This document shows positions 1 through 64,000 of a stretch of 64,000 bases of DNA, one piece after another. The DNA lies in NCBI GenBank assembly GCA_017510065.1, contig JAFWOB010000114.1, positions 19,953 through 83,952 on the forward strand, written 5' to 3'. Position numbers and translations under genes: made by a program. The notes beneath the pieces are model-generated. The model had not been told where the DNA came from. It ran no database searches and saw only the letters and a program-made list of their open reading frames with translations. This DNA is from Parasporobacterium sp. (GTDB lineage: Bacteria > Bacillota > Clostridia > Lachnospirales > Lachnospiraceae). How positions within the stretch are numbered: the stretch's first letter is position 1; every line of letters starts with the position of its first letter.

Positions 1-691
1 AAAAGCAGTCATTTTTGATATCGATAATACTTTGCTCAGTTTCGATGCGTATGTGAAATACGCCATGAAGAACGGATTTGAAGAATTCGGGATCGGTCCC
101 TATCAGGAATCGATGTATCCGGTTTTTCATCGGATCAATCTGGGGCTGTGGGAAGCCATTGAACGAAATGAGATCACCTTTGAAGAACTGGAGAAAGTAC
201 GATGGAATAAAGTGTTTCAGGCACTGGGGATCTCTGCGGACGGACCGGCGTTTGAAACGTATTTCAGAGACTGCCTGTTTGAAAATGCGATTCCGGTAGA
301 GGGGGCGGCAGATCTGCTTCAGTATCTGCAGGGAAAGTATCTGCTGTTTGCAGCCAGCAACGGACCGTATCATCAACAGGTAAACCGGCTGCGAATTGCC
401 GGTATGCTGCCGTTCTTTTCACAGCTTTTTATTTCAGAAGAAATGGGATGCTCCAAGCCATCGGAACAGTTTTTTCAGATGTGTCTGCTTCGTATCAATC
501 AAAAGGCAGGAGACTTGATCAGGCCGGAAGAGATCATGGTCATCGGCGATTCCATAACGGCAGATATAAATGGCGGGAAACAAGCCGGTATGAAGACCTG
601 TCTTTATAATCCTGAAAAGCGGACCGTCCCATTCGATCAGAAACCGAATCATGAAGTGATGAGCCTGGAGGAGGTTCAAACGTTTTTATAA
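1..691 (+). CDS. HAD-superfamily hydrolase, YjjG-like (5' end outside window)
   Basis: The frame is open from the first bases and begins inside HAD motif I, with FDIDNT encoded at about 14-31, so only a few N-terminal residues are missing. Motif II is seen as AASNGP, and motif III/IV as a lysine-proline (CSKPS) followed by VIGDSITADINGG. A helical cap sits between motifs I and II, as in the C1-capped YjjG/HAD-IA nucleotidase branch. Family members are cytoplasmic Mg-dependent phosphatases that often remove phosphate from nucleotides or sugars; the substrate here cannot be read from sequence. It ends 56 bp before the next start, in the same direction. Confidence 0.85.
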   Translation, partial: KAVIFDIDNTLLSFDAYVKYAMKNGFEEFGIGPYQESMYPVFHRINLGLWEAIERNEITFEELEKVRWNKVFQALGISADGPAFETYFRDCLFENAIPVEGAADLLQYLQGKYLLFAASNGPYHQQVNRLRIAGMLPFFSQLFISEEMGCSKPSEQFFQMCLLRINQKAGDLIRPEEIMVIGDSITADINGGKQAGMKTCLYNPEKRTVPFDQKPNHEVMSLEEVQTFL

Positions 692-747
692 TCAGAAAAC
701 TGGCACAAGATACGGGAATGTTGTATCTCGTACAGAAAAGGTGGATC

Positions 748-3700
748 ATGAAGCGTACTTTTTTTCTTGCATTTGTATTATGCTTTTGCTTTATTGTTCA
801 GGTCTTTGGTAAGGATGTACTTCCCGGTACATCAGAGAATGCTTCCCTGCAGGTGACAGCCCGGCCTTCCTCGAGCGGACAGCTTTCGGTGAAGCAGGGA
901 ATCCTGACCAACGAAAAGGGAGATCCGGCCGTTCTTCATGGTGTCAGTACCCATGGTATCAACTGGTATCCGGACTATATCAACGAACCATTATTTCAGG
1001 ATCTTTCCTCAAACTGGAACTGTAATCTGATCAGGCTTGCCATGTATTCCGAGGACTATCTCAAATATCCGAAAGAGAATCTGGCGATTCTTCATAAGGG
1101 CATAGAAGCAGCCATTGCGTCAGACATGTACGTGATCGTTGACTGGCATATCCTGGAAGATCGCGATCCCAATCAGCATATGCAGGAAGCGGAACAGTTT
1201 TTCGCCGGCATTGCTGAAGAATATGCCGGGGTTCCCAATGTTCTGTATGAAATCTGCAATGAACCTAACGGTCCTGTAACCTGGGAAGATATCTGCCGAT
1301 ACTCGAATGAACTGATCCCGCTGATCCGCAGTTACAGTCCGGAGGCTGTTATTTTTGTCGGCACCCCGGACTATGACAGGGATCTGACTAGTCCGAAGGA
1401 AAATCCGCTTCCTTTTGAGAATGTCATGTACAGCTTTCATTTTTATACCGCATCACATCATGAGGAAATGCTGCAGATACTCTCAGATGCTGTGGATGCG
1501 GATCTGCCGGTTTTTATTACCGAGTGCGGTATCACCGAAGAAAACGGTGACGGCAGGATCGATTATGAATATGCGGAGAAATGGTATACCTATCTGGCAG
1601 AGCATCAGCTTGGTTTTGTGGTCTGGAATCTGTCAAATAAACAGGAATCGTCTTCTTTTATAAAAGCCACATCCACTGCCTGTTTTGCTTTGCGTGATGA
1701 AGATCTGACCGATACCGGCAAATGGGTACGCTCCCTGCTCCAGGAAACACCTCCAGACCAGATTCCCCGCGGTGCTGTTTATCCAGAGTATTCTTTCTGG
1801 GACTTTTTCCGGATCCAGTTCGCATCTCTTGGACGGGACAGCAGGTCTGCAGTGAAGAACTGGCCCTTTATCGCACTGGGAAGTATCCTGGTGCTGGCGG
1901 CTGCCTTCCTGATCCTGAAAAACCTGAACCGCAAAAGCGGAAAGAAACTTTATACCTATGACACTTATGTAAACGCCTGTTCCCCGGACATCTCCGTAAC
2001 GAAACAGAAAAGTGTCGGAAAGCAGCTGCGGCAGATCCTGATCATTGTGCTTTTGTTCCTCTCCTTGATCTATCTGTGTTGGCGTGTTGCGTACTCTATA
2101 AACGTAAAAGCCGGATGGCTGCCCATTGTCTGTAATATACTTCTTCTCATGGTGGAACTTCTGGGTTTTCTGGAGTCCTGTGTTCATTATGCCAATATGA
2201 TGAGCCAGGATGAACGGCCGCTGCCGGTAATTTCAGATGAGGAATTCCCGGACGTGGATATCTTTATCGCAACCTATAATGAGCCGGAAGAACTGCTTCA
2301 AAAAACCATCAACGGATGCAAGCATCTCAAATATCCCGACGCTTCCAAAGTACATATCTGGATCTGCGATGATAACCGCCGCAGCAGCATGAAGGAACTC
2401 GCCCTTTCCATGGGGGTAGGATATTTTGACCGTCCTGACAATCAGGGGGCAAAAGCAGGAAATCTCAATCACGCGATGGGACTTACCAGCGCTCCCTATA
2501 TTGTAACGCTGGATGCAGATATGATCGTACGAAGCGATTTCCTGCTGAAAACCATTCCTTATTTTGTACATGTGGAAAAATGCGGTACCGGGCTGCCGGA
2601 AGAAGAGAGGAAGCATCTTGGGCTTTTGCAGACCCCTCAATGCTTCTACGATCCGGATGTTTTTCAGTTTGCGCTTTATTCCGAGCGGGCTGTTCCTAAT
2701 GAACAGGACTTTTTCTACCGGGCGATCGAGGTTGGAAAAACCTCTACTAACAGCGTCATTTATGGAGGCTCCAATACTGTTCTTTCCAGAAAAGCTCTGG
2801 AAGATATCGGAGGGTTTTATACGGGCTCCATTACGGAGGATTTCGCTACAGGCATGCTGATCGAATCCGCCGGCTATCTGTCCCTGGCTACGCCGGAACC
2901 CCTGGCCAGCGGCATGACGCCGAATACTTTTGAAGACCATATCAAACAGCGGACCCGCTGGGGAAGAGGGGTGATCAATACAGCAAAAGCCCTGCATCTT
3001 GTAAGGAGAAAAGGTCTGTCTTTTCTGCAGAAGCTCAGTTATCTGAGTTCTGTCGTATATTGGTATTCTCCGCTGAAAAATCTGATCTATCTCCTGGCAC
3101 CGATCATGTTTGCTGTGTTTAATATTCCTGTATTCCGCTGCAGCTGGCTGGAACTTCTGGTTTTCTGGCTGCCTATGTTTATCCTGCAGGATTTGACCTT
3201 ACGGATCATCGGCAGGAACAAGATCTCACTGAAATGGAGCAGCATATACGAAACCTGTGTCATGCCTTTTCTTCTGGTTCCGGTTATCAAGGAGACGCTT
3301 GGCATTACCCTGTCCACATTTGTTGTGACAGATAAATCGGGAAAAACAATAAAGAAAAGATCCAGGCTTCCTTATATGTTCCCGTTTCTGCTCCTGACTG
3401 CATTGTCGGTATTCGGGATCATCCGGGTCAACCTGATCGCAAATCTGCCGAATCTGTTCGGAATGTTCATTATTTTATTCTGGCTGATACGAAATCTGTA
3501 CAGTATCGTCATGGCATTGTTCTTAATCTCCGGAAGAGATACGGAAGACGATACGGAATCTGTTTATGTGAAAGACGGTGAACTGGCGGCATTGAAGCGT
3601 TCATCAGACGAAAGAGTTTTTGAAGGGATCACTACCGGAATGACCGAGCATAATATGCTGATCCTCCTGGACGAAAGCGGAATGAAAACCGGCGATCTGA

Positions 3701-3954
3701 CACAGATCGGTATCGATACGTTGGACTATCATGTTACCATGAAGGGGATCATCACCCATGTCAGATATCTGCGCTTATCGGAACGCTGTATCGTGACTGT
3801 GGAGATCCTGGATTATTTCGATCAGCGGGACGAGTATCTCCAGATCCTGTATGATCGGATTCCATCCCTTCCGCAGTCCCTGACGCATGATCTTGGCCTC
3901 TTTGGACTGCTGTGGCGTAATATTGGCTATCGACTGATAAAAACAGTAAGATGA
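748..3954 (+). CDS. Fusion of GH5 endoglucanase, BcsA-like GT2 synthase and PilZ-like domain
   Basis: A 1068-residue membrane protein. The start is put at ATG 748 because AAAAGGTGG precedes it and it opens a signal peptide (MKRTFFLAFVLCFCFIVQ); an upstream in-frame ATG at 718 lacks a site. Residues about 45-330 form a GH5 domain with acid/base E172 in NEP and nucleophile E259 in ITECG. After a membrane segment near 372-390 and a further pair near 430-465, a family 2 glycosyltransferase follows: D502 region, DAD at 589-591, TED with E697, and Q734-RTRW. More membrane helices lead to a PilZ-like barrel near 945-1040. Known relatives make cellulose or mixed-linkage beta-glucan with separate glucanase genes; here hydrolase and synthase are one chain, with the hydrolase predicted outside. 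The next gene overlaps by four bases. The product could be cellulose or another beta-glucan. Confidence 0.92.
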   Translation: MKRTFFLAFVLCFCFIVQVFGKDVLPGTSENASLQVTARPSSSGQLSVKQGILTNEKGDPAVLHGVSTHGINWYPDYINEPLFQDLSSNWNCNLIRLAMYSEDYLKYPKENLAILHKGIEAAIASDMYVIVDWHILEDRDPNQHMQEAEQFFAGIAEEYAGVPNVLYEICNEPNGPVTWEDICRYSNELIPLIRSYSPEAVIFVGTPDYDRDLTSPKENPLPFENVMYSFHFYTASHHEEMLQILSDAVDADLPVFITECGITEENGDGRIDYEYAEKWYTYLAEHQLGFVVWNLSNKQESSSFIKATSTACFALRDEDLTDTGKWVRSLLQETPPDQIPRGAVYPEYSFWDFFRIQFASLGRDSRSAVKNWPFIALGSILVLAAAFLILKNLNRKSGKKLYTYDTYVNACSPDISVTKQKSVGKQLRQILIIVLLFLSLIYLCWRVAYSINVKAGWLPIVCNILLLMVELLGFLESCVHYANMMSQDERPLPVISDEEFPDVDIFIATYNEPEELLQKTINGCKHLKYPDASKVHIWICDDNRRSSMKELALSMGVGYFDRPDNQGAKAGNLNHAMGLTSAPYIVTLDADMIVRSDFLLKTIPYFVHVEKCGTGLPEEERKHLGLLQTPQCFYDPDVFQFALYSERAVPNEQDFFYRAIEVGKTSTNSVIYGGSNTVLSRKALEDIGGFYTGSITEDFATGMLIESAGYLSLATPEPLASGMTPNTFEDHIKQRTRWGRGVINTAKALHLVRRKGLSFLQKLSYLSSVVYWYSPLKNLIYLLAPIMFAVFNIPVFRCSWLELLVFWLPMFILQDLTLRIIGRNKISLKWSSIYETCVMPFLLVPVIKETLGITLSTFVVTDKSGKTIKKRSRLPYMFPFLLLTALSVFGIIRVNLIANLPNLFGMFIILFWLIRNLYSIVMALFLISGRDTEDDTESVYVKDGELAALKRSSDERVFEGITTGMTEHNMLILLDESGMKTGDLTQIGIDTLDYHVTMKGIITHVRYLRLSERCIVTVEILDYFDQRDEYLQILYDRIPSLPQSLTHDLGLFGLLWRNIGYRLIKTVR

Positions 3955-5342
3955 TGAAACCATACAACAGATCAAATTCTAAAAAAACCCAATTCTCAAC
4001 AGTCCGGATCATCATGCTGACATTTCTTGTCGTTATTCTGATCGGAACTTTCCTGCTGGTTCTTCCGGTCTCTACGGCTTCCGGAGAGTGGTGTCCGTTT
4101 CTTACCGCACTGTTTACAGCAACAACCAGTGTCTGCGTGACCGGACTGGTTGTTGTTGATACCTATTCTTACTGGAGCATATTCGGCAAGGTGATCATTC
4201 TGCTCCTGATCCAGGTCGGTGGTCTCAGCGTAGTGATTCTATGGGCAAGGATGATGATGATGCTCCGCAAACGCTTCAGCCTGCGTTTTCAGATGCTGAT
4301 AAGGGACTATTATGATCTGGACACTCTGCAGGGGATCCTGAGATTTATGAAGAAGGTTGTCAAGGGAACGCTGATCGTTGAAGGCACAGGTGCTTTTTTG
4401 TACAGCCTGATCCTTATCCCAAAATCCGGTTTCCTGAAAGGTCTCTGGCTTTCGGTGTTTACCTCTGTGTCCGCATTCTGTAACGCCGGAATCGATGTTT
4501 TCGGACCGGACAGTCTGATCCCTTACCAGAGTAATCTGCCCATGAATCTCATCACCATGCTGCTGATCATTCTGGGCGGTCTGGGATTTTTTGTCTGGTT
4601 TGACATGCTGCGGACATTCGGTGAATGCCGGAAAATGAAGATCGGATTCCGAAGCTTTTTTGGAAGGCTGCATGAACATACGAAACTGGTGCTTGCAGTC
4701 ACGCTGACCCTGATCGTTTCCGGAACGATCATTGTTTATATAGGGGAATTTCGCAATCCTGCAACCATTGGAAATATGAACTTCGGAGAGAAGGTGCTGG
4801 CCAGCTTTTTTCAATCCGTCACCTTCAGAACGGCCGGTTTTTCCACCATTCCGCAGCAGGAGCTTACCCCGTTTACCTGCATTGCCGGACTGTTCTATAT
4901 GTTGATCGGCGGATCGCCTACGGGTACAGCCGGCGGGATCAAAACGGTTACGGCGGCGGTATTGATCATGAATGCTTTATCCTATATCCGTCAGGAAAAT
5001 AAGACCGTTATGTTTGGAAGAACGATCCCTCATCAGATGGTCTCCAGAGCGGTGGCCATCATTACCATAAGTATCTCCATGACGGTTCTTTTCATTGAAC
5101 TTCTTCTGCTGACCAATGATGTGCCGGTTTTGTCAGCTGTTTATGAGATCTTCAGCGCAACAGGAACGGTTGGCTTATCAAGGGCCTTGACTGCGTCGCT
5201 GAATCCGATCGGAAAAGGGATCGTGATGGTAGCCATGTATGTCGGCAGGATCGCTCCGATCTCGATGGTGCTGTTTTTTATTACTGGCAATAGACCTAAA
5301 AATATGATCCACTATCCGGATGGGAAGTTCCTGATGGGATGA
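3951..5342 (+). CDS. ktrB: Potassium uptake channel subunit KtrB/TrkH family
   Basis: A 463-residue integral membrane protein with the four pore loops of the Trk/Ktr superfamily visible as TTSVCVTGL, SAFCNAGIDVF, VTFRTAGFSTI and SATGTVGLS, each with the selectivity-filter glycine. It forms the membrane path for K+ uptake and works with the cytoplasmic RCK subunit encoded next. Start is ATG 3951 or ATG 3954; the first overlaps the synthase stop as ATGA, indicating translational coupling with the glycan synthase gene. The gene pair ktrB-ktrA is separated by 22 bp with a clear AAAGGA site. Confidence 0.93.
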   Translation: MMKPYNRSNSKKTQFSTVRIIMLTFLVVILIGTFLLVLPVSTASGEWCPFLTALFTATTSVCVTGLVVVDTYSYWSIFGKVIILLLIQVGGLSVVILWARMMMMLRKRFSLRFQMLIRDYYDLDTLQGILRFMKKVVKGTLIVEGTGAFLYSLILIPKSGFLKGLWLSVFTSVSAFCNAGIDVFGPDSLIPYQSNLPMNLITMLLIILGGLGFFVWFDMLRTFGECRKMKIGFRSFFGRLHEHTKLVLAVTLTLIVSGTIIVYIGEFRNPATIGNMNFGEKVLASFFQSVTFRTAGFSTIPQQELTPFTCIAGLFYMLIGGSPTGTAGGIKTVTAAVLIMNALSYIRQENKTVMFGRTIPHQMVSRAVAIITISISMTVLFIELLLLTNDVPVLSAVYEIFSATGTVGLSRALTASLNPIGKGIVMVAMYVGRIAPISMVLFFITGNRPKNMIHYPDGKFLMG

Positions 5343-5364
5343 CAGAACAGAAAGGAATCAAGAA

Positions 5365-6015
5365 ATGAAAACGAAAACTTTTGCAGTACTCGGACTTGGA
5401 CGTTTTGGCATGGGCGTAGCGGATGAACTGATGGACAGAGGCGCTGAAGTGCTGGTGGTTGACAGAGATGAACGGCTGATCGAAGAGAATGCACGAAAAT
5501 ATACGCAGGCGGTTATAGCGGATCTTACAGATGCGGACGAGATACGGCAGCTCGGCCTGGGAAGTATGGACGCTGTTATTGTCGCTATGTCGGAGAATCT
5601 GGAAGCCAGCATTATGTGTGTGATGCTGGCCAAGGAAAGCGGCGTGCACCGGGTGATCGCCAAGGCGGGGAACAAGAGGAAAGGAGAGATACTGAAAAAA
5701 GTCGGAGCGGATCAGATCGTCTTTCCGGAGCAGGAAAGCGGCATTCGTGCTGCATTTCAATTGATGTTCGATGATGTTCTGCGCTTTTTCGATCTGACGA
5801 GCAATCTGGTTATCGTGGAAATGGAACCTCACAGGGAATGGTATGGAAAGACTCTTTTTGAGCTGAATCTGAGAAAACGATATGGGATCAATGTGATCGC
5901 ATTCCGAAAGGAAGATAAGGTGTTTGATGTCAGCAGCGAGAATCCGATCATCCAGAAAGGAGAAACGATGCTGATCGTGACAACAAAAGAGAACCTGGAT
6001 AAACTTGAAGAGTGA
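5365..6015 (+). CDS. ktrA: Ktr potassium uptake regulatory subunit KtrA (RCK)
   Basis: A 216-residue cytosolic protein. Residues 1-130 are a TrkA-N/RCK Rossmann domain, with GLGRFG as the nucleotide-binding glycine motif and VVDRD closing the second strand; residues about 140-216 are a TrkA-C domain. In the family this octameric ring gates KtrB in response to ATP/ADP or NAD(H), and c-di-AMP binds the C-terminal domain. The site AAAGGA lies upstream of ATG 5365. It directly follows ktrB, so the two form a standard unit. Confidence 0.93.
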   Translation: MKTKTFAVLGLGRFGMGVADELMDRGAEVLVVDRDERLIEENARKYTQAVIADLTDADEIRQLGLGSMDAVIVAMSENLEASIMCVMLAKESGVHRVIAKAGNKRKGEILKKVGADQIVFPEQESGIRAAFQLMFDDVLRFFDLTSNLVIVEMEPHREWYGKTLFELNLRKRYGINVIAFRKEDKVFDVSSENPIIQKGETMLIVTTKENLDKLEE

Positions 6016-6060
6016 GACGAGGTATGTATTGAAAGACCGGATGTGAGGATCTGATGGATC

Positions 6061-7242
6061 ATGTTTTCAGAAATCTCTTATAAAAAGGTATTGTCTCTTA
6101 TATTGATCATAGTACTGGCTTTATGTCTCGTATCATCAATTAACGCATCTGTTCCTGAAACAACTGTAAATAAAGCAGTTACAGAAGATTTCCATATGCA
6201 AGGAGTATGGTTTTCTTACGATGATTATATGACCCTTGGGTTATCCATTTCCGACAGTGAACAGAATTATCGGGATAAGGTGGATAGAATCATGGAAGAA
6301 GTTCAGAAATACCGGATCAATACTGTATTTCTGCATGCAAGGGTATCTGATGATGCCTTCTGGCGAAGCGAGACGTTTCATGCTTCCGAATATGTGGGAG
6401 CAGATACTTCTTTATCAGCTGCACAAGCCTATGAAGTGTTTGATCCTTTTGGAGTATTTCTGGAGGAAGCGCATCGATATGGTATGAAAGTTCATGCCTG
6501 GATTAATCCTTATCGTATCAGTGAAGAATATTATTACGATCCGGGAGATGACGGAACGATAGAAAGAGTGCTGGCTGCGGTAAGGGAATTACTTTCCCTG
6601 GAGAGCAATGGAGAGAAGGTCGATGGTATTCATATCGATGATTATTTTTATCATGGGAAAACCTATTATACCGTGGACAATCCTTCTTTTCAGTATGACA
6701 TCGTCGGAGCATGGGAAGACATCCCATGGGATAGAGAATATCATGTTGTAACTCCTGAGGAAAAAAGGGAGCATGTCAATCGAATGGTAAAAGAAATCCA
6801 CAGGATTGTTTCCGAAGCCGGCCTCACCTTCGGGATCAGCCCGCAGGGAAACTATGACAATGAAATGAAATCAGGAGCGGATATAGATACCTGGCTCTCG
6901 GAGGATGGATATATTGATTACATCATTCCTCAACTATACTGGACGAATCAATGGGGTGATGACGGAAAAACAACCATGTTTTCCGACCGGCTGCATCTTT
7001 TTCTTGAAAAGAAAAAGAACCATGCACAGTTTTATGCGGGACTCGGGTTGTACAAAACGGGGAAAGTAAAGCCCAGCAATGATCCCGGATGGAAAGATAA
7101 GAGAACCAATCTTGCAGAACAGATTGCCGAACTTGACAGCATAGGAATATTGGGATATGCATTCTTCTCAGCACAGTATTTCTTCGATGACAGTGCTGAG
7201 GAAGAATTGGCAAATGTAAAGAACCATCTGGATCAGGAATAA
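6061..7242 (+). CDS. Secreted GHL10/DUF187 glycoside-hydrolase-like protein (YngK-like)
   Basis: A 393-residue exported protein: positively charged N-terminus, hydrophobic stretch at about 11-27, no lipobox cysteine. From about residue 45 it matches the glycosyl-hydrolase-like 10 family, with GVWFSYDDY, VFLHARVSDDAFW, HAWINPYRI, DGIHIDDYFY and IIPQLYWTNQWG as recognisable TIM-barrel strands carrying acidic residues. The family is thought to act on cell-wall or other glycans; no substrate can be assigned. The gene looks somewhat AT-richer than its neighbours at its 5' end. Its last 10 bases overlap, tail to tail, the end of an aldo/keto reductase remnant. Confidence 0.85.
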   Translation: MFSEISYKKVLSLILIIVLALCLVSSINASVPETTVNKAVTEDFHMQGVWFSYDDYMTLGLSISDSEQNYRDKVDRIMEEVQKYRINTVFLHARVSDDAFWRSETFHASEYVGADTSLSAAQAYEVFDPFGVFLEEAHRYGMKVHAWINPYRISEEYYYDPGDDGTIERVLAAVRELLSLESNGEKVDGIHIDDYFYHGKTYYTVDNPSFQYDIVGAWEDIPWDREYHVVTPEEKREHVNRMVKEIHRIVSEAGLTFGISPQGNYDNEMKSGADIDTWLSEDGYIDYIIPQLYWTNQWGDDGKTTMFSDRLHLFLEKKKNHAQFYAGLGLYKTGKVKPSNDPGWKDKRTNLAEQIAELDSIGILGYAFFSAQYFFDDSAEEELANVKNHLDQE

Positions 7243-7457
7243 CATTCTTCATCCATAAACGGATGATCTGCTACAGATGGAAGTCTCTGCCTCAAAAGGT
7301 CGAGCTCTTTTTCTGTCAGAGGATGTTCCAGTACTTCATCGATATGCTCGACGGCAAAGCGGAAATGATCAAAATTGCCCGGCGGTACCAGGGTGTCGAT
7401 CCCGAGAGAAAAGGCATATCGCATCGCAGCAAGCAGCATTTCCGGTTCTTCATCTTC
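7233..7457 (-). pseudogene. Aldo/keto reductase, C-terminal remnant only
   Basis: On the minus strand about 74 codons are open: EDEEPEMLLAAMRYAFSLG, then GIDTLVPPG, and PLTEKELDLLRQRLP before the stop at 7233. This is the usual C-terminal part of an aldo/keto reductase, where the last barrel strand and NADP-contacting loop are followed by the pLtxeE helix. Reading further upstream hits a stop at 7458-7460 and all resemblance ends. The remaining roughly 200 or more N-terminal residues with the catalytic Asp-Tyr-Lys-His are absent, so the product cannot be active. The break coincides with the truncated start of the divergent ATP-grasp gene. Confidence 0.7.
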
Positions 7458-7479
7458 TCATTTTCAGATAATCGTGGAA

Positions 7480-8628
7480 ATGAGCTGCAGGATCTTCGGA
7501 AAAGTAATCCAAAGTTACCGTGAGGAGGAAGAGATCCGCAGCCTGTTTCCTTTTTCAAAAGAACTGGAAGAACTGATCCTTCTTCCTGCGCCGTATACAG
7601 GCGTGCTTCCCATTGCCAGACTGGATCTGTTTTACAATGAAGATACGGGCGATTTCAAGTTCTGTGAGATCAATACAGACGGAACCGCAGCCATGTTCAG
7701 GGACCTGGAACTTCGAAAAGCCCTGGTGCACAATCCCGCTCATGAGGCGGTCTCTGCGTTGTATGACCTGCAGCCGTTTGAACTGTTTGACTCCTGGGTG
7801 AAAACATTCCTGGGATTATATGGCACATACAACAAAAGAGTAGAAACTCCTCATGTTGCGATCGTGGATTTTCTGGAGAACGCTACGTATCCGGAATTTG
7901 AGATTTTTGCAGAAGCCTTCCGAAAAGCCGGCATATCCTGCGAGATCTGTGATGTGCGGTCCCTACGGTACGAAGGCGGCAGGCTTCTGACTGAAAACGG
8001 TACCTGGATCAACGCCATTTACCGCCGGGCGGTAACCGCAGATGTCATGACGCACTATGATGAGGTCGGTCCGTTTCTTCGCGCTGTGTCTGAGGATGCC
8101 GTCTTTCTGGCAGGCGCTTTCGAGACCCAGCTCATCCATACAAAATGGCTGTTCTATGTACTGCACCATCCGGTTATGCGTAGATACCTGACACAGGAAG
8201 AGCAGGACTTTGTGGATGCGCATGTACCGAAAACAGTGGAATTTTCATCAGACTATATCACTCTCGAAGAAGTTCAGAAACATAAGGATAGTTATATTCT
8301 CAAACCGATGGATGCCTATGCCTCGAAAGGCATTTATGCTGCGGGACGGGAATATGAACAGCAGGCCTGGCAGGAGCTGTGCGCTGATCTTTATGGAAAA
8401 GGAATGATCTGTCAGCAGTACTGTACCCAGTACCTGACGCCGAATATTGATTATGCCTGGGGAGACGGAGAATGGCATCCTTACATGAATATGCCCGGAT
8501 TATATGCTTACAATGGAAAGTTTGCGGGAATACTGATGCGGATGGCCTGCGAAGAGAAGATCATCGTAGCGCATGAGAACGAACGTACTGCACCGGTTTT
8601 CGTTGTGAAAAGTCGAAAGGAAGGATGA
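7480..8628 (+). CDS. ATP-grasp glutathionylspermidine-synthase-like protein, N-terminus lost
   Basis: Similarity to the glutathionylspermidine synthase/ATP-grasp peptide ligase family starts abruptly near 7459. From there FCEINTDGTAAM (carboxyl substrate loop), KPMDAYASKGIY (ATP-binding lysine and glycine loop) and QQYCTQYLTPNIDY are intact to the stop at 8628. Upstream, the open frame continues only through sequence antisense to an aldo/keto reductase. No ribosome binding site is seen at ATG 7480 or at TTG 7375, another in-frame possibility, so the true start is uncertain. About 50 N-terminal residues usual in the family appear missing. It is probably a decaying gene, although the ATP-grasp core is whole. 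A nitroreductase gene follows within 6 bases. Confidence 0.7.
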   Translation: MSCRIFGKVIQSYREEEEIRSLFPFSKELEELILLPAPYTGVLPIARLDLFYNEDTGDFKFCEINTDGTAAMFRDLELRKALVHNPAHEAVSALYDLQPFELFDSWVKTFLGLYGTYNKRVETPHVAIVDFLENATYPEFEIFAEAFRKAGISCEICDVRSLRYEGGRLLTENGTWINAIYRRAVTADVMTHYDEVGPFLRAVSEDAVFLAGAFETQLIHTKWLFYVLHHPVMRRYLTQEEQDFVDAHVPKTVEFSSDYITLEEVQKHKDSYILKPMDAYASKGIYAAGREYEQQAWQELCADLYGKGMICQQYCTQYLTPNIDYAWGDGEWHPYMNMPGLYAYNGKFAGILMRMACEEKIIVAHENERTAPVFVVKSRKEG

Positions 8629-8633
8629 TTTTT

Positions 8634-9443
8634 GTGAATATGTCAGAGTTGATCCGCAGAAGGAGAAGCGTCAGGACATTTGACGGGACTCCGCTGCGTG
8701 AGGAAGATGCGGATCGCATCATGGAATTTGCTTCCAAAGTTGAGAATCCATTTGATATTCCTATTGAATGGAAATTGTTAGACAGGGAAAAGGATCAGCT
8801 GTCCTCACCTGTTATTACGGGAGCAGATTCATTTATCGCAGGAAAAATGCAGCGCATTCCCAGGGCGGAAGAAGCATTTGGCTATACGTTTGAGAAGATC
8901 GTTCTTTTTGCGGAATCACTGGGCATCGGAACGACATGGATCGCCGGCACGATGGATCGAAAAGCCTTTGAGCATGCTATGGGCGTATCGGACAATGAAG
9001 TTATGCCATGCGTCAGTCCCCTGGGGTATCCTGCCGTGAAAATGTCACTTCGGGAAACGCTTATGCGAAAGGGCGTCAAGGCTGACAGCCGGTTTGATTT
9101 TGAAAAGCTGTTCTTTGACGGGACATTTGAAAAACCGTTGTCTGAGCAAAATGCGGGAGATTACAAGCTTCCGCTTGAAATGGTACGGCTTGGCCCTTCT
9201 GCTACGAACAGCCAGCCATGGCGGATCGTGCTGTGCGAAGATCAAATACATCTTTATGAGAAACACAGCAGAGGATATGGCAGTAATGCATGGGATGTCC
9301 AGAAAATTGACATGGGGATCGCAATGTGTCACTTTGAACTGGGAGCCGTCGAATGCGGGCTCCATCCTGTTTTTCATGTGGAGGATCCCTGTATCCCCGG
9401 TGCAGAAGGGCTTACCTATATTGCATCATTTTTGATGGAATGA
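8634..9443 (+). CDS. Nitroreductase-family FMN oxidoreductase (TM1586-like)
   Basis: About 269 residues. SELIRRRRSVRTFDG is the classic FMN-phosphate-binding N-terminus, and GPSATNSQPW in the second half is typical of the TM1586-like branch, in which two half-domains sit in one chain. Such proteins reduce nitro compounds, quinones or other substrates with NAD(P)H; none can be named here. Start choice: AAAGGAAGG at 8616-8624 directly touches ATG 8625 but is ideally 9 nt from GTG 8634, so GTG 8634 is preferred; ATG 8640 is also possible. The gene follows the truncated ATP-grasp gene with almost no gap and is followed by a repeat array. Confidence 0.82.
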   Translation: MNMSELIRRRRSVRTFDGTPLREEDADRIMEFASKVENPFDIPIEWKLLDREKDQLSSPVITGADSFIAGKMQRIPRAEEAFGYTFEKIVLFAESLGIGTTWIAGTMDRKAFEHAMGVSDNEVMPCVSPLGYPAVKMSLRETLMRKGVKADSRFDFEKLFFDGTFEKPLSEQNAGDYKLPLEMVRLGPSATNSQPWRIVLCEDQIHLYEKHSRGYGSNAWDVQKIDMGIAMCHFELGAVECGLHPVFHVEDPCIPGAEGLTYIASFLME

Positions 9444-9488
9444 TCAAAATACCATGCTTTGTTCTCTTTTTTGACTTTTTTGCGATTC

Positions 9489-9796
9489 AAGAACACGGAG
9501 TATTCTTTATTTTAGATTTTTTGAAACATAAGAATACAAAGTGTTCTTTTTTTCAGCCTTTTTCATATTTGAGAACAGGCCATGTATTCTTAAATTCCGG
9601 TAAATGCTCAGATGAGAATATTTTATATTCTTTAATAAGGCAAATATAAAAATAGAGAATACTTGACTTGTTCTCTAAAAATGAAAAATGGCTAATCAAG
9701 AACACTTTGTAGTCTCAAATATGGGAAAACTCCAATTGAAGAACACCTGATGTTCTCAAATCTGGCAAATGGCTAAATCAAGAACGCCGGGTGTTC
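9489..9796. repeat. Palindrome array 1, eight units with 41-43 bp period
   Basis: Between the nitroreductase stop and the BASS promoter there is no gene. Instead dyads of the form AAGAACAC-N4-GTGTTCTT begin at 9489, 9530, 9571, 9614, 9655, 9698, 9739 and 9780, giving steps of 41, 41, 43, 41, 43, 41 and 41. A degraded half-site (GTTCT) lies near 9461. Individual dyads vary (AAGAACAC/TATTCTT, AAGAATAC/GTGTTCTT, GAGAATAC/TTGTTCTC) but keep internal symmetry. Linkers are AT-rich; the last ones read CTCAAATCTGGCAAATGGC and match the linker of the array at 44.5 kb. It is not a CRISPR, because linkers are related rather than unique. Confidence 0.85.
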
Positions 9797-9825
9797 ATGC
9801 AAACCATACATATGGACCAGGGGGA

Positions 9826-9854
9826 TTGATTGTCCCGGGGTGATCTCCTATAAT
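9826..9854 (+). promoter_or_regulatory. Sigma-A-type promoter for BASS transporter gene
   Basis: TTGATT at 9826-9831 and TATAAT at 9849-9854 are separated by exactly 17 bp. Transcription would start near 9861, giving a leader of about 60 nt to ATG 9922. It lies 30 bp after the last palindrome of the repeat array. Confidence 0.75.
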
Positions 9855-9921
9855 AAAATTCAATTATATACAGGATACCAATAACGAAAACTGTTTTACA
9901 CTTTACTGATCAATCACCACC

Positions 9922-10848
9922 ATGCAGAAAATCACTGGATTCATCGGCAGATATATGTCCCTGATCGTGCTGGCAGTAGCTTTGCTGGCTTTATTTGTGC
10001 CGTCTTCCTGCATCTGGATCCGGACGTCCTGGGTTGAGTATCTGCTGATGGTCATCATGTTCGGAATGGGACTGACGCTGAAGCCGGCAGATTTCCTGAT
10101 CGTCTTTCGAAGACCGAAAGATATCCTGATCGGATGTATTGCCCAGTTTACGATCATGCCTTTGCTGGCATTCCTGCTGGGGAAACTCTTTTCCCTGGAC
10201 ACAGCCCTCCTGGCCGGAGTCGTTCTGGTGGGGGCATGCCCTGGCGGAACTTCCAGCAATGTTATGACCTACCTGAGCGGCGGCGATGTGGCACTGTCTG
10301 TCGGAATGACCAGCGTCAATACATTGCTGGCGCCGTTTCTCACGCCTGCGATCTCCTATCTGCTGTTAAGTACAAAAGTATCCGTCAATGTCCTCAGCAT
10401 GTTTTTGTCCATCATAAAAGTCGTGATCGTTCCTATCGTGCTGGGGTTTATCCTGAATTACTTTCTGAAAAAACAGACACAGAAGATATCAGGACTTCTG
10501 CCTGTGGTCTCCGTGATTGCGATCGCCATGATCGAAGCTGCCGTTGTGTCCCACAATTCTGCGCAGATCCTTTCAACGGGTGTTTTGATCTTTGTTGTTG
10601 TGATCCTGCATAACCTGCTGGGCTACGCAGCAGGTTATCTGCTTGCGGTTCTGTTCCACATGCCATTGTCCCGGAAGAAAGCATTATCGATTGAAATCGG
10701 GATGCAAAACTCAGGACTGGCGACATCGCTTGCAGGCAGTGCGTTCCCGGATCTTTCCATGGCTACCGTTCCGGGAGCTGTGTTTTCGGTATGGCATAAT
10801 ATCTCCGGAGCGATCCTGGCGAATATTTACCGCCGGATTAAGCAGTGA
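9922..10848 (+). CDS. Bile acid:sodium symporter (BASS) family transporter
   Basis: A 308-residue protein of about nine or ten hydrophobic segments. FGMGLTLKPADF and GACPGGTSSNVMTYL (the conserved GGT-S-N crossover motif), followed by LSVGMTSVNTLLAP, identify the BASS/SBF family, which moves organic anions such as bile acids, pantoate or keto acids with sodium. The substrate is unknown. No clear Shine-Dalgarno sequence is present before ATG 9922 (the upstream bases are ATCAATCACCACC), which is unusual in this window and suggests inefficient or SD-independent initiation. The amidotransferase-type gene follows 41 bp downstream. Confidence 0.9.
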   Translation: MQKITGFIGRYMSLIVLAVALLALFVPSSCIWIRTSWVEYLLMVIMFGMGLTLKPADFLIVFRRPKDILIGCIAQFTIMPLLAFLLGKLFSLDTALLAGVVLVGACPGGTSSNVMTYLSGGDVALSVGMTSVNTLLAPFLTPAISYLLLSTKVSVNVLSMFLSIIKVVIVPIVLGFILNYFLKKQTQKISGLLPVVSVIAIAMIEAAVVSHNSAQILSTGVLIFVVVILHNLLGYAAGYLLAVLFHMPLSRKKALSIEIGMQNSGLATSLAGSAFPDLSMATVPGAVFSVWHNISGAILANIYRRIKQ

Positions 10849-10889
10849 ACGTTTTCAGCGTTGAATATATAGGAAAGGTGTAATGAAAG

Positions 10890-11594
10890 ATGAAACCGAT
10901 GATTGGCGTCATGCCGTTGTGGGATGAAACGAAAGACAGTATCTGGATGCTTCCCGGATATTTTGAAGGAATCGAAAAAGCCGGAGGGATCCCTGTTATG
11001 TTTCCGCTTACGGACGATGAAGCAGACGTTGATCAGCTGGTCGATGTATGTGACGGCTTTTTATTTACCGGCGGCCATGACGTATCACCCGAAATCTATC
11101 ATGAAGATACCTTGCCGGGAACAATCCCCTGTATTCAGCGGGATCGTTTGGAAACTCTTTTGCTCAGGAAAGCGATCGAAACTGATAAACCGGTTCTGGG
11201 TATCTGCCGCGGGATCCAGTTTATGAATGCAGCTCTTGGTGGCTCTTTGTATCAGGATATTCCAACGCAGTGTCCGTCAGCGACAGAGCACCATCAGAAA
11301 GCTCCTTATGATATTCCATGTCATACTGTCCGGATCAAAAAGGAATCTCCGTTATATGAATGTTTAAAGACAGAAGTATTACCTGTAAACAGCTGCCATC
11401 ATCAGGCTGTCAGGACATTGGCTTTCGGACTGGAGGAGATGGCTTGCGCTGAAGATGGCCTGATCGAAGCTTTGTATATGCCGTCCAGGAGATTCCTATG
11501 GGCGGTTCAGTGGCATCCTGAGTTTTCCTATAAGAGTGATGAAAACAGTATGGAGATATTCCGCGCCTTTATCAAGGCATGCTCAGAAAAATAG
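10890..11594 (+). CDS. Gamma-glutamyl-gamma-aminobutyrate hydrolase family protein (class I GATase-like, C26)
   Basis: 234 residues of a class I glutamine amidotransferase fold. The nucleophile is the Cys of GICRG (about residue 100), with the partner His-Glu in VQWHPEF near the C-terminus; FTGGHDVSPE is the oxyanion-strand loop. Peptidase family C26 members such as PuuD split gamma-glutamyl amides; others act on folate polyglutamates or ureidosuccinate-type compounds. ATG 10890 has AGGAAAGGTG nine bases upstream. It is probably co-transcribed with the BASS carrier, which may import its substrate (inference). Confidence 0.88.
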   Translation: MKPMIGVMPLWDETKDSIWMLPGYFEGIEKAGGIPVMFPLTDDEADVDQLVDVCDGFLFTGGHDVSPEIYHEDTLPGTIPCIQRDRLETLLLRKAIETDKPVLGICRGIQFMNAALGGSLYQDIPTQCPSATEHHQKAPYDIPCHTVRIKKESPLYECLKTEVLPVNSCHHQAVRTLAFGLEEMACAEDGLIEALYMPSRRFLWAVQWHPEFSYKSDENSMEIFRAFIKACSEK

Positions 11595-11605
11595 GAACGT
11601 GCTGT

Positions 11606-12157
11606 TTATTCTTCCAGATCAAGACGCATGAGCACCAGTTCCTGCCATCCGGTCAGCCGGGAGCGAAAACCTTTCGGGTTCCTGCCGTATTCGGTAAATC
11701 CCAGGCTTTTATAAAGAGCAATGGCTTTGTTGTTCTCCGATACCACTTCCAGTTCCAACTGGCGATATCCTGCTGATTTCGCGCATTTGATGCAGGCATT
11801 GGTCAGTGCACGTCCGATACCGAGACCCCAATAGGCTTTGTCCACGCTGATCCCAAATTCGGCCCGGTGTTTTGTCTTGTCTTTTTTGCCGATACATCCG
11901 ATCCCGGCGGAACCGACAACGGTACCGTCCACCTCTGCCAAGATCTCGATCTCGTTCCGGCTCAGGACTTTTTCCTTTAAAAACTGTGCTTCCTGCTCAA
12001 CAGTCATAGTTGCTTCATCCGGATAAGAAAGCAGATAGTCTGTCTGGGCATGGGTCAGGATAAAGATATCCAGTAGAGCCTGTCCGTCCTTTTCTGTCCC
12101 ATTTCGGAGGATACAGGTTCTTTTGTCTTTCAGTGTGATCGTTTCGTTATATTCCAT
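11606..12157 (-). CDS. GNAT family N-acetyltransferase
   Basis: 183 residues. The acetyl-CoA-binding core is visible as FGISVDKAYWGLGIGRALT (the R/Q-x-x-G-x-G/A loop modified to WGLGIGRA), followed by LELEVVSENNKAIALYKSLGF, the conserved N-x-x-A-x-x-x-Y-x-x-x-GF signature. This resembles RimJ/RimL-type and small-molecule acetyltransferases; the acceptor is unknown. AAAGGGA lies before ATG 12157 on the minus strand and a near-consensus promoter is just upstream. Its 3' end converges on the amidotransferase-type gene with an 11 bp gap. Confidence 0.88.
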   Translation of the reverse strand: MEYNETITLKDKRTCILRNGTEKDGQALLDIFILTHAQTDYLLSYPDEATMTVEQEAQFLKEKVLSRNEIEILAEVDGTVVGSAGIGCIGKKDKTKHRAEFGISVDKAYWGLGIGRALTNACIKCAKSAGYRQLELEVVSENNKAIALYKSLGFTEYGRNPKGFRSRLTGWQELVLMRLDLEE

Positions 12158-12196
12158 AAAGTCCCTTTCATGCTAAATTTCATTTCGTTTTTGTCT

Positions 12197-12225
12197 GTTA
12201 TAGTAACATGGTGGTGATTTGTCAA
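12197..12225 (-). promoter_or_regulatory. Sigma-A-type promoter for GNAT gene
   Basis: Read on the minus strand: TTGACA (12225-12220), a 17 bp spacer, then TATAAC (12202-12197). This is close to the full consensus and lies about 40 bp upstream of the GNAT start. Confidence 0.85.
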
Positions 12226-12324
12226 TTCCGGGTATACGGCAGCATAAACCTCACATGCATCTTGCAACAAAAAAGTAAGTGGGGTATTCTGAAAAGCAAT
12301 GAAGAGCATAGGAGATCATGTCTG

Positions 12325-12897
12325 ATGCAGTTTGGAATGCCAACCCTTATCGAGAACCGGACGTTAGAAGATAACGTGGATCTTTGCCGCAGTCTGGGGC
12401 TTCAGTTTATAGAACTGAATATGAATTTTCCGGAGTATCAGGCAGAACAGCTGGAACAGACAGAGCATTTGCTGGATCTTGCCCGGAAAGCCGGGATCTA
12501 TTACACCATTCATCTGGATGAGAATCTGAATATTGCGGATTTCAACCCGCTGGTATCAGAGGCGTATCTGGAAACGGTCAGACGGTCGATTATAGTAATG
12601 AAAAAGCTTCTATGCCTGTGCGATCAGTACGGCGATGTCACGCAGCCGCTGACTCTTAACATGCATATGAACCATGGGATCTATATCACTTTGCCTGAGC
12701 GGAAAGTTCAGATGTACGACCGCGATTTAGACACCTATATGCAATCTATTGTGGTATTTCGTGAAAAGTGTGAGGAATGGATCGGAGAAGCTGATGTGAT
12801 GATCGCTGTTGAAAATACAGATGGGTTCAGGGAGTATGAAAAAAGAGCGATCGAATATCTCCTGGAAAGCCGGGCGTTCGGACTGACCATAGGATGA
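12325..12897 (+). CDS. Sugar phosphate isomerase/epimerase-like TIM barrel, C-terminally truncated
   Basis: About 190 residues beginning MQFGMPTLIEN; ATG 12325 has AGGAGA nine bases upstream. LCRSLGLQFIELNMN, YYTIHLDENLNI, LNMHMNHGIYITLP and IAVENTDGF are barrel strands with metal-ligand-type His and Glu residues of the xylose-isomerase-like/AP-endonuclease-2 family. Family proteins normally run to 250-280 residues, and the strand at FGLTIG should continue to a W/F-D-x-GH-type metal ligand; instead a TGA ends it at 12897. Neither shifted frame resumes the family pattern. It is likely an inactive or decaying gene. Confidence 0.6.
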   Translation: MQFGMPTLIENRTLEDNVDLCRSLGLQFIELNMNFPEYQAEQLEQTEHLLDLARKAGIYYTIHLDENLNIADFNPLVSEAYLETVRRSIIVMKKLLCLCDQYGDVTQPLTLNMHMNHGIYITLPERKVQMYDRDLDTYMQSIVVFREKCEEWIGEADVMIAVENTDGFREYEKRAIEYLLESRAFGLTIG

Positions 12898-12910
12898 TGG
12901 GGATAAATGT

Positions 12911-13411
12911 ATGAGGATCAGAAAGACAACAGAAGCAGATTTTGACCGGATTACAGAGATTTATGCGCATGCCAGGGATTTCATGGCAAAAACGGGAAAC
13001 CCGAATCAATGGGGACCGACGAACTGGCCGCCGGAGACTTTGCTCCATAATGACATCCGGGAAGGGAACAGCTATGTGTGTATGGATGATAACGGAGCAG
13101 TGGTCGGTGTTTTTTTCTTCCTGCAGGGACAGGATATCGAACCGACTTATCGAGAAATAACCGACGGGGCATGGATCGGTGACGATACCTACGGAGTGGT
13201 TCACAGGATCGCTTCCGACGGTTCTGAGAAAGGGATCGGACAATTCTGCATTAACTGGGCTTTTGAACAGTGCGGTCATTTAAGGATGGATACCCATACG
13301 GATAATGTGATCATGCAGCATGTTCTGAACAAACTGGGCTTTACAAAATGCGGGATCATCTATGTCGTCGAGGACCATTATCCGAGATATGCCTACGAAA
13401 AGATCAAATAG
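12911..13411 (+). CDS. GNAT family N-acetyltransferase
   Basis: 166 residues with MRIRKTTEADFDRITEIY, a typical GNAT first strand and helix, and VHRIASDGSEKGIGQFCI as the acetyl-CoA pyrophosphate loop (degenerate Q/R-x-x-G-x-G). The C-terminal part, RMDTHTDNVIMQHVLNKLGF, is the usual GNAT end, with asparagine and the GF turn. This is a common Firmicutes acetyltransferase type of unknown acceptor. It starts 13 bp after the truncated TIM-barrel gene and ends 12 bp before a strong AGGAGG of the next gene, so it sits in the same transcription unit. Confidence 0.87.
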   Translation: MRIRKTTEADFDRITEIYAHARDFMAKTGNPNQWGPTNWPPETLLHNDIREGNSYVCMDDNGAVVGVFFFLQGQDIEPTYREITDGAWIGDDTYGVVHRIASDGSEKGIGQFCINWAFEQCGHLRMDTHTDNVIMQHVLNKLGFTKCGIIYVVEDHYPRYAYEKIK

Positions 13412-13423
13412 GAGGTAATACCA

Positions 13424-14260
13424 ATGACGCAAAGAATAAAACGTATTTCTGGAATGATCGTTATCATCTGCATGATGGTTTGTTTGTTCGCCGGATTATC
13501 TTCTGCCGAAGAAATGAAGGCAGGATCGCTGGAACGGATTAAAGAAGAGGGGCTGCTCCGTGTAGGAACAACCGGAGATTATCAGCCCATGTCCTTTCTG
13601 GATCCGGAAACAAATGAATATGTAGGTTTTGATGTATCGATCGTGGAAGATCTGGCGGAATCGCTGGGGGTTCAGATCGAGTATGTGGAAACGACATGGC
13701 CTTCTCTGATGGAAGATACGCTTGCCGGAAAATTCGATCTGGCCATCTGCGGGATCACGATCACTGAAGCAAGAAAAGAGCAGGCCCTGATGTCAGAAGG
13801 CTATCTGGTTAACGGAAAAACTGTTCTGTGCCGAAGTGAGGATGCGGAAAAATACGTGTCCCTGGGTGCGATCAATTCACCGGATGTCAGGGTGATGGAA
13901 AACCCGGGAGGGCTGAATGAAAAATTTGCCCGGGAAAATCTGCCGGATGCGGAACTGATCATTCACGATGTCAACCAGGAGATCCCAGGCCTGATCGCGG
14001 AAGGCGCAGCAGATGTCATGATCACGGAGATCATGGAAGCAGGATATTATGTGGGCCGGGACAGCCGTCTGGCGGCTCCATTGATCCATGATCCCTTTAC
14101 GCAAGGCCAGCTGGGGGTATTGATGCCCAATGGAGCAGAAGAACTCCTGTCCTATGTAAATGACTTTTTAGAACAGGAAAAAGAAAGCGGACGGATTGAT
14201 GAACTGGCAGAACTTTATATCTATCAGGATGCAGATGAACCGGCAGAGATTGCCGCATAG
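13424..14260 (+). CDS. Exported PheC-like cyclohexadienyl dehydratase / solute-binding protein family 3
   Basis: 278 residues with a Sec signal peptide ending near LSSA and no lipobox cysteine. The mature part is a periplasmic-binding-protein fold: VGTTGDYQPMSFLDPET, FDLAICGITIT, then VRVMENPGGLNEKFAREN and ADVMITEIMEAG. The TTGDYxPxSF and NPGGxNEKFARxNL strings are those of PheC, the exported dehydratase converting prephenate/arogenate, which evolved from amino-acid-binding proteins. A glutamate matching the DAIE position of PheC is kept (TEIME), which favours an enzyme, but binding-only function cannot be excluded. No ABC permease is adjacent. AGGAGGTAATACCA precedes the ATG. Confidence 0.8.
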   Translation: MTQRIKRISGMIVIICMMVCLFAGLSSAEEMKAGSLERIKEEGLLRVGTTGDYQPMSFLDPETNEYVGFDVSIVEDLAESLGVQIEYVETTWPSLMEDTLAGKFDLAICGITITEARKEQALMSEGYLVNGKTVLCRSEDAEKYVSLGAINSPDVRVMENPGGLNEKFARENLPDAELIIHDVNQEIPGLIAEGAADVMITEIMEAGYYVGRDSRLAAPLIHDPFTQGQLGVLMPNGAEELLSYVNDFLEQEKESGRIDELAELYIYQDADEPAEIAA

Positions 14261-14281
14261 AATAAAGAAAGAGAGAAATAA

Positions 14282-15427
14282 ATGGAAATGATGAATCTGA
14301 AAAAACGGAACAAAAAAGTTGCGGCAGTTATGATCATACTGGTACTGACTGCAATGTTGCTGGGCATTACCGGCTGCGGCACTTCAAAGAAACCTGCAGC
14401 TTTATCACAGTACTGGGCTGCAGATTCCACGGTCGCACAGAGCCTGAGGGATTATGTGGCAAAGGTGACGGATCCGAAGGATAAAGATCATTTTATCCCT
14501 GTTAAGGACCGGATCGCAGTATTTGATATGGACGGGACACTGACCTGTGAACAATTTTTTACTTACTACGATACGATGATGTTTATCGAGTATTGTCTGC
14601 ATGATCATCCCGAACGTGTCTCGGAGGAACTGAAGGAAGTCGCGGCATCCATCAAGCCGGGTTACATCGCGGATGAAGCACTTGCCAGAAATTTTGCCAA
14701 AGCATATGCAGGGATGACAGTAGAGGAATTCTATGATTATGCTGTTCAATTCGGTCAGAAGTTTACGTCAAGTTTTGAAAACATGCATTACAACGATTGC
14801 TGCTATTTGCCGATGGCGGAACTGGTGCAGTATCTTTATGAAAACGAGTTTACGATCTATGTGATCAGTGGGACTGAACGTACGACTTCCCGTGCGATCA
14901 TAGCGAATACCCCGCTGAAGGAGTATGTCACGCTGAATCACGTGATCGGTACGGATTTTGAGGTAAAACAAAAAGGATATGAGACAGAATCGTCGAACAT
15001 GAACTACAAGTATGAAAACGGAGATGAGCTCATCCTGACAGGCGGTTTTATCCAGAAGAATCTCAACGGAAATAAATCCATTTACATTCAAAGAGAGATC
15101 GGACAGCGTCCTGTGCTCGCATTCGGAAATACTAAAAGCGATACCAGTATGATGAATTATACGATCGACAGTCGTAATCAGTATCCGGCCCAGGCTTATA
15201 TGGTGGTTGCAGATGATGCCGTAAGGGAATGGGGAAAACAGGACTGGGAAGAGAAGTCTTCGGAGTACATGGAAATGGGATATATTCCGGTTTCCATGCG
15301 GACCGATTTCGCACAGATCTATCCGGAAGGCATTATGCCTGCGGCTGAACAGTACCAGGAAGCTGAATGGACAGATGCCCGGCCGGAAAGTGAAACGGAA
15401 GAAGAAACGTTGAAAGATGCAGCGTGA
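14282..15427 (+). CDS. HAD-family phosphatase lipoprotein
   Basis: 381 residues. The N-terminus has basic residues, a hydrophobic stretch and the lipobox LGITGC, so it should be anchored outside the membrane. HAD motif I is IAVFDMDGTLTCE near residue 83-95; motif II is YVISGTERT; motif IV is LAFGNTKSDTSMM. The large insertion after motif I resembles phosphoserine-phosphatase-like exported HAD proteins. It would dephosphorylate a small molecule in the extracellular space. The C-terminus is acidic (ESETEEETL). Context: 21 bp after the PheC-like gene, 38 bp before the racemase-like gene. Confidence 0.83.
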   Translation: MEMMNLKKRNKKVAAVMIILVLTAMLLGITGCGTSKKPAALSQYWAADSTVAQSLRDYVAKVTDPKDKDHFIPVKDRIAVFDMDGTLTCEQFFTYYDTMMFIEYCLHDHPERVSEELKEVAASIKPGYIADEALARNFAKAYAGMTVEEFYDYAVQFGQKFTSSFENMHYNDCCYLPMAELVQYLYENEFTIYVISGTERTTSRAIIANTPLKEYVTLNHVIGTDFEVKQKGYETESSNMNYKYENGDELILTGGFIQKNLNGNKSIYIQREIGQRPVLAFGNTKSDTSMMNYTIDSRNQYPAQAYMVVADDAVREWGKQDWEEKSSEYMEMGYIPVSMRTDFAQIYPEGIMPAAEQYQEAEWTDARPESETEEETLKDAA

Positions 15428-15465
15428 CAGAAGCGAAAAAACTGACGAATACGAGGATTTCACAA

Positions 15466-16116
15466 ATGAAAATAGCAGTGATCAATGCAACAAAAGTTTC
15501 CATTGACCCGGTAGATCAGGCAGCTGAAGCGTATCCGGGTCTTGAGATCTTTCATCTTATGGATGAAGGAATGTCCTGGCTGGGAAAAAAGGAAGGCAGG
15601 ATCTCCGGGAAAAATCTTGCCAGGATGATCAGTCTGATCCATAGTGCTGAAGAACTCGGCGTTGACGGAATTCTACTGTCCTGTACGATCTTTTCTCCTT
15701 TTATCGATCAGCTGAGAATGTGTACAGATCTTCCTTTGGTTGCAGCAGACATCGGCGTATTTGAAAAAGCTGCTCAGTTATATCAGAAAATAGGAACGAT
15801 CGTGTCTTTCGCACCTACACTGGAAAGTGTTGCCTGGGTGGTGGACAGGTGCAAAAAATATGTGAAAAAGGATTTTGATGCGGAGATCCGATATGCGGAA
15901 GGAGCATTTGAAGCAGCCGCTGCCGGAAAAGATGACGAGCATAACCGCATCATATATAGAACTGCAGCGCAGTTTAAAGAGAAAGAGGCCATCGTACTGT
16001 CCCAGATGTCTCAGGTCCGTGCACTGCCTTTGTTTAAGGACTATCCGATCCCTGTGCTGTCGTCCCCCTCGGTAAGTCTGGAACTGCTGATCGAAAAGAT
16101 CAGGAAGGAAAAATAA
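15466..16116 (+). CDS. Asp/Glu racemase-superfamily protein, second cysteine absent
   Basis: About 216 residues from ATG 15466, chosen because GAGGA lies 8-9 bases upstream; a GTG at 15424 overlapping the previous gene has no site. MKIAVINATKVSID and GILLSCTIFSPFID place it in the aspartate/glutamate/hydantoin racemase superfamily with the first catalytic cysteine. Where the second cysteine is expected the sequence is EAIVLSQMSQVRAL, with Gln/Ser instead. Loss of one cysteine occurs in decarboxylase and isomerase branches of the superfamily, so racemization is not assured. Cytoplasmic, in the same gene string as its neighbours. Confidence 0.78.
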   Translation: MKIAVINATKVSIDPVDQAAEAYPGLEIFHLMDEGMSWLGKKEGRISGKNLARMISLIHSAEELGVDGILLSCTIFSPFIDQLRMCTDLPLVAADIGVFEKAAQLYQKIGTIVSFAPTLESVAWVVDRCKKYVKKDFDAEIRYAEGAFEAAAAGKDDEHNRIIYRTAAQFKEKEAIVLSQMSQVRALPLFKDYPIPVLSSPSVSLELLIEKIRKEK

Positions 16117-16157
16117 GATAGATCAAAAATGTTTTATGGAAATGGAGAGTGAATACA

Positions 16158-16988
16158 ATGAAAATAGCGGTTACTCATGATAACGGTGAAGTGTTTCAGC
16201 ATTTTGGACATACCGAAGAGTTCAAAGTGTATCATGTTGAAGACGGCGTGGTAACAGATACGGAACTGGTCGGTTCGAATGGAAGCGGTCATGGAGCTTT
16301 AGCGGAACTGTTAAGCAATCATGCGGTGGATGTTCTGATCTGCGGCGGCATCGGAGGCGGTGCCCAGGCAGCATTGACAGAACATGGGATAGAACTGTGC
16401 GCAGGTGCTTCCGGCAGCGCAGACGAAGCAGTTAAGGCTTATCTTAGAGGAGAGCTGATCAATACAGGGGCAAACTGTACCCATCATGAAGAAGGGCATT
16501 CCTGTAGCGATCATGAAGGACATCAATGCGGCGGCTGCCATGCCGGTTCAAAGATAGAAGGTAAAAATGTCGGCAAGACCTGCAGAACTCATTACAGAGG
16601 AACCTTCAATGACGGCAGTCAGTTTGATTCTTCCTATGACAGAGGAGAACCTCTGGAATTTGTATGCGGCGCCGGAATGATGATCAAAGGGTTTGATCAG
16701 GCGGTAGCAGACATGGAAGTCGGTGAAACGGTGCAGATCCATCTGATGCCATCGGAAGCTTATGGAGAGCCGGATCCGAGTGCCATTCTTACGGTAGCGC
16801 TTTCCCAGATGCCGGGGGCGGAAAACCTGAATGTAGGTGACCAGGTATACCTGCAGAATACGTACGGGCAGACTTTTCCTGTGAAAGTGACCGATAAAAA
16901 CGAGGAAACGATAACATTTGATGCGAACCATGAAATGGCGGGAAAAGAATTGAATTTCACGATAGAACTTGTGGAAGTACTGGACTAA
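16158..16988 (+). CDS. Fusion of NifX/NafY-type cofactor-binding domain and SlyD-like FKBP isomerase
   Basis: About 276 residues from ATG 16158 (GGAGAG 8-9 bases upstream). Residues 1-105 are a dinitrogenase iron-molybdenum cofactor domain: MKIAVTHDNGEVFQHFGHT, then DVLICGGIGGGAQAAL. Residues about 108-135 are a linker rich in His and Cys (HHEEGHSCSDHEGHQCGGCH). Residues 136-276 are a SlyD-type FKBP: YRGTFNDGSQFDSSYD, MIKGFDQAVADMEVGE, SEAYGEPDP, then the insert-in-flap domain and the ELNFTIELVEV end. It is cytoplasmic. The linker probably binds metal, as SlyD's own tail does. Fusion of a cluster-binding domain to a prolyl isomerase suggests metal-cofactor handling; this is inference. Confidence 0.88.
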   Translation: MKIAVTHDNGEVFQHFGHTEEFKVYHVEDGVVTDTELVGSNGSGHGALAELLSNHAVDVLICGGIGGGAQAALTEHGIELCAGASGSADEAVKAYLRGELINTGANCTHHEEGHSCSDHEGHQCGGCHAGSKIEGKNVGKTCRTHYRGTFNDGSQFDSSYDRGEPLEFVCGAGMMIKGFDQAVADMEVGETVQIHLMPSEAYGEPDPSAILTVALSQMPGAENLNVGDQVYLQNTYGQTFPVKVTDKNEETITFDANHEMAGKELNFTIELVEVLD

Positions 16989-17000
16989 AGAGGGAAGAGC

Positions 17001-18281
17001 ATGAGAACGATCACGGTCGGCGACATGATGCACGTATATGGATGCTTCGGCGCCGGTGTGGATTATACTGTCCGCCTGACAGCATGTCTGACCCAGACGG
17101 TAGATCCCCAGACGCTGCGAAAAGCGATCGATCAGACAGCCAGGCGTTATCCCTATCTTTGTGTAAGGCTTTGTAAAGGGGAGAATACATTTTATTACGA
17201 GGAAAACCCTCTTCCGATTGCTCTTTTGCTGACCGATGAAAGGATAAGCCTTAACTGTGATGCGGTGAATTACCATGTCTGGGCTGTATGCTGCGCAGAG
17301 GACAGGATCCATCTGGATTTTTTCCATGGGATAACAGATGGGACGGGAATGTACTCGGTGCTGGCAACACTTCTTTACTATTACGGAGAAGTACAGTACA
17401 AAATCACAGAACCTGGTAATATCCAGACTGCAGACACTTCTGCATCAGAAGAAGAACTGGATGATCCGCAGGAACATCTCTCTGTTGCCATGCGTTCTGA
17501 CGGAATGCAGCAGGATCCTCCTGTGTTTGAGAAAGCCTTTCACCTGAAGAAGGACGGAAAACTGACCGTAGGGGAACCGACACTATGGGATATTAAGATT
17601 CCGGAAAAGGCGTTTCTGCGATTTACTTCCGCGCATGACGCAAGCCCCGGAACCATGATTTCTCTATTCCTGGCAAGAGCGATCGACAGTCTGTATCCTG
17701 TCAGAGACAAAAAGATCATCAGTGCATATGTGATCAATGCCCGGCCGATGTTGGGGGCAGTGAAGACCTTCCATAATTGTCTGAGTATGGCGCTGCTTTC
17801 CTATTCTGACAGGGTGAAGACTTTGCCTTTTTCTACACAATGCACCGTATATCGCGGAATGACATTTCTGCAAAGTGATGCTGACAGGATCGTACCGGCT
17901 ATAGCGGAAAATGCCCGCATCATAAAGGATGCTGCCCGGAAAGCAAAATCGATAGAAGAAAAGAAAAACTTGTTCGGGCAGATGTTCAATGCAGGGGAAG
18001 ATGTGATCACGTTTCTGGTCAGCTATGTCGGTAAATGGAGCTATCCTGCAGTGGCGGAAACGATCCGCGAGATCTGGGCGCATCCCTCTGATACGTTCGG
18101 CTTGATGGCTGAGATCGGAGCAGTGGGCGGCAGTATCTGCATTACGCTTCAGCAGCATTTCAATGAGGACACTGTACGGGAAGCCTTTTTACATCAACTG
18201 GATGAAAATGGCATTCCATACGATGTCGTGCGTAAATCCGGTATCGATAATGCTCTTTTTCCGGAACCGGAAATCTCCTGA
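17001..18281 (+). CDS. Condensation-domain-type CoA-dependent acyltransferase superfamily protein
   Basis: 426 residues. LDFFHGITDGTGMYSVLA carries the H-x-x-x-D-G catalytic motif of the superfamily that includes NRPS condensation domains, alcohol acetyltransferases and wax ester synthases; VYGCFGAGVDYTVRL and the C-terminal SIVSYVGKW-like stretch (VSYVGKWSYPA) fit the two-lobed fold. It is a stand-alone protein without carrier or adenylation domains nearby, so an acyl-CoA-dependent O- or N-acyltransferase or a surfactant-type acyltransferase is likelier than peptide synthesis. It begins 12 bp after the NifX-FKBP gene and ends the gene string. Confidence 0.75.
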   Translation: MRTITVGDMMHVYGCFGAGVDYTVRLTACLTQTVDPQTLRKAIDQTARRYPYLCVRLCKGENTFYYEENPLPIALLLTDERISLNCDAVNYHVWAVCCAEDRIHLDFFHGITDGTGMYSVLATLLYYYGEVQYKITEPGNIQTADTSASEEELDDPQEHLSVAMRSDGMQQDPPVFEKAFHLKKDGKLTVGEPTLWDIKIPEKAFLRFTSAHDASPGTMISLFLARAIDSLYPVRDKKIISAYVINARPMLGAVKTFHNCLSMALLSYSDRVKTLPFSTQCTVYRGMTFLQSDADRIVPAIAENARIIKDAARKAKSIEEKKNLFGQMFNAGEDVITFLVSYVGKWSYPAVAETIREIWAHPSDTFGLMAEIGAVGGSICITLQQHFNEDTVREAFLHQLDENGIPYDVVRKSGIDNALFPEPEIS

Positions 18282-18437
18282 TCTTGTGGATTAACTAATG
18301 AAAATAGGACACAGATCAGCATGAATATTATGTATATAATGTATTTTTTGCCGTACATTCAGACATGCTTCCTTTTGGCTTATATCGTGGAACATGTCTG
18401 TTTTTTTGAAAAATGTGGGGGCGATTATGATCAAATT

Positions 18438-18502
18438 GGACAAAAATAACCTCAAACAAGACAAGTTTAGGGGCATATTTTGTCCTTCTTATTTGGTATA
18501 AT
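18438..18502 (+). promoter_or_regulatory. Inverted repeat and -10 element upstream of GH3 gene
   Basis: An imperfect dyad has arms at 18438-18457 and 18465-18485; the outer eight bases (GGACAAAA/TTTTGTCC) are perfectly inverted and the inner ends (CAAAC/GTTTA) partly so. TATAAT follows at 18497-18502, so the right arm lies where a -35 region would be. This looks like a repressor or activator operator for the glycosidase-importer operon. No convincing -35 hexamer was seen. Confidence 0.5.
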
Positions 18503-18561
18503 ATTCACAACTTGAAATCTGATGTAACATAAATTCCCGTCATATCATGAAAGGAAGACTT

Positions 18562-20661
18562 ATGGAGCGTTCAAAGGCAAGGAAACTGGCAGAGGAACTG
18601 GTAAACCGGATGACCGTGGAAGAGCGGGCCGGACAGCTTCGCTTTGACGCGCCGGCGATCGAACGGCTCGGCATTCCTGCCTACAATTGGTGGAATGAAG
18701 GACTTCATGGTCTTGCACGGGGAGGTACCGCCACAAGTTTTCCACAGGCAATCGGCCTGGCAGCTATGTTCGATCCGGAATTACTGGAGAGAATCGCCGA
18801 AGCAATCTCTACGGAAACCAGGGCAAAATACAATGCACTTTCTTCAGAGGAAGACCGTGACATCTATCACGGATTGACCCTCTGGTCTCCCAATATCAAT
18901 ATTTTCCGTGATCCCAGGTGGGGACGCGGCCAGGAAACCTATGGGGAAGATCCCTTCCTCACCTCTGTTTTAGGTACGGCTTTTGTGCAGGGACTGCAGG
19001 GAGAAGGAAATACCCTGAAAACGGCTGCCTGTGCCAAGCATTTTGCTGTTCACAGCGGTCCGGAGGCTCTCCGGCACAGCTTTGACGCCCAGGCTTCCCT
19101 GAAGGATATGGAAGAAACCTACCTGCCTGCTTTCCGGACATTGGTGGAAGAGGCCGGCGTAGAGACTGTTATGGGAGCTTACAACCGTACGAACGGCGAG
19201 CCCTGCTGTGCCAGTGATTTTCTGATGGAAAAACTGCGCGGAGAGTGGGGATTTGAAGGACACTTTGTCTCTGACTGCTGGGCAATCCGCGATTTTCATG
19301 AAAATCACCACATCACCGAAGGACCGGTGGATTCGGTCACCAAGGCACTGAAGGCCGGATGTGATCTCAACTGTGGCTGTACTTATGAGCATGTCATGCA
19401 TGCTTTTGAATTGGGAAGGATCAGTGAGGAGGATATTACCCGCTCCTGTGTGAGATTGTTTACTACCCGGTTCCTGCTGGGCACTCTGGGAGAAGAGGGA
19501 AGCGAATATGATTCGATCCCGTACTCTGTGATCGAGTGTCCGAAACACCTGGAACTGTCGCATAAAGCAGCGTTGGAAGCCTGTGTACTGCTCAAAAATG
19601 ATGGCTTGCTGCCGCTGGATCCCGGATCATGCGGAACCATCGGAGTGATCGGACCAAATTCGAACAGCCGCGCTTCTCTGATCGGCAATTATCATGGCAC
19701 TGCTTCCAGATATACCACCGTGTTGGAAGGTATCCAGGACATGGTCGAAGGAAAGTGCCGTGTGCTGTATTCCGAAGGCTGCGCATTGGGCAAAGACCGG
19801 GTAGAACCGCTTGCTCAGGCAGGGGATCGTCTTGCGGAAGCAGCTGTAACCGCAAGGAACAGTGATACGGTGATCCTGGTGCTGGGATTGGATGAGACTC
19901 TTGAGGGAGAAGAGGGAGATACCGGAAACAGCTACTACTCCGGAGATAAAGAAGACCTTCTGCTGCCAAAGTCACAGCGCCTGCTGCTTAATCGGGTGCT
20001 GGCTGAAGGAAAGCCGACGGTCATTATACTGATGGCGGGAAGTTCGATCGATCCGGATGGGGCACAGGACAGGGCAAACGCTTTACTTCTTTCCTGGTAT
20101 CCCGGAGCATATGGTGGTAAGGCTGTTGCTGAGATTCTGTTCGGAAAGGCATCACCTTCTGGGAAGCTGCCGGTGACGTTCTACCATAACAGCGCTCTTT
20201 CCGAAATGCCGGATTTTACGGATTATTCCCTGAACAACAGGACCTACAGGTACTATTCAGGAAGTCCGCTGTATCCTTTTGGATATGGACTTACCTACGG
20301 AAACTGTTGTGTGGAAGCTGTCAGTGGAGGCAGGAACAGCGTACAGGTTGTCGCAGTCAATAAAGGTGATATGGATACGGAAGATGTTCTGGAACTTTAT
20401 CTTCACGATGAAGGTTCCGAACTGGCTCCCCCGAATCCGGTGCTTTGCGGCTTCTGCCGTGTAAAACTGGCGGCAGGACAGAAGCGGACATTTGAAATAA
20501 AGATCGACCCGAACGCATTTACGGTTGTTACAGAAGAGGGAAAACGAATACCGGGGAACGGTCCCTGGACTTTATATGCCGGTTTCGGCGGGCCGGATCT
20601 GAGGACCCGGGAACTGACCGGAAACGGCTCAGCTTCACTTTACATTGCGGAAGAAAAGTGA
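18562..20661 (+). CDS. GH3 beta-glycosidase (beta-xylosidase/beta-glucosidase type)
   Basis: 699 residues from ATG 18562, which has AAAGGAAG upstream; an in-frame ATG at 18547 lacks a site. No signal peptide, so it acts on imported oligosaccharides. NWWNEGLHGLAR, SPNINIFRDPRWGRGQETYGEDP, CAKHFAVHSGPE and FVSDCWAI (Asp nucleophile) define the GH3 barrel; LEGEEGDTG lies in the second domain where the acid/base is expected, and a fibronectin-III-like end follows. The RWGRGQETYGEDP subgroup contains many beta-xylosidases. It leads an operon with an ABC sugar importer 131 bp downstream. Confidence 0.92.
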   Translation: MERSKARKLAEELVNRMTVEERAGQLRFDAPAIERLGIPAYNWWNEGLHGLARGGTATSFPQAIGLAAMFDPELLERIAEAISTETRAKYNALSSEEDRDIYHGLTLWSPNINIFRDPRWGRGQETYGEDPFLTSVLGTAFVQGLQGEGNTLKTAACAKHFAVHSGPEALRHSFDAQASLKDMEETYLPAFRTLVEEAGVETVMGAYNRTNGEPCCASDFLMEKLRGEWGFEGHFVSDCWAIRDFHENHHITEGPVDSVTKALKAGCDLNCGCTYEHVMHAFELGRISEEDITRSCVRLFTTRFLLGTLGEEGSEYDSIPYSVIECPKHLELSHKAALEACVLLKNDGLLPLDPGSCGTIGVIGPNSNSRASLIGNYHGTASRYTTVLEGIQDMVEGKCRVLYSEGCALGKDRVEPLAQAGDRLAEAAVTARNSDTVILVLGLDETLEGEEGDTGNSYYSGDKEDLLLPKSQRLLLNRVLAEGKPTVIILMAGSSIDPDGAQDRANALLLSWYPGAYGGKAVAEILFGKASPSGKLPVTFYHNSALSEMPDFTDYSLNNRTYRYYSGSPLYPFGYGLTYGNCCVEAVSGGRNSVQVVAVNKGDMDTEDVLELYLHDEGSELAPPNPVLCGFCRVKLAAGQKRTFEIKIDPNAFTVVTEEGKRIPGNGPWTLYAGFGGPDLRTRELTGNGSASLYIAEEK

Positions 20662-20792
20662 GATATATTATTTTGTAAGATTTTGGCTCTGCGGTCTCTG
20701 CCTGCTGCCCTGGATCATCTGCGGGCGGACGCTGCAGTCCTGATCCGATAAACACAGGTACATTTTTCATGTAAAAACAGGAGGATAAGAGT

Positions 20793-22037
20793 ATGAAAAA
20801 GATTTTAGCAATGGTTATTGCGGCTCTGATGGTGACCTCTATTATCGCCGTCCCTGTCCATGCAGATGATCCCGTAACACTGACAATGTGGTGTATCGCA
20901 ACAGAAAGTGATGCGAACCGCCCCGCTTATGAGCAGGCAATCGCTGCGTTCGAGGAAGCTCATCCCGACATCAAGATCGAATGGGAAGCTTTTGAAAACC
21001 AGTCCTACAAGACCAAGATCAAAGCGGCTATGAGTGATCCGGAGACCTTACCTGATATCTTCTTTACCTGGGCAGGCGCGTTCCTGGGCGATTTCGTGGC
21101 TGCAGGCAATGTATACTGCCTGGATGACACCTATGCGAATTTCCAGGAGCAGCTTCCGGAGGTAATGCTGCAGAACGCATCTTATGATGGAGGACATTAT
21201 GGTGTTCCGCTGACCATGAACATTGTTACCCTGTTTGCCAATATGGATCTTCTGGCAGAAGCCGGATGGGATCATGTTCCGGAGACTTATGAAGATCTGA
21301 CCGCATGCTGCGACGCTCTGGTTGAGAAAGGTATCATTCCGTTCGGCTGCGCTGGCAAAGAGACCTGGTGTGTAACGGAATATCTGGAGCCCATTATCGA
21401 AAAGACCATTGGCTATGAAGCCCTGAACGAAGTATTTGCAGGCCGCGCAACCTGGAACAATCCCGGTATCGCTGAATCTGTTTCTACTTTCCAGGATATG
21501 ATCAACAAGGGATATTTTGATCCCAGCGGCATGGCTCTTGGTAATGACGAAGTCAAGGCTAACTTCATCGCCGGCAAATATGCTTTCTATCAGAATGGTT
21601 CCTGGAACTGCGGCGAAGTAAACGATGCAGAAGGAAACTTCCAGGTAGCTCTGTTCCCGGTTATGAATGCTGAAAATGCAACTTATGGCCAGGTTATCGG
21701 CGGACCGTCCGATACTCTTGCTGTAGCTGCTTCCTCCAAGAATCCGGAAATCGCTGCCAACGCTGCTTTCGAACTGGGACGTGACATCTGCCACTATGGC
21801 TATCTGGCTGGATCCGGACTGCCCGCATGGACACCGGATTATGATACCAGCGAAGTGAAGGCTCTGGTTGCTGATGTAGCTGAAATAGTAGCTGCTGCTG
21901 ACGGCATGACTTTGTTCGGTGACACCGCTATGAGCGCTGATCCCGCCAACACCTATCTGGACTATGTGTCCCTGGTCTATGGCACTGAAATCGATGGACA
22001 GGGCTTTATCGAAGGCCTGGCTGAAGAACTTCAGTAA
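20793..22037 (+). CDS. Sugar ABC transporter solute-binding protein (family 1)
   Basis: 414 residues. Signal peptide with cleavage expected after VHA; no lipobox cysteine. The mature protein shows the family 1 pattern: TLTMWCIATES, AFEEAHPDIKIEWEAFENQSYKTK, LPDIFFTWAGAFLGDF, NGSWNCGEV. AGGAGGATAAGAGT precedes ATG. It delivers an oligosaccharide, probably the GH3 substrate, to the two permeases encoded next. No ATPase gene is present, as is common for CUT1 systems that share an MsmK-type ATPase. A perfect hairpin follows the stop codon. Confidence 0.92.
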   Translation: MKKILAMVIAALMVTSIIAVPVHADDPVTLTMWCIATESDANRPAYEQAIAAFEEAHPDIKIEWEAFENQSYKTKIKAAMSDPETLPDIFFTWAGAFLGDFVAAGNVYCLDDTYANFQEQLPEVMLQNASYDGGHYGVPLTMNIVTLFANMDLLAEAGWDHVPETYEDLTACCDALVEKGIIPFGCAGKETWCVTEYLEPIIEKTIGYEALNEVFAGRATWNNPGIAESVSTFQDMINKGYFDPSGMALGNDEVKANFIAGKYAFYQNGSWNCGEVNDAEGNFQVALFPVMNAENATYGQVIGGPSDTLAVAASSKNPEIAANAAFELGRDICHYGYLAGSGLPAWTPDYDTSEVKALVADVAEIVAAADGMTLFGDTAMSADPANTYLDYVSLVYGTEIDGQGFIEGLAEELQ

Positions 22038-22055
22038 TCGCTGATCGGTTAATGA

Positions 22056-22088
22056 TCCGGGTGCGGAATTTTCTATTCCGCACCCGGA
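22056..22088 (+). other. Perfect 14-bp hairpin after solute-binding protein gene
   Basis: Arms TCCGGGTGCGGAAT (22056-22069) and its exact complement (22075-22088) enclose a 5-nt loop. There is no following T-run, so it is more likely an mRNA 3'-end stabiliser or partial terminator that raises binding-protein levels over permeases. Confidence 0.8.
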
Positions 22089-22098
22089 ACTGCTGGCA

Positions 22099-22144
22099 GA
22101 GATGACCTCTTCAGAGTTTCCAGGGGTTCTTAAGAGGCCATCTC
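22099..22144 (+). other. Second stem-loop between binding protein and permease genes
   Basis: GAGATGACCTCTT (22099-22111) pairs with AAGAGGCCATCTC (22132-22144) at 12 of 13 positions across a 20-nt loop. It lies just after the 14-bp hairpin and upstream of the permease ribosome binding site. Confidence 0.6.
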
Positions 22145-22169
22145 CCAATGACCGGGAAGGGAATTTGCC

Positions 22170-23048
22170 ATGAAAAAATTATATAGTAATAAAGGTCATA
22201 TTCTACTTTTCCTGATACCTGCGATCATCCTTTTCTGCGGGATCCTGATTGCTCCCATTGTCATGTCCGGCTACTATAGTTTCTTTGACTGGGATGGACT
22301 CGGAGAAAAGACATTTATCGGTTTTTCCAATTATATTGATCTGTTTACCAGCAACAGGATCGGCTTTATGAAGGCGTTGGGCAATTCACTGGTACTTGCC
22401 CTTCTGTCGGTAGGACTGCAGCTCCCGCTTGCTTTGGGACTTGCTCTGGTCCTGGGAAAGGGAATCAAAGGAGAAAGAATCTTTCTTTCTATCTTTTTTA
22501 TGCCTGTCCTTATATCTACCGTCGTTATCGGCCAGCTGTGGCTGAAGATCTATAATCCGGATTATGGTATTTTAAACGTACTGCTAAGAAGCCTCGGCCT
22601 GGAGAGCTGGACAAGGATGTGGCTGGGATTGAGAGAAACTGCTCTGGGGGCGGTCTTCATACCGACTCTATGGCAGTATGTGGGCTACCATATGCTGCTT
22701 CTGTATGCCGGTGTAAAGAGTGTTCCGAAAGAACTTCGGGAAGCTGCCATGTTGGATGGAGCCAAAGATAGTCAGATCAACCGGTATATCGTACTTCCTT
22801 ATATTAAACCGATCATTCGAATCAGTGTGATTTTTGCTGTTACCGGTTCTCTGAAATCGTTCGACCTGATCTACGTTCTGACAAACGGCGGACCGTTCCA
22901 CTCCACGGAAGTGCCAAGCACATTGATGATCGATATGCTGTTCCTCAGAAACAGGTATGGCATGGGAAGCGCGATCGCGGTTCTGCTGATCATTCTGTGT
23001 TTCGCTTTTGCACTGATTATCAACAGGGTATTCAAGGAGGAAGAATAA
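22170..23048 (+). CDS. Sugar ABC transporter permease, MalF-like
   Basis: 292 residues with six hydrophobic segments. The cytoplasmic coupling loop is ELREAAMLDGAKDSQINRYIVLP, in which EAA...G......I.LP is the signature contacting the ATPase. FLIPAIILFCGILIAPIV at the N-terminus is typical of the MalF/UgpA group of CUT1 importers. It pairs with the MalG-like permease encoded one base downstream. AGGGA lies before ATG 22170. Confidence 0.93.
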   Translation: MKKLYSNKGHILLFLIPAIILFCGILIAPIVMSGYYSFFDWDGLGEKTFIGFSNYIDLFTSNRIGFMKALGNSLVLALLSVGLQLPLALGLALVLGKGIKGERIFLSIFFMPVLISTVVIGQLWLKIYNPDYGILNVLLRSLGLESWTRMWLGLRETALGAVFIPTLWQYVGYHMLLLYAGVKSVPKELREAAMLDGAKDSQINRYIVLPYIKPIIRISVIFAVTGSLKSFDLIYVLTNGGPFHSTEVPSTLMIDMLFLRNRYGMGSAIAVLLIILCFAFALIINRVFKEEE

Positions 23049-23049
23049 C

Positions 23050-23883
23050 GTGAAACTGACAGATAAAATCCCGAGAATGTTAATCTATATCGGTCTTGTG
23101 TTCTGGGCTGTGATCAATCTGTTTCCGGTCTACTGGATGTTCACCTTCTCTTTGAAGAACAACGATGAGATCTTCGGCGAAAATGTGGCAGGTCTTCCGC
23201 AAAACTGGATCTGGTCCAACTATACAGAGGCACTTAAGACCGGCAATATGGGAAAGTACTTCCTGAACAGCGGTATCGTGGCAGTAGCCACCATTCTGAT
23301 CACTTTGGCAGTAGCTCTGATGGCTACCTTTGCGCTGACCCGGCTGATCTGGAAGAGAAGAAAAACGCTGAACAAATTCTTCATGCTCGGACTTACAATC
23401 CCAATTCATGCATCGATTGTGCCCATTTATGTCACGCTGTCCAGACTGCATCTTCTGAATACCTACCTGGCCCTGATCATCCCCTACGCGGCGTTCTCCC
23501 TATCCATGGCGATCCTGGTGTGTACCGGATTCATGAATGCGATACCCCGGGAACTGGACGAGGCGGCCTGCATAGATGGATGCGGTGTTTGGGGTATTTT
23601 CTTACGTGTCATCGTACCGCTGATGAAACCAGCGGTTGCCACCGTAGGCATATATACATTCCTGCAATGCTGGAACGAGCTGATGTTTGCCAACATCTTC
23701 ATCAGTAAAACCGCGCTGAAGACCTTGCCGGTAGGCATTCAGGCGCTCTCCGGCCAGTATACCACGGCCTGGGGGCCGATCGGAGCAGCGTTGGTCGTAG
23801 CGACCTTCCCCACATTGTTTATCTATGTATTCCTGAGCAAGCGTATTCAGGACAGTTTTGTCGCAGGTGCGGTCAAAGGCTGA
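23050..23883 (+). CDS. Sugar ABC transporter permease, MalG-like
   Basis: 277 residues with GTG start preceded by AAGGAGGAAGAATAAC, which overlaps the end of the upstream permease gene. LFPVYWMFTFSLK is the usual N-terminal periplasmic segment of MalG-type permeases and ELDEAACIDGCGVWGIFLRVIVP is the EAA coupling loop. It completes a CUT1 importer lacking its own ATPase. A rho-independent terminator follows. Confidence 0.93.
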   Translation: MKLTDKIPRMLIYIGLVFWAVINLFPVYWMFTFSLKNNDEIFGENVAGLPQNWIWSNYTEALKTGNMGKYFLNSGIVAVATILITLAVALMATFALTRLIWKRRKTLNKFFMLGLTIPIHASIVPIYVTLSRLHLLNTYLALIIPYAAFSLSMAILVCTGFMNAIPRELDEAACIDGCGVWGIFLRVIVPLMKPAVATVGIYTFLQCWNELMFANIFISKTALKTLPVGIQALSGQYTTAWGPIGAALVVATFPTLFIYVFLSKRIQDSFVAGAVKG

Positions 23884-23903
23884 TAAAAGGTTGACTGATC
23901 ATT

Positions 23904-23939
23904 AAGGATTGTTGTATCTATTGCAGCAATCCTTTTTTT
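23904..23939 (+). terminator. Rho-independent terminator of the GH3-sugar importer operon
   Basis: GGATTGTTG and CAGCAATCC pair (one G-U) around a loop and are followed by seven T residues at about 23933-23939. Confidence 0.88.
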
Positions 23940-24024
23940 ATGGATGAAAAGTTGTCTGCAGCTTGTTTTTTTGTTATTCTTTCAGGAATAGATTAGAATG
24001 CAGAACTGTTCAGGAACTGATACC

Positions 24025-24651
24025 ATGGAAAAAAGAGTAAAGCTGTGTTTTGCCATATTGGCGGCAATAGGAGCATGCTGCAGTGAGGCAGCATACTGGA
24101 TCTTTCCGGAGAACCCCGGGATAAGAACGATATGCAAGGCAGTTACCGCTGTCTGTATTCTTGCCTGCGCATTTTCAGGAGGGAACCGGAAAGGACGGGA
24201 ATTCTGGTGGACGATGTCTGCACTGGCAGCGGCCTGCGCCGCGGATGTGATCATTGTATCTTCGTTTCCTGTCGGAGCAGGTTTGTTTGCTCTTGCCCAT
24301 ATATGCCTGGTCATTCTGTTTTATAAACAAAGGCCCCTTACCCGAAGAAGGTGGCTTATCTGGGGCGGGATCAGCGCATGCCTTGTGGCTGTGATCCTGG
24401 CCCTCGGATCAGGAATGGGAATCTATGCCTATGGAGCAGCGGTATATGCACCGATCCTGATCCTGATGGTGTTCACCGCGATCAATCAGAAGGGGATCCG
24501 CAGGATCGCTGCATTTATATTTCTGGCCTCAGACCTTTTGCTTGCACTATATCAGTGGAAGCACATTCACCTGGCTCTGCATGTGATCTATATGGGATTA
24601 TTCTATGCGGCAATGCTGATGTTTGCGTGGAGAAAAAAACCTGAGTCCTGA
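24025..24651 (+). CDS. YhhN-family (lysoplasmalogenase-like) membrane protein
   Basis: About 208 residues with seven or eight hydrophobic segments and few loops. The layout with KAVTAVCILACAF, then ADVIIVSSFPVGAGLFALAH and LILMVFTAINQ fits the YhhN/TMEM86 family, whose studied members hydrolyse lysoplasmalogens. The D/H residues in ADVI and LAHI match the family's conserved acidic and histidine positions approximately. ATG 24025 is chosen because CAGGA lies about 10 bases upstream; ATG 23998 has no site. It lies alone between a terminator and the UvrA-like gene. Confidence 0.72.
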   Translation: MEKRVKLCFAILAAIGACCSEAAYWIFPENPGIRTICKAVTAVCILACAFSGGNRKGREFWWTMSALAAACAADVIIVSSFPVGAGLFALAHICLVILFYKQRPLTRRRWLIWGGISACLVAVILALGSGMGIYAYGAAVYAPILILMVFTAINQKGIRRIAAFIFLASDLLLALYQWKHIHLALHVIYMGLFYAAMLMFAWRKKPES

Positions 24652-24689
24652 AATCTATTCAATAGATGCCTTTGCAGAGAGGAGTATAG

Positions 24690-27200
24690 GTGAAACTGGA
24701 AGAAAAGCGGTATCCGATACCGGATAAGATAGAGATACGGGGAGCCCGGGTTCATAACCTGAAGAATCTGGATGTGGATATCCCGCTCCATAGAATCGTT
24801 GGGATCGCCGGTGTGTCCGGCTCCGGGAAATCATCACTGGCCCTTGGCGTATTGTATGCAGAGGGGTCCAGACGGTATCTGGAATCCCTGTCCACTTATA
24901 CCAGGCGCAGAATGACGCAGGCATCCAATGCTGCGGTTGATGAGGTACGGTATGTTCCTGCAGCTCTTGCTCTGCATCAAAGACCGGGGGTGCCGGGGAT
25001 CAGGAGTACATTTGGGACCATGACAGAACTGCTGAACAGTCTGCGACTGATGTTTTCCAGACTGTCTCACTATACGTGTCCCAACGGACATACGGTCGAA
25101 CCTACCATGGATTTTGCCGCGGAAAAGGAAGTGCGTTGTCCGGTCTGTGGGGAGATCGTACCGGTTATTGGAGCGGAGGATCTGGCTTTTAACAGTGCAG
25201 GAGCCTGCAAATGCTGCGGTGGAACAGGAATGGTAAGGACGGTAGACCGCAGCACGTTGATCCCGGATGAAAGCCTCACGATCGATGAAGGTGCTGTGGC
25301 ACCGTGGAACAGTCTGATGTGGTCGCTGATGACGGATGTCTGCCGCGCAATGGGTGTCAGGACAGATGTGCCGTTCAGGGAACTGACGGAGGAAGAAAAA
25401 GAAATTGTCTATGATGGTCCCATGGTAAAGAAACATATCTTCTACCGGGCAAAGAACAAAGAGAGCGTCAGTGCGGGAGAAATGGATTTTACCTATTACA
25501 GCGCGACAGCAACCGTACTGAATGCCCTGAATAAGGTAAAAGACGAATCCGGCATGAAACGTGTCGATAAATTTCTGAAAGAGGATATCTGTCCGGAATG
25601 CGGCGGCACAAGGCTTTCAGAACGAGCCAGATCTTTAAAACTTCAGGGGGTTTCCCTGGACAGGGTATGTACTTTTACATTGTCTGATCTGATCGAATGG
25701 GTGAAGAAAGTACCGATGTCTCTGCCGGAAGAAATGCGTCCGATGGCACAAAGCATCTGTGATTCTTTCCAGCATACCGCAAGGAGGTTGGTGGATCTGG
25801 GACTTTCTTACCTGTCCCTGGATCGTGCGGCTTCCACGCTGTCCACCGGAGAACGCCAGAGAACTCAGCTGGCCCGTGCGGTGCGGAACAGGACAACCGG
25901 CGTTCTTTATGTTCTGGATGAGCCATCGATCGGTCTGCATCCTTCCAACCTGGAAGGGCTGACCGGTGTGATGGATGATCTGGTTGCAGACGGCAATTCT
26001 ATTGTTCTCGTGGATCACGATACGCAGGTGTTGTCACATGCGGACTGGCTGATCGAACTGGGACCCGAGGCAGGAGCGCAGGGAGGAACGATCATTGCAC
26101 AGGGAAGCATCAGTGATCTGGTGGAAAATGAGGATTCTATGATCGGACCGTTCCTGCTTCCCAAAAACCATAAAGAACTGAGGATGAGAACGAAAAAAGA
26201 CAGACTCTTTGATCTTGGTGAGATCCGGATGGAAACAGATGAGATCCATACTGTAAAACCACTCACAGTATCATTTCCAAAGGGCAGGCTCAGTGTTGTG
26301 ACAGGTGTGTCAGGTTCAGGAAAGACGACGATGATATTGGAGAGCCTGGTCCCGGCGTTGGAAGCGCAGCTTGAAAAAAGAACGATGCCGACGCACGTGA
26401 ATTCCATTACAGCAGAAGGGATCAGCCATGTGAAACTGATCGATGCCACCCCGATCGGGATCAATATCCGCTCCACAGTGGCTACATATGCCAATGTGCA
26501 TGATGAACTGCGCAAAGTATATGCCAGGTGTAAAGATGCTAAGGAAAAAGGATATAAAGCAGGAGATTTCTCCTATAATACCGGAAAGCTGCGCTGTCCG
26601 GTCTGTGATGGGACGGGTTCTATCAGTTTGGACGTCCAGTTCCTGCCGGATGTGGATATTCCCTGTCCGGAATGCTCCGGTTCAAGGTATGCAAAAGAAG
26701 CTTACGGCATAAAGAGAGTCCGAAAAGATGGGAAGGAAATATCTCTTCCACAGATGATGGAACGCAGTATCGATGAAGCACTGCCTCTGTGCGATGATCT
26801 GAAAAATGTCAGCGGCCGTTTAGAAGTGCTGCATGACCTGGGATTGGGCTATCTGACGCTGGGAGAAGAAACGCCGAGTCTTTCCGGCGGCGAAGCACAG
26901 CGTCTGAAACTGGCAAGTGAAATGGGAAAAGGACAGTCTGACTCCGTCTTTGTGTTTGATGAACCGACCATCGGTCTGCATCCGCTGGATGTGAAAACTC
27001 TTGTCAATGTATTTCAGCATCTCATCAGTCAGGGAGCGACAGTGATCGTGATCGAGCATGATCTGGATGTGATCCGCAGTGCCGATTATATTGTGGATAT
27101 GGGACCTGGCGGAGGCATGGAGGGAGGACAGATTGTTGCTGTTGGTACGCCGGAAGAGATAAAGAAAAACGAAAAGAGCATTACGGGACGATATCTGTAG
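24690..27200 (+). CDS. UvrA-like ABC ATPase lacking the UvrB-binding insert (UvrA2-type)
   Basis: 836 residues with GTG start behind GAGAGGAG. Two ABC halves: Walker A GVSGSGKSS near residue 42 and GVSGSGKTT near 535; signatures STGERQR and LSGGEAQR; zinc modules CPNGH...CPVCG, CKCCGGTG, CPECGG and CPVCDGTG...CPECSG. Canonical UvrA is about 940-950 residues. Here the stretch between the first Walker A and the signature-domain zinc finger is shortened by about 100 residues, which includes the UvrB-binding domain. Such paralogues (UvrA2, DrrC) are linked to drug tolerance or other DNA protection and not to UvrB loading. A second uvrA is expected elsewhere. Confidence 0.88.
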   Translation: MKLEEKRYPIPDKIEIRGARVHNLKNLDVDIPLHRIVGIAGVSGSGKSSLALGVLYAEGSRRYLESLSTYTRRRMTQASNAAVDEVRYVPAALALHQRPGVPGIRSTFGTMTELLNSLRLMFSRLSHYTCPNGHTVEPTMDFAAEKEVRCPVCGEIVPVIGAEDLAFNSAGACKCCGGTGMVRTVDRSTLIPDESLTIDEGAVAPWNSLMWSLMTDVCRAMGVRTDVPFRELTEEEKEIVYDGPMVKKHIFYRAKNKESVSAGEMDFTYYSATATVLNALNKVKDESGMKRVDKFLKEDICPECGGTRLSERARSLKLQGVSLDRVCTFTLSDLIEWVKKVPMSLPEEMRPMAQSICDSFQHTARRLVDLGLSYLSLDRAASTLSTGERQRTQLARAVRNRTTGVLYVLDEPSIGLHPSNLEGLTGVMDDLVADGNSIVLVDHDTQVLSHADWLIELGPEAGAQGGTIIAQGSISDLVENEDSMIGPFLLPKNHKELRMRTKKDRLFDLGEIRMETDEIHTVKPLTVSFPKGRLSVVTGVSGSGKTTMILESLVPALEAQLEKRTMPTHVNSITAEGISHVKLIDATPIGINIRSTVATYANVHDELRKVYARCKDAKEKGYKAGDFSYNTGKLRCPVCDGTGSISLDVQFLPDVDIPCPECSGSRYAKEAYGIKRVRKDGKEISLPQMMERSIDEALPLCDDLKNVSGRLEVLHDLGLGYLTLGEETPSLSGGEAQRLKLASEMGKGQSDSVFVFDEPTIGLHPLDVKTLVNVFQHLISQGATVIVIEHDLDVIRSADYIVDMGPGGGMEGGQIVAVGTPEEIKKNEKSITGRYL

Positions 27201-27230
27201 AATTGACGAATAAACGATGACTATTACTGC

Positions 27231-27259
27231 TTGCTGTTATAAGAAAAATCAAATATAAT
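27231..27259 (+). promoter_or_regulatory. Sigma-A-type promoter upstream of MFS gene leader
   Basis: TTGCTG at 27231-27236 and TATAAT at 27254-27259 are 17 bp apart. Transcription from about 27266 would first pass the hairpin-T-run at 27302-27346 and then reach TTG 27386. Confidence 0.7.
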
Positions 27260-27301
27260 CCAATCGTAAAACTGCATAATGAAGCTTCCGAGCTAGAGAG
27301 G

Positions 27302-27346
27302 AACGGCCTGAATTTTGAGAGAAAGCGCAAAACCAGGCCGTTTTTT
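27302..27346 (+). terminator. Terminator between promoter and MFS gene (possible attenuator)
   Basis: AACGGCCTG (27302-27310) pairs perfectly with CAGGCCGTT (27334-27342), followed by a run of six T starting at 27341. It may end uvrA-like transcription, but the promoter just before it makes it a leader terminator for the downstream gene. Confidence 0.85.
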
Positions 27347-27385
27347 ATTTCGGTTATTATGTATGGTAAAGGGGAGGGTAGCAAA

Positions 27386-28765
27386 TTGAAAACAAGAAGA
27401 GATGTTAATCAGTTGCCGGATGGCAACAAGAATTCGGTCGTTCATTTTGGACCGGGGTGGTTTACGATCATTTACTGCCTGCTGATGTTCTGGTTTTATG
27501 TGGGTATGTGCAACGACGGCTCCAATGCTTCGGTTCCTGCCATTGCGGCAAACCTGCGTGTGGAAAACAGCACGCTTCTGACCATGAATTCCATTGCGGG
27601 TCTTGTCGGAGTCGTGTTCTTTATTTTCCTGGGACAGGCGAACCGGAAGATCGGAGCCAGGTGGCTTTCCGGAATCTTATGCATCATTGCAGGAGCATCT
27701 TATATCGGATTGGGCAATTCCTCCAGCGTAGGAATGTATCTGGTCTGCATGTGCCTTGTGACAGGTTCCATTATGTCTGCAGGGTATATCTGCGGCGGCG
27801 CGCTGGTAGCGCAGTGGTTTCCAAAGAAAAAGGGCGTCGTGATGGGATATACTACCATGGGACATAATCTGGCATCTGCATTTTATGTTCTTCTCCTGTC
27901 TGCCCTGATCAGCAGCTTCTATATTACCGGAGGCGTGATCCCTGTCGGGATCGGCTGTATCATCCTCGGCATCCTGGGAATGATCTTTGTCAGAAATACT
28001 CCGCAGGAACGGAAGATCAATCCGGATAATGTGTCGGATAAAGTGTTTAAAGAAGAATATATCGTAAATGAAGATGATGAAGACGGCGGTTGGACAGTGA
28101 AAAAGCTCCTGACCAGAAAAATGACCTGGATGGTTGCGATCACTACCGGATTGTTCCAGATCTGCTCCGTAGGCGTTATGAGCCAGCTGGTCCTCAGAAA
28201 TGAGGAACTCGGGTTCTCAGCCAATACAGCGATGATCATCATGATGATCCTTGCACTGGTAGGCGTCGCCGGATCTTTTGTGATCGGCGTTCTGGATGAT
28301 AAGCTGGGAACCAAAAAGACCATGATCATGTTCGGCATCTGGTATGCAATTGCACTGGTGCTGAATTTCACCAACATCATGCCTTTGGTATATGTTTCTT
28401 TGTTTATGATCGCAATTGGTATCGGAGGCTCCGCAAACTTTACCACATCTCTTCCCACTTCTGTATTCGGACGGCAGGGATTCAGTAAAGTAAACAGTGT
28501 TATCTTCCCAATCCAGGGGGCTGTTACAGCGCTGCAGTTTCTGATCAACGCCATTGTGCAGCGCATTACCGGAGGACAGATCCGATATGCTTATCTGATC
28601 TTCGTGTTCGTCGCTGCGATCAATGTCGTACTTGTCACACGGGTAAATGAGCACAAATACAACAGAGATTACCTGAAACAAAATGGAATGGATAAAGAAC
28701 TGCAGGAAGTGGAAGCATTTCTGTCGGGAAATGGCAGTAGTGAAGAGCATGCAGAAAAGGCCTGA
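27386..28765 (+). CDS. MFS transporter, OFA (oxalate/formate antiporter)-like
   Basis: About 459 residues with twelve predicted membrane segments and a short central loop (residues about 220-250, rich in Glu/Asp). NRKIGARWLSGI is the loop 2-3 MFS motif and KLGTKKTMIMFGI its repeat in the second half; the GYICGGALVAQWFPKKKG stretch is typical of OFA carriers for carboxylates. Start: AGGGGAGG ends 8-9 bases before TTG 27386, while ATG 27359 lacks a site. The next gene, 28 bp on, encodes a LivJ-like binding protein, an odd partner for a secondary carrier. Confidence 0.88.
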   Translation: MKTRRDVNQLPDGNKNSVVHFGPGWFTIIYCLLMFWFYVGMCNDGSNASVPAIAANLRVENSTLLTMNSIAGLVGVVFFIFLGQANRKIGARWLSGILCIIAGASYIGLGNSSSVGMYLVCMCLVTGSIMSAGYICGGALVAQWFPKKKGVVMGYTTMGHNLASAFYVLLLSALISSFYITGGVIPVGIGCIILGILGMIFVRNTPQERKINPDNVSDKVFKEEYIVNEDDEDGGWTVKKLLTRKMTWMVAITTGLFQICSVGVMSQLVLRNEELGFSANTAMIIMMILALVGVAGSFVIGVLDDKLGTKKTMIMFGIWYAIALVLNFTNIMPLVYVSLFMIAIGIGGSANFTTSLPTSVFGRQGFSKVNSVIFPIQGAVTALQFLINAIVQRITGGQIRYAYLIFVFVAAINVVLVTRVNEHKYNRDYLKQNGMDKELQEVEAFLSGNGSSEEHAEKA

Positions 28766-28793
28766 TATATAAGACAGGAGATTGGAGAAAACA

Positions 28794-30035
28794 ATGAAAA
28801 AAATAATCAAAAGCGTTTTACTGATCACAGCCGCAATTCTGTTGATTGCAGGACCTGTATCCTATGGGGAAGAAACGGCTCCTGCTGATGACGGCCTTAT
28901 CGTGAGAGTCGGATTTGTTTATCCGAAGACAGGGGACTTGGCTTCTTTCGGCGAATTTACAGAAGAATGGACGAAATATGCGATAGACCAGGCGAACAGC
29001 AAAGGTATTACCATCGATGGCCAGCCGGCTACGATCAGTCTGATCACAGCTGATTCCCAGTCGGATCCGAAAGAAGCGCGAAAAGCGGCAAAACAGCTGA
29101 TCGAAGAGAAAAATATCGATATCATGATCACATCCAAGACAGCAGACACAACAGTTCCGGTGTCTGAAATCTGTGAAAACAAAGGAATCGTCTGCCTGTC
29201 TGTGGATACTCCGGATGAAGCCTGGGCTGTAAAGCCGCATAAGTACTCCTTCCATGCGGGGTTTGATATCGCTTCCGAACTGAATTGTTTTATGGACGCC
29301 TGGAATGAGATGGAAACGAACGGACGCGTGGGTGTGATGCATCCGAATGACTCGGAAGGTTCCACGATGATTAACGTTCTTCCGAACTATGTAAAGGACC
29401 AGGGATATACGGCTTATGATCCCGGTGCTTATCTGGCTGGACAGAAGAATTTCACCAATATTATCCGGAACCTGAGAACCCAGAAAGTGGAAATCCTTGC
29501 CGGAGTTATGACAAATGCTGATTTTGAAACTTTCTATGCGCAGCTGAAAGAGGAAGGCTACCTGGAAAACATCAAGGTGATCACCATTGCGAAAACCGCA
29601 TTGTTTAAGAAAGATATTGAAAGACTGGATGTGGAAGGCCTGTGCACGGAAATCTGGTGGGACAGCTCTTTCCCGACGGTTTCGTCCATTGATGGATCCA
29701 CCAGTGCGGAACTGAATGAACAATTCACCAAGCTCACCGGACAGGAGCATGCGCCTGCTGCAGTCGGATATGATTATGCGAACATAGAGATCCTGTATGC
29801 TGTGCTGAACAGCGCCGGCTCCCTGAGCCCTGCAAAACTGATCGAGGCAGCCAAAAATCTGGATCTGGATACAGTGATCGGAAAAGTGAAATATAACGAA
29901 CGTAATTATTCGGTACAGCCTCTGGCAGAAGGACAGTGGGTCACCGGTTCTACAGGTGACTGGGAGAGGATCATCATCTCTGCGGGGTCCGTAGAAGGAC
30001 TGGAACCTACCGGAACGATCAGACCGCTGCAGTAA
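28794..30035 (+). CDS. LivJ-like solute-binding protein (Peripla_BP_6), orphan
   Basis: About 413 residues from ATG 28794 (GGAG-containing leader; an in-frame TTG at 28782 is less likely). Sec signal ending near VSYG, no lipobox. VRVGFVYPKTGDLASFGEF, ADSQSDPKEARKAAKQLIEE and YDYANIEILYAVL follow the branched-chain amino acid/amide binding-protein fold. No LivHMGF permease or ATPase gene is adjacent; instead the gene follows an OFA-type MFS gene by 28 bp and ends with a terminator. It may serve an ABC permease encoded elsewhere or act as a receptor. Confidence 0.87.
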   Translation: MKKIIKSVLLITAAILLIAGPVSYGEETAPADDGLIVRVGFVYPKTGDLASFGEFTEEWTKYAIDQANSKGITIDGQPATISLITADSQSDPKEARKAAKQLIEEKNIDIMITSKTADTTVPVSEICENKGIVCLSVDTPDEAWAVKPHKYSFHAGFDIASELNCFMDAWNEMETNGRVGVMHPNDSEGSTMINVLPNYVKDQGYTAYDPGAYLAGQKNFTNIIRNLRTQKVEILAGVMTNADFETFYAQLKEEGYLENIKVITIAKTALFKKDIERLDVEGLCTEIWWDSSFPTVSSIDGSTSAELNEQFTKLTGQEHAPAAVGYDYANIEILYAVLNSAGSLSPAKLIEAAKNLDLDTVIGKVKYNERNYSVQPLAEGQWVTGSTGDWERIIISAGSVEGLEPTGTIRPLQ

Positions 30036-30076
30036 CATAAGGGCAGGAGTAACACAGAAACATTCGAAAACATTCG

Positions 30077-30110
30077 ACCCGGTTCAGAGAGATCTCAGGA
30101 CCGGGTTTTC
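30077..30110 (+). terminator. Rho-independent terminator after LivJ-like gene
   Basis: ACCCGGT (30077-30083) pairs with ACCGGGT (30100-30106), with an inner GAGATCTC palindrome extending the stem, followed by TTTTC and a pyrimidine-rich tract. Confidence 0.8.
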
Positions 30111-30214
30111 GCTTTCTTTCCGTATTTATTAAAATATGGTATATTAATCCTGCTCTTCGGTATATAATACTTTCAGATAATCGAGAGAATCATGTGTTTT
30201 TGTAAAGGAGCTAT

Positions 30215-31423
30215 ATGTTTAATTTAGACCATTTCATATCTCAGTATGTTATAAAGCGGCCTTCTTCCATGTTTGAAGCGGATATTGAAAAGAACAGGGA
30301 AAAACTGTCAGAGAAAATAGCCGGAAAATCTGTTCTGGTCATCGGCGGAGCCGGTTCCATAGGATCTTCATTTATCAAAGCAATACTGCCGTTCAAGCCG
30401 TCTGCCCTGGTGGTGGCGGATATCAATGAAAACGCTTTGGCTGAACTGACCCGTGATCTTCGTTCCACAAAAGGAATGTTCGTACCGGATGATTATATCA
30501 CGTACCCGATGGATTTCGATTCTTCTGTATTCAGGAAAATGTTCCGGGCACGGGGTGGATTTGACATTGTCGGAAATTTCTCGGCACATAAACATGTCAG
30601 ATCCGAAAAAGATATCTATTCTGTGGAAGCACTGATCCAGAACAATGTACTGCATGCCAGAAAACTGCTTGATCTGTTAACGGAATACCCCCCGGAGGAG
30701 TATTTCTGTGTATCAACGGACAAGGCTGCAAATCCCGTTAATATCATGGGAGCCAGTAAAAGGATCATGGAAGATGTGATCTTTTCCTATTCTGACCGTT
30801 TTCCGGTAAAAACGGCCAGATTTGCCAATGTGGCATTTTCCAACGGATCACTTCCTCTCGGGTTTCTTACCCGGATCCAGAAACTGCAGCCATTGTCAGC
30901 ACCCTCTGATGTGACCAGGTATTTTGTCTCTCCGGAGGAATCCGGTCAGATCTGTATGCTTTCCTGTATTTTAGGAGAGAACAGGGAGATCTTTTTCCCG
31001 AAACTCAGTGAAGCCCAGATGATGACGTTCGATGGGATTGCCAGGGAACTGCTGAAGGTTTTTGATTATGAGGTACTGGAATGCGGTTCGGATGCGGAAG
31101 CAATAGAGCGGGCAGAAGATCTGAAAAAGGGCAGCCGTAAGTACCCGGTTCATTTTTCTGTTTCCGATACCTCGGGAGAAAAAGAATACGAGGAATTTGT
31201 AACGAATACGGAGACGGCGGATCGGGAACGGTTTATGTCCCTGGGAGTCATCACCGGCAAAGAGGTTCCGGATTTAGAAAAACTGGATCGGTTATTTGAA
31301 GACCTTTATAAAGTGTTCGATCAGGAAAAACCGGCCAAGGAAGAGGTCGTCAAGGTCATGCAGGCATATCTTCCGAATTTTGCCCATATTGAAACAGGAA
31401 AATCTTTAGACAGTAAAATGTAA
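30215..31423 (+). CDS. legB: Nucleotide-sugar 4,6-dehydratase, LegB/FlaA1-type SDR
   Basis: 402 residues. SVLVIGGAGSIGSSFIKA is the NAD-binding loop of an extended SDR. FCVSTDKAANPVNIMGASKRIME contains the Ser/Thr and Met-x-x-x-Lys arrangement (Met in place of the usual Tyr) seen in FlaA1/PseB/CapD dehydratases. It would convert the NDP-GlcNAc donor to the 4-keto-6-deoxy sugar, the first committed step of this cluster. In the GDP route of legionaminate synthesis this is LegB; a UDP-sugar role as in PseB is the alternative. AAAGGAG precedes ATG, and a TATAAT lies at 30163-30168. Confidence 0.85.
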   Translation: MFNLDHFISQYVIKRPSSMFEADIEKNREKLSEKIAGKSVLVIGGAGSIGSSFIKAILPFKPSALVVADINENALAELTRDLRSTKGMFVPDDYITYPMDFDSSVFRKMFRARGGFDIVGNFSAHKHVRSEKDIYSVEALIQNNVLHARKLLDLLTEYPPEEYFCVSTDKAANPVNIMGASKRIMEDVIFSYSDRFPVKTARFANVAFSNGSLPLGFLTRIQKLQPLSAPSDVTRYFVSPEESGQICMLSCILGENREIFFPKLSEAQMMTFDGIARELLKVFDYEVLECGSDAEAIERAEDLKKGSRKYPVHFSVSDTSGEKEYEEFVTNTETADRERFMSLGVITGKEVPDLEKLDRLFEDLYKVFDQEKPAKEEVVKVMQAYLPNFAHIETGKSLDSKM

Positions 31424-31450
31424 ATACCATAAAAAGAAAAGGAACGCGCA

Positions 31451-32629
31451 ATGGATCGTTTTATACCGCTTTCGATCCCGAATTTTGAGGGGAATGAAAA
31501 AAAATATGTGAATGATGCCCTGGATCAGGGATGGGTCTCCACAGGCGGGGCCTATATTACAAAGCTGGAGCAGGAACTGGCGAAGTTTCTCCATACGGAC
31601 AATGTGGCTGCCTGCCAGAGCGGAACGTCTGCTCTGCATTTAAGCCTCGTGGAAGCTGGCGTAAAACCGGGTGACGTCGTGCTTGTGCCGCCGCTTACCT
31701 TTATTGCTGCCGTTAACCCCGTCAGATATCAGTTTGCTACGCCTGTGTTTATAGACTGTGATGACAGCTTCTGTATGGATCCGCAAAAGTTAAGATCATT
31801 CTGTGAACAGGAATGCGTATGGGACGGTACAGTTCTCAAACACAGGGAACGTCCTGTCAAAGCTGTTGTGGTGGTTCATGTATTTGGAAACATGGCAGAC
31901 ATGGAAGCGATCATGGATCTGGCAGAACGGTATCATCTGAAGGTGATCGAAGACGCAACAGAGGCGCTCGGAACGAAATATACCGATGGAAAACTGAAAG
32001 GGAAATACGCCGGCACCATTGGCCATTTCGGAGCTTTCAGCTTTAATGGCAATAAGATCATTACGACCGGTGGCGGCGGGGCAGTGACTGCTAATGATCC
32101 GGCAGTTGTTGACCATATCCGGTATTTGTCAACACAGGCGAAAAATGATCCGCATTATTATATTCATGATGAAATAGGGTATAACTATAGGATGACCAAT
32201 CTTCAGGCCGCCCTGGGGGTGGCACAGATGGAGGAGCTGCCTGCGTTCATCAGACGGAAACAGGAAAACTTTGAACGATATCAGGAAGCATTTGCAGGAT
32301 TTGAACTGGCCGAACTGATGTCCTTCCGGGATGGTACGGATTCCAATAAGTGGTTCTACAGTCTCAGAATCGACCGCCGCAGGATCAGCGCTTCCATGCG
32401 GGAGATCATTACGGCGTTGGAGAAGAAAGGGATCCAGACCCGGGCGATCTGGGGACTGATCAATGTGCAGAGGCCATACGAAAACGAGGAAACTTATCAA
32501 CTGGAGAAAGCGCCGTATTACGCCGAGCGTATCCTGAATATCCCCTGCAGTACGCAGATTACCGAAGAAGAGATCAGATATGTGGCAGATGAGATAAAAC
32601 AGCTTTTGGAGGCACTCGCAAATGGATGA
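31451..32629 (+). CDS. legC: DegT/DnrJ/EryC1 aminotransferase, LegC-type
   Basis: 392 residues of a PLP-dependent sugar aminotransferase. IPLSIPNFEGNEKKYVND at the N-terminus, CQSGTSALHLSL (phosphate-binding), EDATEALGTKY (Asp for the pyridine nitrogen) and AFSFNGNKIITTGGGG (Lys that forms the internal aldimine) are clear. The IPLSIPNxxGNE start is typical of LegC. It aminates the 4-keto-6-deoxy sugar from LegB using glutamate. Cytoplasmic; the last 8 bases overlap the next gene, showing tight coupling. Confidence 0.92.
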   Translation: MDRFIPLSIPNFEGNEKKYVNDALDQGWVSTGGAYITKLEQELAKFLHTDNVAACQSGTSALHLSLVEAGVKPGDVVLVPPLTFIAAVNPVRYQFATPVFIDCDDSFCMDPQKLRSFCEQECVWDGTVLKHRERPVKAVVVVHVFGNMADMEAIMDLAERYHLKVIEDATEALGTKYTDGKLKGKYAGTIGHFGAFSFNGNKIITTGGGGAVTANDPAVVDHIRYLSTQAKNDPHYYIHDEIGYNYRMTNLQAALGVAQMEELPAFIRRKQENFERYQEAFAGFELAELMSFRDGTDSNKWFYSLRIDRRRISASMREIITALEKKGIQTRAIWGLINVQRPYENEETYQLEKAPYYAERILNIPCSTQITEEEIRYVADEIKQLLEALANG

Positions 32630-33671
32630 TAATAAGATCAGCAATCTGACCGGAAAGCAGACCCTGACGGTTGTGGAAGCCATGCAGAAGATTGACAGAA
32701 ACACCTGCGGGATCCTGTTTCTGGTTGATGATGAAGAAAAGCTGACCGGCTGTATTACAGATGGGGATATCAGACGTTTTCTACTGTCGGGAGGAAATAT
32801 GTCCGCCCCGGCACTTGACGCTGCCAATAAACATCCGAAAGTCGCCAAAAATGAAACGGAGGCAAAAGCTCTTTTTCACAAAAAGAATTTCATCATTATC
32901 CCCATCGTTGATGAGGAGAATAAAGTCATTGCCTTCTATGGCGGCGAGGGACGGGAACTTAGGAAGAGAAATGCCCTGAATATTCCGGTTGTGATCAATG
33001 CCGGAGGGAAAGGTACCAGATTGGATCCTTTTACAAGGGTCCTTCCAAAACCCTTGATCCCGGTAGGTGATCTTCCCATCATAGAACACATCATGAAAGA
33101 GTATCAGTCGTACAGCTGTGATGAGTTCCATATTATTGTAAATTATAAAAAGGACCTGATGAAAGCATATTTTGCCGACAATGAGGAGCATTATAATATT
33201 ACATGGTACGACGAAGAAAAACCTCTGGGTACCGGCGGAGGATTAACCCTTTTACGGGGAAAACTTGACGGTACTTTTTTCTTCGCGAATTGTGATGCGC
33301 TGCTGACGGCCAATTATGAAAGTATGCTGTCATTCCATAAAGAGAACGGCAACGTGATAACCATGATCTGTGCCTACAGGACCCTGGATATCCCCTATGG
33401 CGTGGTGGATATGGGAACGAACGGAGCAATCACGGGAATGAGGGAAAAGCCTTCGGTATCCTTCCTGACCAATACCGGTATTTATATTGTGGAACCGCAA
33501 GTTATTGATGATATGCAGGATGGTGTTTCCATCGGATTCCCCGACATCGTCGCTATGGAAAAGAACAAAGGGAGAAAAGTAGCGGCTTATCCGGTAAGCG
33601 AGAATGATTGGATGGACATGGGCCAGCTTCCGGAATTGGAAAAAATGAGAAAAAAATTATATGGAGAATGA
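32622..33671 (+). CDS. ptmE: CBS-domain sugar-1-phosphate nucleotidyltransferase, PtmE-type
   Basis: 349 residues. Two CBS motifs occupy about residues 1-120 (GCITDGDIRRFLLSGG, IIPIVDEENKVIAFYGG). A nucleotidyltransferase domain follows, with INAGGKGTRLDPFTRVLPKP as the NTP-binding signature and FANCDAL as the metal-binding Asp. The same domain order is found in PtmE of Campylobacter, which makes GDP-glucosamine/GDP-GlcNAc for legionaminic acid. The presence of this gene supports the GDP-sugar route. Starts inside the end of legC with TTTTGGAGGC as its site. Confidence 0.88.
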   Translation: MDDNKISNLTGKQTLTVVEAMQKIDRNTCGILFLVDDEEKLTGCITDGDIRRFLLSGGNMSAPALDAANKHPKVAKNETEAKALFHKKNFIIIPIVDEENKVIAFYGGEGRELRKRNALNIPVVINAGGKGTRLDPFTRVLPKPLIPVGDLPIIEHIMKEYQSYSCDEFHIIVNYKKDLMKAYFADNEEHYNITWYDEEKPLGTGGGLTLLRGKLDGTFFFANCDALLTANYESMLSFHKENGNVITMICAYRTLDIPYGVVDMGTNGAITGMREKPSVSFLTNTGIYIVEPQVIDDMQDGVSIGFPDIVAMEKNKGRKVAAYPVSENDWMDMGQLPELEKMRKKLYGE

Positions 33672-33680
33672 GAATTCATT

Positions 33681-34322
33681 ATGCTGAAAGATATTGTGAT
33701 CCTGGGTACCGGAGGCGTGGCGGAAGGTATTATCTGGGTAATCGAGATGATCAATTCGATCGAAGAAACGTGGAATATACTGGGATATATAGATAACGAG
33801 AAAGAAAGCCACAGCATGATATGCGGATACCCGGTTATCGGAAATGATGACTGGCTGCTTCAGTATGACAAACCCATATATGCTGCCTGTGCCATAGGTT
33901 TTCCGGGGATCAGAAAAAAAGTGATCAAAAAGTTCCGATCCAAAGACAATATCATATTTCCTCAGCTGATCTCTCCGAAAGCAGTAATCTCGGATCGGGC
34001 GGAAATCGGCGAGGGATGCGTCATCTATCCGGGAACGATCCTTGCTCCCAATGTGAAAGTGAACGATCATGTCCTGATCAACTATAATTGTACTTTCGGA
34101 CATGATGTCGAAATAGGTTCCTACACCTGTATCAATCCTGCTGCAAATGTATCAGGCTGTGTCTCGATCGGGAACGCCTGTTTGATCGGATCCAATTCTT
34201 CCATAAAACAGCAGCTGGTCATCGGAGATAATAGTACGGTCGGATTAGGCGCAGTGGTTTTGTCGTCTGTAGACAGTAATACCACTGTGGTAGGAAATCC
34301 TGCAAGAGTTTTAAAAAAATAA
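33681..34322 (+). CDS. legH: Left-handed beta-helix acetyltransferase, LegH/PglD/NeuD-like
   Basis: 213 residues. An N-terminal Rossmann-like substrate domain (IVILGTGGVAEGI) is followed by hexapeptide repeats (VISDRAEIGEGCVIYPGTIL, INYNCTFGHDVEIGSYTCI). The His of FGHD is in the position of the catalytic base of PglD/NeuD. In this cluster it should N-acetylate the 4-amino group produced by LegC. It lies between the nucleotidyltransferase and the synthase genes with gaps of about 10 and 39 bp. Confidence 0.87.
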   Translation: MLKDIVILGTGGVAEGIIWVIEMINSIEETWNILGYIDNEKESHSMICGYPVIGNDDWLLQYDKPIYAACAIGFPGIRKKVIKKFRSKDNIIFPQLISPKAVISDRAEIGEGCVIYPGTILAPNVKVNDHVLINYNCTFGHDVEIGSYTCINPAANVSGCVSIGNACLIGSNSSIKQQLVIGDNSTVGLGAVVLSSVDSNTTVVGNPARVLKK

Positions 34323-34361
34323 TGAATTGAAGTGATTATTACAGAAAGACTGGAAAAAAGG

Positions 34362-35360
34362 ATGAAAAAAATACTTATCATTGCAGAAGCCGGTGTAAAT
34401 CATAACGGAAAACTTGATATGGCACTGGAAATGGTCCGGGTTGCCGCTGAGGCAGGAGCAGATATCATAAAGTTTCAGACATCAAATCCCGGATTGGTGT
34501 ATTCCAAAAATGCATTTAAGGCTGATTATCAGAAGGAAAATACGGATAAAAATGAAAGCGCCATCGAGATGTCCAGAGGGTTTCATCTCGAATATGATGA
34601 TTTCAGGATCATTAAACAAAAATGTGAAGAGACAGGAATCTGCTTTTTATCAACGCCGTTTGATCTGGACAGTATAGCTTTTCTGGATTCTATCGACATC
34701 CCGTTCTGGAAGATCCCTTCAGGGGAGATCACAAACTATCCTTATCTGGTGAAGATTGCGAAAACCGGTAAGGATATCGTTCTTTCCACCGGCATGAGCA
34801 CGTTGGAAGAGATACATGACGCTGTCGATGTACTGAACGAAAACGGCGCCGGTAAGATCACGATCATGCACTGTACTACACAGTACCCTGCACCTTATGA
34901 AGAAGTCAATTTAAGGGCGATCGATTTCCTGAGGGATGAATTCGGATACGATATCGGATATTCGGATCATACGAAAGGGATCGAGGTTTCCCTGGCTGCA
35001 GCAGCCAGGGGGGCCGCCGTGATCGAAAAGCATTTTACACTGGACAGAAACCTGCCCGGACCGGACCATAAGGCAAGTCTGGAACCGCAGGAATTAAAAG
35101 CGCTGGTAGATGGAATCAGACATATCGAATCTGCGTTGGGAACATATGGCAAAAATCCCAGTCCATCAGAACTCAAAAATAAAGACGTTGCGAGGAAAAG
35201 CCTTGTAGCGGCTCAAAAGATCCGGAAAGGGGAACTGTTTACGGAACAGAATCTTACCACAAAAAGACCGGGAACAGGGCTGTCTCCCATGTTATGGAAC
35301 ACAGTGATCGGACAGATTTCACCGAGAGATTTTGAAGAGGATGATTTGATAGAATTATGA
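34362..35360 (+). CDS. legI: N-acylneuraminate/legionaminate synthase (NeuB family), LegI
   Basis: 332 residues from ATG 34362, which gives the usual MKK-ILIIAEAGVNHNG start; an in-frame GTG at 34332 would add ten non-homologous residues. The barrel shows FLSTPFDLDS, KIPSGEITNYP, STGMSTLEE and GYSDHT; the C-terminal SAF (antifreeze-like) domain contains RKSLVAAQKIRKGE and RPGTGLSP. It condenses phosphoenolpyruvate with the 2,4-diacetamido hexose to the nine-carbon acid. The stop overlaps the next gene by four bases. Confidence 0.93.
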   Translation: MKKILIIAEAGVNHNGKLDMALEMVRVAAEAGADIIKFQTSNPGLVYSKNAFKADYQKENTDKNESAIEMSRGFHLEYDDFRIIKQKCEETGICFLSTPFDLDSIAFLDSIDIPFWKIPSGEITNYPYLVKIAKTGKDIVLSTGMSTLEEIHDAVDVLNENGAGKITIMHCTTQYPAPYEEVNLRAIDFLRDEFGYDIGYSDHTKGIEVSLAAAARGAAVIEKHFTLDRNLPGPDHKASLEPQELKALVDGIRHIESALGTYGKNPSPSELKNKDVARKSLVAAQKIRKGELFTEQNLTTKRPGTGLSPMLWNTVIGQISPRDFEEDDLIEL

Positions 35361-36508
35361 AATTAGCAATTGTTACAGCAACCAGAGCCGAATATGGCCT
35401 GTTAACCCCGCTTATCAAGCTGGCAGTGGATGATCCGGACATTGATCTGGATCTCATTGTAACGGGAACGCATTTAGCAGAAAAACACGGTCATACCATA
35501 GATTTTATTCTGCAGGATGGATTTCCGATCAAACATGAGATTCCGATCCTGGAAGAAGGAAATGATCCATACGATATTTCCATGACGATGGCAAATGCCA
35601 TCTCCCGTTTCGCAGCCTGTTTTCGGGATGACCGTCCGGATGCCGTTGTCCTGCTGGGTGACAGAACCGAAATGCTTGCCATCGCATGTGCTGCTATGAA
35701 TGAGAGAATTCCGATCGTGCATCTGATGGGGGGTTCTGTTACGGAAGGTGCCGTGGATGAGTGTGTGCGGCATGCTTTAACGAAAATGAGTTATCTGCAT
35801 TTTACGAGCACCGAAGTGTACAGACGCAGGGTCATACAGCTGGGCGAGTCTCCGGACAGAGTCTTTTTCTCAGGGGCTTTAAGTTCGGACAATGTCCTGA
35901 ATGTTCCGCTTTACGGCGAGGAGGAGATCCGCACCATGCTTGGGATACCGGAAGGGATCCCTTATATTGTAGCAACGTTTCATCCTGTGACCCTTGAAAA
36001 TTCCGCAGAAGAACAGATCGAGGAACTGCTTCATGCCATTACAGAAAGAAACGGATTTTATTATCTGTTTACCATGGCGAACGCGGACACAGGAGGTGAT
36101 CTGATCAATCAAAGGATCAGACAGTATTCGGATTGCTGTAAAAATGTCATGCTGGTATCCAATCTGGGGATGAAAAAATACCTGAGTGCTGTGAAACATG
36201 CGGCAATGGTTCTGGGCAATTCTTCCAGCGGTCTTATGGAGGCTCCTGTTCTGGGCACTCCGACGGTTAATATTGGTGACAGGCAGAAGGGGAGGATTAT
36301 GGCGGAATCTGTCGTTAACTGCCTTCCTTACTGTGACGAGATCGTTTCGGCAATGGACAAGGCGCTTAAGATCCCTCGCAAGCCTTCGCTGCTGTTTGGA
36401 AACGGACATGCAGCCGAGACGATTCTTACAACCATTAAAAAGTTTTTCTGCTCCGGCCAGATTGACCTGAAAAAGAAATTTTATGATATAGATCTGAGGT
36501 TACAATGA
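35357..36508 (+). CDS. legG: Hydrolysing NDP-GlcNAc-type 2-epimerase, LegG/NeuC-like
   Basis: 383 residues of a GT-B-fold 2-epimerase. VTATRAEYGLLTPLI is the N-terminal substrate loop and VLLGDRTEMLAIACAA the conserved GDR-E motif; FHPVTLEN and GNSSSGLMEAP lie in the nucleotide-binding half. The NeuC/LegG subgroup releases the nucleotide and epimerises C2 in one step, feeding the synthase. ATG 35357 overlaps the synthase stop (ATGA), indicating coupled translation. Confidence 0.92.
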   Translation: MKLAIVTATRAEYGLLTPLIKLAVDDPDIDLDLIVTGTHLAEKHGHTIDFILQDGFPIKHEIPILEEGNDPYDISMTMANAISRFAACFRDDRPDAVVLLGDRTEMLAIACAAMNERIPIVHLMGGSVTEGAVDECVRHALTKMSYLHFTSTEVYRRRVIQLGESPDRVFFSGALSSDNVLNVPLYGEEEIRTMLGIPEGIPYIVATFHPVTLENSAEEQIEELLHAITERNGFYYLFTMANADTGGDLINQRIRQYSDCCKNVMLVSNLGMKKYLSAVKHAAMVLGNSSSGLMEAPVLGTPTVNIGDRQKGRIMAESVVNCLPYCDEIVSAMDKALKIPRKPSLLFGNGHAAETILTTIKKFFCSGQIDLKKKFYDIDLRLQ

Positions 36509-37203
36509 TGAAAAATATAGCGATCATTCCTGCCAGAAGCGGTTCCAAGGGTGTTCCGGATAAAAATATCAGGGATCTGTGCGGGAAACCCTTGATGGCA
36601 TATGCAATTGAAGCTGCCAGAGATTCCGGCATGTTCGAAGAGATCATGGTTTCCACCGATTCCGAACATTACGCGGCAATCGCAAAAGAATACGGTGCAC
36701 AGGTTCCTTTTTTAAGAAGCGAAGCAACTTCAAGTGACACCGCTTCTTCCTGGGATATGGTAGAAGAAGTGTTAAACGGATACCGAAGCCTGGGACGTGA
36801 ATTTGATACCTTTTGTCTTCTTCAGCCGACTTCTCCCCTGCGTTCCGCTGAGGATATAAAGAAGGCATATCAGCTGTACTATGACAGGGCTGAGTTTGCA
36901 GTCGTATCGGTATGCGAAGCAGAGCACTCTCCGCTTTGGGCAGGACATCTTCCCGAGGATGGAGAATTCATTGATTTTGTGAACAGAAACCGGCCTTCAA
37001 GGCGGCAGGCAGGAAAAAAGTTCTACAGGCTCAATGGTGCAATCTACATTGCCAATATTAACCGGTTTGAACAGGACCGGTTCCTGTATCAGAAAGGAAG
37101 CTATGCCTATATCATGGATCAGGAGAGCAGTGTCGATATCGATTCGGAGCTGGATTTTAAATTTGCTGCATTTTTAATGCAGGAAGGATCAGGATTGAAC
37201 TGA
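36505..37203 (+). CDS. legF: CMP-nonulosonate cytidylyltransferase, LegF/NeuA-like
   Basis: 232 residues. IIPARSGSKGVPDKNIRDL is the CTP-binding signature; VSTDSEHYA and LLQPTSPLRSAEDI are also typical of NeuA/PseF/LegF. It activates the nonulosonic acid with CTP, the last cytosolic step. Starts with ATGATG overlapping the previous stop (either ATG is possible). The stop codon at 37201 lies within the descending arm of the operon terminator. No transferase that would use the CMP sugar is found in the window. Confidence 0.92.
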   Translation: MMKNIAIIPARSGSKGVPDKNIRDLCGKPLMAYAIEAARDSGMFEEIMVSTDSEHYAAIAKEYGAQVPFLRSEATSSDTASSWDMVEEVLNGYRSLGREFDTFCLLQPTSPLRSAEDIKKAYQLYYDRAEFAVVSVCEAEHSPLWAGHLPEDGEFIDFVNRNRPSRRQAGKKFYRLNGAIYIANINRFEQDRFLYQKGSYAYIMDQESSVDIDSELDFKFAAFLMQEGSGLN

Positions 37204-37213
37204 TCCTTTTTTA
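37184..37213 (+). terminator. Rho-independent terminator of legionaminate operon
   Basis: AAGGATCAG (37184-37192) and CTGATCCTT (37200-37208) form a perfect 9-bp stem with a 7-nt loop and a T-rich tail; the stem includes the legF stop codon. Confidence 0.92.
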
Positions 37214-37271
37214 ATCTGATTTAAGTTTCATGATCTAACATTAGCCTCAGAAACAACAGGAGGTTAATGAA

Positions 37272-38294
37272 ATGAAAAAGTTTCTAGTAATGATCATGGC
37301 ACTTATCGTATCGTTCTGTATGGCTATTCCTGCAGCGGCAGAGGAGCCGGCAGCAGACAGTCAGGGACAGGAATCAGCCGGGGAATCGGCAGGAGAATCC
37401 GCAGAAGGTGAAAGCCAGGGCGAACATGGCGGACCTCGCGGTGACAGCAACGGAGGATCCGGCGGAATGCAGAATGATGAAACGGTCCAGGCCGCACTCG
37501 ACGAAGTGGCAGGAACATTCATCCAGGAGACATTTACAGACCCCGATACAGGAGTTGAGTTGGAATACAGCCTTTTTATCCCTGTTGAGTACTCAGAAGA
37601 CCAGAGCTATCCGATGATCATGTTCATTCCGGATGCGACAGGATCAGGAAAAAGCGCAGAAGATATTGTAAGCAGCTATTACGGCGCTGCAGTATGGGCA
37701 ACGGAAGAAGAACAGGCAAAACATCCGTCCTTTGTATTTGTTCCTGCTTTTACGGAAACCGTTGTAGATGACAACTGGAATACTTCTGATCAGATCGAGA
37801 CAGCAGTCAAAGCAATCCGGTATCTGACAGAGACTTACAGCATCGATACAGACAGGTTATATACAACGGGCCAGTCCATGGGATGTATGACATCGCTGTA
37901 TCTGAACAGCAGATATCCGGACCTTTTTGCAGCTTCCATGTATGTATCGGGACAATGGGATATTTCTGTTCTTGGGAATATGACAGACCAGACGTTCTTT
38001 TATATCACTTCTGCAGGCGATAACAAAGCATCCGGCGGGCAGAGTGAGGTTATGGCAATGTTCGAGGAAGCAGGTGTATCATACACCTACGGAGAGTGGA
38101 ATTGTCAGGAAGAGAACCAGTCAGAACTGGTCAGCGAGCTGATCGCGGAAGGACTCCCCGCCAATATGGTCCGGTTTGAAGCGCAATATACAGATGAGTC
38201 CGGAAACGAACAGACGCTCGGACATATGCAGTCTTTCAATTATGGATATAAACTGGAAGCCGTCAGGGACTGGCTGTTTGCACAGTCAAAATAA
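37272..38294 (+). CDS. Secreted alpha/beta-hydrolase (esterase/peptidase-like, COG4099 type)
   Basis: 340 residues: Sec signal ending AAAAEE (cleavage near AMA/AAA, no lipobox), then a low-complexity linker of Glu/Ser/Gly repeats at about 25-65, then an alpha/beta-hydrolase domain. YTTGQSMGCMTSLYL has the nucleophile Ser in G-Q-S-M-G, and HMQSF near the end holds the catalytic His. This pattern fits exported esterases related to feruloyl esterases and PHB-depolymerase-like proteins. AGGAGGTTAATGAA precedes ATG. It stands alone after the legionaminate terminator. Confidence 0.82.
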   Translation: MKKFLVMIMALIVSFCMAIPAAAEEPAADSQGQESAGESAGESAEGESQGEHGGPRGDSNGGSGGMQNDETVQAALDEVAGTFIQETFTDPDTGVELEYSLFIPVEYSEDQSYPMIMFIPDATGSGKSAEDIVSSYYGAAVWATEEEQAKHPSFVFVPAFTETVVDDNWNTSDQIETAVKAIRYLTETYSIDTDRLYTTGQSMGCMTSLYLNSRYPDLFAASMYVSGQWDISVLGNMTDQTFFYITSAGDNKASGGQSEVMAMFEEAGVSYTYGEWNCQEENQSELVSELIAEGLPANMVRFEAQYTDESGNEQTLGHMQSFNYGYKLEAVRDWLFAQSK

Positions 38295-38310
38295 AGGTAC
38301 CTGAGCAGCT

Positions 38311-39387
38311 TTACAGGATATGGATGCTGTTTTCATCGAAGACTACAAACGCTTTGTCTCCAACCTCATAGATTTTTTTATTCTTAGGATTGAAGACAGA
38401 GATCTTGATCACCGTGTCGCCGACCAGTACATGATAATTCTGGTAGCTTCCCATGAAACAGCTTAATATGACTTCACACGGGAGCTGTCCTGCATCGGCC
38501 AGGACAGCTCCTTCCGGCCTGAGAACTACCGTGCAGTCATCTCCTGTGAAAGAATACCCGTTATCGGGGATCTCCACGATATTATTGTCAATATTGATGA
38601 GATATTTATCGCCGGTTTTTCCGGCAACATGCCCTTTCAGGAAATTGGCTTCCCCGATAAAGTCTGCCACGAATTCGTTAACAGGCTGATAATAGATTTC
38701 CTGAGGCGTTCCTACCTGTGCCTTGACGCCTTTTTCCATAATGATGATCTGATCAGAGATCGCCATGGCTTCGCTCTGGTCATGGGTTACATAGATGGCC
38801 GTAATACCGGCTTCCTGCTGGATCCTCCTGATCTCGGTACGCATAGAGACTCTGAGTTTTGCATCCAGGTTGGACAAGGGTTCGTCAAACAGCAGAACGC
38901 CCGGTTCCAGAACCAATGCCCTGGCAAGAGCAACTCTTTGCTGCTGACCGCCCGATAACTGGTTGGTCATCCTGGCTTCGCTGCCTTCCAACCCTACCAG
39001 GGCGAGAATATCGGTTACTTTCCTGCGGATGGTTTCCTTGTCCAGTTTGCGCAGCTTTAAGCCGTAAGCGATATTGTCATATACATTATAGTGGGGAAGA
39101 AGGGCATAGCTTTGGAACACCATCGCCGTATCACGTTTGTTTGGAGTGATGGCATTGATGGCTTCGTCTCCCAGATAGATTTCCCCTTCATCCGGACTTT
39201 CAAAACCGGCTATCATACGAAGAATGGTGGTCTTGCCGCATCCGGAGGGACCAAGCAGGGTTACAAAACTGCCCGGTTCTATATCCAGGGACACATCATG
39301 CACCGCATAAAAATCTTTCCGGGTTTTGGGATCTTTGTAAATTTTTGATACATGTTCCAGACGAACTCCCTTTTTTTCTTTTGCCAT
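38311..39387 (-). CDS. ABC importer ATPase, PotA/FbpC/PhnT-like
   Basis: About 358 residues; ATG 39387 (MAKEKKG) is favoured over ATG 39399 because GGAG lies 6-7 bases before it. Walker A is GPSGCGKTT, signature LSGGQQQRVALARAL, Walker B VLLFDEPLSNLDAK. A C-terminal TOBE domain occupies about residues 240-358. This group drives uptake of ferric iron, 2-aminoethylphosphonate, polyamines or phosphorylated sugars. Third gene of a minus-strand operon, 26 bp after the permease. Confidence 0.9.
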   Translation of the reverse strand: MAKEKKGVRLEHVSKIYKDPKTRKDFYAVHDVSLDIEPGSFVTLLGPSGCGKTTILRMIAGFESPDEGEIYLGDEAINAITPNKRDTAMVFQSYALLPHYNVYDNIAYGLKLRKLDKETIRRKVTDILALVGLEGSEARMTNQLSGGQQQRVALARALVLEPGVLLFDEPLSNLDAKLRVSMRTEIRRIQQEAGITAIYVTHDQSEAMAISDQIIIMEKGVKAQVGTPQEIYYQPVNEFVADFIGEANFLKGHVAGKTGDKYLINIDNNIVEIPDNGYSFTGDDCTVVLRPEGAVLADAGQLPCEVILSCFMGSYQNYHVLVGDTVIKISVFNPKNKKIYEVGDKAFVVFDENSIHIL

Positions 39388-39412
39388 TGTTGTCTCCATT
39401 CTATGATATCGG

Positions 39413-41122
39413 TTAATTGTTTACGATTTTCCTGCTGGTGCCGAAATGCCGGATGATAAAATTCATCAGGAGAACGGAACCGTAGGTGATAACGATCAGG
39501 ATCGTTGCGAAAGCACATGCGATGCCGTAGGAGCCTTTTTCCGCAAATTCATTGATCTGTACCGTGATCAAGAGGAACTGCGGAGTGACCAGCAGTATGA
39601 TAGCACTGATGGCCGTGATGCTGCGGACGAAGGCTGTGACAAGACCGCTCAGGAAACTGTCCTTGATCAGCGGCAAAGTAACGCTGGTAAACACTTTCAG
39701 GCTTCCTGCGCCCATGTCATAAGCCGATTCTTCAATGCTTTTATCTATCTGCCTTAGGGCAGAGATACCGCTCCTGGTTCCGGTGGGAAGGGAACGTACG
39801 ATAAATACTATGACAAGGATCGCACCGGTTCCGTACAGTCCCTGCAGTATCCCGGTTCTGAAGATTCCTCCCGCAAAACCCCGGATATATCCAACGCCGA
39901 GAACCGTTCCGGGCACGGCCATGGCCAGCATGGAAACGGCTTCAATAAATCCTTTTGCCTTGAATTTCTTCTTTACGACCAGATACGAGATGATCATGGA
40001 CAAAAGCGCGGTGATCGGGGCTGCGATCAGTGACAGGACAAAGGAGTCTTTAAATGCTTTAAGACCTTTGTAACGTACAAATACCTGCTCAAACCATCTG
40101 GTGGTCAGATGGAAATCATATCCCCATGTCCGGAATAATGCCCCGAAAGGAATACATACATACATCAGTATGACAAAGATCGCCAGAGCGGAGCACAGGA
40201 TCGTCAATGGCCTGGTAACGCTCTTGTCCGTGATAAGCATTCTTTCACGGGAAGCCTTTCCGGAAAGGGTGGCAGTGCTTTTTCGTTCCAGATAGTATTT
40301 CTGGACCACAAACATGACAAGGGTAATGAAGAGCAGCACCACCGCCATGGCGGCCGCCCCGTTTTTGTCATAGGCGCCTGTGATCTGCAGATAGATAGTT
40401 GTTGCAAGGGTATCATAAGATCCGCCTATGATCATGGGGTTTGCAAAATCTGCGATCGATTCGATAAAGGTTACCAGAAATGCATTTCCGATACCCGGAA
40501 GGATCAAAGGGAGTGTGACCGTCATAAAGACCTTCCATCTGGAAGCCCCCATATCCCGGGCAGCTTCTTCCAGAGAAGGGTCAATGTTTTTTAAAAGACC
40601 TCTGAACATCATGTAACAGACAGGAAAGAAGGTCAGCGTCTGAACGATCGCGATACCCCAGAATCCATAAACACTGTTGTCATAGATGCCCAGAAGATAT
40701 CTGGTAATGATCCCGGATTTTCCAAACAACATGATCAGGGAAAGAGACAGAACAAAGGGAGGGGATACAACAGGCAGCATGGAAACCACTTTGAAAATGC
40801 CGCCCATAAACCTGGTCCTCAGTTTGACATATACTTCAACATAGGCAAATAAAAGACCGATAAAAGAGGAAGCAATTCCAACCAGGAATCCTACTTTCAA
40901 CGTATTGGTAATGGCAGTCTGGAAACTCTTCATCCCCAGGACCCGGCTGAATACGGAAAGTGAGATGCCGTCACCGGTGATCACACTGTCTACCAGAAGG
41001 ATTGCCAGCGGATAGAGGATAAACAGAGTCAGAAAGGCAATTAAAACAACGATGGTAGTCACCATAACGGGATCTGCCATGAATTTTTTTCGGTCCAGGG
41101 ACGCACTTTGGCTTTTAGTCAT
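39413..41122 (-). CDS. ABC importer permease, two-domain FbpB/PhnU-like
   Basis: 569 residues made of two fused permease halves with about twelve hydrophobic segments. Each half has an EAA loop: SLEEAARDMGASRWKVFMTVTLP and SIEESAYDMGAGSLKVFTSVTLP. This double layout is typical of ferric-iron (FbpB/AfuB) and 2-aminoethylphosphonate importers. GCAGGAGCCC lies before ATG 41122 on the minus strand. A perfect hairpin separates it from the binding-protein gene upstream in the operon. Confidence 0.92.
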   Translation of the reverse strand: MTKSQSASLDRKKFMADPVMVTTIVVLIAFLTLFILYPLAILLVDSVITGDGISLSVFSRVLGMKSFQTAITNTLKVGFLVGIASSFIGLLFAYVEVYVKLRTRFMGGIFKVVSMLPVVSPPFVLSLSLIMLFGKSGIITRYLLGIYDNSVYGFWGIAIVQTLTFFPVCYMMFRGLLKNIDPSLEEAARDMGASRWKVFMTVTLPLILPGIGNAFLVTFIESIADFANPMIIGGSYDTLATTIYLQITGAYDKNGAAAMAVVLLFITLVMFVVQKYYLERKSTATLSGKASRERMLITDKSVTRPLTILCSALAIFVILMYVCIPFGALFRTWGYDFHLTTRWFEQVFVRYKGLKAFKDSFVLSLIAAPITALLSMIISYLVVKKKFKAKGFIEAVSMLAMAVPGTVLGVGYIRGFAGGIFRTGILQGLYGTGAILVIVFIVRSLPTGTRSGISALRQIDKSIEESAYDMGAGSLKVFTSVTLPLIKDSFLSGLVTAFVRSITAISAIILLVTPQFLLITVQINEFAEKGSYGIACAFATILIVITYGSVLLMNFIIRHFGTSRKIVNN

Positions 41123-41146
41123 GATCGGGCTCCTGCTGTATTAGAA

Positions 41147-41177
41147 TGCAGGGCGGAAAACCTGTTTCCGCCCTGCA
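41147..41177 (-). other. Perfect 13-bp hairpin between binding protein and permease genes
   Basis: TGCAGGGCGGAAA (41147-41159) and its exact complement (41165-41177) enclose a 5-nt loop. On the minus strand it follows the binding-protein stop by 15 bases and has no T-run, as with the hairpins at 22056 and 48145. Confidence 0.8.
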
Positions 41178-41192
41178 TGATTTCTGTGCTTC

Positions 41193-42278
41193 TTATTCTG
41201 TCTTGAAACGGTCGTCTCCGCCGCCTAATGCTGTCATAACTTCTTCAATGTATTTGCTGGTATTCTGCTTAGCATCTTCGAAGTCATAGTCCATTACGTT
41301 TTCAGGATCAAGACCGAACTCTGCAGCAATTTCAGGTTGCTGCGCATTGTCGATCGTAAGGAACTGGTAGGAGCCGTTCTTTGCAGCCAACTCTACGCAT
41401 TCCGGACTGAGCGCATATTCGATCCACAGTTTTGCAGCATTCGGATGCTGGCAGCCTTTGAAGATCGCGGTAGCGCCGATCTCGAAGGAGGTTCCCGATG
41501 AAGGAATGATCAGCTGGATGTTTCCATAGCCATTATCCACGATCTGGGTGATGCCGTCATGCAGGAAGCCGATACCTACAACGCATTCTCCTGTACCGAC
41601 GTTCTTGGACGGACCGGAGCCGGACTTGGTATAGATCTCAATGTTCTTGTCAAGATCCACAAGATACTGGATACCTTCATCATGGCCGAATTTCTGGATC
41701 ATGGTATTGACAACCAGTTTTGCTGTTCCTGCTGTGTTGTAGTTGGACAGCCAGATCAGGCCTTCATATTTGGGATCCAGCAGATCTGTCCAATCCTGCG
41801 GTGCTTCGATTCCCATTCTGTCCAGTTCATCAGCATTAACCATAAAGCCGAGAATTCCCTTGTAGATACCATACCATGCACCCTCTGCATCACGGTATGC
41901 AGGGCTGATCAGATGGCTTGCGTTGATCGCTTCATAAGGCTCCAGGAGTCCGCCTGCTGCTGCCTCATTATAAGGATCCGTTGTTCCGCCGAACCAGACA
42001 TCGCCGGAAGGATTGCCGTTTTCTTCCTCGATCTTGGCCTGGACTTCACCGGTGGAGAGACGCTGATACTGGACATCGATGCCGTAGAGCTCAGCAAAGT
42101 GATCACATGCTGCAGCAAGATAATCTTCCTCGCAGGAACCATAGACCACTAAAGTGCCTTCTTCCTGGGCTGCCGCGATCAGGTCTTCCGGAATAGCTGC
42201 TTCCTCGGCGAATGCAGTGGTTCCGAAAAGACCCAGGACCAATACTGCTGCCAACAATACTGTCAATAGTTTTTTCAT
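41193..42278 (-). CDS. Solute-binding protein for Fe3+/phosphonate-type ABC importer
   Basis: About 361 residues from ATG 42278 (TGGAGGTAAAAAC before it); an in-frame start at 42314 would add twelve residues. Signal peptide ends at TAFA, without a lipobox cysteine. TLVVYGSCEEDYLAAA, DVWFGGTTDPYNEAA and SGSGPSKNVGTGECVVGIGF match the AfuA/FbpA/PhnS-like family 1/6 binding proteins. No Tyr-Tyr iron ligand pair is evident, so a phosphorylated organic ligand is as likely as iron. First gene of its operon. Confidence 0.88.
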   Translation of the reverse strand: MKKLLTVLLAAVLVLGLFGTTAFAEEAAIPEDLIAAAQEEGTLVVYGSCEEDYLAAACDHFAELYGIDVQYQRLSTGEVQAKIEEENGNPSGDVWFGGTTDPYNEAAAGGLLEPYEAINASHLISPAYRDAEGAWYGIYKGILGFMVNADELDRMGIEAPQDWTDLLDPKYEGLIWLSNYNTAGTAKLVVNTMIQKFGHDEGIQYLVDLDKNIEIYTKSGSGPSKNVGTGECVVGIGFLHDGITQIVDNGYGNIQLIIPSSGTSFEIGATAIFKGCQHPNAAKLWIEYALSPECVELAAKNGSYQFLTIDNAQQPEIAAEFGLDPENVMDYDFEDAKQNTSKYIEEVMTALGGGDDRFKTE

Positions 42279-42515
42279 GTTTTTACCTCCATCCTTAATA
42301 ATGATCCGAAACATGCCCGTTCATCCCAAGGGCGTGTTCGTCTTGTTCATTATGCTATATCATATTTAAAAAAAATTCAATTCTTTGTGCATAATTTGCA
42401 ATAGTAAAATATACCGGAATCTCATTATTTCCAAAAATGAATAGATATCCAAGGATAGATAATATATATTGATAAAGTAAAGCATTATCTTGGCACCATA
42501 GAAAGGAGACTTATC

Positions 42516-43466
42516 ATGAAAGGTTGGGAATTTACTGGTACACATCAGCCTCTTAAGATCGTAGAAAAGCCGGATCCGAAGGCGAAACCGGGATATGTTG
42601 TTCTGAAGACACTGGCAGGGGGCCTTTGTCATTCAGATGTCAGTGCCCTGGACATCGAGTCCTGGATGGGAAGCTTCAACGTTCCGGTTATCATGGGACA
42701 TGAGGTGTGCGGCGAGATCGTTGAGATCGGCGAAGGCGTAGAAGGATATGCGGTTGGTGATATCGTTGCTGTATGCCCGCTGTATGCGAAAGACGGAACA
42801 ACCCCCGGATATACCCGTGACGGCGGATACGGAACCATGACGACAGCTCCGGTGGAACAGCTGGTCAAGGTGCCGGAAGGACTTGCTCCGGCAAAAGCTG
42901 CAGCTGCAACGGATGCAGGCGCAACTTCCTATCATGCTGTTTGTACAGTAGGTGGTGTAGGTGCCGGAACGAAGGTCGGTATCATCGGCGTCGGCGGACT
43001 CGGACAGTTTGCTGTGCGTATTGCCGTCCTGAAGGGAGCGGAAGTTTACGTGGCAACAAGAAAGCCATCCGCACAGGAACGCGCTCTCAGCCTCGGCGCA
43101 AAAGAGGTTAAGCCCAGCATTACTGATTTTGCAGATAAAAACCTGGATGTGATCATCGATTTCGCAGGAGCTGGCAAAACCACCGCAGACGCACTCAATA
43201 CAGTAAAACAGTACGGCAAGGTTGTACTGGTCGGTATGGCAAGCGACAAATCCGAGATCTATACATACTCCATGATCTTCAAGGAACTGACATTTATGGG
43301 ATCCCAGGGCAGTACAACAGAAGACCTCAGAGGATGTCTTGAACTCCTTGCAAGCGGAGAGCTTGATCCGAAGATCAATATCTGCACGTTTGATGAGATC
43401 GGAGAGGGAATCGACAGACTGCGCAGAGGCGAGATCGATGGACGACTTGTCTGCCTGTATGATTGA
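42516..43466 (+). CDS. Zinc-type alcohol dehydrogenase lacking the structural-zinc lobe
   Basis: 316 residues of the medium-chain dehydrogenase family. Catalytic-zinc ligands are present: Cys in GGLCHSDVS and the His-Glu pair in IMGHEVCGEI; the NAD(P) loop is GIIGVGGLGQFA. Between DIVAVCPLYA and DGGYGTM, the usual lobe with four zinc-binding cysteines is missing, which explains the short length (family norm about 340). AAAGGAGA precedes ATG 42516. The CobW-like gene downstream overlaps its end. Substrate unknown. Confidence 0.87.
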   Translation: MKGWEFTGTHQPLKIVEKPDPKAKPGYVVLKTLAGGLCHSDVSALDIESWMGSFNVPVIMGHEVCGEIVEIGEGVEGYAVGDIVAVCPLYAKDGTTPGYTRDGGYGTMTTAPVEQLVKVPEGLAPAKAAAATDAGATSYHAVCTVGGVGAGTKVGIIGVGGLGQFAVRIAVLKGAEVYVATRKPSAQERALSLGAKEVKPSITDFADKNLDVIIDFAGAGKTTADALNTVKQYGKVVLVGMASDKSEIYTYSMIFKELTFMGSQGSTTEDLRGCLELLASGELDPKINICTFDEIGEGIDRLRRGEIDGRLVCLYD

Positions 43467-44454
43467 TACCCGTATCGTATACGGCTTTCCCGGAGGGGGA
43501 AAAACCCATTATATAAGAGACTGTATCAGAAATGATTATTTTCACAAATACGGCTTTACATTGATCCTTTGCTTTGAGCGGGGAGAAGAAGAGTATGATG
43601 CAGAGGAACTCCGGGAGAAAAAAGCTTTCGCGGCATATTATGAAGACGGTACAGAGATAGGGGCATTCTGCATAGAACAGATCAGGATCCATCATCCTGA
43701 CCGGATCTACGTGGAGATGAATGCAAAACTTCCGGATCTGAGAAGGGAATTTCCCGAGTCGATGAATGTGACATCTGCGGTGACGTGGATCGACTGGACG
43801 GCTCTGGAGTCTCATTTTGCAAATGACAGACAGATGATCAGTCAGATGGTTTCGGAATCTCTGCAGATCACATTTCGGAACTGTCCGTCCAAAGATCTTC
43901 TGGCACCTTACGGACAGGACTTTCAATTGATGAACCACAGGGCTTCCTATCTCAGGGAAGATCCGATGGGATATCACGAGAGAGCATTTGACCTGTTTGT
44001 CCCTTATTCACTGGATGAGGAAAAGATCACGATCCGTGCCGGAGATTACCTGGTATTCTGGCTTGATGCAGCAGAGCATCCGGAGCATTATGAGGATAAG
44101 CTGATCTGTTTTGCCGATCCACTGGAACTAAGGCATGTTTCAGATGACAGCAAATGGTCGGCAGGACGGGTCGTTATGACCTGCTGTATGGCGGATCTTC
44201 AGTTCATGTCCTTTGAACTGACAGACACAGGGCAGAAGGATCTTTCCGGCGGATGGATCACGATGGAAGCTCTTGGGAGACTGGCAAAGGATGAATACGG
44301 CAGAAAAATCCTGAAACTGGATCCAAAGCAGTTATCATCGGCAGCGGCTCCTAAGCGTGATCTGATCCTTCAGACAAAACGACTGAGAAGACCTGATCCG
44401 TCTCTGTCCATGACGATGTTCCGGCAGATGAGCGCAGCTCATAAGACAAATTAA
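43438..44454 (+). CDS. CobW/G3E-like P-loop NTPase, possible metallochaperone
   Basis: About 338 residues. IVYGFPGGGKTHYIRDCI is a Walker A loop like the GFLGxGKT of the G3E family. LILCFERGEEEYD and VTWIDWTALESHF follow where G3E proteins have their N-E-x-G and D-x-x switch segments, and a separate C-terminal domain begins near residue 200. No CxCC-type metal motif was found, so assignment is moderate. Start: AGAGG lies 7 bases before ATG 43438, while ATG 43459 also overlaps the dehydrogenase end. Translation appears coupled to the zinc dehydrogenase, which could make it a partner for metal loading (inference). Confidence 0.6.
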   Translation: MDDLSACMIDTRIVYGFPGGGKTHYIRDCIRNDYFHKYGFTLILCFERGEEEYDAEELREKKAFAAYYEDGTEIGAFCIEQIRIHHPDRIYVEMNAKLPDLRREFPESMNVTSAVTWIDWTALESHFANDRQMISQMVSESLQITFRNCPSKDLLAPYGQDFQLMNHRASYLREDPMGYHERAFDLFVPYSLDEEKITIRAGDYLVFWLDAAEHPEHYEDKLICFADPLELRHVSDDSKWSAGRVVMTCCMADLQFMSFELTDTGQKDLSGGWITMEALGRLAKDEYGRKILKLDPKQLSSAAAPKRDLILQTKRLRRPDPSLSMTMFRQMSAAHKTN

Positions 44455-44480
44455 CAGGAGGGGATTTTTCCCCTCCTGTT
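44453..44480 (+). terminator. Hairpin terminator after CobW-like gene
   Basis: AACAGGAGGGG (44453-44463) and CCCCTCCTGTT (44470-44480) form a perfect 11-bp stem with an ATTTTT loop. The T-tract after it is weak, so termination may be partial; it starts at the gene's stop codon. Confidence 0.7.
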
Positions 44481-44517
44481 GCGTTTCTGTTGACATTCAT
44501 CTTTTATAAGAGAGTGT

Positions 44518-44832
44518 ATCCTCCTCAAATCCGGCAGATGGCCAAAACAAGAAGGGTACACCCTCCTCAAATCCGGCAGATGGCCAAAACAAGAAGGGTA
44601 CACCCTCCTCAAATCCGGCAGATGGCCAAAACAAGAAGGGCTCACCCTCCTCAAATCCGGCAGATGGCCAAAACAAGAAGGGCTCACCCTCCTCAAAATC
44701 GGCATATATCCAAAATAAGAAGGGTACACCCTCCTTAAATCCGGCAGATGGCCAAAACAAGAAGGGTACACCCTCCTCAAATCCGGCAGATGGCCAAAAC
44801 AAGAAGGGCTCACCCTCCTCAAATCCGGCAGG
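44518..44832. repeat. Tandem array 2, exact 42-bp period, seven full units plus a partial
   Basis: The string CTCCTC that opens each unit occurs at 44521, 44563, 44605, 44647, 44689, 44731 (CTCCTT), 44773 and 44815, always 42 bp apart. Each unit has a linker starting CTCAAATCCGGCAGATGGC and ending AACAAGAA, then an imperfect palindrome AGGGTACACCCT or AGGGCTCACCCT. The fifth unit is the most diverged. The array fills the gap between two convergent genes. Because 42 is a multiple of three, long repetitive frames stay open, but none has a ribosome binding site and all are considered non-coding. Confidence 0.95.
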
Positions 44833-44856
44833 CCACGGAAGTGTCAGAAGATCGGA

Positions 44857-45786
44857 TCATCCGATCACGGCCAGCAGGACAAATCCGAGAATGGAAACCA
44901 GTGTACAGATCGATAATACCGATGAAACGTAGGTACGCTGATCAGCATCATCCGCAAATACAGGAAGTACGAACGGCGGAGGAAGCAGGAACATGACGAT
45001 AACGGCAGCCGTCAGGTCGGTTTCCGGCCATAGAAGCTTTAATACTCCGATGAATGCCGCACCGAGGACGATCATGATCACCAGCCTTACCGCAACAGCA
45101 CGCAGCGTATCTTTCCAGGGAATATCTGCGAACACCAGATCATATCCGATGGTCAGGAGAATGATCATACTGGTAGGCGCGGATACAAAATCCGTACAGG
45201 CGTCAAAGATCCGGCTGACGCCGGAAGGCTCAAGTACATGATACAGTCCTGTCGCACCGATCAGGACGCCGATGATGATCGCGATGATAATAGGAGATAG
45301 CAGCATTTCCTTCAGCAGTTTCCGGCCATCTGTTTTTTCTTTGCTGTCTCTGTCCAAAAGGATCTTGTAAACCGTGAATACAAACAGGACCTGCCCCAGA
45401 TCGATAATGGCAAATTCGGCAGTCCTGGAACTTCCGTACAGCATTGTAAAAAGCGCGTATCCCAGCATCCCTGCTTCAAATCCGGTGGTCAGAAAAGGCA
45501 CAAACCGGGAATTGAGATGAAGGATCCTTTTTGCGGTTCTTCCGAGAGCCCATGCTGCCAGACAGATGGCAAACATACAGATCGGGATAATGATGTCTTT
45601 AGGAGAATAGGATGTGGATGCGAACGCGCTAAGCAGTACTGCCGGCAGAGTGATATTGACGACAATGCTTTTCAGGGCATTGATCCCGCTCCTGTCAAGC
45701 AGATGTCTGCGCCGCAGGATCACGCCGATCGCCAGTACGATCACTACAGGTAATATCGTTTGAAGTATTTCCATGCCTCTGCTCAT
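44857..45786 (-). CDS. AEC (auxin efflux carrier) family transporter
   Basis: About 309 residues with ten hydrophobic segments. ILQTILPVVIVLAIGVILRR is the usual N-terminus of the AEC family, with NITLPAVLLSAFAS as the first-half crossover and PTSMIILLTIGYDL in the second half. Members export or import organic acids such as malate. On the minus strand AAGAGG lies 6 bases before ATG 45786; an upstream in-frame start near 45876 would add 30 polar residues. It converges on the 42-bp repeat array. Confidence 0.88.
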   Translation of the reverse strand: MSRGMEILQTILPVVIVLAIGVILRRRHLLDRSGINALKSIVVNITLPAVLLSAFASTSYSPKDIIIPICMFAICLAAWALGRTAKRILHLNSRFVPFLTTGFEAGMLGYALFTMLYGSSRTAEFAIIDLGQVLFVFTVYKILLDRDSKEKTDGRKLLKEMLLSPIIIAIIIGVLIGATGLYHVLEPSGVSRIFDACTDFVSAPTSMIILLTIGYDLVFADIPWKDTLRAVAVRLVIMIVLGAAFIGVLKLLWPETDLTAAVIVMFLLPPPFVLPVFADDADQRTYVSSVLSICTLVSILGFVLLAVIG

Positions 45787-45963
45787 TTTCAACCTCTTCT
45801 TTGACAGCCCATAAATTGCGGCAGTATACTTTTGCAGATATCGCTTGCAATCTGTTATATGAAAGTGTAAAAACAAAAACAGAAGATGTCAATAAAGAAC
45901 TTCTTGCCGAATGGGACGCCCATTGGTAAACTGTTTGCAAAGACAAAAAGGAGGGAGCAAATC

Positions 45964-46260
45964 ATGACGATCACCAAGAAGCAGAATGGAACCACTCTGG
46001 AAATAGCCCTGGATGGCCGTCTGGACACCACGACATCTCCCGAACTGGAGAAGGAGCTGGATGGCGTACTGGATGGCGTGGAAGAACTGATCATGGATTT
46101 CAGCAACCTGGAATATATTTCTTCCGCCGGTCTGCGTGTCCTGCTGTCCGTTCACAAGGCGCTGCACAACAAGGGCAGAATGAAAGTTGTCAATCCCAAT
46201 GAAATCGTTCGGGAAGTCTTTGAAGTAACAGGCTTCGATAACATCCTGACCATTGAATAA
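45964..46260 (+). CDS. STAS-domain anti-sigma factor antagonist (SpoIIAA/RsbV-like)
   Basis: 98 residues from ATG 45964, which follows AAAGGAGGGAGC; an in-frame ATG at 45886 is without a site. TLEIALDGRLDTTTSPELE and MDFSNLEYISSAGLRVLL are the STAS fold, with the phosphorylatable Ser of D-x-S-x-x-x-I-S-S-x-G-L-R retained. Such proteins bind and neutralise a partner anti-sigma kinase. The following gene, 21 bp on, encodes a plausible partner. No sigma factor gene is adjacent. Confidence 0.9.
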   Translation: MTITKKQNGTTLEIALDGRLDTTTSPELEKELDGVLDGVEELIMDFSNLEYISSAGLRVLLSVHKALHNKGRMKVVNPNEIVREVFEVTGFDNILTIE

Positions 46261-46281
46261 AGACGAGGAGGGCATGCTAAG

Positions 46282-46815
46282 ATGAAATCAGATACGATCA
46301 AGATCGACAGCAAAGGAAACGGATTCGCAGATGCCATTATGGAAACACAGAAAGCCGCACAGTTTCGTGGTCTGAATCACAAAGACAGCGTACAGCTGCA
46401 GCTGCTCACCGAAGAAATGCTGAGCCTGGCCCGCAGTGTGACGGGGGAAATGGAAGCTTCTTTCTGGCTGGAAAGTGAGGGAAAAGCATTTGACCTGTGC
46501 ATGACGACGACGACAGTAATGGATCAGGAAAAACGTTATCAGTTGATCTCGTCCTCCACTTCCAGAAAAAATGAAGCGGCAAACAGCTTCCTGGGAAAAC
46601 TGAGGGATGCTTTTGAGCAGGCTATGCTGGCAGAAGCAGAGTCCATGAATGAGGTGCCGGACGATGCGATCAATGATGTATATAATCGTTTCATAGATGA
46701 AACGGAATGGGATCAGTATGAACAGTCAATCCTCAGTCGTCTGGCTGACAATGTAAAAATAGCTATCAAAGGAAAAACGGTCAAAATGACTGTAAGCAAA
46801 CAGTTTGCCGAATAG
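46282..46815 (+). CDS. Degenerate GHKL/RsbW-like partner of STAS protein
   Basis: 177 residues. The segment LQLLTEEMLSLARSVTG resembles the N-box helix of GHKL kinases (E-x-x-x-N in SpoIIAB/RsbW), but the Asn is replaced and no G1/G2 glycine boxes are clear. The remaining sequence is mostly charged helix. GAGGAGGG precedes ATG 46282. Gene order antagonist-then-kinase, as in spoIIA and rsb operons, suggests it binds the STAS protein. Kinase activity is doubtful from sequence. A perfect 11-bp hairpin spans its stop codon. Confidence 0.55.
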   Translation: MKSDTIKIDSKGNGFADAIMETQKAAQFRGLNHKDSVQLQLLTEEMLSLARSVTGEMEASFWLESEGKAFDLCMTTTTVMDQEKRYQLISSSTSRKNEAANSFLGKLRDAFEQAMLAEAESMNEVPDDAINDVYNRFIDETEWDQYEQSILSRLADNVKIAIKGKTVKMTVSKQFAE

Positions 46816-46826
46816 GGCAAACTGTT
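46799..46826 (+). terminator. Perfect 11-bp hairpin across the stop codon of the RsbW-like gene
   Basis: AACAGTTTGCC (46799-46809) and GGCAAACTGTT (46816-46826) pair exactly, with the stop codon in the 6-nt loop. No clear T-run follows, so termination may be weak. Confidence 0.6.
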
Positions 46827-46981
46827 ACTTTATCGGTGTAAAGTACGAAATTGTGTACAAGCATATTGTGAAAAGTTTGTCAGTATTACACAGTAGTGTA
46901 TTGTAAACGGATTATATATAATGAAGCCGGTAGTATCTGGGGAAAGGTTCCCCGGGAGTATATTTTAGAGGAGGTTGAAAG

Positions 46982-48097
46982 ATGAAAAAACTACTTACTA
47001 TTGTTTTGGCAGTTGTAATGATCTTCTCACTGTCCAGCGTTGTATTTGCAGGAGAAGCAGCTGACGGCGAAACAAAGACCGTTGGTATCGCAATGCCTAC
47101 AAACTCACTTGAGCGTTGGAACCGTGACGGCCAGTATCTGAAAGAGCAGTTTGAAGCTGCTGGTTTCCAGGCAAGCCTCAAATTCTCTGACAATGATATC
47201 ACTCAGCAGAACAATGATATCCAGACCATGATCGCTGACGGCGTTGATGTTCTGATCATTGCAGCTATTGATGGTGATTCCCTGACCCAGACATTGGAAG
47301 AAGCAAAGGAAAAAGGCATTCCGGTTATCGCTTATGACCGTCTGATCATGAACACGGATGCAGTTGCTTACTATGTATCCTTCGATAACTACACCGTTGG
47401 TGTCCTTCAGGGAACTTTCGTAAAAGAAGCGCTGGATCTTGACAATGCAGAAGGTCCGTTCACCATTGAGTTCACAGCCGGTGATCCTGCCGACAATAAT
47501 GCTGGTTATTTCTTCAACGGTGCATTCGATACTCTGAAACCGTACATCGATGAAGGCAAGCTGATCATTCCGTCCGGAAAGACTACTTTCGAGCAGGTTG
47601 CTACCTTATCCTGGTCTACTGAAACAGCTATGGAAAACTTCCAGAATACACTGGCTTCCTACTATTCAGATGGAACCATCCTGGATGTTGCTCTTTGCTC
47701 CAATGACTCCACCGCACTTGGCGTAGCACAGGCTATCACGACTGACTATGCAGGCGGCAATACTCCGATCGTTACCGGACAGGACGGCGATATTGCTAAC
47801 CTTGAAAATATCGTCAATGGCATTCAGACCATGACCGTTTACAAGAATGTATCTGATGAAGCAGGCGTTTCCTTTATCGTTGCACAGAAGCTCCTTGCAG
47901 GTGAGACTCCGGGTGAAGAACTTCTTGCAGAACTGGGCGTTGAAGCAGCATTTGATACCGAGTCCTATAACAATAACGTAGGTATTGTTCCGTCATACCT
48001 GCTTGTTCCGTGGACAGTTACCAAAGACAATCTGAATGATCTGGTAGATACCGGTCTTTATGCTTGGAATGGAGATTATCTGGTTGCTGCAAACTAA
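46982..48097 (+). CDS. chvE: Multiple-sugar solute-binding protein, ChvE-like
   Basis: 371 residues. Sec signal ending VVFA, no lipobox. VGIAMPTNSLERWNRDGQYL, the N-terminal strand and helix of ChvE/XylF-type pentose/hexose-binding proteins, is followed by IIAAIDGDSLTQTLEEA, VSFDNYTVGVLQG and VTGQDGDIANLENIV. It presents sugars such as xylose, arabinose, galactose or glucose to the GguA/GguB importer encoded next. GAGGAGGTTGAAAG precedes ATG. A TATAAT at 46917-46922 is a probable -10 element. Confidence 0.9.
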   Translation: MKKLLTIVLAVVMIFSLSSVVFAGEAADGETKTVGIAMPTNSLERWNRDGQYLKEQFEAAGFQASLKFSDNDITQQNNDIQTMIADGVDVLIIAAIDGDSLTQTLEEAKEKGIPVIAYDRLIMNTDAVAYYVSFDNYTVGVLQGTFVKEALDLDNAEGPFTIEFTAGDPADNNAGYFFNGAFDTLKPYIDEGKLIIPSGKTTFEQVATLSWSTETAMENFQNTLASYYSDGTILDVALCSNDSTALGVAQAITTDYAGGNTPIVTGQDGDIANLENIVNGIQTMTVYKNVSDEAGVSFIVAQKLLAGETPGEELLAELGVEAAFDTESYNNNVGIVPSYLLVPWTVTKDNLNDLVDTGLYAWNGDYLVAAN

Positions 48098-48144
48098 TGG
48101 TCAGCTGATCGAATAATCGATATTCATTAATAAAGAACTATTGC

Positions 48145-48176
48145 ATGGGGACGAAGAGCATCTCTTTCGTCCCCAT
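48145..48176 (+). other. Hairpin between binding-protein and ATPase genes
   Basis: ATGGGGACGAA (48145-48155) pairs exactly with TTCGTCCCCAT (48166-48176), with an inner GAG/CTC helix. It is followed by TTGCTTT, a weak T-tract, so it may be a partial terminator or mRNA stabiliser. Confidence 0.75.
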
Positions 48177-48219
48177 TTGCTTTATTCGTCTGAAAAAACG
48201 AAGACGGGAGGTATTGGTT

Positions 48220-49767
48220 TTGGGTGAAAAAATACTGGAGATGAAAAGCATCACCAAAGAATTTCCTGGTGTTAAAGCACTCGACAATGTTAATCTGGAA
48301 GTGGAACGCGGCGAAATCCATGCACTCGTCGGAGAAAACGGAGCAGGAAAATCCACTCTGATGAACGTTCTGAGCGGTGAGTACCCGTATGGTTCCTATG
48401 AAGGCGAGATCCAATATAAAGGGGAACAGTGTAAGTTTAAGACTCTGCATGACTCAGAAGCCAAAGGGATCGTTATCATTCATCAGGAACTGGCATTGAT
48501 ACCGGAGCTTTCCATTGGGGAAAATATGTTCCTGGGAAATGAGAGAAAAGGAAAATTCGGAATCGACTGGGACCGCACCTATAACAATGCGGAAGAGCAT
48601 ATGCAGCAGGTCGGGCTGAAGGAAGATGCCAAGACCCTGATCAAGGATATCGGTACCGGCAAACAGCAGCTGGTGGAAATCGCAAAAGCACTCTCCAAGA
48701 ATGTTGAGCTGCTGATCCTTGATGAGCCGACTTCGTCTCTGAATGAAGAAGATTCCAGGATGCTTCTTGATCTTCTGCTGGATTTCAAGAAGAAGGGATT
48801 AACATCGATCATCATTTCTCACAAACTGAATGAGATCTCTTATGTTGCGGACAAGATCACGATACTGAGAGACGGGTCGACCATCGAAACCATTGATAAT
48901 TCTGCAAGGAATATTGATGAAGCCAGGATCATCCGCGGAATGGTAGGACGTGAACTGTCTGACCGGTATCCGTCCCGGGAACATCATATTCAGAATGAGA
49001 TAGGAATGGAAGTGAGAAACTGGTCTGTCCATCATCCGATCTATCAGGATAAGCTGGTGGTCAAGGATGTTTCTTTTAATGTGCATAAAGGTGAGATCGT
49101 AGGCTTTTCAGGTCTCCAGGGAGCCGGCCGTACAGAACTTGCCATGTCTATCTTCGGACGGTCCTATGGTACAGGAATATCCGGAGAACTGGAGATCAAC
49201 GGAAAAAAATGTAATCTTAGAACAGCCAAAGATGCAATCAGGGCAGGGCTGGCATATGTAACAGAAGACCGGAAAGGAAACGGACTGGTCCTTCCGGAGA
49301 GCATCGCTGTCAACACGACTATGGCACGTCTGGAGAAGGTCTGCCATGGCGGGATCATTGATGTGGATAAGGAAAACAAGGCGGCAGAAGAATATAAGGA
49401 AAGACTCCGGACGAAAACACCATCTGTGCGCCAGGCTGTTGGCAATCTGTCCGGCGGCAATCAGCAGAAGGTGCTGCTTTCCAAATGGATGTTTGCCGAT
49501 CCCGATGTCCTGATCCTGGATGAGCCGACAAGAGGTATCGATGTCGGTGCAAAATATGAAATCTATTGTATTATGAATGACCTTGTTGCTTCCGGGCATT
49601 CGGTGATCATGATCTCGTCGGAAATGCCGGAACTTTTAGGTATGTGCGACCGGATCTACGTCATGAATGAGGGCAGCATGGTTGCTGAAATGTCTGCAGC
49701 AGAAGCAACACAGGAGAAGATCATGTCTGCGATCCTGATGTCAGAAAAGAAAGAAAGTGAGGGCTGA
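48220..49767 (+). CDS. gguA: Sugar ABC importer ATPase, two-domain GguA/MmsA-like
   Basis: 515 residues. TTG 48220 is preferred: GGGAGG lies 8 bases upstream and it yields the family start [20 protein letters not shown]; earlier in-frame starts run through the hairpin. First ATPase domain: Walker [10 protein letters not shown], signature [14 protein letters not shown]. Second domain: modified Walker [10 protein letters not shown], signature [14 protein letters not shown]. This is the CUT2 class, energising import of monosaccharides captured by the ChvE-like protein. Confidence 0.93.
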
Positions 49768-49773
49768 TAAAAC

Positions 49774-50931
49774 ATGCAAGTAAAGGCATTATTAAAAAAA
49801 TACACAATGGTCATCGCTCTGGTGGCAGTCTTTATCCTGTTCGCCATCCTGACCGGAGGACGTTTGTTATATCCCCAGAATCTTTCCAACCTGCTACTGC
49901 AGAACGCATATGTTCTTGTCATGGCCTGTGGTATGCTTCTGTGTATCCTGACAGGCGGTAACATCGATCTTTCCGTAGGTTCTACGGTATGTCTGGTCGG
50001 TGCGATCGCTGCACAGCTTCTGGCCGGAGGTATGGCAGCCATACCGGTCATCCTGATCGCACTTGCTATCGGTATCGTGATCGGCATCTATCAGGGGTTC
50101 TGGATCGGCTATATCCACATTCCGCCGTTTATCTGCACCTTGTCAGGTATGTTCCTGTTCCGTGGTCTTGCCCGTGTTCTGCTTCACTCCAAGACGGTTC
50201 CTATCAACAACCGGACTTTCCTGGATATTTTTGCTTCCTACATCAATATCCCGGGACTGGATGACGGTGAGGTAAAATGGTCCTGCTTTATCCTGGGCAT
50301 TATCGTTGCCGTGATCATTCTGGTGGTCACGATATCCAACCGGGCGAAGAAAGCGATCAAGGGTTACAAGCAGACTTCTGCCATTGCGCAGTTTGCAAGA
50401 GTGATCATCATTGATGTTCTGATCCTGTTATATACCTGGACGATCGCTCACTACAAAGGTATTCCGGTTATGGCGATCTGGGTTCTGGCAGTTGTATTCA
50501 TTTACACATTCATTACCTCCAAGACCGCAACGGGACGTTATTTCTACGCAGTCGGCGGTAATGAGAAAGCTACCAAGCTTTCCGGTATCGATACCAAGAA
50601 AGTTTATTTCCTGGCATATACTTCCATGTCACTGCTTGCCGGCCTGGGCGGACTTCTGATGGCAGCCCGTATCGGTTCCATCAATGGTGATACCGGTACT
50701 TCCTTCGAAATGGATGCCATCGGTTCCTGCTTCATCGGCGGTGCTTCTGCATACGGCGGATCAGGTACTGTCGGAGGCGTTATGGTCGGTGCTATCCTGC
50801 TGGGTGTTATCAACCAGGGTATGTCCATCATCGGTCTGGATAACAACTGGCAGTATATCGTCAAGGGTGCCGTACTTCTCGTAGCCGTTGTCTTTGACGT
50901 TGTATCCAACCATAAGACAGGTAAAGGCTGA
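49774..50931 (+). CDS. gguB: Sugar ABC importer permease, GguB/MmsB-like
   Basis: 385 residues, about ten hydrophobic segments. LTGGNIDLSVGSTVCL is the CUT2 permease signature, and YAVGGNEKATKLSGIDTKKV the cytoplasmic coupling loop; SCFIGGASAYGGSGTVGGV follows in the last part. It completes the ChvE-GguAB system. It begins 6 bp after the ATPase gene and ends 5 bp before a small membrane protein gene. Confidence 0.93.
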   Translation: MQVKALLKKYTMVIALVAVFILFAILTGGRLLYPQNLSNLLLQNAYVLVMACGMLLCILTGGNIDLSVGSTVCLVGAIAAQLLAGGMAAIPVILIALAIGIVIGIYQGFWIGYIHIPPFICTLSGMFLFRGLARVLLHSKTVPINNRTFLDIFASYINIPGLDDGEVKWSCFILGIIVAVIILVVTISNRAKKAIKGYKQTSAIAQFARVIIIDVLILLYTWTIAHYKGIPVMAIWVLAVVFIYTFITSKTATGRYFYAVGGNEKATKLSGIDTKKVYFLAYTSMSLLAGLGGLLMAARIGSINGDTGTSFEMDAIGSCFIGGASAYGGSGTVGGVMVGAILLGVINQGMSIIGLDNNWQYIVKGAVLLVAVVFDVVSNHKTGKG

Positions 50932-50936
50932 TACGC

Positions 50937-51296
50937 ATGTTTAACAGGGAAGGCAAGTACAACCAGCAGAAGCTTAACAGAGCGATCACTTCGGTCACAC
51001 TACGGATCGTTGTTGCGGGGTATATTGTATTTATTGCATTTAATGTGATCAGCGGGACCAGAAGCGAGACTTCATCGATCCCTGCCTGGGCAGGGTCATT
51101 GATCGGAGGCGTATTTATCGCAGCCGCAGCGGGTTTTATCATTTATTCCATTCTGACATTCCGAAAGGCATTGAGCAACGCCAGACTGGATGCAGAAGAA
51201 GTTCCGAAAGAAGAAAAACCGATGCCAAAGCCGGAAATGACAATTGCGGAAAAAGTCCGGGCTGCTGAGAAGATGATCGATAACGATGAAAAGTAA
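50937..51296 (+). CDS. Uncharacterised small membrane protein in sugar importer operon
   Basis: 119 residues of unknown family. Two hydrophobic segments (about 23-42, IVVAGYIVFIAFNVI, and 52-72, LIGGVFIAAAAGFIIYSIL) flank a short external loop, and a charged, Pro/Glu/Lys-rich C-terminal tail of about 45 residues follows. It starts 5 bp after gguB and its end overlaps the next gene by 11 bases, so it is translated with the importer. A small accessory or regulatory subunit of the transporter is a reasonable guess; no motif supports a specific role. Confidence 0.65.
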   Translation: MFNREGKYNQQKLNRAITSVTLRIVVAGYIVFIAFNVISGTRSETSSIPAWAGSLIGGVFIAAAAGFIIYSILTFRKALSNARLDAEEVPKEEKPMPKPEMTIAEKVRAAEKMIDNDEK

Positions 51297-51723
51297 GGAA
51301 TTGATTTGCAGGATATCTGCTCTATATGATGCTTATATCGAAAAAGTGAATGAACTGGAGCGTACCAAAAAGGTTACGGACGGACTGCTCGGCATCACAA
51401 AGGGACCGAAAGATGATCCCTGCCATGACCGGTTTGCAGAAGACCTGGAACAGCTCCTCAAAGAATTCGCTGCTGCAGAACCTTCATCTGAGGAAGTGTG
51501 TTCTTTGCTGGAATATATGTATACGGTTCCGCTGAACAATCGGGAGAATCACATGGTCTACTGGATGTTTATGGCGGTGCACACATTGGCGCTTGATCTG
51601 ATCCACCGCCTTGACAAAGCAGATGCTGAAAAGCTGTATCAGCAGTATAGCAGCGACTATCCCCGATGGGAAAGACTTCCTGCCCAGAAAAAGACACTGA
51701 AAGAGCTGAAAGCGATACGATAA
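51286..51723 (+). CDS. Uncharacterised 145-residue cytosolic protein
   Basis: No family is recognised. The protein is highly charged and predicted mostly helical, without signal peptide or membrane segment. The N-terminal 25 residues (LYDAYIEKVNELERTKK) could form a coiled coil; a central VPLNNRENHMVYWMFMAVHTLALDLI helix is more hydrophobic. It overlaps the preceding membrane-protein gene and is followed at once by a strong terminator, so it is the last gene of the sugar-importer operon. Confidence 0.65.
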   Translation: MKSKELICRISALYDAYIEKVNELERTKKVTDGLLGITKGPKDDPCHDRFAEDLEQLLKEFAAAEPSSEEVCSLLEYMYTVPLNNRENHMVYWMFMAVHTLALDLIHRLDKADAEKLYQQYSSDYPRWERLPAQKKTLKELKAIR

Positions 51724-51729
51724 GATCAA

Positions 51730-51759
51730 AAAAGACAGGGACTTCGCTCCCTGTCTTTT
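51730..51759 (+). terminator. Rho-independent terminator of the ChvE-GguAB operon
   Basis: AAAAGACAGGGA (51730-51741) and TCCCTGTCTTTT (51748-51759) form a perfect stem around CTTCGC. The A-rich and T-rich flanks allow function in both directions. Confidence 0.93.
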
Positions 51760-51782
51760 GCAGATTCCACAGATAAGGAAAA

Positions 51783-52193
51783 ATGATAAAACCAATCGTA
51801 ACAGATATCCTGTTTTTAAAACAAAGATCAGAACCTGCTTCAGAAGCGGACATGCCTGTTGCGCAGGATCTGATGGACACATTGAAAGCCCACAGGGACG
51901 GCTGCGTGGGGATGGCTGCCAATATGATCGGATGCAGGAAGAATATCATTATCGTATCCATGGGACTGATGGATATGGTCATGTTTAACCCTGTAATCCT
52001 GAAAAAAACGCAGCCCTATGAGACGGAAGAAGGATGTCTTTCCCTGGTGGGAGTCAGAAAGACAACAAGGTATCAGAAGATCACCGTCCGTTACCTGGAT
52101 ATGTCATTTCAGGAACATACGCAAGAGTTTACTGGATGGATCGCCCAGATCATACAGCATGAATGCGACCATCTGGAAGGGATCATCATCTGA
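51783..52193 (+). CDS. def: Peptide deformylase
   Basis: 136 residues. The three deformylase motifs are present: GCVGMAANMIG (motif 1, normally GxGLAAPQ), EEGCLSL (motif 2, metal-binding Cys) and QHECDHLEG (motif 3, HExxH metal site). It removes the formyl group from nascent peptides. Motif 1 has Asn-Met where Pro-Gln is usual, a variant common in Clostridia second copies, so this may be an accessory deformylase. It is short compared with the 150-170 residues of type I enzymes. Its 3' end converges on the ABC exporter gene. Confidence 0.9.
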   Translation: MIKPIVTDILFLKQRSEPASEADMPVAQDLMDTLKAHRDGCVGMAANMIGCRKNIIIVSMGLMDMVMFNPVILKKTQPYETEEGCLSLVGVRKTTRYQKITVRYLDMSFQEHTQEFTGWIAQIIQHECDHLEGIII

Positions 52194-52211
52194 AGGTCTG
52201 ATTCTGGACGG

Positions 52212-54557
52212 TCAGATATCCCGTTCCATGACATTAACCGGATGCCCGTCCTGGTTGGTGCTTTCCCGGGTTACAGAAAAACCCTGGTTTTCCCAGAAGG
52301 CAGCAGCTTCTGTGTTTTCCGGGAAACAAGCCAGTGATAGATGGTCATATCCCTGGGCTTTCATAGCAGCCCGGATATCGGCAAAAATGGAGGAGCCGAT
52401 CCCCTGCCGGTGTTTCTGGGCGTCAACCATGAACCAGCCGATAAAGGCGTCATCTGCTTCCGGATAACTGGTAATCAGATCCAGAATAGCGATCAGGGAC
52501 TCATCGTCATAGAATCCGACAAAGTGTTTGTTTTGCGGGCCTGTTCCTTCCGGCAGGTCCGTGATCACGTCCGTCAGCTCTCTCAGGGATGGCTTCTTTC
52601 CAATATAACGGTAATACCGTCGATTGTTTTTGCAGAGATTATAGACAGACGCAATATCTGCTTCTGTAATATTGCGCACATCATAATCAGAAGAGAGCAT
52701 TTCCACATTAAATTGATCTTTCTGAGAGAAGGATTCCAGATCCAGTGCCGGACGGAACTGGGTTTCGTACAGCTGGGTATAGACGCCTCCGAGGCTGAGC
52801 AGGGATTCATGAGTTCCTGTTTCGCAGATCACGCCATCTTTCAGGACCATAATGCAGTCCGCCTGCAGTATAGTGGAAAGCCGGTGGGCGATCACAATGC
52901 TGGTTCTTCCTTCCATCAATGTTTCCATCGCATTCTGGATCGCATTTTCCGAAATGGAATCCAGTGCAGAAGTGGCTTCATCCAGGATCAGGATCTTCGG
53001 ATCCTTTAAGATCACACGGGCAATGGAGATCCGCTGTTTTTCCCCACCGGAGAGCTTCAGCCCACGATTACCGACAACAGTGTTATAACCATCCGGCTGA
53101 GAGATGATGAAATCATGGATGTTAGCCGCACGGCAGGCTGCGTAGACTTCTTCCTCTGAAGCCTCTTCTCTGGCATACAGAAGGTTTTCCATGACAGAAC
53201 CATTGAACAGGTAAGTATCCTGTGTAACCATTCCTACATTCTGCCGGAGGTATTCCAGATCAATCTCCCGTACATCTGTTCCGGCAATCCTGACAGAACC
53301 CGCATTGACGTCATACAGACGTGGAATCAGGTTGACCAGCGTGGATTTTCCGGAACCGGAGGGACCGACGACCGCATACATTTTTCCTCCGGGAACTTCG
53401 AAAGAGATATCCTTCAGGATCTGCGTTTCGGGATCGTAACCGAAGCTGACATGTTCAAAAGTCACCGGCTGATCCTGAAATTGAGGCTTTACGCCATTTT
53501 CCGGGCTTGTCAAGGTGTTCTCCCTGTCAAGATAGTCAAAGATCCTGGTGAAAAGCGCCAGAGATCTGGTAAGGTCCACATGAATGTTCAGAAGGGATTC
53601 CACCGGCCGGTACAGCCTGTTGACCAGGGCAACGGTAGCGGTAACGGTACCTACGGTAAGCGTTGGGTCCCAGTTCCGGATGATCAGAAGGCCTCCTGCA
53701 AAATAGATCAGCAAAGGACCGATCTGTGTAAAGATCCCCATGATGACCATAAACCATTTTCCACTGCGGGATTCTTTCAGGGACAGATCGGAAACTTCTT
53801 TATTCAGAGCCATAAACCGGCTGTATTCTTTCTTCTCACGGGTAAAAAGTTTTACCAGCATGGATCCGCTGACTGACAAGGTCTCATTGATCATCTGGTT
53901 CATTTCATCGTTTTTGGCCTGGCTTTTTGTCAGCAGGGAATAGCGGGTCTTTCCTGCCTGTCTGGTGGGAAGGATCAGAAGCGGAATGATGATGATCCCG
54001 ACGATCGCCAGTTTCCAGCTCATGGTAAATAAAGCGACCAATGTCGTTACAACGGTGACTGCATTGCTGACCATGGAAGACAGAGTTCCGCTGATCACGG
54101 AACTTACCCCACTGATATCTGTATTCATACGTGTGATGATATCGCCCTGCTTTTCGGTGGTGAAGAAGGAATGAGGCATGTATTCCAGGTGAAGATACAT
54201 TTCATTCTTCATATCATAAATGATCTTCTGAGAGATCCAGGACTGGATATAGCTTTCCAGCATGCCGATGAACTGGCTCCCAGTCAGAGCGATCAGCGCA
54301 AAGACCAGCAGTTTGATCAGGAGCGTCAGATCCTTACCGACAAGGGCTTCATCCACAATCTTTCCGGTGATGATTGATGGAAGGAGTCCTACAAGGGCAG
54401 AGGCAACGATGGTGGCAAAGACCAGAAGGAATTGAAGTTTGTAGGGCTTCAGATAGGAAAGGATCCTTTTCAGAAGATCCTTCGTGATCTTCGGGATATG
54501 TTCTTTTTCCTCTTCGGTGAGAAAGCCTCTGGGGCCTAATCCATGTGGAGCCGGCAT
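52212..54557 (-). CDS. ABC exporter (TMD-NBD) fused to a C-terminal GNAT acetyltransferase
   Basis: 781 residues from ATG 54557 (AAAGGA 8-9 bases upstream). Residues about 30-330 hold six membrane helices; the nucleotide-binding domain has GPSGSGKST, LSGGEKQRISIARV and ILILDEATSALD. This is a half-size MsbA/LmrA-type exporter. After the usual end (YETQFRP) about 160 extra residues begin near YDVRNITEADIASVYNLC and contain QKHRQGIGSSIFADIRAAMK (acetyl-CoA loop) and NTEAAAFWENQGF, a complete GNAT domain. Fusion to an acetyltransferase is unusual and could join modification with export. Confidence 0.9.
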   Translation of the reverse strand: MPAPHGLGPRGFLTEEEKEHIPKITKDLLKRILSYLKPYKLQFLLVFATIVASALVGLLPSIITGKIVDEALVGKDLTLLIKLLVFALIALTGSQFIGMLESYIQSWISQKIIYDMKNEMYLHLEYMPHSFFTTEKQGDIITRMNTDISGVSSVISGTLSSMVSNAVTVVTTLVALFTMSWKLAIVGIIIIPLLILPTRQAGKTRYSLLTKSQAKNDEMNQMINETLSVSGSMLVKLFTREKKEYSRFMALNKEVSDLSLKESRSGKWFMVIMGIFTQIGPLLIYFAGGLLIIRNWDPTLTVGTVTATVALVNRLYRPVESLLNIHVDLTRSLALFTRIFDYLDRENTLTSPENGVKPQFQDQPVTFEHVSFGYDPETQILKDISFEVPGGKMYAVVGPSGSGKSTLVNLIPRLYDVNAGSVRIAGTDVREIDLEYLRQNVGMVTQDTYLFNGSVMENLLYAREEASEEEVYAACRAANIHDFIISQPDGYNTVVGNRGLKLSGGEKQRISIARVILKDPKILILDEATSALDSISENAIQNAMETLMEGRTSIVIAHRLSTILQADCIMVLKDGVICETGTHESLLSLGGVYTQLYETQFRPALDLESFSQKDQFNVEMLSSDYDVRNITEADIASVYNLCKNNRRYYRYIGKKPSLRELTDVITDLPEGTGPQNKHFVGFYDDESLIAILDLITSYPEADDAFIGWFMVDAQKHRQGIGSSIFADIRAAMKAQGYDHLSLACFPENTEAAAFWENQGFSVTRESTNQDGHPVNVMERDI

Positions 54558-54728
54558 AGCAAAAGTCCTTTCTGCTGTTTGAGTGATCAAGTAATTCCTT
54601 ACACTTTATGATTGTAGTTTATGAAAGCGGGATTGACAACCGGTAACAGAGCTTATCTGTACAAATGACCGGAAAAATGATAAAACGAATATGTGTATAA
54701 ATAAAATGCAGAAAAGGCGGAGACAGTT

Positions 54729-55478
54729 ATGACAGATCAGTTTCAAAGAACCAAGCTGCTGATCGGCGAAGAAGCGCTTCGGAAGCTTTCCCGTTCCAGG
54801 GTTGCGGTTTTCGGAATCGGCGGAGTCGGAGGCTATGTATGCGAAGCGTTGGTAAGAAGCGGAGTCGGAGCTTTTGACCTGATCGACAGCGATACCGTAA
54901 ACCTGACTAACCTGAACCGGCAGATCATTGCCACCTTGCAGACGATCGGCAGGTACAAGGTGGATGTCATGAAAGAACGAATGCTTCTGATCAATCCGGA
55001 TGCGGATATCAGGGTGCACAATTGTTTCTTCCTGCCGGAGAACTCAAAGGAATTTCGCTTTGAAGAATATGATTACGTTGTAGATGCCATAGATACTGTA
55101 ACAGCCAAGATTGAACTGATCCTGAAAGCAAAAGAGTTTGGTGTTCCGGTGATCAGTTCCATGGGAGCCGGAAACAAACTGGATCCCGGACAGTTCCGGA
55201 TCGCCGATATTTATAAGACAAACGTCTGTCCACTGGCGAAAGTGATGCGAAGAGAACTGAAGAAAAGAGGGGTTTCCTCCCTTAAGGTGGTGTATTCGGA
55301 GGAAATACCGGTCAAGCCGGATGCAGAAGCTGCTGCTTGCATGGAAGCTCTGGATCCGGGAGAGGAACAGAGTAAAAGACGCAGTATTCCAGGCAGCATC
55401 GCATTCGTTCCTTCTGTGGCAGGTCTTATGATAGCAGGCGAGGTTGTGAAGGATCTTGCAGGATACAGCGTTGGTTAA
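54729..55478 (+). CDS. tcdA: tRNA threonylcarbamoyladenosine dehydratase
   Basis: 249 residues of the ThiF/MoeB/HesA E1-like family. RVAVFGIGGVGGYVCEALVRSG is the ATP/nucleotide-binding loop; DLIDSDTVNLTNLNRQI and YVVDAIDTVTAKIELI follow. The absence of the E1 zinc cysteines and the short length fit TcdA (CsdL), which cyclises t6A37 in tRNA. Start ATG 54729 follows GGCGGAGA. The copA gene begins 12 bp downstream, a position without obvious functional link. Confidence 0.9.
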   Translation: MTDQFQRTKLLIGEEALRKLSRSRVAVFGIGGVGGYVCEALVRSGVGAFDLIDSDTVNLTNLNRQIIATLQTIGRYKVDVMKERMLLINPDADIRVHNCFFLPENSKEFRFEEYDYVVDAIDTVTAKIELILKAKEFGVPVISSMGAGNKLDPGQFRIADIYKTNVCPLAKVMRRELKKRGVSSLKVVYSEEIPVKPDAEAAACMEALDPGEEQSKRRSIPGSIAFVPSVAGLMIAGEVVKDLAGYSVG

Positions 55479-55490
55479 AAGAGGTATTAA

Positions 55491-58088
55491 ATGGAGCAAT
55501 ATGTAGTAACAGGAATGACCTGCGCCGCTTGTCAGGCCAGGGTGGAAAAAGCCGTCATGAAAGTCGACGGCGTTTCTTCCTGCAGTGTGAGCCTTCTGAC
55601 CAATTCCATGGGAGTGGAGGGAACGGCATCTGCGCAGGCGATCATAGATGCGGTTGAACAGGCAGGATACGGAGCCTCCCTGAAAAATACCGGTGAACAT
55701 ACGGGCGGCGAGGAGCGTTCCGCAGGATCCTTTTCCGCCAGGCTGGCAGCCGAAGAGGATGCTCTGAAAGACCGGACAACACCGATGCTCAGGAAGAGAC
55801 TGATCGCATCGATTGTCTTTCTTCTGATCCTGATGTATCTGTCTATGGGACATATGATGCTGGGATTTCCGCTGCCTTCTTTCTTTGATGACAATCATGT
55901 GGCCATGGGGCTGGCACAGCTGTTGCTGGCAGGTATCGTTATGGTCATCAACCAGAGATTTTTTATCAGTGGTTTTCGAAGTCTGTTTCACAGAGCTCCC
56001 AATATGGATACGCTTATCGCCTTGGGAAGTTCCGCAGCCTTCCTGTACAGTACAGCGGTTTTATTCCTTATGACAAGGGCTGTGACAGACGGGGATCCCG
56101 AGGCTGTCATGAATTATATGATGGAATTCTATTTCGAATCCGCAGCGATGATCCTGACCCTGATCACTGTTGGAAAGATGCTGGAATCCTATTCCAAGGG
56201 AAAAACAACCAGTGCCCTGAAAAGCCTGATGAAGATGGCTCCGCAGACAGCCACTTTGCTGCAGGGTGGACAGGAGATCACTGTGCCGGTAGACCAGGTT
56301 CGGGTAGATGATCTGTTTGTGGTGCGTCCCGGAGAAACGATCCCGGTGGATGGGATCGTTTTAGAGGGCAGCAGCGCTGTAAATGAATCGGCGCTAACGG
56401 GAGAGAGTATTCCGGCAGACAAGGAACCGGGAGATGAGGTATCTTCCGCCACGATCAATCTCTCCGGATTCTTGAAATGCCGGGCAGTCCGTGTGGGAGA
56501 GGATTCGTCTCTTGCCAGAATCATTTCCATGGTCAGTGACGCAGCGGCGACAAAGGCACCGGTAGCGAAGCTGGCAGACAGGATATCCGGGATTTTTGTT
56601 CCGGCGGTTATTGCCGTCGCGGCAGTAACGATCGTGATCTGGCTTCTGATCGGCAGGGAATTCGGCTTTTCTCTTGCCAGAGGGATCTGTGTGCTGGTGG
56701 TGAGCTGCCCTTGTGCACTGGGTCTTGCGACTCCGGTAGCGATCATGGTCGGCAATGGAATCGGCGCGAAGAACGGGATCTTGTTCAAGACAGCAGAAGC
56801 CCTGCAGGAAACCGGAAATATCCGTATCGCTGCATTGGATAAAACCGGAACGATTACTAATGGAGAGCCCGTCGTGACGGATCTTCTTCCGGTTGACAAT
56901 GTAACGGAAGAGGAACTTCTGCAGTCAGCCTGTGCACTGGAGCAAAAGAGTGAACATCCTCTAGCGAAAGCGGTAATGGCATATGGAAGAGCAAAAGGTG
57001 TGACAGTCTCTGATACAGAGAAGTTCGAGATCTTTCCGGGGAACGGGCTTAAAGCAGCAGTACAAGGGACATATTTATATGGTGGGAATGATGAATTTAT
57101 CCGTTCCTATGCGATAATACCGGAAACCATAAGAGATACTGCCCGGAATCTGGCAAAGCAGGGAAAAACGCCGTTGTATTTTGCGCAGGAGAACAGGATC
57201 CTTGGAATCATTGCGGTTGCGGATACGATCAAGCAGGACAGCGCGGAAGCAATCCGGGAACTTCGTAACATGGGTATTCATGTTGTGATGCTGACCGGAG
57301 ACAATCAGCAGACGGCGGAAGCCATCGGAGCTCTGGCGGGAGTGGATGAGGTCGTTGCCGGTGTCCGGCCGGAAGGCAAAGAGGAAGTGATCCGGAAACT
57401 CAAAGAGTATGGCAAAGTAGCAATGGTGGGGGATGGGATCAACGATGCTCCTGCACTTACCAGGGCCGATATCGGGATCGCCATCGGCGCGGGAACTGAT
57501 GTAGCCATTGACGCCGCGGATGTGGTCTTGATGAAGAGCAGCCTGAAAGATGCGGCAGCTGCCATCCGGCTGAGCCGCCAGACCTACCGGTGTATTATAC
57601 AGAACCTTTTCTGGGCATTGATCTACAATACACTTCTGATTCCGATCGCAGCAGGCGCACTGGTTCCTTTGGGGATTACCATGGATCCCATGTTCGGCGC
57701 GGCAGCCATGAGTATTTCCAGCTTCTGCGTGGTCATGAATGCATTACGGCTGAATCTGTTTAAACTGTATGATACGTCACATGATAAAAAAAGAAACACA
57801 CAGCTGCTGTCTGACGGCAGGAGAACACTCCTGGAACAAATAGACGTTTCAGAACAGGAAAAGAAAGGTGGAATTGAAATGACTAAAACGATCAAAATTG
57901 GCGGAATGATGTGCGAACATTGCGAAGCACGGGTAAAGAAGACGCTGGAAGCACTGGATTTCGTGGAGAGCGCCGTACCAAGCCATGTGGAAAATACGGC
58001 AGTTATCACCCTGTCCGGAGATTTTGATGAGGCGGCAGTAAAAAAGGCGATTGAAGACCAGGATTACTCCTATGAAGGAGAACTGTAA
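55491..58088 (+). CDS. copA: Copper-exporting P1B ATPase CopA with fused C-terminal CopZ-like domain
   Basis: 865 residues. N-terminal HMA domain with GMTCAACQA; A-domain GESIPADKEPGD; transmembrane CPC motif in VVSCPCALGLATP; phosphorylation loop DKTGTITNG; SEHPLAKAV and GDGINDAPAL in the ATP-binding domain. The membrane part ends near residue 765, then a 30-residue charged linker leads to a second HMA domain (KIGGMMCEHCEARVKK) at the extreme C-terminus, which resembles free CopZ. It exports Cu+ from the cytosol. An internal ribosome binding site and ATG precede the second HMA, in frame. Confidence 0.95.
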   Translation: MEQYVVTGMTCAACQARVEKAVMKVDGVSSCSVSLLTNSMGVEGTASAQAIIDAVEQAGYGASLKNTGEHTGGEERSAGSFSARLAAEEDALKDRTTPMLRKRLIASIVFLLILMYLSMGHMMLGFPLPSFFDDNHVAMGLAQLLLAGIVMVINQRFFISGFRSLFHRAPNMDTLIALGSSAAFLYSTAVLFLMTRAVTDGDPEAVMNYMMEFYFESAAMILTLITVGKMLESYSKGKTTSALKSLMKMAPQTATLLQGGQEITVPVDQVRVDDLFVVRPGETIPVDGIVLEGSSAVNESALTGESIPADKEPGDEVSSATINLSGFLKCRAVRVGEDSSLARIISMVSDAAATKAPVAKLADRISGIFVPAVIAVAAVTIVIWLLIGREFGFSLARGICVLVVSCPCALGLATPVAIMVGNGIGAKNGILFKTAEALQETGNIRIAALDKTGTITNGEPVVTDLLPVDNVTEEELLQSACALEQKSEHPLAKAVMAYGRAKGVTVSDTEKFEIFPGNGLKAAVQGTYLYGGNDEFIRSYAIIPETIRDTARNLAKQGKTPLYFAQENRILGIIAVADTIKQDSAEAIRELRNMGIHVVMLTGDNQQTAEAIGALAGVDEVVAGVRPEGKEEVIRKLKEYGKVAMVGDGINDAPALTRADIGIAIGAGTDVAIDAADVVLMKSSLKDAAAAIRLSRQTYRCIIQNLFWALIYNTLLIPIAAGALVPLGITMDPMFGAAAMSISSFCVVMNALRLNLFKLYDTSHDKKRNTQLLSDGRRTLLEQIDVSEQEKKGGIEMTKTIKIGGMMCEHCEARVKKTLEALDFVESAVPSHVENTAVITLSGDFDEAAVKKAIEDQDYSYEGEL
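57864..57881 (+). promoter_or_regulatory. In-frame internal ribosome binding site and ATG for CopZ-like domain in copA
   Basis: AAAGGTGG (57864-57871) is 7 bases from ATG 57879, which is in frame with copA (codon 797). Initiation there would give a 69-residue protein, MTKTIKIGG onward, equal in size to a stand-alone CopZ chaperone. Confidence 0.6.
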
Positions 58089-58133
58089 TCAGTAATCCCT
58101 TGAATGGACTGTGATATAAACGGCGGTGGAGTG

Positions 58134-59183
58134 ATGAGAAAAATTCAGCTATTGACCGATATCCTTCATGACAGACATTCTCTGTCTGAAAAAGAGTATG
58201 AACTACTGATCATGGAACATGATGAGGAAGATGCGGCGTATGCAGCATCTCTTGCTGATGCTGTAAGGCGGCAGCATTACGGTACTGATATTTATGTAAG
58301 AGGGCTCATCGAAGTCGGAAACATCTGCCGGAATGACTGCTATTATTGTGGGATCCGCCGGTCCAACAAAAAAGCGGACCGGTATGCCTTGACAAACGAG
58401 CAGATCCTTTTATGCGCGGAAGAGGGTTACCGGCTGGGCTATCGGACCTTCGTTATGCAGGGAGGAGAAGGATCTCTGCCGCTGGAGAGGATCCTTCAGA
58501 ACGTGGAGACGATCAAACATCATTTTCCGGATGCTGCAGTTACCCTGTCCCTGGGAGAATACGAACGGGACGCATATCAGGCGATGTTTGACGCAGGCGC
58601 TGACCGTTATCTGCTGCGGCATGAAACGGCAGACCGGGAACATTATCAGAAGCTTCATCCTGACGGGATGTCTTTCGAACACCGGATGCGGTGTCTCCAG
58701 GATCTGAAAGAGATCGGATTTCAGACCGGATGCGGTTTTATGGTAGGATCACCGTACCAGACAGCCCATCATCTTGCAAAGGACCTGAAATTTATAGAAG
58801 AGTTTTCCCCACAGATGTGCGGGATCGGGCCTTTTATTCCTCACAAGGATACGATATTCCGGGATGAGCCTGCCGGATCGGTTTCGCTGACCATCTATCT
58901 GCTTTCCCTGATCCGGCTGATCAAACCGAATATCCTGCTTCCGGCTACTACCGCCCTTGGAACATTGGATCCTCTCGGGAGAGAAAAAGGAGTTCTGGCA
59001 GGGGCCAATGTCATCATGCCGAATCTGTCTCCTTATGAAGTGCGGCCGAAATATGAACTGTATGATCATAAGATCAGCACAGGCGAAGAATCCGCCCAAA
59101 GCAGGAAGAATCTGGAAAAGAGGATGGAAGCTATCGGCTTCCGGGTCGTAACGGCAAGGGGAGATTATAAAGAAAGCCATTAA
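58134..59183 (+). CDS. hydE: [FeFe]-hydrogenase maturase HydE (radical SAM)
   Basis: 349 residues from ATG 58134 (GGTGGAG upstream); an in-frame ATG at 58104 would add ten residues. The radical SAM cluster motif is NICRNDCYYCGI (C-x3-C-x2-C). VMQGGEG is the GGE motif that holds the SAM amino group, and the barrel runs through LRHETADREHYQ and GCGFMVGSPYQT to LPATTALGTLDP. HydE acts with HydG and HydF to build the diiron H-cluster subsite. hydF follows 20 bp downstream; hydG and the hydrogenase are not in the window. Confidence 0.92.
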   Translation: MRKIQLLTDILHDRHSLSEKEYELLIMEHDEEDAAYAASLADAVRRQHYGTDIYVRGLIEVGNICRNDCYYCGIRRSNKKADRYALTNEQILLCAEEGYRLGYRTFVMQGGEGSLPLERILQNVETIKHHFPDAAVTLSLGEYERDAYQAMFDAGADRYLLRHETADREHYQKLHPDGMSFEHRMRCLQDLKEIGFQTGCGFMVGSPYQTAHHLAKDLKFIEEFSPQMCGIGPFIPHKDTIFRDEPAGSVSLTIYLLSLIRLIKPNILLPATTALGTLDPLGREKGVLAGANVIMPNLSPYEVRPKYELYDHKISTGEESAQSRKNLEKRMEAIGFRVVTARGDYKESH

Positions 59184-59203
59184 TTGGAAAGGATATTGAG
59201 AAC

Positions 59204-60418
59204 ATGGGATTAAATGATACCGTATCGGCAGAAAGACTCCATATTGGTTTTTTCGGCCTCAGGAATGCCGGGAAATCTTCTGTGGTAAATGCTGTGACGG
59301 GACAGAAACTGTCACTGGTCTCCGAGGTCAAAGGGACAACAACGGATCCGGTGCAGAAAGCAATGGAACTGCTTCCGCTGGGGCCGGTTGTCATCATCGA
59401 TACGCCGGGAATCGATGACAGCGGAGATCTTGGTAAAATGAGAGTGGAACGGGCGATCCAGACCCTGAGCAAGACGGATATTGCCGTTTTAGTAGTGGAT
59501 GCTGTGATCGGGAAGCAGTCTTTGGATGAATCTCTTTGTAAAGAATTCCGGAAACGGGATATTCCTTATATTGTTGTTTATAATAAATCAGACCTGTTGA
59601 CGGACGATAAACTTTCTGCTCCTGAGACAACGGATGAAACCAGCATATATGTCAGCGCACTGCTGGGAACCCATATTTATGAACTGAAGGAACTGATCGG
59701 ACATCTGGCAGGCACCCGGAAAAACGAGAAAAAGCTGGCGGGTGATCTGATGAACGCCGGTGATGTGATCGTACTGGTTACTCCGATTGATGAATCCGCT
59801 CCCAAGGGAAGGATGATCCTTCCTCAGCAGCAGATGATACGGGAAGTACTGGACAATGACTGCATCAATCTTGTCGTAAAGGAAACAGATCTGGAAAAAG
59901 CGCTTTCGTCTCTTCAGAAGCCTCCGAAACTGGTGGTGACAGATTCCCAGGCATTCGGGATCGTAAGCAGGATCGTACCGAAAGAGATTCCTCTTACTTC
60001 CTTTTCCATTTTATTTGCCCGATACAAAGGCGAACTCTTTGATTTTGTCCATGGCGCTTCCATGCTGGACCGGCTGCAAGACGGAGATACGATACTGATC
60101 TCCGAGGGATGCACGCATCACAGGCAATGTAATGATATCGGAACAGTAAAACTGCCCGGTTGGATCCGGTCATATTCCGGGAAGGAACTACAATTTGAAT
60201 TTACGTCAGGCGGGGAGTTTCCTTATGACCTGGATCGATATGCCCTGGTGGTTCATTGCGGCGCCTGCATGCTCAATGAAAAAGAAGTTCACTCCCGGAT
60301 CCGGAGAGCCAGGGAAAGCGGTGTTGCGATCACCAATTATGGGATTGCCATCGCGCAGATGCACGGAATCCTGAAACGTTCCCTGTCGCCATTCCCGGAG
60401 CTCGCCGAAGAACTGTAG
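59204..60418 (+). CDS. hydF: [FeFe]-hydrogenase maturation GTPase HydF
   Basis: 404 residues. GTPase domain: G1 FGLRNAGKSS, G3 DTPG, G4 NKSD within the first 170 residues. A dimerisation domain follows, then the FeS domain with CTHHRQCND and VVHCGACM, matching the C-x-H...H-C-x-x-C cluster motif of HydF. It is the scaffold that carries the 2Fe precursor to the hydrogenase. AAAGGATATTGAGAAC precedes ATG 59204. A repeat array follows its stop. Confidence 0.93.
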   Translation: MGLNDTVSAERLHIGFFGLRNAGKSSVVNAVTGQKLSLVSEVKGTTTDPVQKAMELLPLGPVVIIDTPGIDDSGDLGKMRVERAIQTLSKTDIAVLVVDAVIGKQSLDESLCKEFRKRDIPYIVVYNKSDLLTDDKLSAPETTDETSIYVSALLGTHIYELKELIGHLAGTRKNEKKLAGDLMNAGDVIVLVTPIDESAPKGRMILPQQQMIREVLDNDCINLVVKETDLEKALSSLQKPPKLVVTDSQAFGIVSRIVPKEIPLTSFSILFARYKGELFDFVHGASMLDRLQDGDTILISEGCTHHRQCNDIGTVKLPGWIRSYSGKELQFEFTSGGEFPYDLDRYALVVHCGACMLNEKEVHSRIRRARESGVAITNYGIAIAQMHGILKRSLSPFPELAEEL

Positions 60419-60457
60419 ACTGCTGCATCTGCTTGTTTCTGCAGCAAAATAGGCGCT

Positions 60458-60654
60458 GTGCATGATTTCAGGAACTCGACTGCATCAAATGCGGCGCTGT
60501 GCATGATTTTCAGAAACGGCCTGTAACGAAATGGAGGGTATGCATGATTTTGACCCTACTTGAGGGGGGAAAATCATGCATACCTTTATATTTTTTACAA
60601 AAAATCATGCATACTACCGTAAACGTTGCAGGCACTTCCTGAAAATCATGCATA
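60458..60654. repeat. Repeat array 3: six copies of TGCATGATTTT, three per strand
   Basis: In the gene-free gap after hydF, TGCATGATTT occurs forward at 60460, 60500 and 60541 and inverted with CATGCA at 60575, 60606 and 60647. Steps are 40, 41, then 31 and 41 among inverted copies. The first two forward copies share a longer string GGCGCTGTGCATGATTT. The middle pair forms a perfect 15-bp inverted repeat (60537-60551 with 60570-60584) whose loop contains further pairing (ACCCT/AGGGG), so it could also terminate hydF transcription. Confidence 0.85.
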
Positions 60655-60697
60655 GCACTCAGTTTATTACACGTGTGACATCAAAGACAGCATAATA

Positions 60698-60762
60698 TGA
60701 AAATGATTCTCAAATTAATTGACAAAGGAATAAGAGTGATTTAAAATCGGGAACGATTTTCA
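60698..60762 (+). promoter_or_regulatory. Zur/Fur-type promoter with two flanking operator boxes
   Basis: TTGACA (60719-60724), 17 bp, TAAAAT (60742-60747) form a strong promoter. Immediately upstream is TGAAAATGATTCTCA (60698-60712), matching 12 of 14 defined positions of the 7-1-7 Fur-family box TGATAATnATTATCA. Immediately downstream is CGGGAACGATTTTCA (60748-60762), matching 9 of 14. Binding at both would shut the promoter. Confidence 0.8.
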
Positions 60763-60811
60763 AATTACTAAACAAAGTAATAAACAAGATCAAGCAGGAC
60801 AGGATAAACAT

Positions 60812-61252
60812 ATGAATTCAAAGTCTAAATACAGGACCCGCCAGAGGGATATCCTGATCGGATATCTGGAAACGGTTTCCGGGAAACATATTACTGTCAG
60901 TGATGTGTGCGAATATTTCCGTGAGAAAGGAGAGCCCATCGGCCAGTCAACTGTCTACAGACAGCTGGAGAGCATGGTGGATGAAGGTCTCGTCAATAAA
61001 TACATTATAGATGGGACGAGTCCGGCCTGTTTTGAATATATGGGGCAGGAGATCCATGCGGATGGTGAATGTTGTTTTCATTGCAAATGTGAAAAATGCG
61101 GCAGACTGATCCATCTGCATTGTGAAGAACTTGCTGCGATACAGGGACATCTGATGGAGCATCATCAGTTTCAGTTGAATCCTATGAGGACTGTTTTCTA
61201 CGGCGTTTGTGAACAATGTGCAGGAAAAGGAACAGGAAAGACAGTTGAATAG
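60812..61252 (+). CDS. zur: Fur-family regulator, probable zinc uptake repressor Zur
   Basis: 146 residues. A winged-helix half (residues 1-80; ITVSDVCEYFREKG, GQSTVYRQLESMVDEGLV) is followed by the Fur dimerisation half: HADGECCFHCKCEKCGRLIHL and FYGVCEQCAG, holding two C-x-x-C pairs for structural zinc and His/Cys/Glu sites for the sensing metal. It leads the znuACB genes, with the promoter flanked by Fur-type boxes, so autoregulation as a zinc sensor is expected. PerR or iron-Fur functions are less likely given the neighbours. Its end overlaps znuA by 8 bases. Confidence 0.88.
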   Translation: MNSKSKYRTRQRDILIGYLETVSGKHITVSDVCEYFREKGEPIGQSTVYRQLESMVDEGLVNKYIIDGTSPACFEYMGQEIHADGECCFHCKCEKCGRLIHLHCEELAAIQGHLMEHHQFQLNPMRTVFYGVCEQCAGKGTGKTVE

Positions 61253-62264
61253 AAAAGTTTTTGCAAACAAGATCATATTGCTTCTGACCGCGGTTTTGCT
61301 TGCGCTTTTTGCGGCAGGCTGCAGCAGACGGGATAATTGCGGAGAATGCACCCTGGTTCCACCGGAAGAAAACAGTCTTAAGATCGTGGCAACAGTATTT
61401 CCCGTTTATGACTGGGTACGGAATATCCTGGGCAGCAATCCGGCCGGAGCGGAATTGACACTTCTTTATGATAACGGCGTGGATCCCCACAGCTTTCAGC
61501 CGACAGCTTCGGATATTATGAAAGTTTCTTCCTGTGACCTGTTTATCTATGTGGGCGGGGAATCAGACGAGTGGGCAGAAGATCTTCTGCAGGAGGCGGT
61601 CAATCAGGATATCAGAACGGTTAATCTGATGCAGGTTCTGGGAGACAGGGCAATAGAAGAAGAGCAGATCCAAACGGCAGAAGAGAAAAAAAACACAGAA
61701 GAAGAGGAACCGGAATACGATGAGCACATCTGGTTGTCTCTCAGAAATGCTGATGCTTTATGTGATGCGATCGAGGAAGCACTTCAGGAAGCGGATCCTG
61801 CCCATACGGATATATATAAAGAAAACTGGAAGGAATATAAAACAAAGCTGAGTGATCTGGATGCGGAGTATCAACAAACCATTCAGGAGGCAGAGCTGAA
61901 CACGCTTTTGTTTGCGGATCGTTTTCCGTTCCTTTATCTGGTCAATGATTACGGGTTGGATCATTATGCTGCCTTTAACGGCTGTTCCGCGGAAACGGAA
62001 GCCAGTTTTGAGACGATTATTTTCCTTGCGGAAAAAATGAACGAACTGCATTTACCGGCGGTTCTTGTGATAGAAGGCTCTGATGGGAAGATTGCGAAGA
62101 CCATCATCCGGAATACAGATACAAAAGACCAGAAGGTGCTGTTGATGGATTCCCTGCAGACAGCTTCGAAGGATGGAGACGATCAGGACAGGACCTATCT
62201 GAGTGTCATGAAAGAAAATCTGGATACGATAAAAGAAGCACTGACAACAAACAGCGGAGAATAA
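61245..62264 (+). CDS. znuA: Zinc ABC transporter solute-binding lipoprotein ZnuA
   Basis: About 339 residues. TTG 61245 is preferred because AGGAAAG lies about 6 bases upstream and it gives a signal starting NRKVFANKII with lipobox LFAAGC; GTG 61209 would add twelve charged residues. Cluster A-I metal-binding family: KIVATVFPVYDWV, DPHSFQPT and DEHIWLSLRNA supply histidine ligands, and HYAAFNGCSAETEAS follows. An acidic stretch of about 25 residues (EEEQIQTAEEKKNTEEEEPE) replaces the usual His-rich loop. It is one of only two lipoproteins seen in the window. Confidence 0.9.
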   Translation: MNRKVFANKIILLLTAVLLALFAAGCSRRDNCGECTLVPPEENSLKIVATVFPVYDWVRNILGSNPAGAELTLLYDNGVDPHSFQPTASDIMKVSSCDLFIYVGGESDEWAEDLLQEAVNQDIRTVNLMQVLGDRAIEEEQIQTAEEKKNTEEEEPEYDEHIWLSLRNADALCDAIEEALQEADPAHTDIYKENWKEYKTKLSDLDAEYQQTIQEAELNTLLFADRFPFLYLVNDYGLDHYAAFNGCSAETEASFETIIFLAEKMNELHLPAVLVIEGSDGKIAKTIIRNTDTKDQKVLLMDSLQTASKDGDDQDRTYLSVMKENLDTIKEALTTNSGE

Positions 62265-62265
62265 T

Positions 62266-63009
62266 ATGGCATTGATCACAGTAAAAGATCTGTCTTTGGG
62301 ATACGATTCCAAAGCAATCATCGAACATCTGAATTTTACGGTAAATGAAGGAGACTATCTCTGCATCGTGGGAGAAAACGGATCCGGAAAAACGACACTG
62401 ATGAAGACACTCCTTCATCTTAAGAAGCCCCTGGCTGGCCAGATCCTTTTTTCGGACGGTCTGACAGCCAACGAGATCGGGTATCTTCCCCAGCAGACAG
62501 TAGTGCAGAAAGATTTTCCGGCTTCTGTCAGGGAGATCGTCCTGTCCGGGTGCCAGGCAAGATGCGGCAGACGACCTTTCTATTCCAAAGCCGAAAAAAA
62601 ACTGGCCGAGGATAATATGAAACTTCTGAATATCACTTCTTTACGGAACCGATGCTACCGGGAACTGTCCGGTGGACAGCAGCAGAGGGTCCTTTTGGCC
62701 AGGGCATTGTGCGCAACAAGGAAAATGCTGCTTCTCGATGAGCCGGTCTCGGGGCTGGATCCAAATGTGACACTTCAGATGTATGAACTGATCAGGGAAC
62801 TGAACAGCATGAAGATCACGGTGATCATGATCTCCCACGACATTGCTGCAGCGGTCCGCTATGCCAGCCATATCCTGCATATCGGTGATGAAATCTTTTT
62901 CGGGACAACAAAGGAATATATGGAAAGCGAGGTAGGGCAGTTCTTCCTTCAGTATGAAGAAACAGAAACTGTCTCTATAGAGAATAAAGGGGCAGGTGAG
63001 AAAAAATGA
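62266..63009 (+). CDS. znuC: Zinc ABC transporter ATPase ZnuC
   Basis: 247 residues. Walker A is GENGSGKTT, Q-loop YLPQQTV, signature LSGGQQQRVLLARAL and Walker B MLLLDEPVSGLD, followed by the switch His in MISHDIAAA. It energises zinc uptake with ZnuA and ZnuB. It starts 1 bp after znuA and its stop overlaps the znuB start (ATGA), so the operon is tightly coupled and controlled from the Zur-boxed promoter. Confidence 0.94.
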   Translation: MALITVKDLSLGYDSKAIIEHLNFTVNEGDYLCIVGENGSGKTTLMKTLLHLKKPLAGQILFSDGLTANEIGYLPQQTVVQKDFPASVREIVLSGCQARCGRRPFYSKAEKKLAEDNMKLLNITSLRNRCYRELSGGQQQRVLLARALCATRKMLLLDEPVSGLDPNVTLQMYELIRELNSMKITVIMISHDIAAAVRYASHILHIGDEIFFGTTKEYMESEVGQFFLQYEETETVSIENKGAGEKK

Positions 63010-63845
63010 CCGATATCATAACCATGATCACAGAATATCCTTTTGTCCGGTACGCTCTGATCGTCGGGATCCTGATCGCCCTGTGTTCCTCTTTGCTGGG
63101 AGTTACTCTGGTCCTGAAACGGTTCTCTTTTATCGGCGACGGTCTGAGCCACGTGGCGTTTGGAGCCATTGCCATCGCAAGCGTACTGAACCTGTCCAAC
63201 AATATGCTCCTGGTACTCCCTGTTACGATCTTCTGCGCGGTGCTTCTTCTGAGAACAGGGCAGAATACGAAGATCAAAGGCGATGCGGCGATTGCCATGA
63301 TCTCGGTGGGAGCTCTGGCTTTCGGTTATCTTCTGATGAACGTATTTTCCACTTCTGCCAATCTTTCCGGTGATGTATGCAGTACTTTGTTCGGGTCCTA
63401 TTCCATTCTGACCCTGACGGAGGAAGAGGTGTGGATCGGCGTGATCTTGTCCATTCTGGTGATCGCCTTCTTTATCCTGTTCTATAATAAAATCTTTGCC
63501 GTTACCTTTGACGAGAATTTTTCCAGGGCTGCCGGGATCAAGGTACAGTGGTATAACCTTTCGATTGCTGTGGTGATCGCCGTGATCATCGTATTGGCCA
63601 TGAATCTGGTAGGGTCCCTTCTGATTTCAGCATTAGTGATCTTTCCTTCACTTTCTGCTATGAGGATCTTCAAAAGTTTTCTGCAGGTGACGGTCTGTGC
63701 TGCCCTGATCTCCGTGGTCTGTGCTTCTGCAGGAATGCTGATCTCCATGGGGGCGGGAACTCCTGTGGGAGCCACGATCGTTGCAGCGGATGCGGCAGCG
63801 TTCGGAATCTGCTGCCTGATCGGAACTTTGAGAAAACAATCATAA
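63006..63845 (+). CDS. znuB: Zinc ABC transporter permease ZnuB
   Basis: 279 residues with about eight hydrophobic segments of the ABC-3 permease family. KRFSFIGDGLSHVAFGAIAI is the conserved first coupling segment with the metal-pathway His/Asp, and GSLLISALVIFPSLSAMRIF the second. It completes the Zn2+ importer. The reading frame ends at 63845; no clear terminator was seen before the next gene start. Confidence 0.93.
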   Translation: MTDIITMITEYPFVRYALIVGILIALCSSLLGVTLVLKRFSFIGDGLSHVAFGAIAIASVLNLSNNMLLVLPVTIFCAVLLLRTGQNTKIKGDAAIAMISVGALAFGYLLMNVFSTSANLSGDVCSTLFGSYSILTLTEEEVWIGVILSILVIAFFILFYNKIFAVTFDENFSRAAGIKVQWYNLSIAVVIAVIIVLAMNLVGSLLISALVIFPSLSAMRIFKSFLQVTVCAALISVVCASAGMLISMGAGTPVGATIVAADAAAFGICCLIGTLRKQS

Positions 63846-63898
63846 TGTATCTGTGCGTCGCTAGCGTAAAGTTTTACTCGGGAAAATAAAAAAGAAAA

Positions 63899-63969
63899 AG
63901 AGAACATCTCTTTTGTGATAAAATTTTGTTACCACACAAAAAAAATAAACGCAAAGGAGGATGTTCTCT
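63899..63969. promoter_or_regulatory. Leader with 10-bp inverted repeat before the last partial gene
   Basis: AGAGAACATC (63899-63908) is exactly inverted as GATGTTCTCT (63960-63969), enclosing an A/T-rich leader. The right arm ends one base before GTG 63970 and abuts the AAAGGAGG site, so pairing would hide the start region in mRNA. An insertion-sequence end is another possibility. Confidence 0.4.
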
Positions 63970-64000
63970 GTGGAAAGAAGTATACAATATTTTATAAAAA
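63970..64000 (+). CDS. Start of an unidentified gene cut by window end
   Basis: GTG 63970 is preferred over ATG 63961, because AAAGGAGG (63953-63960) touches that ATG but is 9 bases from the GTG. Only VERSIQYFIK is visible, too little to assign a family. The hairpin-forming leader resembles transposase leaders, but this is speculation. Confidence 0.4.
   Translation, partial: MERSIQYFIK

Follow-up and report, generated by a model that had tools for sequence, protein, structure and literature searches.

What keeps a linker constant while the palindromes it joins are exchanged? The question is raised by two distant places in a 64,000-nucleotide stretch of Parasporobacterium sp. DNA (contig JAFWOB010000114.1, positions 19,953 to 83,952; the whole of it is referred to as the window). 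The original prediction saw there a family of dispersed repeats in which the frame stays constant and the palindromic cores differ, and this description is borne out by the dispersed copies of the element described below, with no Rfam family reaching the gathering threshold anywhere in the window. No description of such arrays was found in the literature, judging by titles and the beginnings of abstracts.

The arrays and their families

The linker at 9753-9784 (TTCTCAAATCTGGCAAATGGCTAAATCAAGAA) is, as had been claimed, identical at 27 of 32 positions to the array near 44.5 kb in five of the seven whole units of the latter (26 and 22 of 32 in the remaining two), no other 32-mer of the window, on either strand, having more than 19/32, and the cores of the two arrays do differ, being CACCTGATG beside the linker and GGGTACACCC or GGGCTCACCC at 44.5 kb. 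The first array starts at 9462 rather than 9698 and holds seven different cores rather than a single repeated palindrome: it represents a single copy of an element that is dispersed in the genome and measures about 323 bp (family A, 9462-9784), with a fixed core order, made up of eight 32-nt frames (TTCTY-N22-RAGAA, one of the eight having GTCTC in the window copy), seven cores (CACGGAGTA, TACAAAGTG, CAGGCCATGTA, TATTTTATA, TACTTGACTTG, CACTTTGTA and CACCTGATG; core lengths, in order, 9, 9, 11, 9, 11, 9 and 9 nt) and half-cores at both outer ends. The linker itself is the outermost of these frames, which is frame 1 in the orientation of the family.

With positions 9470-9810 as the query, the window's own genome (G000; 3.47 Mb in 242 contigs) proved to hold many dispersed copies, which fall into subfamilies and, where long, are about 66-84% identical; 37 contig places were parsed, amounting to about 33 loci once three duplicates at contig ends are removed and L010 and L128, taken to be the two ends of a single locus, are counted together, next to 9 fetched from a sister genome (G012, 79% complete), which is taken to be Parasporobacterium sp. 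RGIG2565 since the array positions match. Forward matches to a two-frame pattern that disregards the cores number 151 in G000 and 29 in G012, with none in the other 12 genus genomes searched and one in one of 298 other genomes in a sample of the bacterial family. Three frames, again ignoring the cores, occur at 23 loci of a genome contig collection, six of which were assigned to these families by eye (five from RGIG2565, one from RUG12788); the other 17, likewise judged by eye, look like unrelated tandem repeats and were set aside. Locus L093, from the uncultured Lachnospiraceae assembly RUG12788, is 99.8% identical to a G000 locus over 1686 bases. The element is whole in L093 and stops inside core 3 in L061 of G000 (C143), where a 411-aa reading frame, perhaps of an insertion sequence in the palindrome, adjoins the break.

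The order of the family A cores is roughly mirrored, core 2 agreeing best with the reverse complement of core 6 (0.82 of outer positions) and cores 3/5 and 1/7 agreeing at 0.65 and 0.64, with the exceptions that core 1 agrees with itself at 0.65 and that core 4 is closer to core 6 (0.67) than to itself (0.55); the spacers do not follow the mirror order. In the frame logo, the half-sites and A/T positions are kept and the remainder is not, and in a G012 subfamily CG replaces the TA of the main family (AGAATA to AGAACG half-sites) at mirrored positions.

The array near 44.5 kb (family B, 44522-44805) consists of seven 32-nt frames at a 42-bp period, an eighth frame being cut at about 44832; of the eight family A frames its unit is closest to frame 1, with which, once reverse-complemented, it agrees at 12.2 of 22 spacer positions on average and at 18 at most, and related arrays are present in both G000 and G012 (L139, L373). 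A third phased array, absent from the original prediction, lies at 60439-60671 (family C, element span about 230 bp), with TGCATGAT sites at 60459, 60500 and 60541 (spacings 41 and 41) and inverted ATCATGCA sites at 60573, 60604 and 60645 (spacings 31 and 41). Matching pieces of it number 140 in G000 and 42 in G012, only weak ones occurring in the rest of the genus (best E 0.03), and for 38 of the 40 loci fetched the alignment with the window copy covers 150 or more of 240 positions.

An unbiased scan, in which an 8-mer had to occur four or more times inside 320 bp with both strands considered, found no arrays in the window beyond these three; other stretches, including those from other species of the genus, gave further arrayed motifs in G000, G012, G001, G002, G006, G007 and G008, with no arrays in the stretches from G003, G004, G005 and G011; a first-order resampled control gave 0 clusters per group, except for G012 with 1. 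Stretches from other genera (306 kb in 20 stretches) held two non-coding inverted clusters by a criterion of our own, applied without a resampled control. One of the two, at L356:3199-3575 (G063, another genus), consists of AAGTACGT sites repeated every 53 bp together with inverted copies, an array of this type beyond the genus. A further family (D, GTCATGC-N-GCATGAC), of which 52 pieces were matched in G001 and 9 each in G012 and G000 (E up to 0.1), has a geometry common to the three species, with site distances of 28 and 24 and a same-type spacing of 52, with few exceptions (47/53, 21/21 and 8/12 of the spacings listed for G001, G012 and G000, respectively, the others being mostly 104). Arrays of the D type were also seen near genes, which are presumably gyrase genes, at L361 and L319, in both G000 and G012. 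Two other observations concern a TTTCTAA/TTAGAAA half-site family in G000 and G012 (L301, L302, L303, L315; same-strand spacings mostly 49-51 and 72) and ATTTCTAC direct repeats every 70-74 bp at L343:34-411, possibly a CRISPR array. Viral contigs had 0 matches for the four patterns searched (three-frame A, D, C and one A core).

Phasing, placement and turnover

Across these families the same-strand spacings are mostly 31, 41-43 and 50-53 bp, in keeping with whole helical turns of B-DNA. For 23 families (all two-stranded clusters plus two direct ones, at 44.5 kb and L308, with spacings transcribed by hand and some clusters lying inside long reading frames) the spacings peak at a period of 10.4 bp with p = 0.00025 (0 of 4000 trials, the limit of the test), the null shifting the spacings of each family randomly by up to 8 bp; the signal persists without the window families A, B and C (p = 0.0015) and with spacings of 75 bp or less only (p = 0.00025). 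Within family A the phasing is imperfect, as the core lengths of 9 and 11 displace some units by 2 bp.

As to the genes around the arrays, called for these counts by an ORF heuristic of our own, family A in both genomes sits between convergent genes 14 times, co-directional ones 11 times and divergent ones 3 times (15 with one flank missing); family C sits so 9, 15 and 3 times in G000 (one without an array call) and 2, 3 and 2 times in G012 (five not callable), and family D 3, 3 and 2 times (four not callable). The baseline over 304 kb of G000 is 32 convergent, 188 co-directional and 29 divergent junctions (n = 249), or 2, 13 and 2 where the gap is at least 250 bp. Relative to all junctions, a baseline not matched for gap length, there is a convergent excess for family A (14/28, Fisher p = 1.3e-5) and for family C in G000 (9/27, p = 0.009), with no depletion of divergent pairs at the arrays. 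Of two genus searches with the proteins flanking the first two arrays, one matched its own genome only and the second gave only distant homologues (best 32% identity).

Orthologous copies show which parts of the arrays are kept: half-sites are conserved at 391 of 398 positions in family A (two pairs, both directions summed) vs. 795 of 926 other positions, and at 441 of 469 vs. 2155 of 2565 in family C (six pairs, both directions summed, one of which, L209/L223, has no excess), figures to be read with the masks favouring half-sites, since an exact match in one species is required, and with gene conversion as an alternative source of such conservation. The L199 and L204 pairs were dropped because their G012 copies are interrupted by other DNA, and L140/L057, L134, L217/L188 and L141/L054 were also out. 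The DNA cutting these G012 family C arrays (L218 vs. L204, L210 vs. L199) possibly belongs to insertion sequences, an open frame following in L218.

The family present changes at some of the shared loci. Ten G012 loci carry A or its remnants, and at four of them (L134, L136, L137 and L140) G000 keeps an A-type array, the L134 orthologue being visible there only as two contig ends; L141 has a D array amid A remnants, its G000 counterpart having A, and L130 has A opposite a weak G000 array, made up of two CCTGTGAACG sites at a distance of 41 bp plus an inverted one, which the array scan of G000 did not list. There is no array call at the G000 counterparts of L131 and, less clearly, L133, and L135 and L138 have no clear G000 orthologue. 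L133 adjoins an apparent insertion-sequence end. As for family C, 10 of the 12 G012 loci match G000 places also holding C, and the G000 counterparts of the other two (L211, L215) are without an array call; the G012 copy at L208 is 41 and 82 bp longer than the G000 one, that is, by one and two units.

Such array-less counterparts (L131, L211 and, less clearly, L133), as well as the repeated copying of one ordered element into dispersed and subfamily-forming copies, could be expected if these were non-autonomous mobile repeats akin to BIMEs, REPINs or MITEs, whose arrays would be recognised by a transposase (the phased sites being its binding sites at the ends), with copies spreading in trans and decaying without any role for the cell. 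What occupies the array-less G000 places is, however, replaced sequence, with no clean empty site and no target duplication among the loci compared, and many copies sit at orthologous loci, where their half-sites are conserved; Y1_Tnp, moreover, has matches in 5 of the 14 genus genomes and none in the array-bearing, 79% complete G012, and there is no array in the stretch around any of the three G000 Y1_Tnp genes. The mobile-repeat explanation appears rather unlikely. Y1_Tnp as the partner of the arrays was rejected on its patchy presence and its array-free surroundings in G000.

Joint change of the palindrome arms

The joint change of both arms that the original prediction had put forward is real, but local and dependent on the family: it holds for the CG subfamily of G012 and the central palindrome of family C, and fails for the family A cores in G000. 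There, with the contig-end duplicates L126, L127 and L053 (the last merged into L042) and the near-identical strain L093 left out of the arm tests, only 2 of 30 core position pairs covary (pair 5/7 of core 3 and pair 3/7 of core 4), so that the arms are independent at 28 of the 30 pairs, close to the outcome which the prediction itself had named as speaking against it. Pooling with G012 brings 6 of 30 pairs to significance owing to the CG subfamily. A pooled test of the core arms, stratified by genome, has z = 3.1. Pairing between family A cores 1/7, 2/6 and 3/5 gives z = -0.4, 1.8 and -0.6, and across its frames 1 of 16 column pairs is above chance (p = 0.02) and several are below. An element-length hairpin as the selected structure of family A is not supported by these figures. 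A coupling of half-site classes within a frame, significant in the pooled data but not in G000 alone (p = 0.18), is not claimed either, since the G012 signal (p = 0.001) tracks the two subfamilies of that genome.

In family C, the long hairpin as a whole has 2201 of 2633 cells paired against 2173 expected (z = 3.75; slid controls z of at most 1.3), a small excess attributable to co-change located in the central palindrome: among the 33 of 41 copies with a callable centre, the letter three bases before the site is matched across the central pair in 30 (expected 16.4, p = 0.0002), whereas the outer mirrored pairs do not co-change (24/33 vs. 22.3 expected and 17/25 vs. 15.9). Two other comparisons, one between neighbours (21/33, p = 0.007) and one across (22/33, p = 0.02), are above chance, and at the orthologous locus L210/L199 both arms differ jointly between the species.

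Two explanations other than mobility bear on these results. If single-stranded structures (RNA hairpins at transcript 3' ends or DNA cruciforms) were selected for base pairing, the strong folding of the arrays (z = -9.1 for A and -9.2 for C), their location at gene 3' ends and the central co-change and hairpin excess of family C would follow; yet strong folding is expected of any palindromic array, no covariation is seen across the A frames, cores 1/7, 2/6 and 3/5 or the outer C sites, and RNA gives no reason for whole-turn spacing, which leaves this explanation improbable. Still more doubtful is a functionless by-product of mutation, by which palindromes are made and corrected, and units duplicated, through template switching and unequal exchange: the loss of whole units (41 and 82 bp) at one orthologous locus is of the expected kind, as is the confinement of joint change to the closest palindrome of family C, but neither a dispersed and ordered 323-bp element nor helical spacing across families nor half-site conservation is predicted by it. 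The mostly non-covarying A cores and the non-covarying outer C sites fit recognition in the duplex.

Candidate binding sites and their meaning

The reading preferred here, for which the chances seem about even, is that of dispersed, largely vertically inherited intergenic arrays of helically phased candidate protein-binding sites in duplex DNA, binding to the duplex being favoured by the whole-turn spacing across motifs, the conserved dyad half-sites, the A/T-rich positions between them and the little pairing signal. Each family would have a half-site of its own of about 6-10 bp, with dyad symmetry and repeated at whole turns (mostly 3, 4 and 5), and a sequence-specific protein, with one specificity per family, would bind cooperatively along a single face of the DNA. 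It would build a filament or a wrapped cluster, in many cases downstream of genes, where possible roles are the marking, insulation or ending of transcription, or a part in chromosome folding. Also in favour of this reading are the constant family D geometry in three species, the convergent bias and the whole-unit losses; counting against it are the joint change in the central C palindrome, the small pairing excess of the C hairpin, the z of 3.1 for the pooled A cores and the 2-bp displacements within A. The "identity code" suggested for the variable cores is possible, in the form of one specificity per family. No protein reading such a code was found, nor was a binding protein for the arrays identified.

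Bacteria have long been known to carry dispersed palindromic repeats, the roles of which are contested. The arrays are filed here as a variant of such intergenic repeats, distinguished by their helical phasing. REP, BIME and REPIN elements are alike in being dispersed intergenic palindromes near gene 3' ends and in forming symmetrical clusters, the difference being that the present arrays measure 230-330 bp, have phased units and lack a link to a REP transposase. REPs are described as 20-40 bp long with a GTAG or CGTC end (PMC3733652; the words Firmicutes and Clostridi- do not occur in the part of that text consulted). No palindrome of A, C or the window B array is framed by a GTAG tag, and GTAG/CTAC has no occurrence in the 44.5-kb array, a single scattered one in A and two in C; in the family B arrays L014 and L016, GTAG is found inside the palindromes (10 and 11 occurrences). 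MITEs are marked by terminal inverted repeats, a target-site duplication and clean empty sites; the present elements are internally symmetrical, and replaced sequence is found at the array-less G000 loci. CRISPR arrays have near-identical direct repeats and unique spacers, as opposed to which the units of A and C are inverted and have diverged, and spacers at identical places recur across dispersed copies.

The BOX elements of pneumococcus are modular intergenic repeats of three different modules, the middle one in tandem units of about 45 bp; going by description only, the likeness lies in modular intergenic repeats with tandem units and the difference in the mirrored units of several families, instead of three modules, seen here. 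The sites of matS, SlmA and Noc are dispersed palindromic protein sites, each single and read by one protein, to which the present sites are similar in being dispersed and palindromic and from which they differ in forming multi-site arrays of many families. The family A half-site TRTTCTY is similar to the SinR-type operator (GTTCTYT), which is a resemblance only; SinR-type operators sit at promoters.

Many differing site families obeying one 10.4-bp spacing rule point to the binding of double-stranded DNA. It is conceivable, if doubtful, that they form a class of phased arrays with many dyad-site families, one whole-turn rule and matching paralogous binders, the families swapping at the same intergenic places, which would amount to a swappable chromosome addressing or compartment system in the rumen Lachnospiraceae of this genus. 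Should there be a binder, it would amount to a chromosome-associated system of a new kind, in a large bacterial family of the gut and rumen.
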